Source: Buxus sempervirens (Eukaryota; Streptophyta; Magnoliopsida; Buxales; Buxaceae). From it: DNA of 64,000 bases. Location: NCBI GenBank assembly GCA_947561395.2, contig OX387182.1:4226001-4290000 (forward strand). The letters are read 5' to 3'. The position numbers and the translations under genes are program-made. The notes beneath the pieces are model-generated. The model did no database searches and was not told where the DNA came from. It saw only the letters and a program-made list of their open reading frames with translations. Positions 1 to 64,000 of this stretch are shown here, one piece after another (position 1 is the stretch's first letter; every line of letters begins with the position of its first letter).

Positions 1-547
1 CACCATGAGTATTTCATTCCTTTGCTCGGCAGGTCCACTAGATTACACTCATTGATGAACTCAGAAAAAAGATCAGCTTTCCTTTGCTGCACCTGACTAC
101 CTCCTCTCTTCTCATGGCTATACCGAACTACATTGAAGTCCCCCACAGCGCACCAGGCCTCATTACTCGAGTTGGCAAAATTCTTTAAAGTTTCCCATTG
201 GGATTCCTGCATAAGAAAGTTAGAACTTGCATGAACAAATGTAAGGTCAAAAGTCTCACTTGACCTGCTTCTTATGATTGAATGCACACACCAGCTCTTG
301 ATATTTTGTATTGTTAATGTGCATGAAGTATCCCAAAGGATCCAGAATCCTTCGGCTCTACCATCAGCCGGTTTCCACCAATAGTTTGGGTAAGCAACCC
401 CTCTAACAAACCTTGCAAATTTTGGATTATCCATGAGAGTCTCAGACAAAAAAAGAACATTGGGTCGATTCATGCGAATGGGTTTCGCAAATGAAGCCGA
501 GCCGGGGCTCAACCCAAGCCCCGGCAGTTCCAAGCAAGTAATTTCAT
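1..547 (-). pseudogene. LINE ORF2, N-terminal endonuclease part (partial)
   Basis: The ATG at 547 is followed by MKLLAWNCRGLG, the usual opening of plant LINE ORF2, and then an in-frame TGA. One frame over, the sequence continues as an endonuclease/exonuclease/phosphatase domain with the landmarks VLFLSET and GDFNVV, followed by a long open stretch to the window edge. This domain nicks target DNA for target-primed reverse transcription. A stop or frameshift near 515 disables the reading frame. The reverse transcriptase domain is outside the window. Confidence 0.8.
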
Positions 548-648
548 TTTCTAGATCCTGGCTGCGAACAACCGGGATAGGAATAAGAACCACCACTTAG
601 GTCGCCAGGCACTTCACTCAGGTCACAAATGATCACACCAGAAGCTTT

Positions 649-974
649 TCACTTTTTTCTGGAGGGGGGGTCGCCCCCCTCTCCCTCAACAACCATGGAG
701 GACTCACTGATCCACGACTTACCCAAACAAGAGATGGATTTGGACCCACCAGATTTACCTACACTAGACTTCACTCTAGACAAACCGGGCTTGGGCTTAA
801 GACGGTTAGAGGGGAGGGATTTGCTAGAGCTACTAGGCTGGGATATGTCCATTTCACTAATAGTTAAGTGCGGTGAGACTTTGAGAGAGATATTGGGGCC
901 CGTGTTAAGAGGGTTGGCCCCAAATTTAAAAAAATTAGATAGAAGAAGATTAGGCCCATCCCACTTCGGCCCAT
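649..974 (-). pseudogene. LINE ORF1, C-terminal part
   Basis: Minus-strand continuation of LINE ORF1 on the far side of the solo LTR insertion. It joins in frame with the part ending at 3942: the target duplication CCCAT counted once keeps the frame and codons run on as ...SVDG then PKWDG. The segment is low-complexity, rich in Ser, Lys and Gly, and stops with TGA at 649-651. ORF2 begins about 100 bases further on. A G/C-run palindrome at 661-679 lies inside it. Confidence 0.6.
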
Positions 975-1426
975 TGTAGACACCCCGAAATTGCACGATT
1001 TTTGATAAATCTTGAACGAGAGAAATATTTTATTGGAATTTTCAATTCTTTGCATGGGGTTTGAGATACTTAACCCATTTGAATCCAAAACCGTAAAGGA
1101 AAATGCCCGAATTAAATCTTTTGTGCAAAGTCAAACCTTTTCCGGTTGAATTTTGTTGACTTTTGACCCCAGAAAATGAAATATTTTTTAAAGCCAGATT
1201 TCAGGATAATTTTTCCCGGTAATCAAGTTTTTAGCCATGTTATTGCATAAAAGAATTTTTGAGATTTTAAATCTTGACGAATACCTTGGTTTTAACATAT
1301 TGAACCTTTTTTCCAGACCTGAAAAATCGGAATTTTGCCTAGAACTGGAAAGTTGACTTTTTATTCACTTGGAATTTGGGTCTGGATCTATTTTTAATGG
1401 ATTCAAATGGGGGGGGGGGGTGTTTG

Positions 1427-1508
1427 CTTATTTACATGTAATATCTTAAATAAATGGAGATTAAAAAATACGAGGACATTTACTTAAACGATATTACATG
1501 TAAATAAG
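1427..1508. repeat. 18-bp inverted repeat in the solo LTR
   Basis: Left arm 1427-1444 (CTTATTTACATGTAATAT) and right arm 1491-1508 are exact reverse complements, separated by 46 bases. A G-run at 1409-1420 precedes it. The segment is absent from the complete element's LTRs, so it may be a small foldback insertion specific to this LTR. No target duplication is clear. Confidence 0.6.
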
Positions 1509-1549
1509 TATTGCCTGTGTTAAAATTCTGAAAAAAGGCTTTTTTCCTT

Positions 1550-1691
1550 GTATCTGGCAACTCAGGCCGGATACAAGTGTTTTTCTTTGTATCCGATGGA
1601 ACATACCGGATACAAGGAAACCTCAGTGTATCCGGCATTATATGCCAGATACATTGAGGTACTTGTGTATCCGGCCTGATATGCCGGATAC
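1550..1691. repeat. Array of four 25-bp palindromes, 39-bp pitch
   Basis: Four imperfect palindromes of the form GTATCCGGY-N7-RCCGGATAC start at 1550, 1589, 1628 and 1667, exactly 39 bp apart. Spacers of 14 bp differ in sequence. The array lies upstream of the TATA box at 1858. The first unit has the centre AACTCAG, also found in the first unit of the arrays at 11651 and 23138, which suggests descent from one ancestral block. Confidence 0.9.
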
Positions 1692-1857
1692 ATTAGTTTT
1701 GCTCAAAATTAGGGTTTTCCGAGAGATTTTCACTTTTACCATCATGTCCTTCATTAAATGAAGGGAAATCTCGGAAATAGCCTTAGGGTTAAGGTTGGTG
1801 GGCTATAGACATTATGTTGTGTCTACCATTCTCACCAACCCTAACCCTAGCCTTTGC

Positions 1858-1868
1858 CTATAAATAGG
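1858..1868 (+). promoter_or_regulatory. LTR TATA box
   Basis: CTATAAATAGG, in the same context as the TATA boxes of the complete element's LTRs (8408 and 29129) and about 170 bases downstream of the palindrome array. It marks the likely U3/R promoter of this LTR family. Confidence 0.7.
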
Positions 1869-2189
1869 AGGCTCATCCTTAAGCAAATGGCCATTAACTC
1901 TTGCTTTGAATTCTTGCCAAGAAGAGCTCCAAGAGAAGAGGGAAACCGCTGCGGGATCGCTTCCAGAACCCAGGTAAGCCTCAAACTTTTCTTTTATTTT
2001 CTGTTTTTACAATTCTAGATCTAGATCTCTTCTTCTACCTTTCTGTAGAATAAGGCCTTGTTGTGTGTATGAGAACCCTTCCCCGGCTCAAAGTATCTCG
2101 AGACTCCCCCTAGCCGTAAAACGTGAAGGCGGCATCTAGGAGAAATGATACTGAGGGATTGATCCTAGTGCTAGAACCTCTTTGCTATA

Positions 2190-2500
2190 AGCCTTTTGAA
2201 TCTTTGTAAACCGTTCCATATTCAAAATACCCCATGATTATCTTGAAGAACCGTGTTTAACGGGGAGGGAGAACAAAGGGAAACGATAATGGAACGGAAC
2301 CCTAGGGTGTTCTAGATCCTTTTTTTATTAATCTGAATGCATGCTATGAGCCTTGTGATTCTTTGAAAACCCTTCCATATTCCAAGTACCCCATGATTAT
2401 CTTGAAGAACCGTGTTTAACGGGGAGAGAGAACAAAGGAAAACGATAATGTAACGAAACCCTATGTTGTTTTAGAACCTTATTTTGATGAATATGTATGC
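2190..2500 (+). repeat. Tandem duplication of about 159 bp within the solo LTR
   Basis: Two copies of a block containing TTCCATATTC, CCCCATGATTATCTTGAAG and AACGGGGAG are offset by 159 bases (anchors at 2214 and 2373). The complete element's LTR has a single copy. The duplication explains part of the extra length of this LTR. Confidence 0.75.
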
Positions 2501-3941
2501 ATGCTATATTGTTATATTGATCTTGTATGATTTTTCACACTTGCACATACATGGCACTATTTTGGCGGGATAGGCTCACATTTGGGGATTTATTACATTC
2601 ATTGTGATAAATCACAAATCAATGGCCTCAATCAATTCTGGAATATTTTCAAATGATTTTTAAAGGTTTTGTGTTCATTTTGCACGAATTACATACACTT
2701 GGTCACAGTTTTGCATTGGTTTTACTCAAAGTGGGCTTAGCTTGACAGCAACTGTACCCTTACTTCGGACGCTCGTAACTTCATCGTCCGGATGAATTTT
2801 GGAGTGATTCTAGAACCATAGGAAAGGTGAGGCTGTCTAGGTTATGTCCACCAAATTTCATTAATTTCTATCAAGCAGATTTTTGACACCTCTCTGTCGA
2901 AGTTGATTGGACAGTTCAGGTTTAAATACGGAACTTGTCACTTCGACGGAGTGCCATGTGTTTGTTTTAAGTCTGATTCAAATGATTTTTGTTTCTGGGC
3001 ACTCCTTTATGAGTCTATTTTCAAATCCAGTTGGTTTCATAATTTTTTGACTCCATTTGAATTATTGGTAACAGATTTACTCAGAACTGTTCAGCAGTAC
3101 TTTTCTGGGTAAATCTGTGATCTTCGGGGGCTGTTCGGGAGACCACCCAAGGCACATCCGAATGAATTTTTGTATGAGGCTAATTTTATATGAAAGATGG
3201 CCATACAGACTTCAATCACACCAAATTTCATGGATTTTTATGGATTGGATTTTTCTAGGTGATTTTCCAAACTTGCATGCTTGCCACTTTTGGTTTTCCC
3301 CAGCAGCAACTTTACAAGGAGCATAACTCCTAGGTTTTAAATCGGAATGGCTTGAAAGTTTGCATGAGACTATTATTTACCATAATCTTTCAAATGGATG
3401 TGGTTTGATTTGATTTAAAATTGGATTTGAATGATTTCAAGACAAATGGCATTACTTTCACCGCATTTTCCGGATTTGATTCAACTTGGTTTTGAGCAAC
3501 TTGTGCTTTGGTTTCCATCCTTTTGTGATATTCCAGAAATGATATTGACATAAGAGAGGATTTGGAATCCATTTGGATCTTCATGTGAAGATATCATACA
3601 CTTGTTCCTTTTTCAAGGTTTTTGATAATTTTTAGCAAGCTTTCTTATTTCTTTTTTTGCATGAACAAACACTTGGCAACCACCTTGTGTGGGTGAATGG
3701 GGGTGCCTAACACCTTCCCCCGTTCATAATCTAATCCCCTTACCCATCTCTGGATTTGATTTTCAAGTAGAGTTATTTTTACTCTAGAATTTGCCTTTTA
3801 GCTATTTTTGCATATCTTTAATCTTTTGGTGTCCATTCTCACCTCAAAATTCTGAATGGTGGCGACTCTCCCTTTTTTACGTCGATCCCCGTGTGTTGAC
3901 AGAGGGTGAATCATCTCCGGTGATTTTTCCCGTGTCTCACA

Positions 3942-4929
3942 CCCATCCACAGAAAAAGAGCCGTTAGCCCCATGAGTCACGATTCCAGAATCCCCATTAG
4001 CCCCATTAGACCCGTTGGAGCACTGCCCAACGGCATCAGACAAGCAGACATCGGGGTTGCTGCGCGTCCCATCCTCGTCAGGGCTCAGGGGGACTTGGCG
4101 TCCCTGACTCGGTGCCCCCTGATTCATCCCATGACTCGCAAGTTTCGGAGCAACTTTCATGGCCGCTTTGCTGAGGGGGTTTCTTCTACGGCTCATCGGG
4201 ATAGAGAGATTACCGACATACTTTCTGGACTGATGGGCACCTGCCTCTTCCGGCTTGCTTATAAAAGGGTTAGTGCAGTTAAGGATTGAATGCCCGATGA
4301 GGCCACACGAAAAACAAAACGAAGGTAAATTTTCATATTTAAAATCTAACCAACACTTAGAAACCTTGTTGACCCTTGAAAAGGATACCAGACGGGATCG
4401 ATTGGTCAATAGGCAGCTAAGCTTTGACAGACACCTCTAAGGATGAGAGAACTTCTTCTTCTATCTCCACCACCAGGCCAACCCCAAAAAGGTTAACCAG
4501 GTTCATGATGATCTTTTCATCATGATAGTTCTTGGGGAGGTTCAAGATTCTCATCCACACCGTAATTGTTTTGAAAGAAAAGGTAGCAGCTTCATCTTCC
4601 TCCATGATATTGTCCATCAATAGGAGTGATGAATTAATGACCCAAGGTTGGCATCTAAGGACTTTGTCTTTGTCCCATGAGTCCTGGAACCCAACAAGAA
4701 ATCTTCTGGGCGCCACCTTAAGACATTTGGGAGCCTTGATATCTTTCCAAAGCCTGGAACAGGCGTTCCTAAAGGAGTTCATTTGCATATCTTCATCACA
4801 GACTTTGCACACCACAAGATTTGCCCACTTTCCCTCAACTCTCTTTCGGTCTTCGTTACTGACTTTAATGACCCGATCAAGTCTGGGGGGAATGAATAGA
4901 TTTTGGAGCTTTAGCGATAGATCTTCCAT
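3942..4929 (-). pseudogene. LINE ORF1, N-terminal and CCHC part
   Basis: The start is placed at Met 4929 (MEDLSLKLQNLF), the usual opening of plant LINE ORF1. A DUF4283-like RNA-binding region follows (CSRLWKDIKAPKC..., WVINSSLLLMDN). After a stop and frameshift near 4405-4415 comes WLDFKYENLPSFCFSC and a zinc knuckle CX2CX4HX4C (about 4310-4270), then a Ser/Gly/Asn-rich tail running into the solo LTR target site. The encoded protein would coat LINE RNA. The frameshift and TAG show decay before or independently of the LTR insertion. Confidence 0.8.
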
Positions 4930-5544
4930 CCGATAGAGCAACGAGGGCAAGAGTGGCAACTGACTCCACAACACACAAACCCAAAGAGAAAATGACCAAA
5001 CCACCGAGGGAGCCTAGGATCAGAGAGAACACTCCAAGCAACGAGGGAGAGAGAGGACGACAACCCGATTAGCTGGCAACCATGGGTGGATCTCAAAGGA
5101 AAAAGAGGCTGGGGACGGAAGAAACCAAGTAGCTCAAGGCAACTTCGAAGGAAGTCTAAGTTTACAGGTTTACAGGTTTTCTCATGCATCATCGAACGAG
5201 AGAAGAGAATTCCCTTTTCTTAGTTTTGCAGGATCACTTCACAATAAATGCAATTGGATTGCATTTTTGTGTGTGTGCACTTCTCTACTTCAATAAAACC
5301 TAAAAAAACTTTGTTAGTGAAAACCCGAACATAACAGTCCAAATAACTAATTTAACCACATCCTATCAAATTGCTTTCTTTATTTTCAAAAAAAATGAGC
5401 AAATACCTATACAACAGAACCATCTGTAACTCCCAAGTATAAGTAAATCAAGATGTACATTATGATTTATGAGCTTATCTCCTGTACAAGCAGAAGGCTT
5501 CCCACGCCATAAATTATGGGGTTGAAATCGTCTGTCATGCTTCG

Positions 5545-5680
5545 CTAAAGTGTTCCCTGATTTGGCCGTGAGATGCTGCCATGTGGAGCATTTCACAGCC
5601 ACTGTTTTTTCATGGCTATAGTGACCGTGAGATGCTCCACATGGTAGCATCTCACGGCCACATCAAGGAACACTTCAGGG
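5545..5680. repeat. Foldback hairpin with nested palindromes
   Basis: The left arm (about 5545-5602) and right arm (about 5621-5680) are near-perfect reverse complements of about 58 bases around an 18-base loop. Each arm is itself a palindrome (GGCCGTGAGATGCT ... AGCATCTCACGG). It could be a small foldback transposon or MITE, or a hairpin-RNA locus. No target duplication is certain. Confidence 0.7.
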
Positions 5681-6029
5681 AAACATGGCAGAGGATTTCA
5701 TTCCTAAATTATGTGTCATGTTTTGCCATCTGCAAACATCTCCCCAAATCCGTCCATCGTACATCTGACACTCCCAATATTCCATCAAAAACACATCTTA
5801 CACCCCCAATATTTTCCACATTTTTTTATTATGCCTACATATTCTGGGATGTGTCTAGTGTGTGCGTTTATAAACCAGGTTGCTGATTTAATGTTAAAAT
5901 TTTCACTTTTTCTTAATCCTCAATATACATCTTCATGAAGAGTATTCTAAGTTATTTACCAGTTTATTATTTTCTTCAATAGTCTTTCATTCAACGGGGT
6001 ATTGCGAAGAAGTTGTTCATTCTATTCAT
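5681..6029. other. Intergenic spacer, nothing recognised
   Basis: AT-rich sequence between the foldback hairpin and the start of homology to the tandem-array units. No coding or repeat signature is seen. The join with array sequence near 6030 is abrupt: units B to D carry an RNase H fragment at this point and this copy does not. Confidence 0.5.
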
Positions 6030-7243
6030 ATGTGTCCCCAGTAAAGTCTTTAACTTTTTGGTCTACATTAATCCTTTCTTTATCATGTTAAGTCAATGTA
6101 TTAATTGATGGGGCTGATCCTCTATCCAATTATTAGTCCAGAAATTAATCCTATCTCCATTCCCAAGGTTCCATGGAGGACCCTTTCTCAAATTATCTCT
6201 ATTCATTGGGAAATGTTGATATTTTAAATACTTCTGTTTGATGACTTGGACCCATTGATATTGATCTTTCTTAAGAAATTTCCATCCCAATTTCATCACA
6301 GACTTTATTGACATCAATAGAATTTCTTATCCCCAGTTCCCCTTTTCTCTTGGGGCTACATATTCTTCTCCAATTGATAGTGTGGATGTGTTTTTTATTA
6401 TTTTCATCATTCCTTAAGAAATCTCTTTGTATTCTATCAATTTTTTCTCTAGCTTTCTTCTGGGAAAGCTGGTTAGAGCACATAGCCTATTGAGGGATAG
6501 TAGCATGGAAAGTGAGGCTTTTCTCAAGGGCAGGTAGAGTTTGTTCTAATAAAATCCCAAAAAATGCCTTCAAGTCTTAAAGAAGTGTCTAATTGTCTAT
6601 ATATTACTTAAAATAAACAAATTGTACAAAGTTAATTTTTAGAGAAAGAAGTCGACTACTAAGGCTAAGGCCTCATTTTGATTTCATTTTCAATCTGGGT
6701 CAAATGGGTTTGCACAAGATATCTCAAGCTAAGTTTGAATGACTCGTAAGTTGCTTTTTGTTCCTTTAAAGCTTATAAATATTACAAGTTTTTTATTATT
6801 CTAATTTTGAAAAACAAAAAAAGCTTTTTATGAATGATAAGTCCATCTTTATTAGGTAAAGAATTCTTTAAAAACAAGTTTGAAGTATATCCCTCAAGGT
6901 TTTTGAACATTATAAGTTTGCTACCTAATGCTAGTTAGAGCATTTTAATTTGGTTGAAGACTATTTCCTCTGGTACCACTAAGTGATACCAACGTGAATT
7001 GAACGGACAAATGCCCATGTCAGGAGAGGGCCTTGCATTCCCAAACCCCATTGCAATTGGTGGTATCACGGTACCATTGGATTTTGCGACCAAAGGAAAT
7101 GCATTCTATCTAGTTACAACCGGCAGTGGTTTATCAGTTATTTTATCTAATGATAGGTATAAAATTGGTGTTTTTGGAAAACAAAATAGAAAGAGGAAAA
7201 AGGAAAAAGAAATAAAAAATAGTAAACAATGACATATGGAAGG
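6030..7243. repeat. Tandem-array unit A, left part
   Basis: About 1.2 kb matching 36010-37218, 41294-42500 and 47322-48528 with few differences. It contains LINE RT debris (minus strand), a block related to the upstream region of the Ca2+-ATPase gene (6640-7240 versus 49690-50155), and a short reading frame MNGQMPMSGEGL... at 6999-7232 that is present in all four units but matches nothing I recognise. The right part of the unit resumes at 32050 after a nested LTR insertion, which left the target duplication GAAGG. Confidence 0.85.
6093..6520 (-). pseudogene. LINE reverse transcriptase C-terminal remnant (unit A)
   Basis: Minus-strand fragments read ...INWRRICSPKRKGELGIRNS and, in another frame, MKLGWKFLKKDQYQWVQVIKQKYLK...WNLGNGDRINFWTNNWI. 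These are characteristic of the region between the RT thumb and the zf-RVT/RNase H part of plant LINE ORF2. A frameshift near 6290 separates the pieces. This copy keeps a few bases (around 6350) that units B to D lack, so it may be closest to the ancestral fragment. Confidence 0.75.
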
Positions 7244-7346
7244 TGTAGACACCCCAAATTGCACTACAGAATAAGAAAATAGTAAAAACATGTAATTAGA
7301 GCTTAAAACAGGTCAAAAAAGCATAAAAATTGAATAAACAGGCTTT

Positions 7347-7450
7347 GCCCGTATTTCCTTCACGGGCCCATCGCGCCCGAAAATTATCTACGGACAGGCG
7401 CGCCCGTAGTAACAATACAGTCACCATTGGACCGTAAATCATTTACGGGC
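7347..7450. repeat. Palindrome series of different sequence in the outer LTR
   Basis: Three palindromes lie about 41-42 bp apart centre to centre: 7347-7367 (GCCCGT...ACGGGC), 7388-7409 (CTACGG...CCGTAG) and 7432-7448 (CCGTAAAT-C-ATTTACGG). They occupy the same relative place in the LTR as the GTATCCGG arrays of the related families, but the arm sequence is CCCGTA/TACGGG. Confidence 0.7.
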
Positions 7451-7650
7451 ATTAAATACACGTGCGAGTTTTGTCCTTCTCTCGATTTCCGAGCTTTATT
7501 TGAAGTCCAATATATCTTTAAACGAGCGAATTAAGTATTTTATTCGCTGAAGCTACCTTGGTTGGCTATGGATGGGTATTATCTCTGTATTTTACTCTAT
7601 CCTAAAGACCAAGCTATATCCTTCTGGACCAACCATGCCCCTGGGTGTGC

Positions 7651-7660
7651 CTATAAATAG
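7651..7660 (+). promoter_or_regulatory. Outer LTR TATA box
   Basis: CTATAAATAG in the context GTGCCTATAAATAGAGGC, about 200 bases downstream of the palindrome series. It corresponds to the TATA boxes at 1858, 8408 and 29129. Confidence 0.65.
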
Positions 7661-8110
7661 AGGCTCTTTCCTCTAGCTAAGGGCCACGAAATTTTGAAGA
7701 ATCAAAAGCTCCAAGAGAAGGAAATGAATCCCTGCTGCTCTGCCTGCTCAATCCAGGTAAGTCCTCTATCCTTTTTTATTTTCTGTCTTCAATTCTAGAA
7801 GTAATAGGATCATCTCTATTGCTGTAGAATAAGGCCGTATCTATTTTCGTATCCCCAAACCTATCTCTAAGTACCTCAAGGGTCTCTCTAGCCGTAAAAC
7901 GTGAAGAGAGAACTAGGGGAAAGGGGAACAGGTGGATCCCTAGAATAGAACCCCATATCTGTTTTTCATAGAATAAGGCCTTTGATTGTGTTTGTGTAAC
8001 CAAACCTATCTCTAAGTACCTGTAGACACCCCAAATTGCACAAACAATCATCAAAAATCATTATCTCCTGGAAAGCCAGCACAGAATTTGAAGAAAATAA
8101 ACTTTTACCT

Positions 8111-8252
8111 GTATCCGGATTGAGTATCCGGATACAAGTACCCTTTCCCGTATCCGGATACTCATACCGGATACATGTGAGCCTTAGCGTATCCGGTACC
8201 ATGTACCGGATACCTTAAGGCCTTTTTTTATCCGGTCTGACATACCGGATAC
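8111..8252. repeat. Array of four 25-bp palindromes, 39-bp pitch (5' LTR)
   Basis: Units start at 8111, 8150, 8189 and 8228, exactly 39 bp apart. Arms are GTATCCGG and CCGGATAC around a variable 7-to-9-base centre. The first unit is a near-direct repeat of GTATCCGGAT rather than a clean palindrome. The array lies about 155 bases upstream of the LTR TATA box, in the presumed U3 region. Confidence 0.92.
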
Positions 8253-8407
8253 CTTAAGTTTGCTCAAAATTAGGGTTTTCCGAGAGCTTTTCACTTTTAC
8301 CATCATGTCCCTCATTAAATGAGGGGAAATCGCGGAAATGACCTTAGGGTTAAGGTTGGAGGGGTTCTAGACATTAAGTTGTGTCTACCAATGACCTTAG
8401 CCTTTGC

Positions 8408-8418
8408 CTATAAATAGG
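8408..8418 (+). promoter_or_regulatory. 5' LTR TATA box
   Basis: CTATAAATAGG at 8408-8418. Transcription of the genomic RNA probably starts about 30 bases downstream. Confidence 0.75.
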
Positions 8419-10304
8419 AGCCTCCTCCTTGAGCAAAGGGCACACAACTCTTGTTTTGAATTCTCGCAAAGAAGAACTCCAAGAGAAGAAGAAAACCGCT
8501 GTGGAATCGCCTCCAGAACTCAGGTAAGCCTCAACTTTTCTTTTTATTTTCTGTCTTTACATTCCTAGATCTAGATCTCTTCTTCTACCTTTCTGTAGTG
8601 TAAAGCCTTGTTTTGTATGTGTGGAAATCCTTCCCCGGCTGAAAGTATCTCAAGACTCCCCTAGCCGTAAAACGTGAAGGCGGATCTAGGAGAAACGAGA
8701 CTGGGGATTGACCCTAGTGCTAGAACCCATGTAGCATAAGGCCTTTTTGATTGATTGTAAACCGTTCCATATTCAAAGTACCCTTGATTATCTTAAAGAG
8801 AACAGAGGGAAACGATAATGGAACGGAACCCTAGGCTATGCTAGAACCTATTTTGTTGAATCTATATGCATGTTGTATTGATCTTGCTTGGGTTTTCATT
8901 TTTGCACACATATTACACTTTTTTGGTGAATAGGCTCACATTTGGGGATTTATTACATTCATTGTGATAAATCTCCAATAAATGGCCTCAATCAAATTCT
9001 GGAGTGTTTTAAAATGTTTTTCAAAGGTTTTGGATTCATCTCACACGAATCACACACTTTTTGTCAATTTTCGGATTTGGTTTTCTTCAAAAGTGGCTTA
9101 GCTTGACAGCACCTGTACCCTTACTTCGGACGTCCATAACTTCATCATCCGGATGAATTTTGGGGTGATTCTAGAACCATGAGAAAGGTGAGGCTGTATA
9201 GTTTATGTCCACCAAATTGCACGAATTTCTATCTAGCCTATTTTTGACACTTCTCTGTCGAAGTTAAGTGGACAGTTCAGGTCCAAGTACAGAACTTGTC
9301 ACTTCGACGGACCGCCATGTGTTCGTTTTAAGTCCGATTCGAGTGGTTTTTATTTCTGAGTACTCCTTTTTGAGTCTATTTTCAAATCCAGTTGGTTTAA
9401 TAATTTTTGGATTCCATTTGAATTATTGGTAGCCGATTTACTCAGAACTATTCATTTGTACTTTTCTGGGTAAATCTGTGATCTTCGGGGCCTGTTCGGG
9501 AGACCACCCAAGGCACATCCGAAGGGATTTTTGTATGAGGCTAGTTTCTTTTGAAATATGGCCATACAGACTTCAATCACACCAAATTTCGTGGATTTTT
9601 ATGTTGTGGATGTTTCTAGACAATTTTCCAAAGTTGCCCACTTATCACTTTTAAAAATCCCCAGCAGCAACTTCAAAGGAGCATAACTCCTAGGATTTTT
9701 ATCGAAATGAAGTGAAATTTTGCATGAGACTCTTATTTACCCTAATCTTTCAAATGGATTTGGTTTGGTTCAATTTAGAATTGGATTTGAATGATTTTAA
9801 GGCAAATGGCATACCTTTTACCAAATTTTCCGGATTTGATTCAACTTGGTTTTTTAGCAACTTGTGCTTTGATTTCCATCTTTTAGGATATTCCAGAAAT
9901 GATATTGACATAAGAGAGGATCTAAAATCCATTTAGATCTTCATGTGGAGATATCATACATTTGACTTTTTTTCAAGGTTTCTCATGATTTTTAGCAAGC
10001 TTTCTTACTTTGTTTTTTTGCATGAACATACACTTGGCAACCACTTTGTGTGGATGAATGGGGGTGCCTAATACCTTCCCCCGTTCATAATCTAATCCCC
10101 TTACCCATCTCTGGATTTGATTTTCAAGTAGGGTTATTTTTACCCTAGAATGCTTCTTTTTTCACTTTTTGCTTATTTTGAATTCTTTGGTGTCCATTCT
10201 CACCCCAAAATCATGAATGGTGGCGACTCTCCCAATTTTTGCGTTGAGCCCGTGTGTTGACGGAGGGATGGTCACTCCGGTGATTTTTTCCCATGTCTCA
10301 CAAC

Positions 10305-10323
10305 TGGCGACTCTGCTGGGGAC
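10305..10323 (+). promoter_or_regulatory. Primer-binding site
   Basis: TGGCGACTCTGCTGGGGAC begins two bases after the 5' LTR. It starts with TGG, as expected for the complement of a tRNA CCA end. Tat/Ogre elements typically use a tRNA-Arg primer and this sequence resembles their sites, but I have not matched it to a specific tRNA. Confidence 0.75.
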
Positions 10324-11650
10324 TTGTGGATTTAAGCCTATTTGTGTATATTCATGCTTTTTATTCACTTTTGAATGCTTGCTATTTTGCTTATTTTGTG
10401 AATATTGTTGTATCTTAAATCTGAATGGGATTTTTAAAATTTTTCATGGATAAGGGCATGGTCATGTTGCTTGATTTGGTTTAAGGGAAAAACCCACATT
10501 GTTATATGACTTTTGCTATATTATGTGTTAGCATGGGTTTTGGGGTTAGAATGCCATGAAAAATATACAATGTTGGAAATCTGGAAATTTCAGGTTTGTC
10601 TTGGGTATTCAAGCATGTTTCCCATGAATAAAGTTTTTTTTGTGCTTAATGTGTGCTTTATGCCATGCTTGGGATTTTGGGGTATAAGGGATGCACTTCT
10701 GAGCATGAAAAATCTGGAAATTTTAATGTATTTTGGGGAGATCTCAAGCATATTTTACCTCATTGTAACACTTTTGAACCATGTCAAGTAGTGCTAAAAT
10801 TTTAGGCTCCAATTTGGGTAGAAATGGTACACTTTGAGCATGAAAAAGAGCATGAAATCTGGAATTTTAGGAATGCTTTTGGGATTTCAAGCATGCTTCC
10901 ATGGTTTAATTGTGGTTTGTACAAATAACATGTTTTGTATACCACTTTTTGGGCATGTAATATTTTTGTGCATATTCGGTGCTTGCTTGCTTGTATTTAG
11001 CTTCATTATCTTTGTCATTTGTACCTTGGCTTGAAATTGAATGCATGGCTACGGAAAAGAGTGGCAAGGGGCTGGGACGTTGTGAATGTTACCACAATTT
11101 AAAATTGCACTTGAGCACTTGAAACAATTTGCACAGCCTACCCTTTTACCTATTAGGAAGTTGAACCATGAATGTGTGTAGCTTGGCGCACCGAGGTCGT
11201 GACTTCGGAAAGCGAAAGTGAAAATATTTACCTTAGAATTTGGGTCAATGATGTGATGACAATGGGATCTGTGATTCGTTTCCGGGCATCACTAGACTTG
11301 AGTTCTAAGTTGCCAATTAAGCCAAAACCCAAAAACCATACTCTTGAAGGTGGAGAAACACGTTTTCAGCTAAAAGCACACAATTGCGTCTGGGGAATTG
11401 GGTGTAAATGTGGGAAGGCCGTTTGCATGTTTTACAGGCCAAGGTATAATGTGAATACCATATTGAATGAAGGTAATACAAGGTGGCAAGGTAAAGCCAT
11501 GTTCTTTTCCTAAATTTGGGGAATTTTGCAAGTATGATGTCCAAGCCCAATTTGGGGCAAGTTTTGAAGGTCCAATTAAGGTGAACATCAAGTGGGAATG
11601 AAAAAAAACTAATCGGGTGAAAAAATGAGTCAGAAAGGGCCATTTCGGCA

Positions 11651-11792
11651 ATAACCGGCAACTCAGGCCGGTTAATAACAACTCTGTTCATATCCGGTAT
11701 ATATTTCCTGATACAAAGGTATATGCGTGCATCCGGTTATGGTGACCGGATACAATAAGGCATATCCTTATCCGGTATGGTATACCGGATAC
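11651..11792. repeat. Array of four palindromes, 39-bp pitch (leader)
   Basis: Units start at 11651, 11690, 11729 and 11768, exactly 39 bp apart, with the same 25-bp design as the LTR arrays (last unit TTATCCGGT...ACCGGATAC). The first unit is more diverged but keeps the AACTCAG centre of the arrays at 1550 and 23138. No TATA box is obvious downstream of this array. Confidence 0.9.
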
Positions 11793-12086
11793 ATTCAAAA
11801 AATGCACAAATTGGCTTGTCAGCCCAAATTTTCAAAATAAAATACCTAAAACACTATGTATAACCCTTAGGCACCCCAAAGAAAATATTAAAATGTCAAA
11901 AAATAAATAAATAAAAAAAATAATAAAAAAAAATATTCTTGTAGGATTAAACCTAAGGTTGAATCTTAAAGAATGAAAGAATGAGCTAAGGTGTCATATT
12001 TTTTGACATTAATTCAATTCAAACATGTGTCAATCAAGCTTCAGAACTTGAAAATCTTCTAAAATGCATCAAATTTCAAAAAAATA

Positions 12087-12880
12087 AAACCCTTGATTGG
12101 TCTCCTTTTTACCAATCAAGTCAAAAAAAATTGGGACCCTTGGAAGCCCTAGAATATTCCATAAAAAACCCTTGATTGGTCTCCTTTTTACCAATCAAGT
12201 CAAAAAAAGTGGGACCTCTGGAAGCCCTAGAATATTCCATGAACCCTTGATTGGTCTCCTTTTTACCAATCAAATCAAATCAAAAATTGGGACCCTTGGA
12301 AGCCCTAGAATATTCCATAAAAAACCCTTGATTGGTCTCCTTTTTACCAATCAAGTCAAAAAAAGTGGGACCTCTGGAAGCCCTAGAATATTCCATGAAC
12401 TCTTGATTGGTCTCCTTTTTACCAATCAAATCAAATCAAAAATTGGGACCCTTGGAAGCCCTAGAATATTCCATAAAAAACCCTTGATTGGTCTCCTTTT
12501 TACCAATCAAGTCAAAAAAAAGTGGGACCTCTGGAAGCCCTAGAATATTCCATGAACCCTTGATTGGTCTCCTTTTTACCAATCAAATCAAATCAAAAAT
12601 TGGGACCCTTGGAAGCCCTAGAATATTCCATAAAAATAAAAAAAAACCCTTGATTGGTCTCCTTTTTACCAATTAAGTCAAAAAAAAGTAGGACCTCTGG
12701 AAGCCCTAGAATATTCCATGAACCCTTGATTGGTCTCCTTTTTACCAATCAAATCAAATCAAAAATGGGGACCCTTGGAAGCCCTAGAATATTCCATGAA
12801 AACCTTGGTTGGTTATTTTTATCAATCAAATAAAAAAAAATTTCTTTTGGGACCCTTGGAAGCCCTAGAATATTCCAACA
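12087..12880 (+). repeat. Leader minisatellite of about ten hairpin units
   Basis: About ten tandem units of 73-82 bp. Each begins with a perfect stem CTTGATTGGT ... ACCAATCAAG around CTCCTTTTT and ends GGAAGCCCTAGAATATTCCAT. Two subtypes alternate (TTGGGACCCTTGG and GTGGGACCTCTGG), giving a higher-order period of about 155 bp. The last unit is degenerate. Reading frames running through it are by-products of the repeat. Confidence 0.9.
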
Positions 12881-13067
12881 CAAAATCAAAACAAAAAAAA
12901 ACAAAAAAAAATTTTGGACTGGTGTTCACCTGACCTATCTGTCTACATTTATAGGGGTGTGTTTCAAATTAAATGGAAGCTGACTTGTGTCTTTGTTTTT
13001 CCTACATCAGGTACATTTACACTTATTTGCAATCATTGCTCCCGTGACTAGATCCAAAGCAAGAACA

Positions 13068-14801
13068 ATGAATACTGAAGAGAACCAAGCCCAAGCTACT
13101 GTCCCTGCTCAGGACTTTACTCAGCTGCAAGAGCAAGTGGCCGGTCTGGCCAAAATGCTGGGAGACTTACTGGCGGCTCAGGCCCAGCAGGCCCAAGCCC
13201 AGAACCAGGCATCTACTTCCCATCAGGCACCACCACCTCAGGCCTACATTCCGCCTCCGGCTCAGCCCATGCCTGAGCCCATTTCTGAACCAGTCCCTGA
13301 ACCCATTCTGATCAGGGAAAATACAGCGGAGTCGGAGAAAGAGCTGGAAAAAGAAAAGGCCCGAAATGAGATGGAAAAGAAAATGCTGCTCAGGATAGAG
13401 AGGATCCAGGCAGAGCTGAAGGAAGTGAAGGGGGGAGGCAGCCATGCAGGAACCACCTTCGAAGACCTGTGCATGTACCCGGACGTCTGTTTACCGGCTA
13501 AGTTCAGGTGCCCGGACTTCGATAAATTTGATGGCACGGGCTGCCCATTGAGCCATCTCAAATTATACTGCGGGGCCCTGTGCCAATTTGGCCGGGATGA
13601 TGGCATACTGATCCAGCTCTTCCAGAGGAGTCTGACCGGGTCAGCCCTTCGGTGGTTCGCTACAGTGGACCATGGAAGGATCAGGAGGTGGAAGGACCTA
13701 GCTGACGCTTTCTTGGACCAGTACAAGTTCAACTCGGAGATCGGGCCGGACCGGTATGACATGATGAGGATGACCAAGGGGAAAGATGAACCGGTACGGC
13801 AGTACGCCAAGAGATGGAGAGAGGCCGCCTCCCAGGTCAGGCCACCTATGCAAGAGCTGGAGATGATCTCCACATTTATGGGCACACTGGGGCAGCCTTT
13901 TTACAACCATCTGGTGGGTCAGATCACCACCAACTTTGCAGCCCTAGTGCAGGTGGCGGACCGGATCGAGGAAGGGGTCAGGTCAGGAAGGCTGATAGAC
14001 TACTCTACTCTGACTGGGCAGTCTGATTCCTCGGCCTCCATGGCCCAAAAGAAGGGAACTGGGTTCAAGAAGACAGGGGCCCGAAAAGAAGGAGAGGTGA
14101 ACCTGGTCCAGGCTCCTCTAGCCAAGAAGCCACTGCACATCAACATCTCTGTACCCCAGCAACCCCAGCAGGCTCAACAGGCCCAGCAGTCTTATCAGAG
14201 CCCGCAGAATGTCAATTTCACTCCCTCTGTACCAGCAAACCCAAGGAGGACCTTTACCAGGGAGGAAAGAGAGGCCTGGTTAGCCAACAGAAAGAACCGG
14301 GTTCTCACCCCTCTACCCATATCTCTTTCCCAACTATTGCCAACCCTGCTAAAGGATGAATACTTGACTCTGAAAGAGCCCAACCCGAATGCCACCAGGG
14401 GGAGAAATTTTGACACGTCGGTCACCTGTGATTTCCACATGGGTGTACCGGGGCATTCTACTGATAACTGCTGGGTATTGAAGCATGCAGTCCAGGATTT
14501 GTTGGACCAGAAGGCCTTGGTGTTCAACACTGCTGCACCGGCCCCGTCTGGGAATGATATTGGGCAGAACCCTCTGCCTTACCACAATGGGGCAGGCCCA
14601 TCTAACTCCATCACAGCCATATCCACCACGAGAAGGGCCTTTGACCCATCACAGCTCATAGCTCCCGTGGGGACCACGGTCCAGGTCCGATTCTTCCAAG
14701 AAGAGGAAGAGGAGGAGATAAACATGGTCTCCCAAAAAAATAATCTTGCTGCTGAGGACATAAGCTCCTCCTTAAACCGGGTCTCTTCTCTGATGGCCTA
14801 G
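13068..14801 (+). CDS. gag: Gag polyprotein (Tat-type)
   Basis: Structural protein of the retrotransposon particle. The start is placed at Met 13068 (MNTEENQAQA); the same frame is open upstream to 12987 and includes PVTRSKART, which often follows the first Met in this family, so an upstream start lost by mutation is possible. A Gln/Pro-rich N-terminus and a Glu/Lys-rich coiled segment come first. The Ty3-type gag core follows (about 13495-14010, with LYCGALCQFGRDD, LTGSALRWF, VRQYAKRWREAA, FMGTLGQPFYNHLVGQ), then a zinc-finger-like CDFHMGVPGHSTDNC (about 14430-14470). It ends at TAG 14799-14801, in the same frame as the protease region. The TAG lies in the context GCC-TAG and could come from CAG by C-to-T change, or be read through. 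Confidence 0.88.
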   Translation: MNTEENQAQATVPAQDFTQLQEQVAGLAKMLGDLLAAQAQQAQAQNQASTSHQAPPPQAYIPPPAQPMPEPISEPVPEPILIRENTAESEKELEKEKARNEMEKKMLLRIERIQAELKEVKGGGSHAGTTFEDLCMYPDVCLPAKFRCPDFDKFDGTGCPLSHLKLYCGALCQFGRDDGILIQLFQRSLTGSALRWFATVDHGRIRRWKDLADAFLDQYKFNSEIGPDRYDMMRMTKGKDEPVRQYAKRWREAASQVRPPMQELEMISTFMGTLGQPFYNHLVGQITTNFAALVQVADRIEEGVRSGRLIDYSTLTGQSDSSASMAQKKGTGFKKTGARKEGEVNLVQAPLAKKPLHINISVPQQPQQAQQAQQSYQSPQNVNFTPSVPANPRRTFTREEREAWLANRKNRVLTPLPISLSQLLPTLLKDEYLTLKEPNPNATRGRNFDTSVTCDFHMGVPGHSTDNCWVLKHAVQDLLDQKALVFNTAAPAPSGNDIGQNPLPYHNGAGPSNSITAISTTRRAFDPSQLIAPVGTTVQVRFFQEEEEEEINMVSQKNNLAAEDISSSLNRVSSLMA

Positions 14802-16781
14802 ATAAATACTGCAAGGCCCCCATTGGTCTTCAATTGCAGTCCACCCATTTTCTCACCATCCAAGCCGTCTAAGGCTCCACTGGTCATCAATCTTGACCCC
14901 ACCACTGATTCCATCACTTCTTCTGTCCCCACAAATTCCAAACTTCAACCCTTGGTTGTAAATGTGCAGCCAGCCCATGCTATCCCTAAACCGGCCCCTA
15001 CATCCCGGTCCAGACTCCAGCCATTAGTGGTAAACATCCCTAAATTAGCCTATTCAGAGGCCGCTGTACCATGGAACTACAGCGAGGGAATCACGGCTAC
15101 GGTTCCAATGGTCAAGGACCAGAACCAGGAGGAGGTGAACCTCATGACGAGGTCAGGGAGATGTGCAGGGGGTGAGGAGAAAGAAAAAGAGACAGAAGTA
15201 GAGAAAGAGAAAAAAGAGAATGAAGAAAAAAGAAAACAGAAGGGAAAAAATAAAGTGGGAGAAGACACCCCCCAGGGTGCAGAAAATGAGGCAGCCGACC
15301 TCATAAAAATAATAAAGAAAAGTGAATTTAATCTTGTGGATCAGCTGAACAAGGTCCCGGCCCAGATTTCAATACTGGGCCTTTTGCTGAATTCTGAAAA
15401 GCATAGGGATGCATTGTTAAGGGTGCTACAGAGTGCACACGTATCCCAGACTATTGATCCGGACCAGCTTGGTAAAATGGTTGGTCAAATCTTGTCACAT
15501 AATGTGATAAGTTTCTCAGAGGGTGAGATCAGCCCAGGTGGGTGTTATCATGTGGACCCTTTGCACATCACTGTGCTTTGTAAGGGCTGCATGGTTGCAC
15601 GGGTTTTAATTGACAACGGGTCAGCGTTAAACGTTTGCCCGTTAATCACTTTTACCAAGCTGGGTCTGGACCAGTCAAGGATCAAACAAAATGGGCGGAT
15701 AGTTAGGGCTTTTGATAGCTCCAAGACTCACTCCCTAGGGGAGATTGAACTGCCGGTCACAATTGGGCCGAATATCTTTAACATCACATTTGAGGTGATG
15801 GACATACCCGCAGCCTTCAATCTGCTCCTAGGGAGGCCGTGGATACATTCAGCTAGGGCAATACCATCCACGCTCCACCAAAGGGTGAAATACATAAGAG
15901 GGCAAAGGGTGATAACAGTCCTAGCCGAAAGCTTGGTGCCGCCCATTGTGTCACCTGATGTACCCTTGATCAATGTGGACCTAACTGTCGACAAGATTGC
16001 ATTCCACTCATTCCAATTTGAGGCGGTAAATTACATACCTGGGGGGTGTGAGAAAAAGAAGGAAAAGGGGACCACTGCAGAAAAGATGGTCAAGAAAGTG
16101 ATGGAGAAATACCACTTTCACCCAGGGAAAGGCCTGGGGATCAATCTGCAGGGGATGGTGGAGCCAATCACGGCTAAGAAACTGATCCCCAAGGTAGGGT
16201 TGGGCTTCAAGCCCAGAGGTTGGAGAAGAATGAAATATGAAGAAGGGGAGAGCAGAACCAAAGGGAAACTCCCTCATCTGAGGGTGAACTTTCCGAAACC
16301 CTCCTATATAATCCAAATTTCTCCTCCCATGGACCAGTCCAAGCCTCCATACCACAACCTTAACCCATTTCAAAAGCCTTTAGTTTCGGCCCTACAACCC
16401 TATAACCCATCTCCAATACTGGGAGCAACAGATGGGCCTGGGCCACAGTCCGAGCAGCAGGTGGACTTTTCTGAGGATGTTGGTGCATTCTTCGCCATGA
16501 TTGAGGGCGAAAAGACAGGTGCAGACATGGACCTGCCATTCATTGACTGGGCCGCAGTAAAGATTCCAGAGGAGGTTACTTCTGGACTGAGCCCCGTAGC
16601 AGAAAAGGGCAGTACCCACCCGGTGATGATGGCATCGGATGCTGGGCTTGAGGAGCGGGCTTTCCCTATTTCCCCTGCTCCCCAAAATTTTGTACTGAAC
16701 AATTGGGAGGAAACTCCCCTTACCTTTGAAGCAGCGTTAGTTCGGCAAACTGACGCGGCTTCCAAAAAAAAACTCCAATAG
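14802..16781 (+). CDS. Protease and G-patch region of Gag-Pro
   Basis: Same frame as gag, separated by a single TAG, and open to TAG 16779-16781. A Pro-rich linker and a highly charged Glu/Lys segment come first. The aspartic protease has its active-site motif LIDNGSALNVCP at about 15606-15641 and LLLGRPWIHS near 15820. A G-patch-like motif follows (GKGLGINLQG ... VGLGFKP, about 16120-16220), common in Tat elements. The protease would cut Gag-Pol. The frame ends just after a run of nine A (16764-16772), where the RT frame (-1) takes over. It has no start of its own, so expression depends on readthrough or on a stop-free parental copy. Confidence 0.85.
   Translation: MNTARPPLVFNCSPPIFSPSKPSKAPLVINLDPTTDSITSSVPTNSKLQPLVVNVQPAHAIPKPAPTSRSRLQPLVVNIPKLAYSEAAVPWNYSEGITATVPMVKDQNQEEVNLMTRSGRCAGGEEKEKETEVEKEKKENEEKRKQKGKNKVGEDTPQGAENEAADLIKIIKKSEFNLVDQLNKVPAQISILGLLLNSEKHRDALLRVLQSAHVSQTIDPDQLGKMVGQILSHNVISFSEGEISPGGCYHVDPLHITVLCKGCMVARVLIDNGSALNVCPLITFTKLGLDQSRIKQNGRIVRAFDSSKTHSLGEIELPVTIGPNIFNITFEVMDIPAAFNLLLGRPWIHSARAIPSTLHQRVKYIRGQRVITVLAESLVPPIVSPDVPLINVDLTVDKIAFHSFQFEAVNYIPGGCEKKKEKGTTAEKMVKKVMEKYHFHPGKGLGINLQGMVEPITAKKLIPKVGLGFKPRGWRRMKYEEGESRTKGKLPHLRVNFPKPSYIIQISPPMDQSKPPYHNLNPFQKPLVSALQPYNPSPILGATDGPGPQSEQQVDFSEDVGAFFAMIEGEKTGADMDLPFIDWAAVKIPEEVTSGLSPVAEKGSTHPVMMASDAGLEERAFPISPAPQNFVLNNWEETPLTFEAALVRQTDAASKKKLQ
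16764..16772 (+). promoter_or_regulatory. A9 run at the protease/RT frame change, candidate slippery site
   Basis: Nine consecutive A lie two codons before the protease-frame stop. The RT frame is -1 relative to it and is open across this point. A -1 slip on the A run would fuse protease to RT. Loss of one A from an in-frame ancestor explains the sequence equally well. Confidence 0.45.
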
Positions 16782-19700
16782 TGGAATGCCATTTCCCTGA
16801 AGGTTCTAATGGGCCTTCGTCTTCAGGGGAATTATGTTTAGAAGGCCCACAAAAAACTCAAAAAGATTTTTCTATTTTTTCTAGAAAATTTAATTTTTTC
16901 AAAAAGGTCCACACCACTTATGAACCATATAATCAGACCGAATTGGACCAGGTTGAATATGACTTCGACCTTGAGCTTGACTTTGACCTCATGGGGGTCG
17001 AAGAAGAGACCGAGGTCGAAGAAGAAGACGTTCCAAAAGAAATTGAATACCAATTGGAACGTCATGAAAAGGGGGTCCAACCTAATATTGAGGAGACCAT
17101 ATCCATAAATCTTGGGACCAAAGATGACCCAAAAATTGTAAAAATCGGGTCATGCTTGTCTGATGTGCAGAAAAATGAAATGTCACAATTCTTGGCAGAC
17201 TACAAAGATGTGTTCGCTTGGTCATATCGGGACATGCCGGGGTTGGACACTGACATGGTGGTGCACAAGTTGCCAATTTTGCCAGGGGTTAAGCCGATTA
17301 AGCAGAAGCTGAGAAGATTGAAGCAGGAATGGACCTTGAAGGTCAAGGACGAAGTGGTCAAACAATTTCAAGCCGGATTTTTGGCAGTCTCTACGTACCC
17401 TGAGTGGCTCGTAAACATAGTGCCGGTACCCAAGAAGGACGGGAAAGTCCGAATGTGTGTGGACTATAGAGACTTGAACAAGGCAAGCCAAAGGACGATT
17501 TTCCGCTTCCACACATCGACATTCTGGTCGATAATACTGCGGTACATAGTCTGTTTTCTTTCATGGATGGCTTCTCAGGATATAATCAGATCAAGATGGC
17601 TAAGGAGGATCAAGAGAAAACGGCATTTATCACACCTTGGGGCACATTCCACTACACAGTCATGCCATTTGGGCTTAAAAACGCTGGGGCAACATACCAG
17701 CGGGCCATGACTGCACTATTTCATGACATGATCCATAAGGAGATGGAGGTCTACGTGGATGATATGATTGCCAAATCATGCAAAGAGGAGGACCACTTGA
17801 TCAATCTGAAGAAAGTGTTTGATCGGCTCAGGAAGTATAGTCTACGGCTTAACCCGGCTAAATGCGTCTTTGGGGCTACATCAGGGAAGTTACTGGGGTT
17901 CATAGTGAGCCGAAGAGGAATTGAAATTGACCCGGCAAAAGCCAAGGCCATAATTGAAATGCCAGCACCCAGAACCGAGAAGGAGGTTCGTGGTTTTCTC
18001 GGGAGGATTCAATACATAAGCCGGTTCATAGCACAGCTCACTGCTATCTGTGAACCGATTTTCAAGCTTCTAAGGAAGGATAACCCGACGGTCTGGAATG
18101 AGGACTGCCAGCAGGCATTTGACACAATAAAGAGGTATTTGCTGAACCCACCTGTGCTAGTGCCACCAACTCCAGGAAGACCGCTGATCCTGTACTTATC
18201 AGTGTTGGAAACATCAATGGGATGTGTCTTGGGGCAGCATGATGAGACTGGTAGAAAAGAAAGGGCAATTTACTATCTGAGTAAAAAATTCACAGAATAT
18301 GAAGCTAAGTACTCATCATTGGAGAAGACTTGCTGCGCTCTAGTGTGGGCCACTCAGAGGCTAAGGCATTATTTCCTTAGTCACTCCACACTATTGATAT
18401 CCCGGATGGACCCGCTGAAGTATTTATTTGAGAAACCGGCACTGACTGGCAGAACGGCTAAGTGGCAACTACTACTGTCCGAATTTGACCTCACATACAT
18501 CACCCAGAAGGCAATCAAGGGTCAAGCCATAGCTGATCACCTGGCTGCACATCCTCTGCCAGAATATCAACCCTTGAAGACCAACTTCCCAGATGAGGCA
18601 ATTCTATACACTGAAGAGGAGGACAGTGAGAGTTCTTGGCAGATGTTCTTTGATGGGGCCGCCAACATGAATGGGAACGGAATAGGGGCAGTTTTGGTTA
18701 AACCAGATGGGTCACACATCCCGATTGCAGTAAAGCTGAGATTCCAGTGCACCAATAACATAGCAGAATATGAGGCATGCATAATTGGATTGCAAGCAGC
18801 CATGGATCATGGAGTAGAGGAACTTGACGTATACGGGGATTCGAGTCTTATCATCTTCCAAACAACTGGTGAGTGGAAAACCAAGGATCACAAATTGATC
18901 CCCTATCACCAGTATTTGGAAGAAATAAGCACAAATTTCACTCGAATTTCCTTCAACTATATGCCAAGGGCCAAGGATCAGTTTGCGGATGCTCTAGCAA
19001 CCTTGGCTTCAATGGTCAGCATATCAGAAGGAGTAGACATCAGACCACTGGAAATTGAGGTCCGAGATGAACCGGCTTACTGTCTCGTTCTAGAGGGAGC
19101 ATCAGAAGAAGAAACACCATGGTTTCAAGATATCAAAAATTTCTTGAACAATAGGAGTTTGCCAGAGAATGCCACTGCTACTGAGAAGAGGACAATACAG
19201 AGATTGGCTGGTCAATTTCTGCTAAGTGGTGGACATGTGTACAAGAGGTCACATAACGACATTCTGCTAAGATGTGTTGCCAAGGCTGAATCGGAAAGGC
19301 TGATTGAGACTGTACATGGAGGAGTCTGTGGGCCCCATATGAGTGGACACATGCTAGCTAAGAAGATCCTGAGGCTGGGATACTATTGGACCACCATGGA
19401 GCATGATTGCTGTATACATGTCAGGAGGTGCCACCAATGTCAGATATATGCAGATAATAAGCATGCACCCCCAGGTGAGCTGCACAACATGACATCACCC
19501 TGGCCCTTCTCTATGTGGGGCATAGATGTTATTGGCATGATCTCACCTAAGGCATCGAACGGACACAGATTCATCCTGGTGGCGATTGACTATTTCACTA
19601 AATGGGTAGAAGCAGCATCATATGCAAATATCACAAGCAACCATGTTATCAAATTTTTGAAGCACAACATTATTTGTCGCTATGGACTGCCAAGTGTCAT

Positions 19701-20367
19701 AGTATCCGACAATGCTTCAAATATTAAGAACAAGGACATGAAGAAAATGTGTGAGCAGTTTCAGATCACCCATTATAAGTCAGCTCCGTACAGGCCAAAG
19801 ATGAATGGGGCAGTGGAAGCAGCAAACAAGAATATAAAGAAAATCATTCAGAAGATGGTAGTAAGTTACAAAGATTGGCATGAAATGCTACCACTTGCTC
19901 TACATGCCTACAGAACCTCGATCCGGACTTCAACTGGGGCAACCCCATACTCCCTAGTCTATGGGATGGAAGCAGTCTTGCCCGTGGAAGTAGAAATCCC
20001 GTCACTCCGAGTGCTCATGGAAGCAGAACTAAAAGAAGCCGAATGGGTCCAGTCGAGACATGATCAACTCAACCTAATAGAAGAAAAGCGGTTGAAAGCG
20101 CTTTGCCATGGACAGTTGTACCAGAAGAGAATGGCCCGGGCTTACAATAAGAAAGTGAGGCCCAGAACTTTCCAAGAAGGAAACTTAGTGCTAAAGAAAA
20201 TTCTACCATTTTTGGAAGACCCCCGTGGTAAGTTCAAGCCCAATTGGGAAGGCCCATATGTCGTCAAGAAAGTCCTATCAGGGGGAGCACTCATCTTAGC
20301 AAAAATGGATGGGTCAGATTTTCCTGAGCCCATTAACTCTGATGCGGTAAAAAGGTATTTCCCTTGA
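16773..20367 (+). pseudogene. pol: Pol: RT, dual RNase H, integrase, broken by a 1-bp deletion
   Basis: Pol copies the RNA to DNA and inserts it. After an acidic linker, RT begins around 17290 (PIKQKLRRLKQEW, VPKKDGKVRMCVDYRDLNKAS). One base is missing at about 17488 and the frame shifts; the rest is open from about 17490 to 20367. The RT catalytic motif is YVDDM near 17752. A first RNase H-like segment (ILYLSVLETSMG, about 18187) is followed by a second (FFDGAANMNG near 18647, EYEA, GDSSL, ADALA near 18987), the dual arrangement of the Tat lineage. Integrase has an HHCC finger (about 19315-19440), a DDE core (GIDVIG, SDNASN, GAVEAANK) and a C-terminal NWEGPYVV segment. All catalytic residues I looked for are present; the single deletion is the main lesion. 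Confidence 0.92.
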
Positions 20368-21296
20368 GTGAATATTTCTAGGAAAGGATCCGAGGCCATT
20401 TTTCTTTATTTCCTTCAAAATTCAAATCCCTAGTCTAGCCAAGTTGAGCCGGTTCGTTTCGTTGATAAACCCAAACCGGATTTACAGTCTTAAATTGGGG
20501 CAAAAACAAATTGGGGCAAAGTAAGGAAAGAAAAAGAAAAAGAGAGGAAAAGCAATGGAAATGGCAAATGAAAGCCAAGTGTGAAAAAAGATGCAAAAAA
20601 TGCAATTTGGGGAAAAAGGGTTAAATTCATCATGACTGTAAGTCTGGTTGACCTATTTCCATACTTGGAAAATTTTGGGCCTTTGATACCCTTTCTTTCA
20701 TAAACTGAGCCTAGCCTTTGTTTCGTCCAATTTTTAAGCCCTTGGTGATCTTAGCTTGTTCATTCAAATATCAGAGTAAGATGGGTGATGACGGAATGCA
20801 GGAGCCGGCCCTAGTGAAAACCGTAACTGGCGCTAGGGGCAATATTGGCAAAAAGGCAAAAAGAAAAAATAAGAAAAATGAAAGAAAATCAGAGATTGAG
20901 TTGATCATGGGGATCTGAGCCTTAAGAAAAGTTGGCATGAGCAGAATGGGGCAGTTTTGGCAGTTGGGGATGACTCTAAAAGTCCTAAGATGGACGGTTC
21001 TGATCCCTCAATATTTTCTGGACTACCCTTTTCATTATTTAACCTGGTTTTAATTCCTTTAATTATAGGCGATTAAGTGCATGGACCAAATTTCAAAAAA
21101 AAAATATAAAAAGGAAAAATTATACTTTGGCCAGTGATGATAAATCAAATACTTTTCATAAAACCTTTGTTTTTACAAGCATCTGAGCATTCTGAGGCCA
21201 ATAATATAAAAACTTTATTTTGAATTAAATCCTTTGTATTTCCACTATTGGAGTTCAATTTTGTACAAAGGTATGGAAAATGTGCAGGAAATAAAG
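20368..21296. other. Interval between pol and the antisense genes
   Basis: A 930-bp spacer between the convergent 3' ends of pol and antisense gene 2. It contains AAATTGGGGCAAA repeated near 20490-20520, as seen after integrase in related elements. Short reading frames here (such as 20718-20918) are Lys-rich and unsupported. Polyadenylation signals for both directions would be expected here; none was assigned. Confidence 0.5.
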
Positions 21297-23008
21297 CTAG
21301 TCTCCTAGCCGCTCCTCAAGCTCCCGAATCCGAGCTGCCTGAGCTGCAATGACTCCTGAAGCCCCCTCTGCAGCGGGATCACTCAGGAAGGAAATGACCT
21401 CATCTGAAAGGGCCTGCTTAATCCTCATACTCCTAAGGCTGGCCAAAGTAGCCTGGTACTTCTGCCGGATCATACGGACCTCAAAGCAACGAGCCTGCCT
21501 CTGCTCCTCCAGCTTCTCTTCCACGGCAATACGGCGTGAGACCTGCTCCTCAAGCTGCCTCTCCAGATAAGCGCCCTGTATCCTGAGCTCCTGGGCCTCC
21601 CGTACCCATATCTGCTGAAGCCGCTTATGAGAAGCCCGCTCAGACTCTAGAATGTCCTTATAGGTGGGAGCCAAGACTACTGGAGGATCTTCGGGTATTG
21701 GGGCCTGAGTCTGTATCTGCTCCTTGATCCAGAAGAGATAATCCTTCACATAGGCTTCTGAGAAGACTGGACCATGCATAAAGCGGACATAAGACCACTC
21801 CTTCATCAACCAGGCATTCAGCTTCATAGAAAGGGGCCCAAGACGATACTCATATCCACATGGGATGATAATCCCCTGGGTCGCACGGAACTGACGAAGG
21901 ACCCGCAGAGGAAGATACAGCATTGCATACTTCAGGCCCGCTAGGATCAGAAAGTTGCGGTCACGGAAGCTAATCACTGTCTCTGCATTAGGCTGATAAG
22001 TACCAGGCCATCTCACCTGGTCATCCTGAAGCGAGCCCAAGAAAGTGAACCAGCCCTGTTTGCCCCCTGGAATATCGGGGCACCCCCTGTTGCTCATCAA
22101 GAGAGGGACTTTTAGACTCGGGAAGAAGTGTCGATTGATCTCTTCAATCTGGCTCAAATGATCAAGGAGCCAAAGCTGCAAAGGAAGAGAGATGTATCAG
22201 CACATTGTATATAAAAAAAAAAGCAAAAAAAAGGCAAAAAGAAAGCCAAAAAAGTAAGAAAAATAAAAATAAAAGCAAGAAAAAAAAACTTTTTTTTTAC
22301 CTGCAGGATCTGGGCACATGCTAGGAAGCGTTTCGACTTCCTATTGTAGCAGTCGGTTAAGGCCTGATATATCCCAGCTAAAATCATAGGGGCCAACCTC
22401 TCCCGCTCCCTAACCTGGCATATCACAGAAATCAAGGCCAAGTCCACCTCGTCATCCTCCCGTGGGAAAAGCAACTGGTTGACCACTATCAGGGTCAACG
22501 CATTGAATCAGGCCTCCTTATCTTCTCCCCTCAAAAGCTTCTCAGTCAAAAAAGCCTTAGATAGGGTCAAAAGGGTGTTAGAATCCCCCAAGTCCTTCTT
22601 CCCTATGCCCAAAAAAGTAGAAGCTTCCTTCTTGTAACTGGGCCTAAGAGGTGGATTCACCACCTTCTCATCAAACCTCAGGCCCAGGATGGTTTCCACC
22701 TCTTCAATGGTTGGGGTCATCTCATGGTTCCCAAAACGGAACAAGTTGAGGTCAGGAACCCAATGACCAATTATGACCTCTATAATCTCCCACCTGAAGG
22801 GAACCTTGGGAATGAGCAGGGTATGGCCTAGATTAGTAGAACCCCATCTTCTCTCCTCATCTAGGGTCATAGAGTTAACCCACCTTGTGTAAAAGGAATC
22901 CACAGGGTTGTACCTAGTGAGATTTGGGGGTTTTGATCTAAAAGGCTGTTTTGCAGGGGAGGCAGTGTGGACAGACAATAATGGGGCAGAAGATGATCCG
23001 GATTCCAT
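21297..23008 (-). pseudogene. Antisense gene 2: DUF7745/PMD-like protein with coiled coil, one in-frame TGA
   Basis: Two exons on the strand opposite gag-pol: 23008-22301 and 22175-21297, with GT donor (22300-22299) and AG acceptor (22177-22176), joined in phase 0. Met 23008 starts MESGSSSAPLLS. The N-terminal domain (RWVNSMTLDEERRW, WVPDLNLFRFGNHEMTPTIEEV, ILGLRF) resembles the DUF7745/plant-mobile-domain-like proteins abundant in plant genomes. The C-terminal third is a long coiled coil (about residues 395-525, ending ARIRELEERLGD). The spliced frame is about 528 codons. TGA at 22510-22508 (codon 167) interrupts it; a CGA-to-TGA change fits. The biochemical function is unknown. Its promoter carries the palindrome array at 23138-23279. 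Confidence 0.8.
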
Positions 23009-23117
23009 TGGATGTGACGGGAGCAAGCTAGAACTCAAGAGGAGGAAGAAAAAGGCGAAAAAGGGGGTTTCTAAACTCAAAAACTCGTAAAAAATACTCA
23101 AATCCCGAGGCTGGTTG

Positions 23118-23127
23118 CATTTATAGC
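23118..23127 (-). promoter_or_regulatory. TATA box of antisense gene 2
   Basis: On the minus strand GCTATAAATG lies about 110 bases before the Met codon at 23008 and about 11 bases from the edge of the palindrome array. The spacing is right for a core promoter with a short 5' UTR. Confidence 0.6.
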
Positions 23128-23137
23128 ATCTTTTAAC

Positions 23138-23279
23138 GTATCCGGTAACTCAGACCGGATACAAAAGGCTTTATTAATATCCGGATAAATATACCGGATA
23201 CAAAGGATACCATGAGTATCCGGTATGACATACCGGATACAAAGACCAATCAATGTATCCGGTATGTCAGACCGGATAC
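23138..23279. repeat. Array of four 25-bp palindromes, 39-bp pitch (promoter of antisense gene 2)
   Basis: Units start at 23138, 23177, 23216 and 23255, exactly 39 bp apart. Arms GTATCCGGT and ACCGGATAC are nearly perfect. The array lies directly upstream of the minus-strand TATA box. The unit nearest the TATA box has the AACTCAG centre. Confidence 0.93.
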
Positions 23280-23492
23280 CGAGAAAAAATGCAAAAAAAA
23301 GAGCTAGGGATGAAAAAATCCGAATTTTTTACCTGTTTTACCTGCTTACATGTCATAATTGCATAAAATTGAGAACAAAAGATGTGCAAGACAAGATAGA
23401 ATGAATAAAAAGTTTTTTTCATATATATATTCAAGTTTTTGTACAAGGAATGATACGATCAATACATGAAAAGGAAAAATCCTAATCTACTG

Positions 23493-26174
23493 CTACTGTG
23501 CAGGATCATCCCTACGACCTCTCCCTCGAAGCGCTCTGCCCCTAGAGTAGGCAAGAATACGCTCGGCTGCATGACGAGGATGCCGACCCACCACCTGCTG
23601 AAGCTGATACTCCAGGCAATACTCCTCGATGTCTGGGGGTAGAGCAGGAGCAGAATCTGGGGAGGAAACCTCTGGCCCAGCAGGTACGGGCTCAACTGGA
23701 CCCTCAGCCATAGCAGGCTCTGCTCCCGCAGCTCCAGAAGGCCCGGCATCAGAAGAAGGGCCAGGATAAGAAATATCTGTACCAAATGGGAAGAAATCAA
23801 GAAGTGGGATACTGAAATGAATAAAAAAGAAGAAGCTAAGGAAAGCATACCAGCAGGCACTATGGGATCCGGATCCACTGGGTCGGCAGCAGGGACCTCC
23901 TCTTGCTCAGGAACCACCACTGGAGCATCACCAGGATCAGCAGCTGAATCCGTAGCCCGAGCAGGAGACAGGTCAGGAATGAGGAAATCAGGCTCGAAGG
24001 CAGCATCCTGATCTGGGACCGGGCCCTGCACAAGTCAAACAAGCTTATCAGAATAGCAGAAACAGGAAAATAATGAAAGAAATGAAAATATGAGAAGGCC
24101 AGATACCTGTCTAGACTGGAGCTCAGCAACTAAGGCCTCCAGCTCCCTGATCCGGGCATCCCGCTGGGCCACGACCGCATCGTGCTCCGCGATCATATCA
24201 TCGATCGCAGCCCGCTGGCTCTCGAACCGGTCCCGAATGGAGTTCAGCTCGTGTACCTGCCAACAAGAACGGAAGCGTGGTCAGAAATGCATAAGGAAGG
24301 AAAAGAGGATAAAAATGGGAAGAGTACAAGGCTTACCGTGTCCTCGTGGATCCGGATACGGATCCCGCCGATCTCTGTCACCCCGGCACGAGTAGGTCGA
24401 TCCATCAAGCATCCGATAGATACTCCCTGGAACCACTCGTCATAATCTCCGGCTACTGTGAGCCCCTCGGCATCCAGGAAATGATCGAACTGATCCACAT
24501 CGAAGCCAGGAAGGAGAGTATCGGGACTCACAGCAGGAGGAGGGACGGGGATGCGAAGTGCGCCAGTGTGCTGGAAGTACAGGCGCTCTCCCAAGTACAT
24601 CACCCTACCAAGCCTCCCAAGGAAGCACTGGTAAGGCTGACGTCGGAGATCTCTCTCAAAAGCATCCTGTACTGCCATCTCACGGGCAACTCCGACATCC
24701 ACGTCATCTAGACGGGATAGAATGAGCTGCAAAGAAGCAAAGTGGTCAGATACAGTCAAGATACAGGAAAAGAAATAGAAAGGAAAAAAGATAGAGGACT
24801 TACATCAGATCGGCGGGCACGGTCTAAGTGCACCCGGGCAGTGCGAGGCTGGCTCCTATCAGCATCTCGAACCTGGGCCGACCATCGCAAGGCCACAGGG
24901 AAATCCGCAACCTCAGGAACCGGAGAGGGGCGGAAGAAGGTCATATAGGTGTACATGAACACCTAAAAAAAGAAAAATCAGTTAAGAAAAGATAAGGCCT
25001 AAGGACTTAAACCAGACAGATAAATGCAATACCTGTAGAATCTGCCAGAAGAACCGGCTGCTGACTCCATCACCTCTCGGAGATGCTAAGCCTCGAACCG
25101 CTCGGCACAGCCCGGCCAAGATGGTCCCATAGATCAGCCGACCCCATGCTAGCTGGCGGGTCTGATGGAAATCTCTCAAGGCGTCCAAAAAGAGTGGACT
25201 GACACCAGTCGTATCCTCCGGGAAGAAGCAGCTCCCCAACATCAGCAGGAATACATGTCGGAAGATCGGCGCAAAGGCTGCATCCTCCACAGAGACGGTC
25301 TCGTGCCTCCTCTCAAAATGACGAGCCAGACTCTCCCGCAGCCAGCTAATGGAGAGCCGGCCACTCCTCCCATCCCAAGCAGTAGGTGGTAGGGCCTGAT
25401 ACCCCAGAAGGAGGCCAATATCCTCCGCAGAAGGCCGCTCCAAGATGATGGTCCGCCCCGTCAATGGAATACCGGTGATCATCACAAAATCGGAAGGGCG
25501 GATCCCTAGCTCCACGTCCGGCAAATGAAACGACTGCGTCTCCGGGAAATATCTCTCCATCATGGCAAAAATAAGCGGACGGTCGGCTCTGAATGATGGA
25601 ATACTGAGGAAGTGATCCAGGTGGCACCTCCCAAACTCCCACCTGAGTGCCGGGGAAAGCGACCGAGCTAACTCACTGAATCTCCCCCAGCTGCCTCGCA
25701 GATGAGAGGAATGATAAGGAAGCGGCACATCCGCCCTGATGCACATGGAAGGGTGGCTATCCAAGCCACGGAGGAGCTCTGTATCATGCACAGAGGCCCT
25801 CAACTCCTCAGGGACCCCTGCAAGGGCTACAGCAACCCCCTCCTGAGCCGTATCTCTGGCTCTGCCTCGGCCTCTACCACGGTCTCTCTCGCCCTCAGGG
25901 GCCTGATCCTGAACCTGGCCTCTGCCTCGGCCTCGACCACGAGCAGGTGCAACCACGGGCTGAATTGCAAAGGAACAGCGTGAGGATTTGTGTACAAGGG
26001 AGAATGAAGAGAGAAAGGAAAATTTTGAAAGCCTACCTCAGCAGAACTCTCTCTCGAGTCACCTAATGGCTCAGACAAAGTGGCACTGGAGCTCGCCTCT
26101 GTCCGAGCCCGCGAACTGGAGGGCTGATCAGCTGGGTCAACCTCCTCTCTAACCCGAGAACGACTCCTAGCCAT
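23493..26174 (-). CDS. Antisense gene 1: intact seven-coding-exon plant-mobile-domain protein
   Basis: Coding exons on the minus strand: 26174-26037, 25959-25033, 24962-24804, 24726-24337, 24256-24107, 24025-23851, 23776-23493. All introns have GT-AG ends, and the exons sum to 2223 nt (740 codons plus stop) with no interruption. Order: Ser/Arg-rich N-terminus; Arg-Gly repeats (residues about 53-82); plant-mobile-domain-like region (about 125-300, with RWEFGRCHLDHFL, MMERYFPETQSFHLPDVELGIRPSDF, ITGIPLTGRTI); coiled coil in exon 5 (ARIRELEALVAELQSRQ); acidic Pro-rich tail ending RGRGRRDDPAQ. Members of this domain family occur in transposons and in host silencing factors, but the biochemical role here is unknown. 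Antisense placement keeps its introns in the element's genomic RNA. It is the only gene of the element without a lesion. Confidence 0.85.
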
Positions 26175-27597
26175 CTACAACAGGGAAGTATCCTATGAAT
26201 TCCAGTACAAATTTATCTAAAATCCTACTTTGCTTTTAATTTGGATTTAGTTCAAATTTATCAAAAATTTCAACTCTAGTTCATCAGGAATCTTATGTTC
26301 AGGAATTGTGGTTCGGTTCAAAGTCTTTTAGAGAATATTTCTATATATTTTTTTTCACAAGGACTAATAACCGATAATTTACTACAGGATTGCTACAGTT
26401 GTGCAAAAGCAAATGGTCTAAATCAAGGATCTGAATAAAACTAAGGAGTACAAAAACCAACCACAGAATGGTCCGAGCAGTTAGAGCACAACATTAACAC
26501 CGGGCGGATTGAGAATCCCAGCATATCAAGAAGTAGCAGCAAGGTATGAGAATCAGAATTCAATCAGAAAAAGTACAACTTGGCACCAGCAGCATACCAT
26601 TTGAAAAGGAAAGAAAATCACGGGAAAAGACCACCAGTTGGTCAATTTTAAGGAAGTCGGAGCAAGTTTACGAGGTCCAAGCCCATTCAGCATACAATTA
26701 ACAGTTCAATGAACACCACCAACAGGCAGTCCTAAGTTTTGGACACTATCAAGTCAAGGATTGCACAAGCAACAGTCACATGGGCAGCTCAAAAAAAAAA
26801 GGCAATTGAAAGTCAAGACAAATTTTGAAAAAAAAATCACATATCATGAAGTCTGAAAATTCTATCAATAGCTATATGGGAAATGCAAAATCATGCCATT
26901 CAGTGGGAAAGGCAATCCCAATCAGTGCAAGTAAAAGTCATGGCATCACAAAAAATTTGAAGCATTGCAATCCAGCATGGTTTGTCCAAAACAACCAAGG
27001 CAATGGCAAGATTGGATTCATTAAAGCATCAATTCAGAAATTCAAACTCAAACTCGGCAGAAATTCAGAAATTCAGGCAATTGACAGAAATCCAGACTTG
27101 GCAGAAATTCAAAAATGCAGGCAATTGGGGAAATGGACAATTCTCCACAATTAAGAGAAATCCTAGCATGGCAAAATTGCTTGGATATGGCACTAAAACA
27201 CATGGCAAGGAAAAAATCACACATAGCATTAAAATTCGTCCAATGGGTTGCAAAGAAAAATTTAAATCTCACTAACCTGGACGAACAGTGGAGAAATCAA
27301 GTGCCTGGTTGCAAGTGAGAATCAAGGGACAAGTTCTCCGGAGCAGAACCTCCAATACCCAGTTGAGAAATCGAAAAAAGTCGAGGAAATCGAGCTAGGG
27401 CTCAACTGCGGCTGTCAAGGAGCAATCACGAAGTCGCCGGAGGTGCAGACTCTCGCCGGCAGCAACAGGAGCCACCGGAGCTCAGGGAATCGTCAGAGAA
27501 GAAGGGAGCAACCGTCGGGTGAAGAAGAAGAAGGAGATGGCCGGTCTGAGTAATCGGAGCAAGAAAAAAAGAAGAGGAAAAGTCGCGGTCGCGCGCG
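26175..27597 (-). promoter_or_regulatory. 5' UTR and probable leader intron of antisense gene 1
   Basis: An AG acceptor (26176-26175) immediately precedes the start codon. A good donor, CCAG|GTTAGTG, lies at 27276-27275. The predicted intron is about 1.1 kb. The first exon (about 27575-27277) has no ATG on the minus strand and is C/T-rich, as plant 5' UTRs often are. TATA at 27598-27606 fits a transcription start near 27570. The splicing is inferred from sequence signals only. Confidence 0.55.
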
Positions 27598-27606
27598 ACT
27601 TATAAA
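27598..27606 (-). promoter_or_regulatory. TATA box of antisense gene 1
   Basis: The minus strand reads TTTTATAAG, eight bases from the edge of the palindrome pair at 27614-27677. It is followed by an ATG-free leader and a donor-acceptor pair ending exactly at the start codon of the 740-codon gene. Confidence 0.55.
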
Positions 27607-27613
27607 ACATGGG

Positions 27614-27677
27614 GGATCCGGATACTCAGACCGGATACCCGCAGGCCCTCGATTATCCGGACACATCTACCGGATAC
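27614..27677. repeat. Pair of 25-bp palindromes, 39-bp pitch (promoter of antisense gene 1)
   Basis: Units start at 27614 and 27653, exactly 39 bp apart, with ATCCGG...CCGGATAC arms; the first has an ACTCAG centre. Only two units are present, and the purine-rich tract that follows may have replaced further units. Confidence 0.88.
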
Positions 27678-27678
27678 C

Positions 27679-27840
27679 AAAGAAAAAAGAAAAAAAATAG
27701 AAAAAACAGGAAAAAAAAACAAAAAAAATAGAGAAAAAACAGGGAAAAATAGAGAAAAAGAAGAAAAGAAAAAAAAAGAAAAAATATAGGAAAAAAAAAA
27801 GGAAAAAAGAAGAAAAGAAAGAAGAAGAAGAAAAAAGAGC
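27679..27840. repeat. A/G-rich low-complexity tract
   Basis: About 160 bases made almost only of A and G (AAAAAGAAAAAAAT-type runs), upstream of the promoter of antisense gene 1. The minus-strand reading frame through it (Phe/Ser/Leu-rich) is spurious. Confidence 0.8.
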
Positions 27841-27907
27841 AAATTTGTGCTACAATTCTTACTATTTTCCCAAAATCCTATTTTTGTCTTGAAATCCACC
27901 TCACAGC

Positions 27908-28389
27908 TAGAGCTGGCAACGGGTCGGGTTGGGTCGGGTTCGGGTCGGGTCGTAATCGGGTCAGGGTTAAACGGGTCGGGTTCGGGTTGACCCGTTTACT
28001 GGCGGGTTGGGAAAACCCCAAACCGAACCCAACCCGCCAATAAACGGGTTCAACCCGCCAACCCGATTATATATATTTTTTATTTTTTATTTTTTCAAAA
28101 ATATTATTAAAATGGGTTTTAGGGGTAATCGGGTCATAATCGGGTCGGGTTCGGGTCATAATCGGGTTGGCGGGTCATAATCGGGTTGATTCATGCAATT
28201 TTTTACACTTTTTTTTTAATCGGGTCATAATCGGGTTGGCGGGTCATAATCGGGTTTGACCCGATTTCAGGCGGGTTGGGAAAACCCCAACCCGCACCCG
28301 ACCCAATTAATAAACGGGTCAACCCAACCCGTTTATAATCGGGTTAAACGGGTTGACCCGTCGGGTCGGGTCGATTTTTGCCGGCTCTA
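27908..28389. mobile_element. 482-bp hAT-type MITE
   Basis: Terminal inverted repeats TAGAGCTGGCAA ... TTGCCGGCTCTA, flanked by a perfect 8-bp target duplication CTCACAGC (27900-27907 and 28390-28397), as is typical of hAT. The interior is built from CGGGTCGGGTT and AACCCGAACCC motifs in both orientations. It has no coding capacity. It inserted into the 3' region of the 23-kb element. Confidence 0.92.
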
Positions 28390-28397
28390 CTCACAGC

Positions 28398-28728
28398 CAC
28401 GAGAGCTCTGTGGAATTTGGGACAACTCTGGGAAATGTGCCTGGTCAAAAGGATGATATCCACTCAATTTTCAACTTGGTTTGATAAAAAATCATTTTTT
28501 CAAAAAAAATCCTATTTTTGGGCTTAAAATCCACTTCACAGCCACAAAGGGCTCAGTGGAATTTAAGAACTCTTGGAGAGATGCCCCCCTTAAAGTGAGG
28601 GCTTTTTGGCAAATCTCTACTCAAAAATGGTTTTCTACAGAAATTGAATTAAACCGAGCAAATCATGCTCAAGGTAATGCAATTTGGGCTTGTCTACTCT
28701 TTGCAGCTCACTGCTTCGCAGCTCCCGC
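28398..28728. repeat. Degenerate duplicated block before the polypurine tract
   Basis: The sequence AAAATCCTATTTTTG...AAATCCACCTCACAGCCACRA...CTCWGTGGAATTT, split by the MITE at 27908, recurs at about 28500-28565 with some divergence. This is an old local duplication just inside the 3' LTR. Confidence 0.6.
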
Positions 28729-28741
28729 AAAGAGGGGCAGT
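28729..28741 (+). promoter_or_regulatory. Polypurine tract
   Basis: AAAGAGGGGCAGT immediately precedes the 3' LTR at 28742. It primes plus-strand DNA synthesis in LTR retrotransposons. Confidence 0.75.
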
Positions 28742-31023
28742 TGTAGACACCCCAAATTGCACAAACAATCATCAAAAATCATTATCTCCTGGAAAGCCAG
28801 CACAGAATTTGAAGAAAATAAACTTTTACCTGTATCCGGATTGAGTATCCGGATACAAGTACCCTTTCCCGTATCCGGATACTCATACCGGATACATGTG
28901 AGCCTTAGCGTATCCGGTACCATGTACCGGATACCTTAAGGCCCTTTTTTATCCGGTCTGACATACCGGATACCTTAAGTTTGCTCAAAATTAGGGTTTT
29001 CCGAGAGCTTTTCACTTTTACCATCATGTCCCTCATTAAATGAGGGGAAATCGCGGAAATGACCTTAGGGTTAAGGTTGGAGGGGTTCTAGACATTAAGT
29101 TGTGTCTACCAATGACCTTAGCCTTTGCCTATAAATAGGAGCCTCCTCCTTGAGCAAAGGGCACACAACTCTTGTTTTGAATTCTCGCAAAGAAGAACTC
29201 CAAGAGAAGAAGAAAACCGCTGTGGAATCGCCTCCAGAACTCAGGTAAGCCTCAACTTTTCTTTTTATTTTCTGTCTTTACATTCCTAGATCTAGATCTC
29301 TTCTTCTACCTTTCTGTAGTGTAAAGCCTTGTTTTGTATGTGTGGAAATCCTTCCCCGGCTGAAAGTATCTCAAGACTCCCCTAGCCGTAAAACGTGAAG
29401 GCGGATCTAGGAGAAACGAGACTGGGGATTGACCCTAGTGCTAGAACCCATGTAGCATAAGGCCTTTTTGATTGATTGTAAACCGTTCCATATTCAAAGT
29501 ACCCTTGATTATCTTAAAGAGAACAGAGGGAAACGATAATGGAACGGAACCCTAGGCTATGCTAGAACCTATTTTGTTGAATCTATATGCATGTTGTATT
29601 GATCTTGCTTGGGTTTTCATTTTTGCACACATATTACACTTTTTTGGTGAATAGGCTCACATTTGGGGATTTATTACATTCATTGTGATAAATCTCCAAT
29701 AAATGGCCTCAATCAAATTCTGGAGTGTTTTAAAATGTTTTTCAAAGGTTTTGGATTCATCTCACACGAATCACACACTTTTTGTCAATTTTCGGATTTG
29801 GTTTTCTTCAAAAGTGGCTTAGCTTGACAGCACCTGTACCCTTACTTCGGACGTCCATAACTTCATCATCCGGATGAATTTTGGGGTGATTCCAGAACCA
29901 TGGGAAAGGTGAGGCTGTATAGTTTATGTCCACCAAATTGCATGAATTTCTATCTAGCCGATTTTTGACACTTCTCTGTCGAAGTTAAGTGGACAGTTCA
30001 GGTCCAAGTACAGAACTTGTCACTTCGACGGACCGCCATGTGTTCGTTTTAAGTCCGATTCGAGTGGTTTTTATTTCTGAGTACTCCTTTTTGAGTCTAT
30101 TTTCAAATCCAGTTGGTTTAATAATTTTTGGATTCCATTTGAATTATTGGTAGCCGATTTACTCAGAACTGTTCATTTGTACTTTTCTGGGTAAATCTGT
30201 GATCTTCGGGGCCTGTTCGGGAGACCACCCAAGGCACATCCGAAGGGATTTTTGTATGAGGCTAGTTTCTTTTGAAAGATGGCCATACAGACTTCAATCA
30301 CACCAAATTTCGTGGATTTTTATGTTGTGGATGTTTCTAGACAATTTTCCAAAGTTGCCCACTTATCACTTTTAAAAATCCCCAGCAGCAACTTCAAAGG
30401 AGCATAACTCCTAGGATTTTTATCGAAATGAAGTGAAATTTTGCATGAGACTCTTATTTACCCTAATCTTTCAAATGGATTTGGTTTGGTTCAATTTAGA
30501 ATTGGATTTGAATGATTTTAAGGCAAATGGCATACCTTTTACCAAATTTTCCGGATTTGATTCAACTTGGTTTTTTAGCAACTTGTGCTTTGATTTCCAT
30601 CTTTTGGGATATTCCAGAAATGATATTGACATAAGAGAGGATCTAAAATCCATTTAGATCTTCATGTGGAGATATCATACATTTGACTTTTTTTCAAGGT
30701 TTCTCATGATTTTTAGCAAGCTTTCTTACTTTGTTTTTTTGCATGAACATACACTTGGCAACCACTTTGTGTGGATGAATGGGGGTGCCTAATACCTTCC
30801 CCCGTTCATAATCTAATCCCCTTACCCATCTCTGGATTTGATTTTCAAGTAGGGTTATTTTTACCCTAGAATGCTTCTTTTTTCACTTTTTGCTTATTTT
30901 GAATTCTTTGGTGTCCATTCTCACCCCAAAATCATGAATGGTGGCGACTCTCCCAATTTTTGCGTTGAGCCCGTGTGTTGACGGAGGGATGATAACTCCG
31001 GTGATTTTTTCCCATGTCTCACA
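28742..31023 (+). repeat. 3' LTR of the 23-kb element
   Basis: 2282 bp, aligning without net gaps to the 5' LTR (offset 20721). Its palindrome units start at 28832, 28871, 28910 and 28949, and its TATA box is at 29129-29139. About ten substitutions were seen by eye (0.4 per cent). The target duplication GTACC follows at 31024. Confidence 0.95.
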
Positions 31024-32049
31024 GTACCTTAAGAGTCTCTCTAGCCGTAAAACGTGAAGAGAGAACTAGGGGAAAGGGGAATAGGTGGATCCATAGGGTA
31101 GACTCCCATGTGCTCTAATCTGTGAGATGTGGCTGTTTTAAATATCCTGATCATGTTTTAATGCTTTTTATGATATATCTGAATGAATAACATGAATCTA
31201 TGATGTTTATAACATGAGATCCCCACTTTTTGATAAAATTTGGATTTTCCACATATTTGCACATACAGCACTGTTTTCGTGATTTTTGTGGTTTTAGGCT
31301 AAGATCTTGGATTTATCATGATCAATATGGTAGATCTGAATCCAAAAGCCTGAAAATAAATTCTAGGGTTTCATGAAGTGGTTTTTAAATTGTTTTTCTA
31401 TTTTTGAGAGAAGACCCTACGGTCTAAATTCTCCCTTTTTGGTGTTTTTCATCAATGTGGATATTTTTGGTTTTTATTTTCTGATTTAATGTGAAATTTG
31501 GGCTTTATCTATATCTTGGACTATTCAAGTTCAATTTTGAAATATTTTATAAAAATCATATTTTTCTAGATTTCTAGAATTTGACTTGAAGCCAGATTTT
31601 TGGATTTTTCAATTTAAATTGAGTTTATTTGATTTTATCTCAATTTTGTTTTGATCATAAAACCCTAGGAATGGTATGATCATATTTGATAGTTCTGGAT
31701 CAATCAGACTATTCACATGAAGAAACCATACAAGTGTGTCTTTTTGTGATTTTTCGTGATTTTTATAGCAAGCTTTTTCCTTTATTTTAACATGAACCAA
31801 TACCTGACAACCACCTTGTGTGGATGAATAGGGATGCCTAACACCTTCCCCTGTTCATAACCTAATCTCCTTACCCATCTCTGGTTGTTTTTTTTAGGAG
31901 GGATATTTTTACCCTAAAATTGCCTTTTGTGGTTATTTAATATTTTGGTGTCCATTCACACCTGAATTGAATGGTGGCGACTCTTTGTTCTATTTAATTC
32001 CGTGTGATGATTGAGGAAATCATTAAATTGATTTTTTCCATGTCTCACA
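31024..32049 (+). mobile_element. Outer solo LTR, right part
   Basis: Continuation of the LTR begun at 7244. It resumes with GTACC and TTAAGAGTCTCTCTAGCCGTAAAACGTGAAG, directly extending the sequence before 8020, and ends TGTCTCACA. GAAGG (32050-32054) completes the target duplication, and the array sequence continues as in the uninterrupted units. Confidence 0.9.
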
Positions 32050-35000
32050 GAAGGAGAATATGAAATTAAACCTAATTTATCGCTTTGCAGATAAAAAGAA
32101 GGAAGAAGAGGAGGAGGAGAGAAGAAGAATAAGAGGAGGAGGACAATAATTTAATTTATCTAGCGGTAAAGTAGAAAAAAACTAAGAAAATTTTAATGAT
32201 GTCATTTTCTTAAATTACTAAAAGCGCAAAATGATATTCCAGCCAAACCACAGAGAAACCAATGTTATTTCAAAAACAATAGGAAGTGTTTGTAATTTAA
32301 TAACTCCCTATGGGAGGTTTGAGTAATTTGGCTCCGATTTTCAAATCTGATTTCCTGGTTGGCAAAAAGGTTTTTTTTTTTTTTGGTAATGCTGGTCGGC
32401 AAGAAGTTGCGAGGGTTTTCCTATGAAACACACTTTTCGAAGTCGTGCTAGGAATGACGGTCAGACGCGCTAGTTGCACACTTGCACGTGAAGTTCACTC
32501 TCTTTGAATTTTAAAAAGCAACGTTGAGCTTAAAAGGCCGACCACTTTTATATAGAAACTTGGTCTAAAGGGCCATTTTTTAATTAAGAAAGAAAAAGAT
32601 TTGATTATATCTACCATTTCTGTGCCATTAAATAAAAATATAGTGCGAAGTTCATAATTCTGACTTTGAAATTTCATATTTCAAAAATATTTTTATTTCT
32701 AAACATGCTGAGAAGTTTTTAAACTTTTTATGTCAAAAAAAAAAAAAAGATATTAAGATGTTATATGCTTTTTTTTTAAAAGACAAATTTATCCTTATTA
32801 ATACTGAAATTTTATTGAGGTTATATGGTATCGATTCGCATCTTTTACAGTTTATGCTGTATACACCCTCTCACATTCAGTTGAGGGTATCGATTCGCAT
32901 CTTTTACAGTTTATGCTGTATACACCCTCTCACATTCCCAAAGTGCCGACTAGACAAGATCCTTTCTTTTTTCTTTTTTTTTTTTTTACTTTTTCATTTT
33001 CAAAAGCAAAATTTTACTTTTGAAAAGCAATACCACAGTAATTACTTATTTAAGAAATGCCTTCAAGTCTTAAAGAAAAGAAGTGATAAAATAAGTATTT
33101 AAGAATAATATCAAGATAAAGTGGTGTCTACAAATATGTTACTTAAAGAAACCAAACTGATTTCAATAAAAAGTTAATTTAAAGAAGTTGACTATTAAGG
33201 CCTCATTTTGCATTCATTCTCAATCTAGGCCAAATGGGTTTGCACGAGATACCTCAAGCTAGGTTTGAATGACCAAATATTTAATTTTCCGATTTTAAAA
33301 TTAGTATAAATATTATTATTATAAGTAAGTCTCTCCTTCTTCTTTTCTTATAAATTAGTATCACCAAATATTTATTATAATATTATTTCTTAAGAATTTT
33401 TTTTTCCAAAAATTTGATAATGAACCCTAGGCATCCTATGTTTTTTGACACTGAAGAAAGGGAATATCTTAGACCCTTTTCTGACCTAACATTTTCTGAT
33501 AATATAACCCAATCCCAATATAATGACCCTCTGATCCAAGATCTTGAAACTGAATTGCCTTCGCAAAATATGGGATTGTCTTCCCTATCACCTAGGAGCA
33601 CTAAGAGGAATAGAACCTCCGGTGTTTGGCTTAATTTTACAATTCAAAATGTAGGGAGTGAAGAGAGAGTAGTGTGTAATCATTGCAAAAAAAAATTTAG
33701 TTGTAAAGGAAAATGTGGTACAGGCCACTTGCAATGGCATTTGCAGAAATGCCTTCCAAAACATAGCCAAATTGACCCTAGGCAAACCCAAATTTCTACT
33801 AGTAGTGTTACTATGAGTAATTTTGTTTTTAATCAAGAAGAAACTAGGCTTGAAATAGTAAAGTGGGTAATTAAAAAAGAATTACCCTTTAGATTAATAG
33901 ATTCTAAAAGATTTAACCGTTTAATAACTAAATATTTAGCACTACAATTTAAATCTTTTTTCACGCCACACTTTAAGAAAGGATGCTATAAAATTATATG
34001 GAAAAATGAAAACTGCATTAATAGAAACTTTTGCAAACAATACCTTTAAGATAGCTTTAACCTCAGATATTTGGACAAGTAGACAACAAATAAGTTATTT
34101 AGCTATAACTGTACATTATATTAATGAAAATTGGAATATGGAAAAAAAGAATAATAACTTTTGAACCACTAGATTCTAGCCATACTGGACTAAATATATC
34201 AAATGCTATAAGTAGAAATCTAAGAAATTATAAAATACACAATAAAATAATGGCTCTAGCACTTGATAATGCAAGTGCTAATAATGTTGCAGTAGGAATA
34301 TTAAGACAACAATTAAACTTAAATATAGATGGAAGTTTATTTTCATGTTAAGTGTGTTTGTCACATCCTTAATTTAGTTGTGCAAGATGGATTAAAAACT
34401 ATTCAACATTATTTAATAAATATTAGAGATGCAGTAAGATTTATAAAACAATCTAGCACAACCGCTAGAGAATTTAAATATTATTGTGAAACTTTAGGAA
34501 AGCAATATAAAAAAATTACCCTAGATGTTGAATATAGGTGGAACTCAACATATTTAATGCTAGAAGCTGCACTAGGATTAAAACAAGAACTTGCAATATT
34601 TTATAAAACTAAAATGCCTGAAAGTGAATTAGAGGAACTTGATTGGCAAATAGCCGAAATGTTAAGAGATTTTTTAAAAGTTTTTTTATGATGCAACAAG
34701 ATATTTATCAGCGGTTTATTACCCAACATCCCCAAGTATTTTAACTTGTTTATATCAAATAAGTATTTGTTTTAAACAATATAGAAATGTACCCATTGCT
34801 AAGGAAATTTGCCCTGCAATGGAAGCTAAAATTTTAAAATATTGGCAAGATATGCCTAATTTATATTGTTTAGCTACTACAATGGACCCTAGGATTAAAT
34901 TAGGAGTGGAAGACTTATAGATGGAATAAATGAGAATATGAATTCTACTTTTCAAATAGATATATGTAAAATAAGAACCCTATTAAAAAGATTTTTTTGT

Positions 35001-35913
35001 GAATACGATACTAGTAGTAGCATACAAGGTCATACGCAAACCCAACAACCACTATTAGATAATTCCCCTTGAAATTTTTTAAGTGGGAGAAGAAAGGAAA
35101 AACAACCAGCATCTAGTACTGGGGGATCATTTGAATTAATGATTTATTTAGAAAGCCCCCAATAAGTTTCAATACTATGGAAGAGCAGAATGCTTTTAAC
35201 ATTTTGACATGGTGGAAGAAAAATCAGGTTAATTATCCTGTGCTTTCCGCCATGGCATGTGATCTACTAATGGTTCCGGTGTCCACAGTTGCATCGGAAT
35301 CAGCTTTTAGCGCAGGTGGATGAACCGTGGACGACAACAAGAGCAGATTAACGCCGGAGATGGTGCAAATATGTGTCAGTCTTACAGATTGGTTAAGGGC
35401 GGAACTGAGAGATCAGGAATATGAAGATGATCAACTTGCTGGAGACTTTGATGATTTGAATATTGATGAATTTAGTCAACTAGATTAGTCTAATTTTTGT
35501 TATAATTTTTGTAGTCAAAGTATACGAACTGTACTTTCTCTTTTTTTTTCTTTTAAACTGCAAATGAAAGATAGATGAGTGGGTGCCAACCTAGTTGGGA
35601 TGTGTTTATACTATAGTGATGCAGTATTATTTGTTCAAGTAATTATGTAATTTTTGCAAAGTTATAACTGTACTTGTGATAATTAATGAATTTATATTTT
35701 TTTGAGCAAAATCTATCTCAATATGTGTAAGACAATTTTGTGAATAATAAAAGTATTTTTCCGAAATTTTCTGTGATTTTTTGGGATTTTTTTTTGCATT
35801 TTTTTAATTAAAGGGGTTTGGCCCGGCCTGGCACGCCTGCTGGGGTGTGCCGTGCCGGGCCTAGGTACCTGGCAAAACGGGCCTGGCGTGCTGCGGCCCG
35901 CCGCTCAACCCTA
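32050..35913. repeat. Tandem-array unit A, right part
   Basis: Resumes array unit A after the nested insertions and matches 37214-41191 of unit B. It contains purine-rich GAAGAAGAGG, an AT-rich interval, a 60-base duplication at 32823-32940 (GTATCGATTCGCATCTTTTA...CCCTCTCACATTC twice) where units B to D have a G-rich minisatellite, and a hAT copy. In the 32340-32500 segment it shares variants with unit C, not with B or D. Confidence 0.85.
33414..35913 (+). pseudogene. hAT transposase copy A (dead)
   Basis: Coding remnants of an Ac/RICESLEEPER-like hAT transposase. A BED zinc finger (CNHC...CGTGHLQWHLQKCLPKH) lies around 33675-33770, followed by the RNase H-like central region (LALDNASANN, CHILNLVVQDG, YRWNSTYLML) and the C-terminal hAT dimerisation domain (YPVLSAMACDLLMVPVSTVAS, SRLTPEMVQ) at 35175-35486. 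Lesions include an extra T near 33957, a frameshift in the A-run near 34145, a TAG at 34918, a TGA at 35070 and a TGA at 35321. The 3' end has a GC-rich subterminal region and the end CTCAACCCTA at 35904-35913. The matching 5' end was not found, so the copy is probably 5'-truncated. Confidence 0.85.
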
Positions 35914-35916
35914 CTA

Positions 35917-36013
35917 TCATAGATGAAGCAAAGCATAGTTGTGACAATCTTGAGTTCTGGTCGATCAAGAATATATATAGGGAAGCAAATAATGTCGCGG
36001 ACGTTCTTGCAAG
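35917..36013 (+). pseudogene. LINE RNase H fragment (unit B)
   Basis: The plus strand reads IDEAKHSCDNLEFWSIKN then IYREANNVADVLASV, typical of the C-terminal RNase H-like domain of plant LINE ORF2. It sits back to back with the RT fragment on the opposite strand, so the LINE debris is rearranged. Copies occur at about 41195 and 47223 but not in unit A. Confidence 0.7.
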
Positions 36014-36068
36014 TGTCTCCAGTAAAGTCTTTAACTTTTTGGTCTACATTAATCCTTTTTTTATCATG

Positions 36069-36500
36069 CTAAGTCAATGTATTAATTGATGGCTGATCCT
36101 CTATCCAATTATTAGTCCAGAAATTAATCCTATCTCCATTCCCAAGGTTCCATGGACGACCCTTTCTCAAATTATCTCTATTCTTTGGGAAATGTTGATA
36201 TTTTAAATACTTTTGTTTGATGACTTGGACCCATTGATATTGATCTTTCATAAGAAATTTCCATCCCAATTTCATCAGAGACCTCATTGACATCAATAGA
36301 ATTTCTTATCCCCAGTTCCCCTTTTCTGAGCTACATATTCTTCCCCAATTGATAGTGTGGATGTGTTTTTTATTATTTTCATCATTCCTTAAGAAATCTC
36401 TTTGTATTCTATCAATTTTTTCTCTAGTTTTCTTCTGGGAAAGCTGGTTAGAGCACATAGCCTATTGAGGGATAGTAGCATGGAAAGTGAGGCTTTTCTC
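36069..36500 (-). pseudogene. LINE reverse transcriptase C-terminal remnant (unit B)
   Basis: Copy of the fragment at 6093-6520 (MKLGWKFLMKDQYQWVQVIK...LGNGDRINFWTNNW). It shares with units C and D a short deletion near 36328 relative to unit A. The same frameshift separates the two coding pieces. Confidence 0.75.
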
Positions 36501-38013
36501 AAGGGCAGGTAGAGTTTGTTCCAATAAAATCCCAAAAAATGCCTTCAAGTCTTAAAGAAGTGTCTAATTGTCTATATATTACTTAAAATAAACAAATTGT
36601 ACAAAGTTAATTTTTAGAGAAAGAAGTCGACTACTAAGGCTAAGGCCTCATTTTGATTTCATTTTCAATCTGGGTCAAATGGGTTTGCACAAGATATCTC
36701 AAGCTAAGTTTGAATGACTCGTAAGTTGCTTTTTGTTCCTTTAAAGCTTATAAATATTACAAGTTTGTTATTATTCTAATTTTGAAAAACAAAAAAAGCT
36801 TTTTATGAATGATAAGTCCATCTTTATTAGGTAAGGAATTCTTTAAAAACAAGTTTGAAGTATATCCCTCAAGGTTTTTGAACATTATAAGTTTGCTACC
36901 TAATGCTAGTTAGAGCATTTTAATTTGGTTGAAGACTATTTCCTCTGGTACCACTAAGTGATACCAACGTGAATTGAACGGACAAATGCCCATGTCAGGA
37001 GAGGGCCTTGCATTCCCAAACCCCATTGCAATTGGTGGTATCACGGTACCATTGGATTTTGCGACCAAAGGAAATGCATTCTATCTAGTTACAACCGGCA
37101 GTGGTTTATCAGTTATTTTATCTAATGATAGGTATAAAATTGGTGTTTTTGGAAAAAAAATAGAAAGAGGAAAAAGGAAAAAGAAATAAAAAAAATAGTA
37201 AACAATGACATATGGAAGGAGAATATGAAATTAAACCTAATTTATTGCTTTGCAGATAAAAAGGAGGAAGAGGAAAGAAGAAGAAGAAGAGGAGGATGAC
37301 AATAATTTAATTTAATTTATCTAGCGGTAAAGTAGAAAAAACTAAAAAAATTTTAATGATGTCATTTTCTTAAATTGCTAAAAGCGCAAAATGATATTAC
37401 AGCTAAACCACAGAGAAACCAATGTTATTTCAAAAACAATAGGAAGTGTTTGTAATTTAATAACTCCCTATGAGAGGTTTAGATAATTTGACTCTGATTT
37501 TCAAGTCTGATTTCCTGGTCGGCAGGGAGTTGCGAGGATTTTCCAATCGAGACACATTTTTCGAAGTCGTGCTAGGAATGACTGTCGTACGCGCTAGTTG
37601 CACGTGAAGTTCACTCTCTTTGAATTTTAAAAAGCAACGTTGAACTTAAAAGGCCGACCACTTTTATAACCACTTTTATATAGCAACTTGGTCTAAAGGG
37701 CCATTTTTTAATTAAGAAAGAAAAAGATTTGATTTTATCTACCATTTCTGTGCCATTAAATAGAAATATAGTGCGAAGTTCATAATTCTGACTTTGAAAT
37801 TTCATATTTCAAAAATATTTTTATTTCTAAACATGCTGAGAAGTTTTTAAACTTTCTATGTCCCCAAAAAAAAAAATATTAAGATGTCATATGCTTATTT
37901 TTTAAAAGACAAATTTATCCTTATAAATATTGAGATTTTATAGAGGTTATATGGCACCGATTGCATCTTTACCGCTTATGTTGTATATACCCACTCACAT
38001 TCAGTTTCGGGAT

Positions 38014-38190
38014 GGGGGGGGGGGGGGGGGGGGGGGGGCCACCATTCACTCTTGGGCCCCACACAATGAATGTGAGGGGTTGTACACCCCCTTACATTTA
38101 GTGGGGGCCCACCATTCATTTAATGGTGGGCCCCACACAATGAATAATGGTGGGCCCCACACAATGAATGTGAGGGGCTATCTCGCCATT
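38014..38190. repeat. G25 run and G-rich minisatellite (unit B)
   Basis: A run of 25 G (38014-38038) is followed by repeated CCACCATTCA...GGGCCCCACACAATGAATG motifs in inverted and direct order. Copy number and G-run length differ in the other units (44086-44215, 49312-49440), and unit A has a different duplication here. Confidence 0.85.
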
Positions 38191-38681
38191 CATATGAACC
38201 TTCCCAAAGTGCTGACTAGACAAGATCCTTTCCTTTTTTTTTTTTTTTTTTTTACTTTTTCGTTTTGAAAAGCAAAATTTTACTTTTGAAAAGCAATACC
38301 AAAGTAATTACTTATTTAAGAAATGCCTTCAAGTCTTAAAGAAAAGAAGTGGTAAAATAAGTATTCAAAGAATAATCTCAAGATAAAGTGGTGTCTACAA
38401 ATATGTTACTTAAAGGAACCAAACTGATTTCAATAAAAAGTTAATTTAAAGAAGTTGACTATTAAGGCCTCATTTTGCATTCATTCTCAATCCAGGCCAA
38501 ATGGGTTTGCACAAGATACCTCAAGCTAGGTTTGAATGACCAAATATTTAATTTTCCGATTTTAAAATTAGTATAAATATTATTATTATAAGTAAGTCTC
38601 TCCTTCTTCCTTTCTTATAAATTAGTATCACCAAATATTTATTATAATATTATTTATTAAGAATTTTTTTTTTCCAAAAAT

Positions 38682-41191
38682 TTGATAATGGACCCTAGGC
38701 ATCCTATGTTTTTTGACATTGAAGAAAGGGAATATCTTATACCCTTTTCTGACCTAACATTTTCTGATAATATAACCCAACCCCAATATAATGACCCTCT
38801 GATCCAAGATCTTGAAACTGAATTGCCTTCGCAAAATATGGGATTGTCTTCCCTATCACCTAGGAGCACCAAGAGGAATAGAACCTCCGGTGTTTGGCTC
38901 AATTTTACAATTCAAAATGTAGGGAGTGAAGAGAGGGTAGTGTGTAATCATTGCAAAAAAAAAAATTTAGTTGTAAAGGAAAATGTGGTACAGGCCACTT
39001 GCAATGGCATTTGCAAAAATGCCTTCCAAAACATGGCCAAATTGACCCTAGGCAAACCCAAATTTCTACTAGTAGTGTTACTATGAGTAATTTTGTTTTT
39101 AATCAAGAAGAAACTAGGCTTGAAATAGTAAAGTGGGTAATTAAAAAAGAATTACCCTTTAGATTAATAGATTCTAAAAGATTTAACCGTTTAATAACTA
39201 AATATTTAGCACCACAATTTAAATCTTTTTCACGCCACACTTTAAGAAAGGATGCTATAAAATTATATGGAAAAATGAAAATTGCATTAATAGAAACTTT
39301 TTCAAACAATACCTTTGAGATAGCTTTAATCTCAGATATTTGGACAAGTAGACAACAAATAAGTTATTTAGCTATAACTGTACATTATATTAATGAAAAT
39401 TGGAATATGGAAAAAAAGAATAATAACTTTTGAACCACTAGATTCTAGCCATACTGGACTAAATATATCAAATGCTATAAGTAGAAATCTAAGAAATTAT
39501 AAAATACACAATAAAATAATGGCTCTAGCACTTGATAATGCAAGTGCTAATAATGTTGCAGTAGGAATATTAAGACAACAATTAAACTTAAATATAGATG
39601 GAAGTTTATTTCATGTTAAGTGTGCTTGTCACATCCTTAATTTAGTTGTGCAAGATGGATTAAAAACTATTCAACATTATTTAATAAATATTAGAGATGC
39701 AGTAAGATTTATAAAACAATCTAGCACAACTGCTAGAGAATTTAAATATTATTGTGAAACTTTAGGAAAGCAATATAAAAAAATTACCCTAGATGTTGAA
39801 TATAGGTGGAATTCAACATATTTAATGCTAGAAGCTGCACTAGGATTAAAACAAGAATTTGCAATATTTTATAAAACTAAAATGCCTGAAAGTGAATTAG
39901 AGGAACTTGATTGGCAAATAGCCGAAATGTTAAGAGATTTTTTAAAAGTTTTTTATGATGCAACAAGATATTTATCAGCGGTTTATTACCCAACATCCCC
40001 AAGTATTTTAACTTGTTTATATCAAATAAGTATTTGTTTTAAACAATATAGAAATGTACCCATTGCTAAGGAAATTTGCCCTGCAATGGAAGCTAAAATT
40101 TTAAAATATTGGCAAGATATGCCTAATTTATATTGTTTAGCTACTACAATGGACCCTAGGATTAAATTAGGAGTGGAAGACTTATAGATGGAATAAATGA
40201 GAATATGAATTCTACTTTTCAAATAGATATATGTAAAATAAGAACCTTATTAAAAAGATTTTTTTGTGAATACGATACTAGTAGTAGCATACAAGGTCTT
40301 ACGCAAACCCAACAACCACTACTAGATAATTCCCCTTGAAATTTTTTAAGTGGGAGAAGAAAGGAAAAACAACCAGCATCTAGTAGTGGGGGATCATTTG
40401 AATTAATGATTTATTTAGAAAGCCCCCAATAAGTTTCAATACTATGGAAGAGCAGAATGCTTTTAACATTTTGACATGGTGGAAGAAAAATCAGGTTAAT
40501 TATCCTGTGCTTTCCGCCATGGCATGTGATCTACTAATGGTTCCGGTGTTCACAGTTGCATCGGAATTAGCTTTTAGCGCAGGTGGACGAATCGTGGACG
40601 ACAACAAGAGCAGATTAACGCCGGAGATGGTGCAAATATGTGTCAGTCTTACAGATTGGTTAAGGGCGAAACTGAGAGATCAGGAATATGAAGATGATCA
40701 ACTTGCTGGAGACTTCGATGATTTGAATATTGATGAATTTAGTCAACTAGATTAGTCTAAGTTTTGTTATAGTTTTTGTAATCAAAGTATACGAACTGTA
40801 CTTTCTCTTTTTTTTTTCTTTTAAACTGCAAATGAAAGATAGATGAGTGGGTGCCAACCTAGTTGGGATGTGCTTATACTATAGTGATGCAGTATTATTT
40901 GTTCAAGTAATTATGTAATTTTTGCAAAGTTGTAACTGTACTTGTGATAATTAATGAATTTATATTTTTTTGAGCAAAATCTATCTCAATATGTGTAAGA
41001 CAATTTTGTGAATAATAAAAGTATTTTTCCGAAATTTTTTGTGATTTTTTGGGATTTTTTTTTGCATTTTTTTTAATTAAAGGGGTTTGGCCCGCCAGGC
41101 CCGGCCTGGCACGCCTGCTGGGGTGTGCCGGGCCGGGCCTAGGTACCCGGCAAAACGGGCCTGGCGTGCCGCGGCCCGCCGCTCAACCCTA
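38682..41191 (+). pseudogene. hAT transposase copy B (dead)
   Basis: The best preserved of the three copies. BED finger around 38940-39040 (a frameshift in an A-run near 38960 interrupts it), central region largely open at 39393-40187, dimerisation domain open at 40444-40755. Lesions shared with copies A and C: frameshift in the A-run near 39413, TAG at 40185-40187, and a TGA within TTCCCCTTGAAA near 40337. The 3' end is CTCAACCCTA at 41182-41191. Substitutions such as FTVASELAFSAGGRIV differ from copies A and C. Confidence 0.85.
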
Positions 41192-41346
41192 CTATCATAG
41201 ATGAAGCAAAGCATAGTTGTGACAATCTTGAGTTCTGGTCGATCAAGAATATATATAGGGAAGCAAATAATGTCGCGGACGTTCTTGCAAGTGTCCCCAG
41301 TAAAGTCTTTAACTTTTTGGTCTACATTAATCCTTTTTTTATCATG

Positions 41347-41780
41347 CTAAGTCAATGTATTAATTGATGGCTGATCCTCTATCCAATTATTAGTCCAGAA
41401 ATTAATCCTATCTCCATTCCCAAGGTTCCATGGACGACCCTTTCTCAAATTATCTCTATTCTTTGGGAAATGTTGATATTTTAAATACTTTTGTTTGATG
41501 ACTTGGACCCATTGATATTGATCTTTCTTAAGAAATTTCCATCCCAATTTCATCAGAGACCTCATTGACATCAATAGAATTTCTTATCCCCATTTCCCCT
41601 TTTCTGAGCTACATATTCTTCTCCAATTGATAGTGTGGATGTGTTTTTTATTATTTTCATCATTCCTTAAGAAATCTCTTTGTATTCTATCAATTTTTTC
41701 TCTAGTTTTCTTCTGGGAAAGCTGGTTAGAGCACATAGCCTATTGAGGGATAGTAGCATGGAAAGTGAGGCTTTTCTCAA
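41347..41780 (-). pseudogene. LINE reverse transcriptase C-terminal remnant (unit C)
   Basis: Third copy of the RT fragment (MKLGWKFLKKDQYQWVQVIK...NFWTNNWIEDQ), preceded by the plus-strand RNase H fragment at about 41195-41290. Same lesions as in unit B. Confidence 0.75.
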
Positions 41781-42917
41781 GGGCAGGTAGAGTTTGTTCC
41801 AATAAAATCCCAAAAAATGCCTTCAAGTCTTAAAGAAGTGTCTAATTGTCTATATATTACTTAAAATAAACAAATTGTACAAAGTTAATTTTTAGAGAAA
41901 GAAGTCGACTACTAAGGCTAAGGCCTCATTTTGATTTCATTTTCAATCTGGGTCAAATGGGTTTGCACAAAATATCTCAAGCTAAGTTTGAATGACTCGT
42001 AAGTTGCTTTTTGTTCCTTTAAAGCTTATAAATATTACAAGTTTGTTATTATTCTAATTTTGAAAAACAAAAAAAGCTTTTTATGAATGATAAGTCCATC
42101 TTTATTAGGTAAAGAATTCTTTAAAAACAAGTTTGAAGTATATCCCTCAAGGTTTTTGAACATTATAAGTTTGCTACCTAATGCTAGTTAGAGCATTTTA
42201 ATTTGGTTGAAGACTATTTCCTCTGGTACCACTAAGTGATACCAACGTGAATTGAACGGACAAATGCCCATGTCAGGAGAGGGCCTTGCATTCCCAAACC
42301 CCATTGCAATTGGTGGTATCACGGTACCATTGGATTTTGCGACCAAAGGAAATGCATTCTATCTAGTTACAACCGGCAGTGGTTTATCAGTTATTTTATC
42401 TAATGATAGGTATAAAATTGGTGTTTTTGGAAAAAAAAATAGAAAGAGGAAAAAGGAAAAAGAAATAAAAAAAATAGTAAACAATGACATATGGAAGGAG
42501 AATATGAAATTAAACCTAATTTATTGCTTTGCAGATAAAAAGGAGGAAGAGGAAAGAAGAAGAAGAAGAGGAGGATGACAATAATTTAATTTAATTTATC
42601 TAGCGGTAAAGTAGAAAAAACTAAAAAAATTTTAATGATGTCGTTTTCTTAAATAGCTAAAAGCGCAAAATGATATTCCAGCTAAACCACAGAGAAACCA
42701 ATGTTATTTCAAAAACAATAGGAAGTGTTTGTAATTTAATAACTCCCTATGGGAGGTTTGAGTAATTTGGCTCCGATTTTCAAATCTGATTTTCTGGTCG
42801 GCAAGAAGGTTTTTTTTTTTGGTAATGCTGGTCGGCAAGAAGTTGCGAGGGTTTTCCTATGAAACACACTTTTCGAAGTCGTGCTAGGAATGATGGTCGG
42901 ACGCGCTAGTTGCACAC

Positions 42918-43695
42918 TTTTTTTTTTTTTGATGAACTAGCAGGCTATGCACTTTCATTAATAATTAAAGATATTACAAGAGCATTGGCCATTAGCCAGT
43001 ATACCACAAAAACCAAACAAAAACAATAAAAGGAAAGGAAGATCCAGGATACCATGGGATCGATAAACCCAAACCAAACTGTTGCAAATCTTGATGAAAT
43101 GTCAGATCTGTTGCCGAAGCAACATAAAACCACCTGAATAGGGGTAGAATCTGACGAAGGGTCCGTGTACAAACGGATTAGAGATCCCAATAAAGGGGAT
43201 AAAACCACCACCGTCAAAGACGGGATGCGAGGTGGGAGAGTAATCGGGAAACCGATACTCATCCCGGTAAAGACATGCAACAGGTGGAAGGTTTGAAAGA
43301 CGCCCTGGAAACCAGCATCTCCCTTCAACAAGTCCTTCCAACTTAAACAACCAAAAACACAGAGAAACAAAGACACACTAGAGCTGAATCCACCGACATG
43401 GAGCTGCACCAGCAAAACCATCCATATCCCAGGGCTGAAAAAACCCACAAAAAACCAACGACAAACACTCCCAATATAACTGGTGCGACCATCAACTAAC
43501 AAAAGTAAACCAACGGAAAGGAAGAACACGGGGGTTGCATTATCTGAAGATCCACCAACGCTTAAATATCTGCAACCCCCTTCTTTATCCCCATCAGGGT
43601 CGTCCGTGTCTTCTTCCATCTCTGCAGCCATACTCGAAGGATTCAAACTGACCACCAAATTTGAACGAACAATAGTCCGGCAAAAAACCCCCGTG
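42918..43695 (-). mobile_element. 5'-truncated LINE-type insertion with poly(A), unit C only
   Basis: On the minus strand the segment ends TTATTAATGAAAGTGCATAG then CCTGCTAGTTCATC followed by a poly(A) tail (T-run at 42918-42930 on plus), a common 3' end of plant L1 elements. It is absent from units A, B and D. About 12 bases of the target seen in unit A are missing and no clear target duplication remains. A minus-strand frame of 251 codons through it (42945-43700) has no recognisable domain and is probably 3' UTR. Confidence 0.75.
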
Positions 43696-44085
43696 TTCAC
43701 TCTCTTTGAATTTTAAAAAGCAACGTTGAGCTTAAAAGGCCGACCACTTTTATATAGCAACTTGGTCTAAAGGGCCATTTTTTAATTAAAAAAGAAAAAG
43801 ATTTGATTATATCTACCATTTCTGTGCCATTAAATAAAAATATAGTGCGAAGTTCATAATTCTGACTTTGAAATTTCACATTTCAAAAATATTTTTATTT
43901 CTAAACATGCTGAGAAGTTTTTAAACTTTTTATGTCAAAAAAAAAAAAAGATATTAAGATGTCATATGCTTTTTTTTTAAAAGACAAATTTATCCTTACT
44001 AATACTGAAATTTTATTGAGATTATATGGCATCGATTCACACCTTTTACAGTTTGTGCTGTATACACCCTCTCACATTCAGTTGG

Positions 44086-44215
44086 GGGGGGGGGGGGGCC
44101 ACGCGCCACCATTCATTTGGGGGGCCCACACAATGAATGAGAGGGGCTTACATTTAAGGAGGGGGGCCACCATTCATTTAATGTTGGGCCCCACACAATG
44201 AATGTGAGGGGCTGT
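44086..44215. repeat. G-rich minisatellite (unit C)
   Basis: A G-run followed by GCCACCATTCATT and CCACACAATGAATG motifs. It is a shorter, rearranged version of the unit B minisatellite. Confidence 0.75.
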
Positions 44216-44711
44216 CTCCCCATTCATATTGAACCTTCCCAAAGTGCCGACTAGACAAGATCCTTTCTTTTTTCTTTTTTTTTTTACTTTTTCGTTTTCA
44301 AAAGCAAAATTTTACTTTTGAAAAGCAATACCACAGTAATTACTTATTTAAGAAATGCCTTCAAGTCTTAAAGAAAAGAAGTGATAAAATAAGTATTTAA
44401 GAATAATATCAAGATAAAGTGGTGTCTACAAATATGTTACTTAAAGAAACCAAACTGATTTCAATAAAAAGTTAATTTAAAGAAGTTGACTATTAAGGCC
44501 TCATTTTGCATTCATTCTCAATCTAGGCCAAATGGGTTTGCACGAGATACCTCAAGCTAGGTTTGAATGACCAAATATTTAATTTTCCGATTTTAAAATT
44601 AGTATAAATATTATTATTATAAGTAAGTCTCTCCTTCTTCCTTTCTTATAAATTAGTATCACCAAATATTTATTATAATATTATTTATTAAGAATTTTTT
44701 TTTCCAAAAAT

Positions 44712-47219
44712 TTGATAATGGACCCTAGGCATCCTATGTTTTTTGACACTGAAGAAAGGGAATATCTTAGACCCTTTTCTGACCTAACATTTTCTGATAA
44801 TATAACCCAACCCCAATATAATGACCCTCTGATCCAAGATCTTGAAACTGAATTGCCTTCGCAAAATATGGGATTGTCTTCCCTATCACCTAGGAGCACC
44901 AAGAGGAATAGAACCTCCGGTGTTTGGCTCAATTTTACAATTCAAAATGTAGGGAGTGAAGAGAGGGTAATGTGTAATCATTGCAAAAAAAAAAAAATTT
45001 AGTTGTAAAGGAAAATGTGGTACGGGCCACTTGCAATGGCATTTGCAGAAATGCCTTCCAAAATATGGCCAAATTGACCCTAGGCAAACCCAAATTTCTA
45101 CTAGTAGTGTTACTATGAGTAATTTTGTTTTTAATCAAGAAGAAACTAGGCTTGAAATAGTAAAGTGGGTAATTAAAAAAAAAATTACCCTTTAGATTAA
45201 TAGATTCTAAAAGATTTAACCGTTTAATAACTAAATATTTAGCACCACAATTTAAATCTTTTTCACGCCACACTTTAAGAAAGGATGCTATAAAATTATA
45301 TGGAAAAATGAAAACTGCATTAATAGAAACTTTTTCAAACAATACCTTTAAGATAGCTTTAACCTCAGATATTTGGACAAGTAGACAACAAATAAGTTAT
45401 TTAGCTATAACTGTACATTATATTAATGAAAATTGGAATATGGAAAAAAAGAATAATAACTTTTGAACCACTAGATTCTAGCCATACTGGACTAAATATA
45501 TCAAATGCTATAAGTAGAAATCTAAGAAATTATAAAATACACAATAAAATAATGGCTCTAGCACTTGATAATGCAAGTGCTAATAATGTTGCAGTAGGAA
45601 TATTAAGACAACAATTAAACTTAAATATAGATGGAAGTTTATTTCATGTTAAGTGTGCTTGTCACATCCTTAATTTAGTTGTGCAAGATGGATAAAAACT
45701 ATTCAACATTATTTAATAAATATTAGAGATGCAGTAAGATTTATAAAACAATCTAGCACAACTGCTAGAGAATTTAAATATTATTGTGAAACTTTAGGAA
45801 AGCAATATAAAAAAATTACCCTAGATGTTGAATATAGGTGGAACTCAACATATTTAATGCTAGAAGCTGCACTAGGATTAAAACAAGAACTTGCAATATT
45901 TTATAAAACTAAAATGCTTGAAAGTGAATTATAGGAACTTGATTGGCAAATAGACGAAATGTTAAGAGATTTTTTAAAAGTTTTTTATGATGCAACAAGA
46001 TATTTATCAGCGGTTTATTACCCAATATCCCCAAGTATTTTAACTTGTTTATATCAAATAAGTATTTGTTTTAAACAATATAGAAATGTACCCATTGCTA
46101 AGGAAATTTGCCCTGCAATGGAAGCTAAAATTTTAAAATATTGGCAAGATATGCCTAATTTATATTGTTTAACTACTACAATGGACCCTACGATTAAATT
46201 AGGAGTGGAAGATTTATAGATGGAATAAATGAGAATATGAATTCTACTTTTCAAATAGATATATGTAAAATAAGAACCCTATTAAAAAGATTTTTTTGTG
46301 AATACGATACTAGTAGTAGCATACAAGGTCATACGCAAACCCAACAACCACTACTAGATAATTCCCCTTGAAATTTTTTAAGTGGGAGAAGAAAGGAAAA
46401 ACAACCAGCATCTAGTAGTGGGGGATCATTTGAATTAATGATTTATTTAGAAAGCCCCCAATAAGTTTCAATACTATGGAAGAGCAGAATGCTTTTAACA
46501 TTTTGACATGGTGGAAGAAAAATCAGGTTAATTATCCTGTGCTTTCCGCCATGGCATGTGATCTACTAATGGTTCCGGTGTCCACAGTTGCATTGGAATC
46601 AGCTTTTAGCGCAGGTGGACGAACCGTGGACGACAACAAGAGCAGATTAACGCCGGAGATGGTGCAAATATGTGTCAGTCTTACAGATTGGTTAAGGGCG
46701 GAACTGAGAGATCAGGAATATGAAGATGATCAACTTGCTGAAGACTTCGATGATTTGAATATTGATGAATTTAGTCAACTAGATTAGTCTAAGTTTTGTT
46801 ATAATTTTTGTAATCAAAGTATACGAACTGTACTTTCTCTTTTTTTTTTCTTTTAAACTGCAAATGAAAGATAGATAAGTGGGTGCCAACCTAGTTGGGA
46901 TGTGCTTATACTATAGTGATGCAGTATTATTTGTTCAAGTAATTATGTAATTTTTGCAAAGTTGTAATTGTACTTGTGATAATTAATGAATTTATATTTT
47001 TTTTGAGCAAAATCTATCTCAATATGTGTAAGACAATTTTGTGAATAATAAAAGTATTTTTCCGAAATTTTCTATGATTTTTTGGGATTTTTTTTGCATT
47101 TTTTTTAATTAAAGGGGTTGGGCCTGCCAGGCCCTGGCACGCCTGCTGGGGTGTGCCGTGCCGGGCCTAGGTACCCGGCAAAACGGGCCTGGCGTGCCGC
47201 GGCCTGCCGCTCAACCCTA
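44712..47219 (+). pseudogene. hAT transposase copy C (dead)
   Basis: BED finger, central region and C-terminal dimerisation domain (46476-46787) as in copies A and B. It has the shared frameshift in the A-run near 45446 and the shared TAG at 46217-46219. Private lesions include frameshifts in A-runs near 44988 and 45176, a lost T giving TAA near 45693, and TAG near 45932. The 3' end is CTCAACCCTA, ending at 47219. Confidence 0.85.
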
Positions 47220-49790
47220 CTATCATAGATGAAGCAAAGCATAGTTGTGACAATCTTGAGTTCTGGTCGATCAAGAATATATATAGGGAAGCAAATAATG
47301 TCGCGGACGTTCTTGCAAGTGTCCCTAGTAAAGTCTTTAACTTTTTGGTCTACATTAATCCTTTTTTTATCATGCTAAGTCAATGTATTAATTGATGGCT
47401 GATCCTCTATCCAATTATTAGTCCAGAAATTAATCCTATCTCCATTCCCAAGGTTCCATGGACGACCCTTTCTCAAATTATCTCTATTCTTTGGGAAATG
47501 TTGATATTTTAAATACTTTTGTTTGATGACTTGGACCCATTGATATTGATCTTTCTTAAGAAATTTCCATCCCAATTTCATCAGAGACCTCATTGACATC
47601 AATAGAATTTCTTATCCCCAGTTCCCCTTTTCTGAGCTACATATTCTTCTCCAATTGATAGTGTGGATGTGTTCTTTATTATTTTCATCATTCCTTAAGA
47701 AATCTCTTTGTATTCTATCAATTTTTTCTCTAGTTTTCTTCTGGGAAAGCTGGTTAGAGCACATAGCCTATTGAGGGATAGTAGCATGGAAAGTGAGGCT
47801 TTTCTCAAGGGCAGGTAGAGTTTGTTCCAATAAAATCCCAAAAAATGCCTTCAAGTCTTAAAGAAGTGTCTAATTGTCTATATATTACTTAAAATAAAAA
47901 AATTGTACAAAGTTAATTTTTAGAGAAAGAAGTCGGCTACTAAGGCTAAGGCCTCATTTTGATTTCATTTTCAATCTGGGTCAAATGGGTTTGCACAAAA
48001 TATCTCAAGCTAAGTTGGAATGACTAGTAAGTTGCTTTTTGTTCCTTTAAAGCTTATAAATATTACAAGTTTGTTATTATTCTAATTTTGAAAAACAAAA
48101 AAAGCTTTTTATGAATGATAAGTCCATCTTTATTAGGTAAAGAATTCTTTAAAAACAAGTTTGAAGTATATCCCTCAAGGTTTTTGAACATTATAAGTTT
48201 GCTACCTAATGCTAGTTAGAGCATTTTAATTTGGTTGAAGACTATTTCCTCTGGTACCACTAAGTGATACCAACGTGAATTGAACGGACAAATGCCCATG
48301 TCAGGAGAGGGCCTTGCATTCCCAAATCCCATTGCAATTGGTGGTATCACGGTACCATTGGATTTTGCGACGAAAGGAAATGCATTCTATCTAGTTACAA
48401 CCGGCAGTGGTTTATCAGTTATTTTATCTAATGATAGGTATAAAATTGGTGTTTTTGGAAAAAAAAATAGAAAGAGGAAAAAGGAAAAAGAAATAAAAAA
48501 AATAGTAAACAATGACATATGGAAGGAGAATATGAAATTAAACCTAATTTATTGCTTTGCAGATAAAAAGGAGGAAGAGGAAAGAAGAAGAAGAAGAGGA
48601 GGATGACAATAATTTAATTTAATTTATCTAGCGGTAAAGTAGAAAAAACTAAAAAAATTTTAATGATGTCATTTTCTTAAATTGCTAAAAGCGCAAAATG
48701 ATATTCCAGCTAAACCACAGAGAAACCAATGTTATTTCAAAAACAATAGGAAGTGTTTGTAATTTAATAACTCCCTATGGGAAGTTTGGGTAATTTGACT
48801 CTGATTTTCAAGTCTGATTTCCTGGTCGGCAGGGAGTTGCGAGGATTTTCCTATCGAGACACATTTTTCGAAGTCGTGCTAGGAATGACTGTCGTACGCG
48901 CTAGTTGCACGTGAAGTTCACTCTCTTTGAATTTTAAAAAGCAACGTTGAACTTAAAAGGCCGACCACTTTTATATAGCAACTTGGTCTAAATGGCCATT
49001 TTTTAATTAAGAAAGAAAAAGATTTGATTTTATCTACCATTTCTGTGCCATTAAATAAAAATATAGTGGGAAGTTCATAATTCTGACTTTGAAATTTCAT
49101 ATTTCAAAAATATTTTTATTTCTAAACATGCTGAGAAGTTTTTAAACTTTCTATGTCCCAAAAAAAAAAAGATATTAAGATGTCATATGCTTATTTTTTA
49201 AAAGACAAATTTATCCTTATAAATATTGAGATTTTATAGAGGTTATATGGCACCGATTGCATCTTTACCACTTATGTTGTATATACCCGCTCACATTCAG
49301 TTTCGGGATGATGGGGGGGGGGCCACCATTCACTCTTGGGCCCCACACAATGAATGCGAGGGGTTGTACACCCCCTTACATTTAGTGGGGGGCCCACCAT
49401 TCATTTAATGGTGGGCCCCACACAATGAATGTGAGGGGCTATCTCGCCATTCATATGGAACCTTCCCAAAGTGCTGACTAGACAAGATCCTTTCCTCTTT
49501 TTTTTTTACTTTTTCGTTTTGAAGAGCAAAATTTTACTTTTGAAAAGCAATACCAAAGTAATTACTTATTTATGAAATGCCTTCAAGTCTTAAAGAATAG
49601 AAGTGGTAAAATAAGTATTCAAAGAATAATATCAAGATAAAGTGGTGTCTACAAATATTTTACTTAAAATAACCAAACTGATTTCAATAAAAAGTTAATT
49701 TAAAGAAGTTGATTATTTAAGGCCTCATTTTGCATTCATTCTCAATCCAGGCCAAATGGGTTTGAACGAGATACCTCAAGCTAGGTTTGA
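47220..49790. repeat. Tandem-array unit D, lacking hAT
   Basis: It begins like units B and C (RNase H fragment, RT fragment) and continues through the minisatellite (49312-49440) to TTTGAATGAC near 49790, where units A to C switch into the hAT-associated sequence. Here it continues instead into sequence upstream of the Ca2+-ATPase gene. It shares variants with unit B. Confidence 0.85.
47375..47810 (-). pseudogene. LINE reverse transcriptase C-terminal remnant (unit D)
   Basis: Fourth copy of the RT fragment, nearly identical to unit C. The plus-strand RNase H fragment precedes it at about 47223-47320. Confidence 0.75.
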
Positions 49791-50551
49791 ATGACTGGTA
49801 AATTCTTTTAAAGCTTGTAAACGTTACAAGTTTGCCATATTTATAATTTAAGAAAAGAACTTTTTATAAATAATAAGTCCGTTATATAAAAAAATCTTTA
49901 AAACAAATTTCAAATATATCCTTTAAAGTTTTGAACATTATAAGTTTTCTATTACTTGCGGATACTATTATTTTTATTATTTTTTTTTTTTGTGTTTTAA
50001 ACCAAATACTAATTCACAATGCTTGGAGTATTTTTCATCTCCTCAGGGGCGGTAATGGTTTATCGGTTATTTTATTCGAAGGTAGGGGTAAATTGGTGTT
50101 TTGGAAAAAAAGAAAAAAAAAGAAGGTAAACAATGACATATGGAAGGAGAATCTTTAAACCTAATTTATCGCTTGCAGTCCGCACATTAACGGAAAAAGT
50201 TTCTCTCCTACTCCTACCAACTTGTTGCTTTTTTTTGGTAGTGAAACCGACTTGTTGCTCTTCGTTGGAGGAAGGATTCAGTAAACTCATGTCACGCCGT
50301 GCTTCACTGCTCAACCCTTGAGACTACGAGATTTCCGATTTAGTTGCCGGCTACGACTAGCTGTTACCGCCATTATTGCCTTGAATAAATCCACAGAACG
50401 ATACGGAAAGATTTCTTGAGGAACGCAACGGCCGTTCCATCTTTGTTTTCTCGCTTGCAGAGAAGAAGAAAGAAGAAGAAGAAGAAGAAGAAGAAGAAGA
50501 AGAAGGAAGAGGAGGAGGAGGAGGAGGAAGCCTCGCCGTTGGATCTTTCGA
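49791..50551 (+). promoter_or_regulatory. Upstream region and 5' UTR of the Ca2+-ATPase gene
   Basis: 49690-50180 is recognisably related to the block at 36630-37260 and its other copies (shared AAAGCTTRTAAAYRTTACAAG, CAATGACATATGGAAGGAGA, ACCTAATTTATYGCTT), so array sequence reaches to within about 370 bases of the start codon. The nearer part is not repeated in the array. A GAA/GGA microsatellite lies just before the start codon. No TATA box was assigned. Confidence 0.55.
50460..50530. repeat. GAA/GGA microsatellite in the 5' UTR
   Basis: About 45 bases of (GAA)n followed by (GGA)n, ending about 22 bases before the start codon at 50552. Purine-rich 5' UTR tracts of this kind vary in length between individuals. 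Confidence 0.85.
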
Positions 50552-53500
50552 ATGGAGAAGTATTTGAGAGAGAACTTTGAGGTTGAGCCGAAGAATTCAT
50601 CAGAAGAAGCTCTGAGGAAATGGAGATCTGCGGTTTCGATCGTGAGGAATCCGCTAAGGAGGTTCCGAATGGTTGCAAATCTGGCCAAGAGATCTGAAGC
50701 CGAGAAGCAAAGGCAGAAAATCAAGGTGTGATTTCGTTTCTCAACCTTTTTTTTTTCTCTGCACTTTCTAATTTATCCCTAGTTACACGATCGATAAGTT
50801 GCTGAACCTTCTTTTATTATTTCGTCTTATTCCGCTCCTATTATGTTCATTTTCCGACTTTTCTGTTCGAATCCGAGAAGCTTGGCCGGCATAGTTGGTG
50901 TTTCTAGGGTTTTATGGGAGATCGGAACGCTTAGTGGACTGTTTTCTCATTTTTCTGACGCAGATGAGAATTTAGAGTTTAGAGTCTCGATTTCGCTGGA
51001 AATCAACAAAAGTTTTATTGTTTTATAAAGGAGATTTGTAGCAACCATAAGCTATTAGAAATTGGATTCGTAGAACCTGAAACTCGAAATCGTATTAATT
51101 CGAATGAAAGACGTTTGCAGTAACTGAAAAAATATCTTGACCGTTACCAAAATGAAAAAAGAAAAAATATCTTGACGAGATGAAGGTGTCGCCCGCTTTC
51201 ACACCCTCTCCTGCCGGACCTCAACCTTATTTGCAGCTTTTCACCTCAACCTTACCTTAACCTTATTTGCAGTTGATTTGTATAAAAATTTTACGGTACT
51301 ACCAAAAAAAAAAAAAAAAGAGTATAAAAATTTACAAATATACCATTCACAATATAAATGGCATGATCCTAACACACAGGCACATAAGGTTGTAGATAAA
51401 GGTCCCACGGGATCTCAGTTGGGTTTACGGTGACTTAAATTTGGTTCTCATATTAAAAAAAAAAAACTTAAATTTGGTTCGTAGTGGCCTAGGTCAGCCA
51501 AGTCGATCCTCTCCAGCTTGTGTTATTAACCTAGTGGCGCATTTTAGCTTCGACTTTGCTGCATGTTGAAGATTACCGTGCTCGGTTACCGTTGGATTCA
51601 ATTGATCGATGCTGGTGTAGAAACCATAGAAAAATGTCTATAGCGACGGGATAAGGCCAAAGAATTAGAAGCATTAAAAAATTAGTGATTGCTCCGAAGG
51701 GGTCTGCTTAGTTTATTAATCGGGCGTCGTATTTCAACAAGCATATGTTGGATGCTCTGTGCCATCCAAAAAAAAAATATGTTGGATGCTGTCAGCGTCT
51801 GCTAAGTTTTTTAATCTTCTGGTTTTTTCGGCAATTTCCGTGGACTCTAGCGTACGGCGATACTTCCCAGGCGCGTGCAAGTAGTGGGTATCGCATCTGG
51901 CGAAAACCTGTGAAGACCACCACCACAGAAGACAAGATCAGATTTTATTTGAGATGTATGACTCTTGGAAGCAGCTATTGACTCTTGGCCCATTTTGATA
52001 ATGGATGGGAAGCTTCCTCGAAGTTTCAAGTGATGGATACGATAAATAAAAATAATTGACAGGAAATTAAAAAACAAAAGAGGCGGTGATAATGACGAGA
52101 ATTAGTTGTTGAGGACGACTTCATTGTTGTCAGGTTTAGGCTTTACTTTTCTTGTCGACCGTTCTTACGGGGACCCACATGGCAGGGCTTTTACGGATGG
52201 GCTCATTGTCTCCTTTGCTTTTAGAAACGTTTTTCATTACCTTGACCATTTTGGTCATTGAAATCCCATGTGGAACCCAAAGTAATGAACGATGTCGTTC
52301 GAATGTCATGTGAACTACCTACTTACCACCGCTAAAAAAGTGATGGATATGCTGACAGGAGTAATTTTTTTGCTGTATCTTCCTATCAGTGGGTTTCTCA
52401 GAGACTTTTTTTTTTCCGCACAGCGGTTAATGAGTCAAATATGTATCTGAATTTGACATTAATTTCATCCAAAAATACCAAACATGGATGTAAATTAATC
52501 ATCTATGGTTCAAATATAAAAATAGCTAAACTGATTTGCCTAAATGCATATACAAATATGAATCTATCTGTACTCAGATCTGAATAAGATTTAAACCAAA
52601 TAGGTTGTAATATTTTTATTATAAAATTTTTACCTTAGATATATATTTTTATAAACCCTTATTGTAGAGCAAGTAAAGAGGAATTATGGTTATTGGCCAT
52701 TAAAGATTTTCATCTCTAATATCCAAGACTCCTAGTATCATGGAGGATAATTAGTTAGTTAGTTGATTAATTAGCTAGTGAGTCAGTTGGTTAGTTAACT
52801 AATTAATTAGTTAGTTACTTGTTTGAGTAATTGATAAGTTAGTTATCAAAATATTCTCTTCATGTGATAGAGAGTTTGTTAAAAAGATAATATCATTAAT
52901 TCTTACCTTAATTATAGTCTCAGTTGACCAACTATAATTAAAGTATGAGTTATATACTTGAATACTGTTTTGAATATAAGGAAATTGTTGTAATTAAAAT
53001 ACAAGTTGGTGATTACAAAAAATGAAAATAAATAATTAGGCCTAAACAAATCAGAGTTATTAATTAAAGGATTTAATAATTATAAGCTGTGTATTAGTAA
53101 GAATTGATTTATTTAAATTAGTTCAACTATTTTAGAGTACATTGTCTTAGTTTGACAGGTCCCACACTGGTCTTGTTAATTAATTTTAAATTTCTAATTA
53201 TTGTTAAGTTAAAATATTAATGATTAATTATTTAAACATGGATTGAATTCAAGAAAGTAAATAAGTTTTAGTATAATAAATTCCTAATGATTATAATTAA
53301 AATAAGTAAATGAAATTAATTGAATTTGCTTCTTATTTGATTAAGTATATATGTGATTCCAGTTGACAGGATCAGGATTGATCTGGTGTACCTTGTAAAT
53401 CAGAGTGGTTGAACTAATCTTTGCTATTGCATGATTGCTGTGCCTAATCCAATCTTTATTATCTAATAGCTGTAGCAGAATCTTCTCTCAGAAAAAAACA

Positions 53501-56500
53501 AATAAATGAAACCGTGGTAGAATCTTAATTCTCTTTGTTCTTGTTTTGATTATCTTCTTTTGATATTCATTAATATGTGAAATGATTACAGATTATGAGT
53601 TGCATATGTGGGGTTATACAAAAAAATCCTGTATGAAGCATGAAAGTGAATGACCTGAATTTATATTTGAATGATTATTGATCTGTAATGTTCTGAATTC
53701 CTTTTATTTATTTATGTGTAAAAGAATGTGAGACTCTTAAGTTATTATGGACTCTATACATGAGAGTTTAGTAGGCTTGCATGATTATAAATGATGATAG
53801 CATGATGATTTAATTGAATGAAATGGAATTAATTGCATAGACAATGAGAGAGTGAGGTGTGAGTGTTTGGAATTCAAAAGCCACCAACAACTTTATTAGT
53901 AAGGATAGGGTATAAGAGTCTGGGACTCAAATTACAAACAACTCTTTTTGGCAAGGGTGAGGTATGAGGGTGATTCAAAAGTCACCACCAACTTTTTTTA
54001 GGATATTTTTACTCATCGGGGTGAGGATAGTCATGATGTCCAACGGTCCAGTTTGTAGGAAGTTATAACATGAGTGCTGCGTGGACCTCAAATTGTTCAA
54101 GCAATGGTTTTAGATTAAGATCGTGTCGGGTCTTGAAGGCACGCTGTCAAAGGGCTTTCGGGATATTTGCAGACGTATTATCCCTTTCCAAAATAGTAGC
54201 TCGGCATTATGACTTTATCTGTTGAAAGCCTATAGAAACGTGATAACCACAAGTAAAAAAATATTGTAGATTTACTGAGATAACAGGGACCTAGAGTCTA
54301 TAGTGAGAATATGTGTTGTCTAATGTGTCTAATACACTTCACATGCATTGCATACTTGTTGCGTATATATTTACGTGTTCTACATGGCATGGCATCTCAC
54401 AATGTATTTCTTTAGGACATGCATATATCATATGTTTGCCTTAATTGAATGAAATCATATTTGAATTATTTGCATGGTATTAATATTTGTTATTGCATGT
54501 ATTTCATTTTATTTGGCCGAATTCTACATGTATAAGTTTTCTAAGTGTGTAGAATATTTTCTACTAAGCTTTGCCCGTTAACTAATTTATTATATGTAGG
54601 TAGAGATCAATGTTAGGAATGAGATTAGTAGACTACCAAAATCGATGTGATAAGGCATTGAGATAAGTTTACTTAATACAAATACATACATGACTTAATT
54701 TTGATATATAGGAGTCTTGCTGGATTTAATTGTTTTAATTTTAGGAAGGTTTTATTTGTTATATAAGTTGAATTTACATGGGATTTAATTACCCTATTTA
54801 TTTGGTTACCTTTCATAGGTTTTATTTACTTAGTTTCTTACTTCGATTAACATTTTATCGTTCCTAGTTGCAATTTGATTTAATGAAATTATTCTTTATG
54901 TTTTAAATAGGTTGTATAGGTTCACATGCTTGCTTAATTCTCATGTGAGGTGAGGATTGCAGTTATACTTCAAATACGAGGGAGTTACAGTATTTGCATG
55001 TATTTTACTATACTGGATTTGGGGCGTGACATTAGGTCTCATAAAAGCATGTTTGATTTGTAGATAGCTGTGGCACATTTTACAGGTTATAGTCGCTACA
55101 TGAGTCATCAATCTGGTAGTGTCTTACCTCGTTAGTACAAGGTGCCCCAAAATATAGTGATCTCCCTGTGAATTCAGTCATGAGATGTGCTCGTACTTTG
55201 CACAAAATTATAAAATACTATATCAGTGAGAGTTTTACTATGTTACAGGAGAAGGAAATGTACGGGAAAAAAATTATAACACAGATTGCTGTTTCTATGG
55301 TGATTTACATGTGATTTTCATTGTAATGGCTATTTACAAACATAAGATGTAGTCATAAGCATCTAGGGTGTAATCGATTGAAGTAAAAGGATGCATTATA
55401 TGCACTGAGTTGTCATGTAAGTTACCTTTATAGCACAATAGTTTTAGCCCAGTAGAGATAGGTGTTTATGATCACTAAAAGCCACTCCCATTATACTCTT
55501 CACTATGACAGTCATTTTGTCAACTGGTTAGCTGAGCTATGCACCCCAGAAATTATGATATATAATATTGATGTGATTCCTCTGTCAAATCTAATAGAGC
55601 TATACAAGTTCTAGGATCCAAACTGTCCAATCTGTGACTAATGCTATATCCACAATTGCTTCTTTTAAGCATAGAAAAAGTATACTCAACTAAAACCCTT
55701 ATGGCAAACCCTTCTCCAATAAGCTATGAGTACATGTACCTATCTCACTTATGATCCCTAAAAACTCCTATTCCTAGAGGTTTCCCTATGGAATATCCCT
55801 TGAAGTTCAGTTTGGTAGACCCAATTGGTGGTAGATCCCAATGATGTGGTGTTTAGTTGGCATTATAGATTATGATTTTGGCTATAATTCAATTATTCAG
55901 CTCAGGTTTGGTCACTTGCTTTAGACTGTGGAGGTGATTAAAGAATTTAAAATTAAAATTAGTTTTTTAGTCTGAATCTGTACTCAAGCTAATTCTAGGG
56001 GTTATCAATTTGGATCATGACGATTAATGAAGAAAAGGATAAAACTTTTTGTAAGTTTAGATTATAATTTCAAGGTCCATTACACCCTTTCATCAATTTT
56101 GATCCAATTAAAGAATGGTTGGGTCTGATCAAGGCAATAACTGTTCAATATTTGATCTATTCTAACCCATTTTTGTTGGACCTAACTGACTTTATTAGTC
56201 TCTTTATGCTGCATTTAAAAAAATTTAAATATGACCAAAGTGATCCTATGTCTTGTCATATTTGAAGTTATTAATAGGTCAAGCCTATATGGAATATTAG
56301 TGATTTTAGGCCCTATTCAATCCCATTTGTTTAACAAATGGGATTGAAAATATGATGTAATAAACGTGAAAAACAAATGGGATTGAAAATATGATGTAAT
56401 AAACGTGAAAATAAATCTGACATTATTTAATTTTATTAAATAAAATTAATTAATTTAATTTATTTAATTTATTTAATTTTATAAATGATGTAATAAACGT

Positions 56501-58032
56501 GAAAATAAATAACTATAAATATGATATTTAATTGTTGATATAAAAAATATTTATTTATTAATTAATCTGACATTAGGAAGTTCAACTCAAATTCAAGCCA
56601 TTTGATTTGGGATTGAAATGGATTAACCTAAAATCCATTGTTGAAAATGCCAGCCTAAAACCTGCTTTATTGTAAGGGTTGTGCTAGATTAATGGGTCAG
56701 TGTCTGTGACCATATTAATATTTAACAATCATATATTTGTAAACAGGACTTCTAAGTAACTTTATCAATAATCAGGCTCCATATTTTAGAATCTGTAATA
56801 AGAAAAGCCCATCTAAATGCCTATTATAAAAACCCAACCAAATGCCCATTTAAAATGAGCTTGAATATGCATTTTTATTATAAGCCGAATATTATAATTA
56901 AATTCTTTAATTACCCCTATAATCTAAATCAAATGACCAATCTTGTATTGATTAATCGAATTATAGCCGAAATCAGAATCTAAAATCTGAACCAAACATC
57001 ACCCATGGCTCCCATTCTAGTTGCTTGCTGTTACTGTGAATACCCAACTTGGAACACTTACAATACTACAACAAAATGCCTTCTCCTAACTAGTTGGGGT
57101 CTGGAAAACAAATCTTGTTCGTCCATCTTAATTTTCCAAAAAACCATACCATCTGTCCATGGTTACTCTAATGATCTTTGACTAAACCTAGGTTTTAATT
57201 TTCTTGTTTCCCTCTTAGGACATTCAATGAATTCCCACTTATGCCTTCTCATTACTGCCTCGTCAGGTCATTGATTTAATGCCCTAAACCCCTTTAATTT
57301 ATTTTCATTAATGTAATCTAGGAAAGTTCACAGCAAAATATAGCTGCTAACTAATGGGCACAAACACCTCCTTGGTAAAAACTTTATCATGGACAAAATG
57401 ATAACCAAAAGTATGTGTATTGCAGCCTAATTATCATGATATGGTTTTAGGAGCTTTGATTTTTAACTTAAACTCAGTTGCAGATAGTAAGCATGAGTAA
57501 TCCACACATGTTTGTGGGAAGTAGGTGTCTAATTTGAGGCAAGGTGACCCATTGTCATGGAACTTTCAGTTTTCAGATTTGTTACTGAACAACCAACCCT
57601 TGGGTAGGAAGTAGAGGTCTAATTTGGTTGGTTTGGTTTGGTTTAATAGTCAAACCAAAAAAAACCAAGTTCAGTTGAATCCAACCGAGAAAAAAGGCTG
57701 AATCTTTAAAAACCAAAGGCCAAAACGATCTTGTTCAGTTAATTCTAAACCGAATGGAAAAATCTGGATCTGTTTGGTTGAATAACAATAATCTTGCCCG
57801 TGGCAGTTTTGGTTGAGAGAAAGAAAGAGGTAGGGAGGTAGAGGGAGGGCTTGGGATGTTCTTTTTTTGGGGGGTTGGGGTGGGGTGGGGTGGAGACACC
57901 AAGAGAGAGAAAGAGGGGCACTACTATTCTATTTCAAGCCTCTTAAAAGAGAAATAGAGGGAGGGAGGGAGAATCAGATTGACATAAGAGTTCAAAAAAT
58001 CGGCCATGTCAAGCCTACTGAGAGAGAATATC

Positions 58033-58073
<41 letters not shown>

Positions 58074-61000
58074 GCAACGCTACTCTATTTCAGCCCAATT
58101 AAAAGAGAAAGATAACATCAGTCTTGACCTTGAAAAGGGGAGAGAGGGGATAGAGGAGATCTATGCTAGAATACTTTGGAGATTGACAAAACCAGTCTGA
58201 TTTTTAATAATCTTTCTCATTGAGGAAGAACCATCTTTAGTTGTTCTTTTTCTCTTTTTTGCTGAAGATGATTGAGAGAGTCAATGTCTATCCTCTCTCC
58301 TTTTATACCAGTTGCTTCAACCAACTTGGTTTAAATTCATTTAAGGGTTAAGTTTTGAGTTAATAGGTAAGGGGTATAGGTTTTCAAGTTGCATGCAGAT
58401 AGTTTGGTTTGGTTTGGTTTGGTTTAATAGAAGACCTAATCATAAATCGAACCAAATTAATTCGGTTTTCTATTTTTAAAATCATAACTGAACCAAAATA
58501 AGAAAAAACCAAACCAAACTAAATTTTTTTGGTTCGATTCAGTCAGTTTTTTGTTTGAACTTTGAACTGAACCAATTGACTCTCCCCTGGTGGGAAGTCC
58601 TTTAAGGGTAAGAAAGCAGTTAGTGGTCCTCAAAAAGCTGCAAGAAATGATGTCTAAATGTTCTTTGGATTTATATATAATTCCTTGTCATGGATGCCCT
58701 CAAGGCAACTCAAGATATGAACAATCACATCAAAATGTGTAACTCAAGGGAAATGCATATATTGACTATTCAGTTGCTTCAGTGGAAATATCTTGTCATA
58801 TGATAAGTATATTTGTTTGTCAAGTGATCTGCAATATATGCCTAGATCATTCACTACAACGACTTGTTATTTACTTTTATCAGTTTCCCTATCTCCTTGT
58901 GCAGATTGTTCACCCCTCTCATTGTCTTGATATTTCTACTATGGTTCTTAAGAACTACCAGAGGTGCCCAAAATCCTGTGAATGTGAATGAGAAATGTGT
59001 TCCTTCAATCATTTAATAGCGAGAATATCATTCCTTTTGAAACAATATTTTCAGTATGTGTCACAGATATGAGCAGATTCCTTTTGAACTATTTTGATAA
59101 ATTCCTAAGAGGAAATCAACATCCATAAATTATCACTTGATGTGTTATGGTTGCTGCTTTACGCAAACAACCCAGCCTAATGATTCATGCAACTTAAAAA
59201 ATCAAGAAAAAACTCACATCAGAATGGAAAAGGAAAAAGTAAAGTATTGAACTTTATCAATCCTTACAGGTCTGGTGTCATTCACAGCTTGTAAAAGTTA
59301 TATGAGACAAGTGAATGAAACGAAAAGGAGAATATGACTCCTGTATTTATAATCCTATGACTTCTCTTCTTTTTGTAGAGAAAAATTGCAAAATTAACCC
59401 AATTAACAGGCTTGTGTTATGAGGTGTTCCTTATGTATCTCCTGTAACATACGTCAGACGGCTCTGATAAATACATCCCAACTAATCCCAATTATAACAG
59501 AAGCTTTAAAAATAATATTATTTGCATTGAAATTCATGATTTCGGTGGAGTGTTTTTTTTTTTTGTTGTTGTTGGGTGGGGCCATTCTCAGTATTAAAAG
59601 GGTATTGAATATTAACTGCCAAGGTGACATGAGCTAAAGTCTTCCTACTCCTATCTGCAGCAGAGTTTTTCCTGGGTTTTATCTTTTTTTATTTTTTTCC
59701 GGTCATGGATTTTCTTTAACCTTATTATGCCCCAATTTTTATCCAGGAAAAAATTCGAGTTGCTTTAATTGTTCAGAAGGCAGCACTGCAGTTCATCGAT
59801 GGTATTCATTAATAACCATAAACTTTTGAAGATTTCTATGTCTTTAATGTTATTGTTATTGCTATGATTACTTATTTCTAATTCCACTTTCTTGTGCAGC
59901 TGGTAATCGAGCTGAATCTGAATACAAGCTCTCTGAAGAGACTAGAGAAGCTGGTTTTAACATTGACCCGGATGAACTTTCATCCATTGTTCGTGGCCAT
60001 GATTTCAAGGGCTTGAAGCAACATGGAGAAGTTGAAGGCCTCGCAAGAAAGGTATCTGTCTCGATGAATGAAGGTGTCAGTTCAAACGATCTAGCTAAAA
60101 GACAGAAGATTTATGGCTTCAATCAATATGTTGAGAAACCTGCAAAAGGTTTTTGGACATTTGTGTGGGAGGCACTGCAGGACTTAACTCTAATCATTTT
60201 AATGGTTTGTGCTGTGGTTTCTATAGGTGTTGGTATTGCCACCGAAGGGTGGCCAAAGGGTATGTATGATGGATTGGGTATCATTCTTAGTATTTTCTTG
60301 GTAGTCATGGTTACTGCTATCAGTGATTACAAGCAGTCATTACAGTTCAGAGAACTGGATAAGGAGAAGAAAAAGATTTTTATTCAGGTAACCAGAGATG
60401 GGTTTCGACAGAAGATCTCTATTTATGATTTAGTTGTTGGAGACATCGTTCATCTATCCATAGGTGACCAAGTACCTGGTGATGGTATTTTTATATCGGG
60501 TTACAACTTGCTGATTGATGAGTCAAGCTTGTCAGGTGAGAGCGAGCCAGTGAATGTTTACCGTGAAAACCCTTTTCTTCTGTCAGGGACCAAAGTGCAA
60601 GATGGTTCTGGTAAAATGATGGTGACAGCAGTTGGCATGAGGACAGAATGGGGAAGGTTGATGGAGACTCTGAGTGAGGGAGGAGAAGATGAGACACCAC
60701 TGCAGGTAAAGCTAAATGGCGTTGCTACTATAATTGGGAAGATTGGTTTGGTTTTTGCTTTGCTGACGTTTGTTGTTCTAACAGTAAGGTATCTAGTGGA
60801 GAAGGCACTTCACCATGAATTTACAAAATGGTCTTCAAGCGACGCATTGAAGTTCCTAGACTTCTTTGCAACTGCAGTAACTATAATTGTTGTTGCAATC
60901 CCAGAAGGCTTACCATTGGCAGTGACTCTAAGCCTTGCCTTTGCAATGAAGAAACTAATGAATGATAGGGCACTTGTGAGGCATCTCTCTGCATGTGAGA

Positions 61001-62943
61001 CAATGGGTTCTGCAACTTGCATCTGCACTGATAAAACAGGAACATTAACAACCAACCATATGGTGGTCAATAAGATATGGATCTGTGAAGAATCTACTGT
61101 GATAAAGGGCAACGAGAGTGGAGTTAATTTGAAATCTGCAATCTCCGAAAAAGTTTCGAGCATCCTTTTGCAATCTATATTTCAGAACACTGGCTCTGAG
61201 GTGGTCAGAGGAAAAGATGGAAAGAATACCATTTTGGGTACTCCAACAGAATCAGCATTGCTCGAGTTTGGCTTGCTTTTGGGGGGTGGTTTTGAAGCGC
61301 AACACAGGGAATCTGATATAGTGAAGGTTGAGCCTTTCAATTCAGTTAAGAAAAAGATGTCTGTGCTTGTCTCTCTTCAAGGCAGTGGATTTAGAGCATT
61401 CTGCAAAGGTGCTTCAGAAATAATATTAAGAATGTGTGACAAGGTTGTTAATAACAATGGAGAACAGGTGTCTATGTCAGAAGAACAGATAAAGAATATT
61501 AATGATGTAATAAATGGTTTTGCTTCTGAAGCACTGAGAACACTCTGCTTGGCTTTCAAAGATTTAGATGACACTTATAATAACGATGCCATCCCTGATG
61601 ATGGTTACACACTTATTGCTGTTGTTGGAATAAAGGACCCTGTGCGGCCGGGGGTCCGGGATGCTGTCCAGACTTGTTTGGATGCTGGGATTACTGTGCG
61701 CATGGTCACTGGAGACAATATAAATACAGCGAAAGCAATAGCTAAAGAATGTGGCATATTGACTGATGATGGTTTGGCCATAGAAGGATCAGACTTTCAT
61801 AGTAAGAGTTCTCAGGAGATGAAGGATTTAATACCAAAATTACAGGTTTCTACCTTAACCATACTAAGAATTTTTAAGTTCAACTGCACATAATGAAAGG
61901 GCTTTTACGCTATGTGCAGGTGATGGCCCGATCCTTACCTTTGGACAAGCACACCTTGGTAACTCAGTTGAGGAATAATGGAGAGGTCGTTGCAGTGACT
62001 GGTGATGGGACCAATGATGCCCCAGCTTTGCATGAAGCAGATATTGGGCTTGCTATGGGTATAGCAGGAACAGAGGTTTGTTTCAGAGCTTGTCATGTTT
62101 GTTAATAATCATAATTCTCTTTGCCTCAGTCATAATTCTTGTATTTTTTTTTTTTTTTTTTGCTTTTGTTGCTTTACCTTGCTGCTTTTCATCTCTAATC
62201 TTTCCTTAGAGAACATGGACTTGGTTAAATGCATCGGGTTTGAGTACGTATCGAGGTGTTGGATCTATCTAACTCCATATGGTATGATTTGACAACTCCA
62301 TATGGTTAGATATATCATTCATTATAAGTATTGTTATGTCTGCATAAAGTATTAAAAGATGCACATTCATTATTTATATCTACTAGAAAAAGCATTTAAA
62401 TATGGATCAAAGCAATTTTAAACAAAAGATATGGTAGTAGAAAGTCTAATAATTATATAATAAAAATATATAAGAGAATATTAACTTTAATCCTCTTAAA
62501 TTGCGTCCAACAGTTAGTTGGGCACGAAGATCTGGGTATGGAGTCAACAAAACTTAACAATTAGAAAAATGAACCTGGATTTGAAATACTTGACATATAC
62601 TCCCGTCATACCCTTCCATGTAACATTTTGCATACTACACTAGGAAAGGTAATGGCTCTAGTTGTGGCAAATTTGTCTTCCTTGTTCTTTCTCTATGTCA
62701 GTATTCTTGGCATGGTATTCTGATTATGGTGAATTACAGAAAAGTATCCACCGGATTCCATTCGGGGGTTAAAACACCTCTTATTTCATCAAACAAAGTT
62801 GATAATTCACCTTGTGCTGATTGAAATGCGAATGAATTTGACGTTGCCTTGTACCAAAGGATGGCAGGGGGGTTGTACTGGTCTGTTGCTGCCCTCTTCT
62901 AAAACAGAGGAGTAGGAAGAGAAATGGTTGAGAGGACCAGAAA

Positions 62944-62984
<41 letters not shown>

Positions 62985-63955
62985 ATATGAGAACTATCAG
63001 AAACAACCATAAAATATTGTGTGCTATTTATGGGGGATATTTAGATGCTATGAAATCTATATCCAACCAACTATTATAAATAACCATAAAAATATTAGGT
63101 GAGTATTGGCAATATTTTCATGAAGAACATCCCCAGTAGTGCAAAACAATATATGGTTCTGAACTGCAAAAGCAGAAAAATGTACTGCGGCAAAGATCCT
63201 TCAGAAACAAAAACCTTTGAATATTGATCAGTAATGGACCAAAAAGCAAGGAAGCCTGGATCAGGGAGGCAACACTATCTAGCCTTACATTGATACTTCC
63301 TGTTATTGCGTTTCATATGCTCTTGACTGTGTCACTTTTCTTCTTGATTTTATCTATTAGTGAATAATATCTACAGGTTGCAAAAGAAAGTGCTGATGTC
63401 ATCATAATGGATGATAATTTTGCAACAATAGTGAAAGTTGCCAAATGGGGGCGTGCAGTTTATATAAACATTCAAAAGTTTGTACAGTTCCAGCTAACAG
63501 TTAATGTTGTTGCTCTCATACTCAATTTTGTTTCTGCTTGCATTTCAGGTGCGTTAGTCCTTCTGACCATCTTCAGGGCTCTTTCAAGTTATACCACCAT
63601 TCTATTTGCGTTTTATAGTGCAAGTAGCTGTAATAATTGTGTCAAGTAATTTTCAGGATCTGCTCCTCTAACCGCTGTCCAGCTTCTTTGGGTTAACATG
63701 ATTATGGACACTCTTGGTGCTTTGGCACTGGCTACAGAACCTCCTAATGATGGACTAATGAAAAGACCTCCCATTGGGAGGAATGTAAATTTCATCACCA
63801 TGACCATGTGGCGGAATATCATCGGCCAAAGTATATATCAACTGGCTGCCCTTGCAGTTCTCAAATTTGATGGGAAACGGCTTCTCAAACTTGGTGGTTC
63901 AGATGCTTCTTCTGTTCTCAATACCGTCATATTCAATTCATTTGTTTTTTGCCAG
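50552..63955 (+). CDS. ACA: Autoinhibited Ca2+-ATPase, ACA4/ACA11-like (type IIB P-type), 3' end outside the window
   Basis: Pumps Ca2+ out of the cytosol using ATP; the ACA4/ACA11 relatives act at the vacuole membrane. Exons: 50552-50725, 59747-59801, 59900-61845, 61920-62075, 63377-63548, 63657-63955. All introns are GT-AG and phases match, giving 934 codons of an expected 1020-1030. The N-terminus [20 protein letters not shown] with [19 protein letters not shown] is the calmodulin-binding autoinhibitory region. Later landmarks: membrane segments M1-M2 ([20 protein letters not shown]), SGES (about residue 288), PEGLP in M4, phosphorylated Asp in DKTGTLTT (about 454), KGASE for ATP binding, GDGTNDAP (about 753), and M5-M6 ([27 protein letters not shown]). 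No lesion is seen. The closest subgroup is judged from remembered family sequence; the first exon favours ACA4/ACA11. Confidence 0.95.
50726..52735. other. Intron 1, first part
   Basis: Start of the 9021-bp first intron (donor GTGTGA at 50726). No gene is seen. Around 51690-51815 a stretch containing ATATGTTGGATGCT and GTCTGCTWAGTTTWTTAATC is duplicated locally around an A-run. Confidence 0.6.
52750..52850. repeat. TTAG-type microsatellite in intron 1
   Basis: Imperfect repeats of TTAGTTAG, GATTAATTAG and GTTAGTTA over about 100 bases. Confidence 0.7.
52851..55845. other. Intron 1, AT-rich middle part
   Basis: No coding signature. Around 53865-53995 there is a degenerate local repeat (AAAAGCCACCAACAACTTT, AAAAGTCACCACCAACTTT). 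GGGGCGTGACA at 55021-55031 looks like the end of a plant LTR, but no matching start was found. Confidence 0.45.
55848..57005. mobile_element. Non-autonomous DNA element with long inverted termini in intron 1
   Basis: About 110 bases at the left end (GGTGTTTAGTTGGCATTATA ... GGCTATAATTCAATTATTCA ... GATTAAAGAATTTAAA) match the reverse complement of the right end (about 56880-57000) at roughly three bases in four. The termini begin TGTTTRGTT, as in some Tourist/Harbinger or Mutator-like elements. No target duplication is clear, so the superfamily is uncertain. Confidence 0.6.
56305..56520. repeat. Perfect palindrome and 40-bp tandem repeat inside the intron element
   Basis: CAATCCCATTTGTT-T-AACAAATGGGATTG is a perfect 14-bp-arm palindrome around 56310-56345. 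It is followed by two direct copies of a block containing ACAAATGGGATTGAAAATA and GATGTAATAAACGTGAAAA, and a third partial copy near 56485. It may be a nested MITE that expanded after insertion. Confidence 0.65.
57612..58586. mobile_element. Decayed hAT-like MITE in intron 1
   Basis: The left end TAGAGGTCTAATTTGGTTGG and the reverse complement of the right end (CAGGGGAGAGTCAATTGGTT) resemble the common plant hAT MITE terminus TAGGGGTGTCAAT. Flanks are GGTAGGAAG and GGTGGGAAG, a probable target duplication with one mismatch. The interior has GGTTTGGTTTGG in both orientations and a TA/GA microsatellite. The presence of both ends and flanks is suggestive, not conclusive. Confidence 0.6.
58030..58073. 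repeat. (TA)n(GA)n microsatellite
   Basis: CTATATATATATATAG followed by about 13 GA repeats, inside the decayed hAT-like MITE. Confidence 0.9.
58587..59746. other. Intron 1, last part
   Basis: No feature recognised. Ends at the acceptor ATCCAG (59741-59746) before exon 2. Confidence 0.6.
62076..63376. other. Intron 4 of the Ca2+-ATPase gene
   Basis: 1301 bp between exons 4 and 5 (donor GTTTGT, acceptor CTACAG). It holds a T-run at about 62145-62161 and a (GA)n tract at 62946-62981. Nothing else recognised. Confidence 0.8.
62946..62981. repeat. (GA)n microsatellite in intron 4
   Basis: About 18 uninterrupted AG dinucleotides. Confidence 0.9.
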
Positions 63956-64000
63956 GTATTGTTTCTTTTATAAATTTTTATTTTAGCAATGGATCCATCC

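Follow-up and report, generated by a model that had tools for sequence, protein, structure and literature searches.

The palindrome arrays with a 39-bp pitch in the analysed window, i.e., the whole 64,000-nucleotide stretch of Buxus sempervirens DNA, are real and more extensive than first noted. The geometry of the arrays is conserved while the intervening letters turn over. On balance, the arrays are probably DNA docking sites for a dimeric, family-specific regulator, which is probably the element's own PMD (Plant Mobile Domain)/coiled-coil protein.

Palindrome arrays in the window

The window was rescanned, and all array coordinates of the sequence-only reading were correct. The interval inside every window array was exactly 39 bp, as that reading had claimed. 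With three or fewer mismatches, 21 palindromes were found vs 0.05 expected in shuffles; the 22nd, at 11651, is more degenerate and still in register. The arrays, given without strand, are as follows:

1550..1691, solo-LTR U3 array, four palindromes at 39-bp pitch
8111..8252, U3 array of the 5' LTR, four palindromes at 39-bp pitch
11651..11792, leader array, four palindromes at 39-bp pitch
23138..23279, array a1 upstream of antisense gene 1, four palindromes with a 39-bp pitch
27614..27677, array a2 upstream of antisense gene 2, two palindromes with a 39-bp pitch
28832..28973, U3 array in the 3' LTR

Unit statistics were taken from 18 units, with the two LTR copies of the element counted once. 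The arm columns are near-invariant (12 to 18 of 18 units per column), and 11 of the 14 spacer columns hold less than 0.5 bits, with a maximum of 1.04. Mean identity between units was 0.91 in the arms vs 0.38 in the centres and 0.32 in the spacers, which bears out that the arms are kept while spacers and centres drift. These identities were nearly equal within and between arrays. Some unit centres resemble flipped ones, i.e., six pairs at 6 or 7 of 7 letters (10 of 2000 column shuffles).

Compensatory, i.e., symmetric, arm changes exist, mainly at position 9/17, which was symmetric in 49 of 74 distinct units vs 31.9 expected (0 of 5000 shuffles). Position 8/18 showed a weak symmetric excess (86 of 5000 shuffles). 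Symmetry was also looked for in the distinct units, against shuffles, at positions 10-12 and at the outermost 1/25, and was not found there.

Host element and antisense genes

The arrays belong to an Ogre-type LTR retrotransposon, designated family A, which was inserted into an older LTR of a sister family, designated family B. The elements and genes are as follows:

975..3941, plus strand, solo LTR, related subfamily of family A, flanked by duplication CCCAT
7244-8020 and 31024-32049, older family-B LTR, insertion target of the family-A element, duplication GAAGG
7347..7450, no strand, family-B array in the older LTR, CCGT-N9-ACGG dyads at offsets 0, 28, 55 and 83
8016-8020 and 31024-31028, target-site duplication GTACC of the family-A element, ends read
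8021..31023, plus strand, full-length family-A element, 23 kb, target-site duplication GTACC
12987..14801, plus strand, gag ORF, Retrotrans_gag (E 3.6e-11)
14823..16781, plus strand, G-patch domain ORF (E 4.3e-6)
17563..20367, plus strand, pol part with RT, RNase H, second RNase H (RVT_3) and integrase
21297..23008, minus strand, antisense gene 1 (aORF1), two-exon gene, DUF7745/PMD-like product ending in a long predicted helix
23496..26174, minus strand, antisense gene 2 (aORF2), Plant Mobile Domain PF10536 (E 1e-13)

The LTRs (8021-10302 and 28742-31023) are 99.56% identical with 10 mismatches and no gaps. They start with TG, end with CA and are flanked by a 5-bp target duplication, as in Ogre/Tat elements. 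RVT_3 was found at 363-481, between RT_RNaseH and integrase, i.e., the second RNase H of Ogre/Tat elements, and the PMD in an antisense ORF (PF10536, E 1e-13) corresponds to a frequent extra ORF of Ogre elements. The pol frame of the window copy is broken between ORFs 16781-17710 and 17563..20367. The element is a gag-pol retrotransposon and not a MULE-type DNA transposon carrying VANA/VANC. TRP28 (Transposase_28), the domain of the Retand antisense ORFs, had no match at E up to 0.1 among the nine proteins scanned. In the viral contigs searched, no relatives of pol or of the PMD were found.

aORF1 of the window copy has one in-frame stop, and its long C-terminal helix was predicted with confidence in the middle part. 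aORF2 appears multi-exon by inspection, with a putative 5' intron at about 27276-26175, and its coiled coil was judged by eye. Single-sequence structure prediction of the aORF2 PMD was uninformative, with a mean pLDDT of 39, and no relative of it was found in the PDB at E up to 1. Between families A and B, identity was 52% and 43% for aORF2, and 73% and 77% for aORF1. To our knowledge, the PMD has no proven DNA-binding activity. Three upstream regions of other-type PMD genes in the same genome, each 1.2-1.5 kb long, had no arrays, so the PMD by itself does not imply arrays.

Conserved geometry across the host genome

Exact palindromes numbered 20,444 in the 676.5 Mb host genome, whereas the reversed-pattern control gave 0. 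Among exact matches, the spacer was 14 bp in 11,447 cases, 13 bp in 66 and 15 bp in 12; spacing that varies freely, one of two outcomes which would speak against constraint, was not seen. The other outcome, spacers as conserved as the arms, did not occur either: conservation is far lower in the spacers. The 28 family-A copies sampled were all in arrays, none as single sites, and nearly all of them belonged to the element's three array kinds. All 110 sampled units had a 9-bp centre between the 8-bp arms, with lengths of 5-13 permitted. The 14-bp spacer was seen in 77 of 81 cases in the sampled loci, a figure biased by locus choice, because 27 of the 28 loci were chosen from the list of exact 14-bp spacers in the first 7.8 Mb of one contig. 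Among spacers beyond the reach of that selection, 38 of 40 were 14 bp (two window arrays added, gaps above 20 excluded). The genome counts of spacer 13, spacer 15 and CCG-N11-CGG are independent of this choice.

Turnover was compared in 19 LTR copies, i.e., 171 non-independent pairs. Substitutions per site came to 0.327 in the array centres and 0.086 in the LTR flanks; the centres had 0 length changes, and the flanks 0.187 indels per substitution. Thus, the centres change about four times as fast as the adjoining LTR sequence, yet show 0 length changes vs approximately 377 expected from the flank indel rate over these non-independent pairs. Selection on the geometry, as had been suggested from the window, is well supported. 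The 78-bp leader repeats of the element served as an internal control: the palindrome letters were mostly kept and their spacing ranged over 75-90. These repeats were rejected as members of the array system since their palindrome spacing drifts.

The constancy of the 39-bp pitch holds inside the window arrays and does not extend further. Among the 73 forward rows listed in a genome-wide scan for CCG-N11-CGG pairs, the pitch was 39 in 34 pairs and 38 in 4, and the sister family uses 28/27. Because of the sister family, 39 bp is not universal, and the pitch is a family property. At an assumed 10.5 bp per helical turn, 39 bp corresponds to 3.7 turns and 27.7 bp to 2.6 turns, and neighbouring dimers would sit on different faces. 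Helical phasing was rejected as the cause of 39 bp since neither value is a whole number of turns.

Sister family and shared core

The family-B palindrome is GCCCGTA-N7-TACGGGC with a pitch of 28/27. In the one family-B element examined inside, arrays with their own motif were found at U3, leader, a1 and a2. As read from the sequences, the motif differs between families A and B in concert at all four sites. In a comparison of three family-B arrays, the half-sites matched at 39-42 of 48 letters and the remaining letters at 17-23 of 55. All 30 family-B LTR pieces carried 6-8 of 8 half-sites at exactly the same offsets, and the family-A half-site was absent in 30 of 30.

The core common to both families is CCG-N11-CGG. 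It occurs 25 times in the window vs 1-12 times for every other gap of 3-21, and 22 of the 25 fall inside arrays. Adjacent N11 pairs numbered 62,264 genome-wide (reversed control 3,770) and adjacent N10 pairs 377 (reversed control 7,567); these reversed controls are rough for short GC-rich patterns, because the N10 control exceeds its own count.

Arrays relative to promoters

The U3 and a1 arrays clearly lie upstream of a TATA box; a2 has only a weak one beside it, and the leader array none. The boxes are as follows:

8409..8416, plus strand, LTR TATA box (TATAAATA)
23119..23125, minus strand, TATA box of antisense gene 1 (TATAAAT)

The U3 array of the window element lies 156 bp upstream of the TATA at 8409. 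Of 21 copies classed as LTR, 20 had a distance of 155-167 bp, and the sole exception, L187, has a poor class score. Array a1 and the minus-strand TATA box of antisense gene 1 are 12 bp apart, and in all 7 copies classed as a1 exactly 12 bp separates the array from CTATAAAT. Beside a2, just the TATA-like TTATAA was found, and a search alongside the leader array found no TATA. The LTR and the internal promoters of the candidate regulator genes carry the same type of site (U3, a1 and a2).

Proposed function and alternative explanations

Each 25-bp palindrome is a putative docking site for one protein dimer, which would read CCG-N11-CGG plus flanking bases specific to the family. Rows of four sites, or two in a2, at fixed pitch would serve four control regions, i.e., the leader, the sense promoter in the LTR and the promoter of each antisense gene. 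The element itself probably encodes the protein that reads the sites. The favoured candidate is the antisense PMD protein aORF2, partnered by aORF1, because the antisense genes lie directly behind their own arrays and aORF2 diverged more than aORF1 between the two families. Binding would maintain promoter activity or keep DNA methylation off the element's promoters, both in cis and in trans, and the regulator may feed back on its own genes; such a mode of action would be like that of VANC or foamy-virus Tas. The invariant CCG/CGG letters are sites of plant CG and CHG methylation. A full private circuit is proposed more tentatively. In this circuit, the antisense PMD/coiled-coil proteins of each family would bind the CCG-N11-CGG arrays in the principal non-coding regions of their own element and jointly protect or activate its sense and antisense promoters, and protein and sites would switch specificity and pitch together as families diverge.

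A host factor is the main rival to an element-encoded regulator. A host transcription-factor dimer, or paralogous factors, could bind the arrays, which the elements would exploit as strong enhancers, and the families would have adopted the sites of different paralogues. This is possible but rather doubtful. The U3 and a1 arrays upstream of TATA boxes fit ordinary enhancers, other-type PMD genes lack arrays, and paralogous factors might give one core spacing common to both motifs. However, the concerted motif difference at four sites per element between sister families and the occurrence of the 28 sampled family-A copies in arrays rather than single sites argue against it. We know of no plant factor with an inverted CCG-N11-CGG site. 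It is improbable that the palindromes act as RNA hairpins in transcripts, i.e., in packaging, stability or small-RNA evasion, instead of as DNA. The 9-bp inverted repeats with 7-nt centres could fold, the leader and 3' LTR arrays would be part of the genomic RNA, and 5 of 17 unpaired arm cells would be G-U pairs in minus-strand RNA. On the other hand, plus-strand RNA gives G-U in just 1 of 17, antisense transcription presumably starts downstream of arrays a1 and a2, and hairpins would not require a fixed 14-bp separation.

Neutral tandem duplication, in which 39 bp is simply the inherited length of a copied unit, is already disfavoured and considered very improbable. The arrays do have a common ancestry: centres AACTCAG or TACTCAG recur in unit 1 of solo, leader, a1 and a2 arrays, and TGATAT/TGACAT recurs in the fourth unit of the solo and LTR arrays and in a1 unit 3. 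But the spacers retain their length at near-random identity (0.32), length changes per substitution are far under those of the flank, the neighbouring tandem array of 78-bp repeats drifts in spacing, and the sister family has equally rigid offsets at a different pitch. The least probable reading is silencing evasion only, where fast spacers would escape small RNAs and the arms would draw a demethylating or nucleosome-excluding factor with no promoter activation. The CpG observed/expected ratio was 1.16-1.31 in the element's four arrays vs 0.51 in the whole element, and the 142-bp span of four units is near nucleosome size. The arrays are also in non-coding regions, like VANC targets in the accessible portions of PMC5735166 and PMC10398659. 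These CpG values reach just the 96th-99th percentile of the element's 142-bp windows, however, and the solo LTR array has 0.81.

Comparison with known systems

The Buxus element shares the second RNase H before integrase and the PMD extra ORF with the Ogre lineage of Ty3/gypsy Tat, in which the PMD was reported in 57% of elements; palindrome arrays or matched promoter motifs, present in the Buxus element, are not described in the available text of that study (PMC6317226). Retand elements with antisense TRP28 ORFs likewise carry, between pol and the 3' LTR, antisense genes as well as tandem repeats, and the author suggested DNA binding and a regulatory role for these ORFs. The Retand protein domain is different, the repeats vary in copy number and sequence, and binding sites or promoter arrays are not proposed in the sections available (PMC11963269).

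As in the VANDAL/VANC system, a short motif is repeated in tandem in non-coding regions and differs between related families. VANC is an element-encoded protein, as the candidate regulator of the Buxus element would be. VANDAL is a DNA transposon whose tandem repeats, with the motif YAGTATTAY, contract and expand, and the accessible text reports no rigid palindrome pitch (PMC5735166, PMC10398659). Foamy virus Tas binds the LTR and the internal promoter driving it, according to the part available of PMC4929722, and the Buxus element has a similar placement of sites. Tas is a sense-strand gene of an animal virus, and its sites and protein are unlike those of the Buxus element. The PMD proteins MAIN/MAIL1 are required for genes with a common promoter motif. 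In the portions available of PMC7156037 and PMC9899485, direct binding of this DOWN motif by MAIN/MAIL1 is unproven, and chromatin contact is left open in the latter; the DOWN motif of one promoter, CATGCAGTTT, is unlike the array palindromes.

In viral contigs, no arrays were found at eight single-palindrome loci or at six N14 matches. In the bacterial collection, none was convincing among the 133 loci listed, one of which (L052) had a weak adjoining half-site, and the matches among those listed look like chance. No earlier report of these arrays was found in the literature searched, which largely lacked subscription papers.

Biological meaning

In their accessible text, PMC7264820 and PMC11963269 state that what antisense ORFs do in plant LTR retrotransposons is unknown. 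The arrays are concrete candidate target sites for these antisense proteins, with tens of thousands in one genome, and the two natural motif classes give a built-in specificity contrast for the A vs B proteins. If the proposal is true, sequence-specific self-regulation of transposons would reach beyond VANDAL DNA transposons to giant LTR elements. The PMD, which also occurs in host silencing proteins, would gain its first biochemical function, and under the private circuit it would be a new class of DNA-binding regulator. The arrays could thereby help to reveal the function of the element's antisense genes.

Carrier Element and Palindrome Arrays

The palindromes were located in family A, i.e., a 23-kb LTR retrotransposon and its relatives, including a related solo LTR (975-3941). 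This element was inserted into an LTR of a sister family, family B. The features are as follows.

8021-31023: LTR retrotransposon (family A), target duplication GTACC
7244-8020 and 31024-32049: older family-B LTR, target of the family-A insertion, duplication GAAGG
11651-11792: leader array
12088-12877: leader repeats of about 78 bp (n = 10), most with palindrome CTTGATTGGT-N9-ACCAATCAAG
23138-23279: a1 array, upstream of antisense gene 1 (aORF1)
27614-27677: a2 array, upstream of antisense gene 2 (aORF2)
aORF1, minus strand: Plant Mobile Domain (PMD)-group gene, DUF7745/PMD
aORF2, minus strand: PMD-group gene, PF10536 (E 1e-13)

The LTRs of 2,282 bp each showed 99.56% identity (10 mismatches). 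The element encodes gag, a G-patch ORF, and pol with two RNase H domains followed by integrase, and this gene layout is that of the Ogre lineage. A passage of a previous study reports PMD in 57% of Ogre-lineage elements (PMC6317226). The window copy is damaged, with an in-frame stop in aORF1 and with pol divided over two frames.

The sequence-only reading had described 25-bp palindromes with a pitch of 39 bp, and its coordinates were borne out. When three or fewer mismatches were allowed, the window yielded 21 palindromes, compared with 0.05 expected in shuffles, and a 22nd (11651) was more degenerate, yet in register with the leader array. Four non-coding regions hold arrays, i.e., U3, the leader, and the regions upstream of aORF1 and aORF2.

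The TATA box at 8409 lies 156 bp downstream of the U3 array. This distance was 155-167 in 20 of 21 LTR-classed arrays, window included; the exception, locus L187, had a poor class score. The minus-strand TATA box preceding aORF1 lies 12 bp from the a1 array, exactly as in all a1-classed copies (7/7, window included). The a2 array is adjoined only by TATA-like TTATAA. No TATA was found within 260 bp of three of the four leader arrays, and the other had ATATAAAA at 113. L187 (C1:6264500-6265300, context unclassified) carries two family-A palindromes and three more, separated by 79 bp of GC-rich sequence, and a TATA box follows the last unit at 12 bp.

Conservation of Geometry in Family A

Across 18 window units, mean identity was 0.91 for the near-invariant arms, against near-random values of 0.38 for centres and 0.32 for spacers. 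Between the solo LTR and 5' LTR arrays, 60/64 arm, 14/36 centre, and 33/56 spacer positions were identical. This alignment was gap-free, and the adjoining downstream LTR showed 86-90% identity.

The host genome (676.5 Mb) held 20,444 exact family-A palindromes and none of the reversed pattern. The constant spacing claimed from the window recurred there as a sharp peak, i.e., 11,447 neighbouring exact-arm units at spacer 14, against 66 at 13 and 12 at 15. With the gap free (0-30), 13,009 neighbours were counted (control, 2); the 50 forward rows among the matches listed comprised 34 at 14, 2 at 13, and 14 at 27; the gaps of 27 reflect an inner half-site repeated in register.

For LTR arrays, 19 were compared (17 sampled and two from the window; 171 non-independent pairs). 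Their centres differed at 0.327 of sites with 0 length changes, and the 220-bp flank differed at 0.086 of sites with 0.187 indels per substitution; at the flank rate, 377 centre length changes would be expected over these non-independent pairs. All 18 spacer length differences came from one array (L175). The family-A sample was mostly picked from the exact-spacer list and came from the initial 7.8 Mb of a single contig; spacers beyond reach of that selection were 14 in 38/40. In contrast, the 78-bp leader repeats of the same element mostly hold their letters, and their spacing drifts from 75 to 90. Symmetric arm changes were found, mainly at position 9/17.

Unit centres recur flipped between units (e.g., 8111 and 8150, 23255 and 8228), as if inverted between arms. 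At C1:17161252, both centres of a family-A-like pair lacked one base (N10), which may be a variant geometry.

Family B and the Shared Core

The best 30 of 4,034 first-look candidates for family-B LTRs were analyzed, window copy included. The family-A half-site was absent from all 30 pieces, and each had 6 to 8 of 8 CCGT/ACGG half-sites exactly in place (offsets 0, 13, 28, 41, 55, 68, 83, and 96). The family-B interior is known from one element. In it, the same offsets were found upstream of antisense gene 1 and PMD gene 2, a minus-strand TATA adjoins the array at antisense gene 1, and a leader array with pitch 28 was present. Among its U3, a1, and a2 arrays, half-site letters agreed at 39-42/48 and other letters at 17-23/55. 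Genome-wide, 14,383 paired B dyads were found (control, 150); with 17-47 permitted, pitch was 28 (44) or 27 (6) in 50 forward rows among the matches listed.

When aligned on dyads, the motifs of family A (ATCCGG-N9-CCGGAT) and family B (GCCCGTA-N7-TACGGGC) have CCG-N11-CGG in common, and their flanking letters differ symmetrically on each side. The window held 25 such cores, against 1-12 for every other gap of 3-21; 22 of the 25 fall within A or B arrays, as do 8/9 in a 5.6-kb family-B stretch. Adjacent pairs numbered 62,264 genome-wide (control, 3,770), and N10 pairs 377 (own control, 7,567). Pair pitch in 73 forward rows among the matches listed was 39 (34), 38 (4), 28 (27), 27 (5), or other (3). 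Therefore, both families keep the within-dyad spacing and differ in flanking letters and pitch.

Two family-A elements (L176 at C1:3409248 and window 8021) lie inside family-B LTRs in the same orientation, one of them 64 bp from the B array. Targeting is possible.

CpG Content and Neighbouring Features

CpG observed/expected was 1.16-1.31 in the element's arrays versus 0.51 in the whole element. On this measure, the solo LTR array (0.81) was not CpG-rich, which counts against the reading proposed below. The invariant CCG/CGG of the arms are methylation sites. As a speculation, the fast turnover of between-arm letters matches the expectation for small-RNA evasion. In contrast to the young element, the solo LTR array (1550-1691) has lost 3/8 CCGG sites; the changes are of the C-to-T type, two of them at the CpG and the third at the outer CHG cytosine.

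A minus-strand CTATAAAT box at 12953, directly before gag and without an adjoining array, points toward the 78-bp repeats. CGGGT-rich repeats in both orientations lie between the a2 array and 3' LTR (27918-28390). Three consecutive repeats of about 5 kb (32932-49795, 96.5-98% identity) appear hAT-like, judged by reading one ORF; a further copy is interrupted by the nested LTR at 7244. PMD gene pairs about 3.4 kb apart occur at many places (e.g., C8:6756466 and 6759891) and are perhaps another transposon type. Two stretches upstream of such pairs (L203 and L204) had no palindrome arrays.

Proposed Reader

Because of the dyad symmetry, the symmetric changes, and the constant half-site distance, the arrays point to sites for a DNA-bound protein dimer. 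Since four distant sites differ in concert between families, the pattern points to one trans-acting reader in each. The antisense proteins of the element itself are the natural candidates, because they lie directly behind arrays, have PMD domains, and show a long predicted C-terminal helix in aORF1 (confident in the middle) and greater divergence in aORF2 (A versus B identity 52% and 43%, against 73% and 77% for aORF1). Against this, PMD genes of other types in the host genome had no arrays in three upstream stretches examined, and the A and B motifs could both be read by a pair of host factors.

In the most likely reading, an antisense protein dimer would dock on the arrays of its own family. 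Binding may cause activation with feedback, by analogy with foamy-virus Tas, described in part of one source as acting on the LTR and an internal promoter (PMC4929722). It may also remove silencing, the role given to VANC in passages of two studies (PMC5735166, PMC10398659). Both would fit the arrays.

DNA transposons and animal retroviruses already provide examples of regulators that are encoded by the element and have repeated sites. In plant LTR elements, the function of antisense genes is described as unknown in sections of two papers (PMC7264820, PMC11963269), and searches of an open-access library found no account of such arrays. There is a fair chance that the arrays reveal a new class of DNA-binding regulator.
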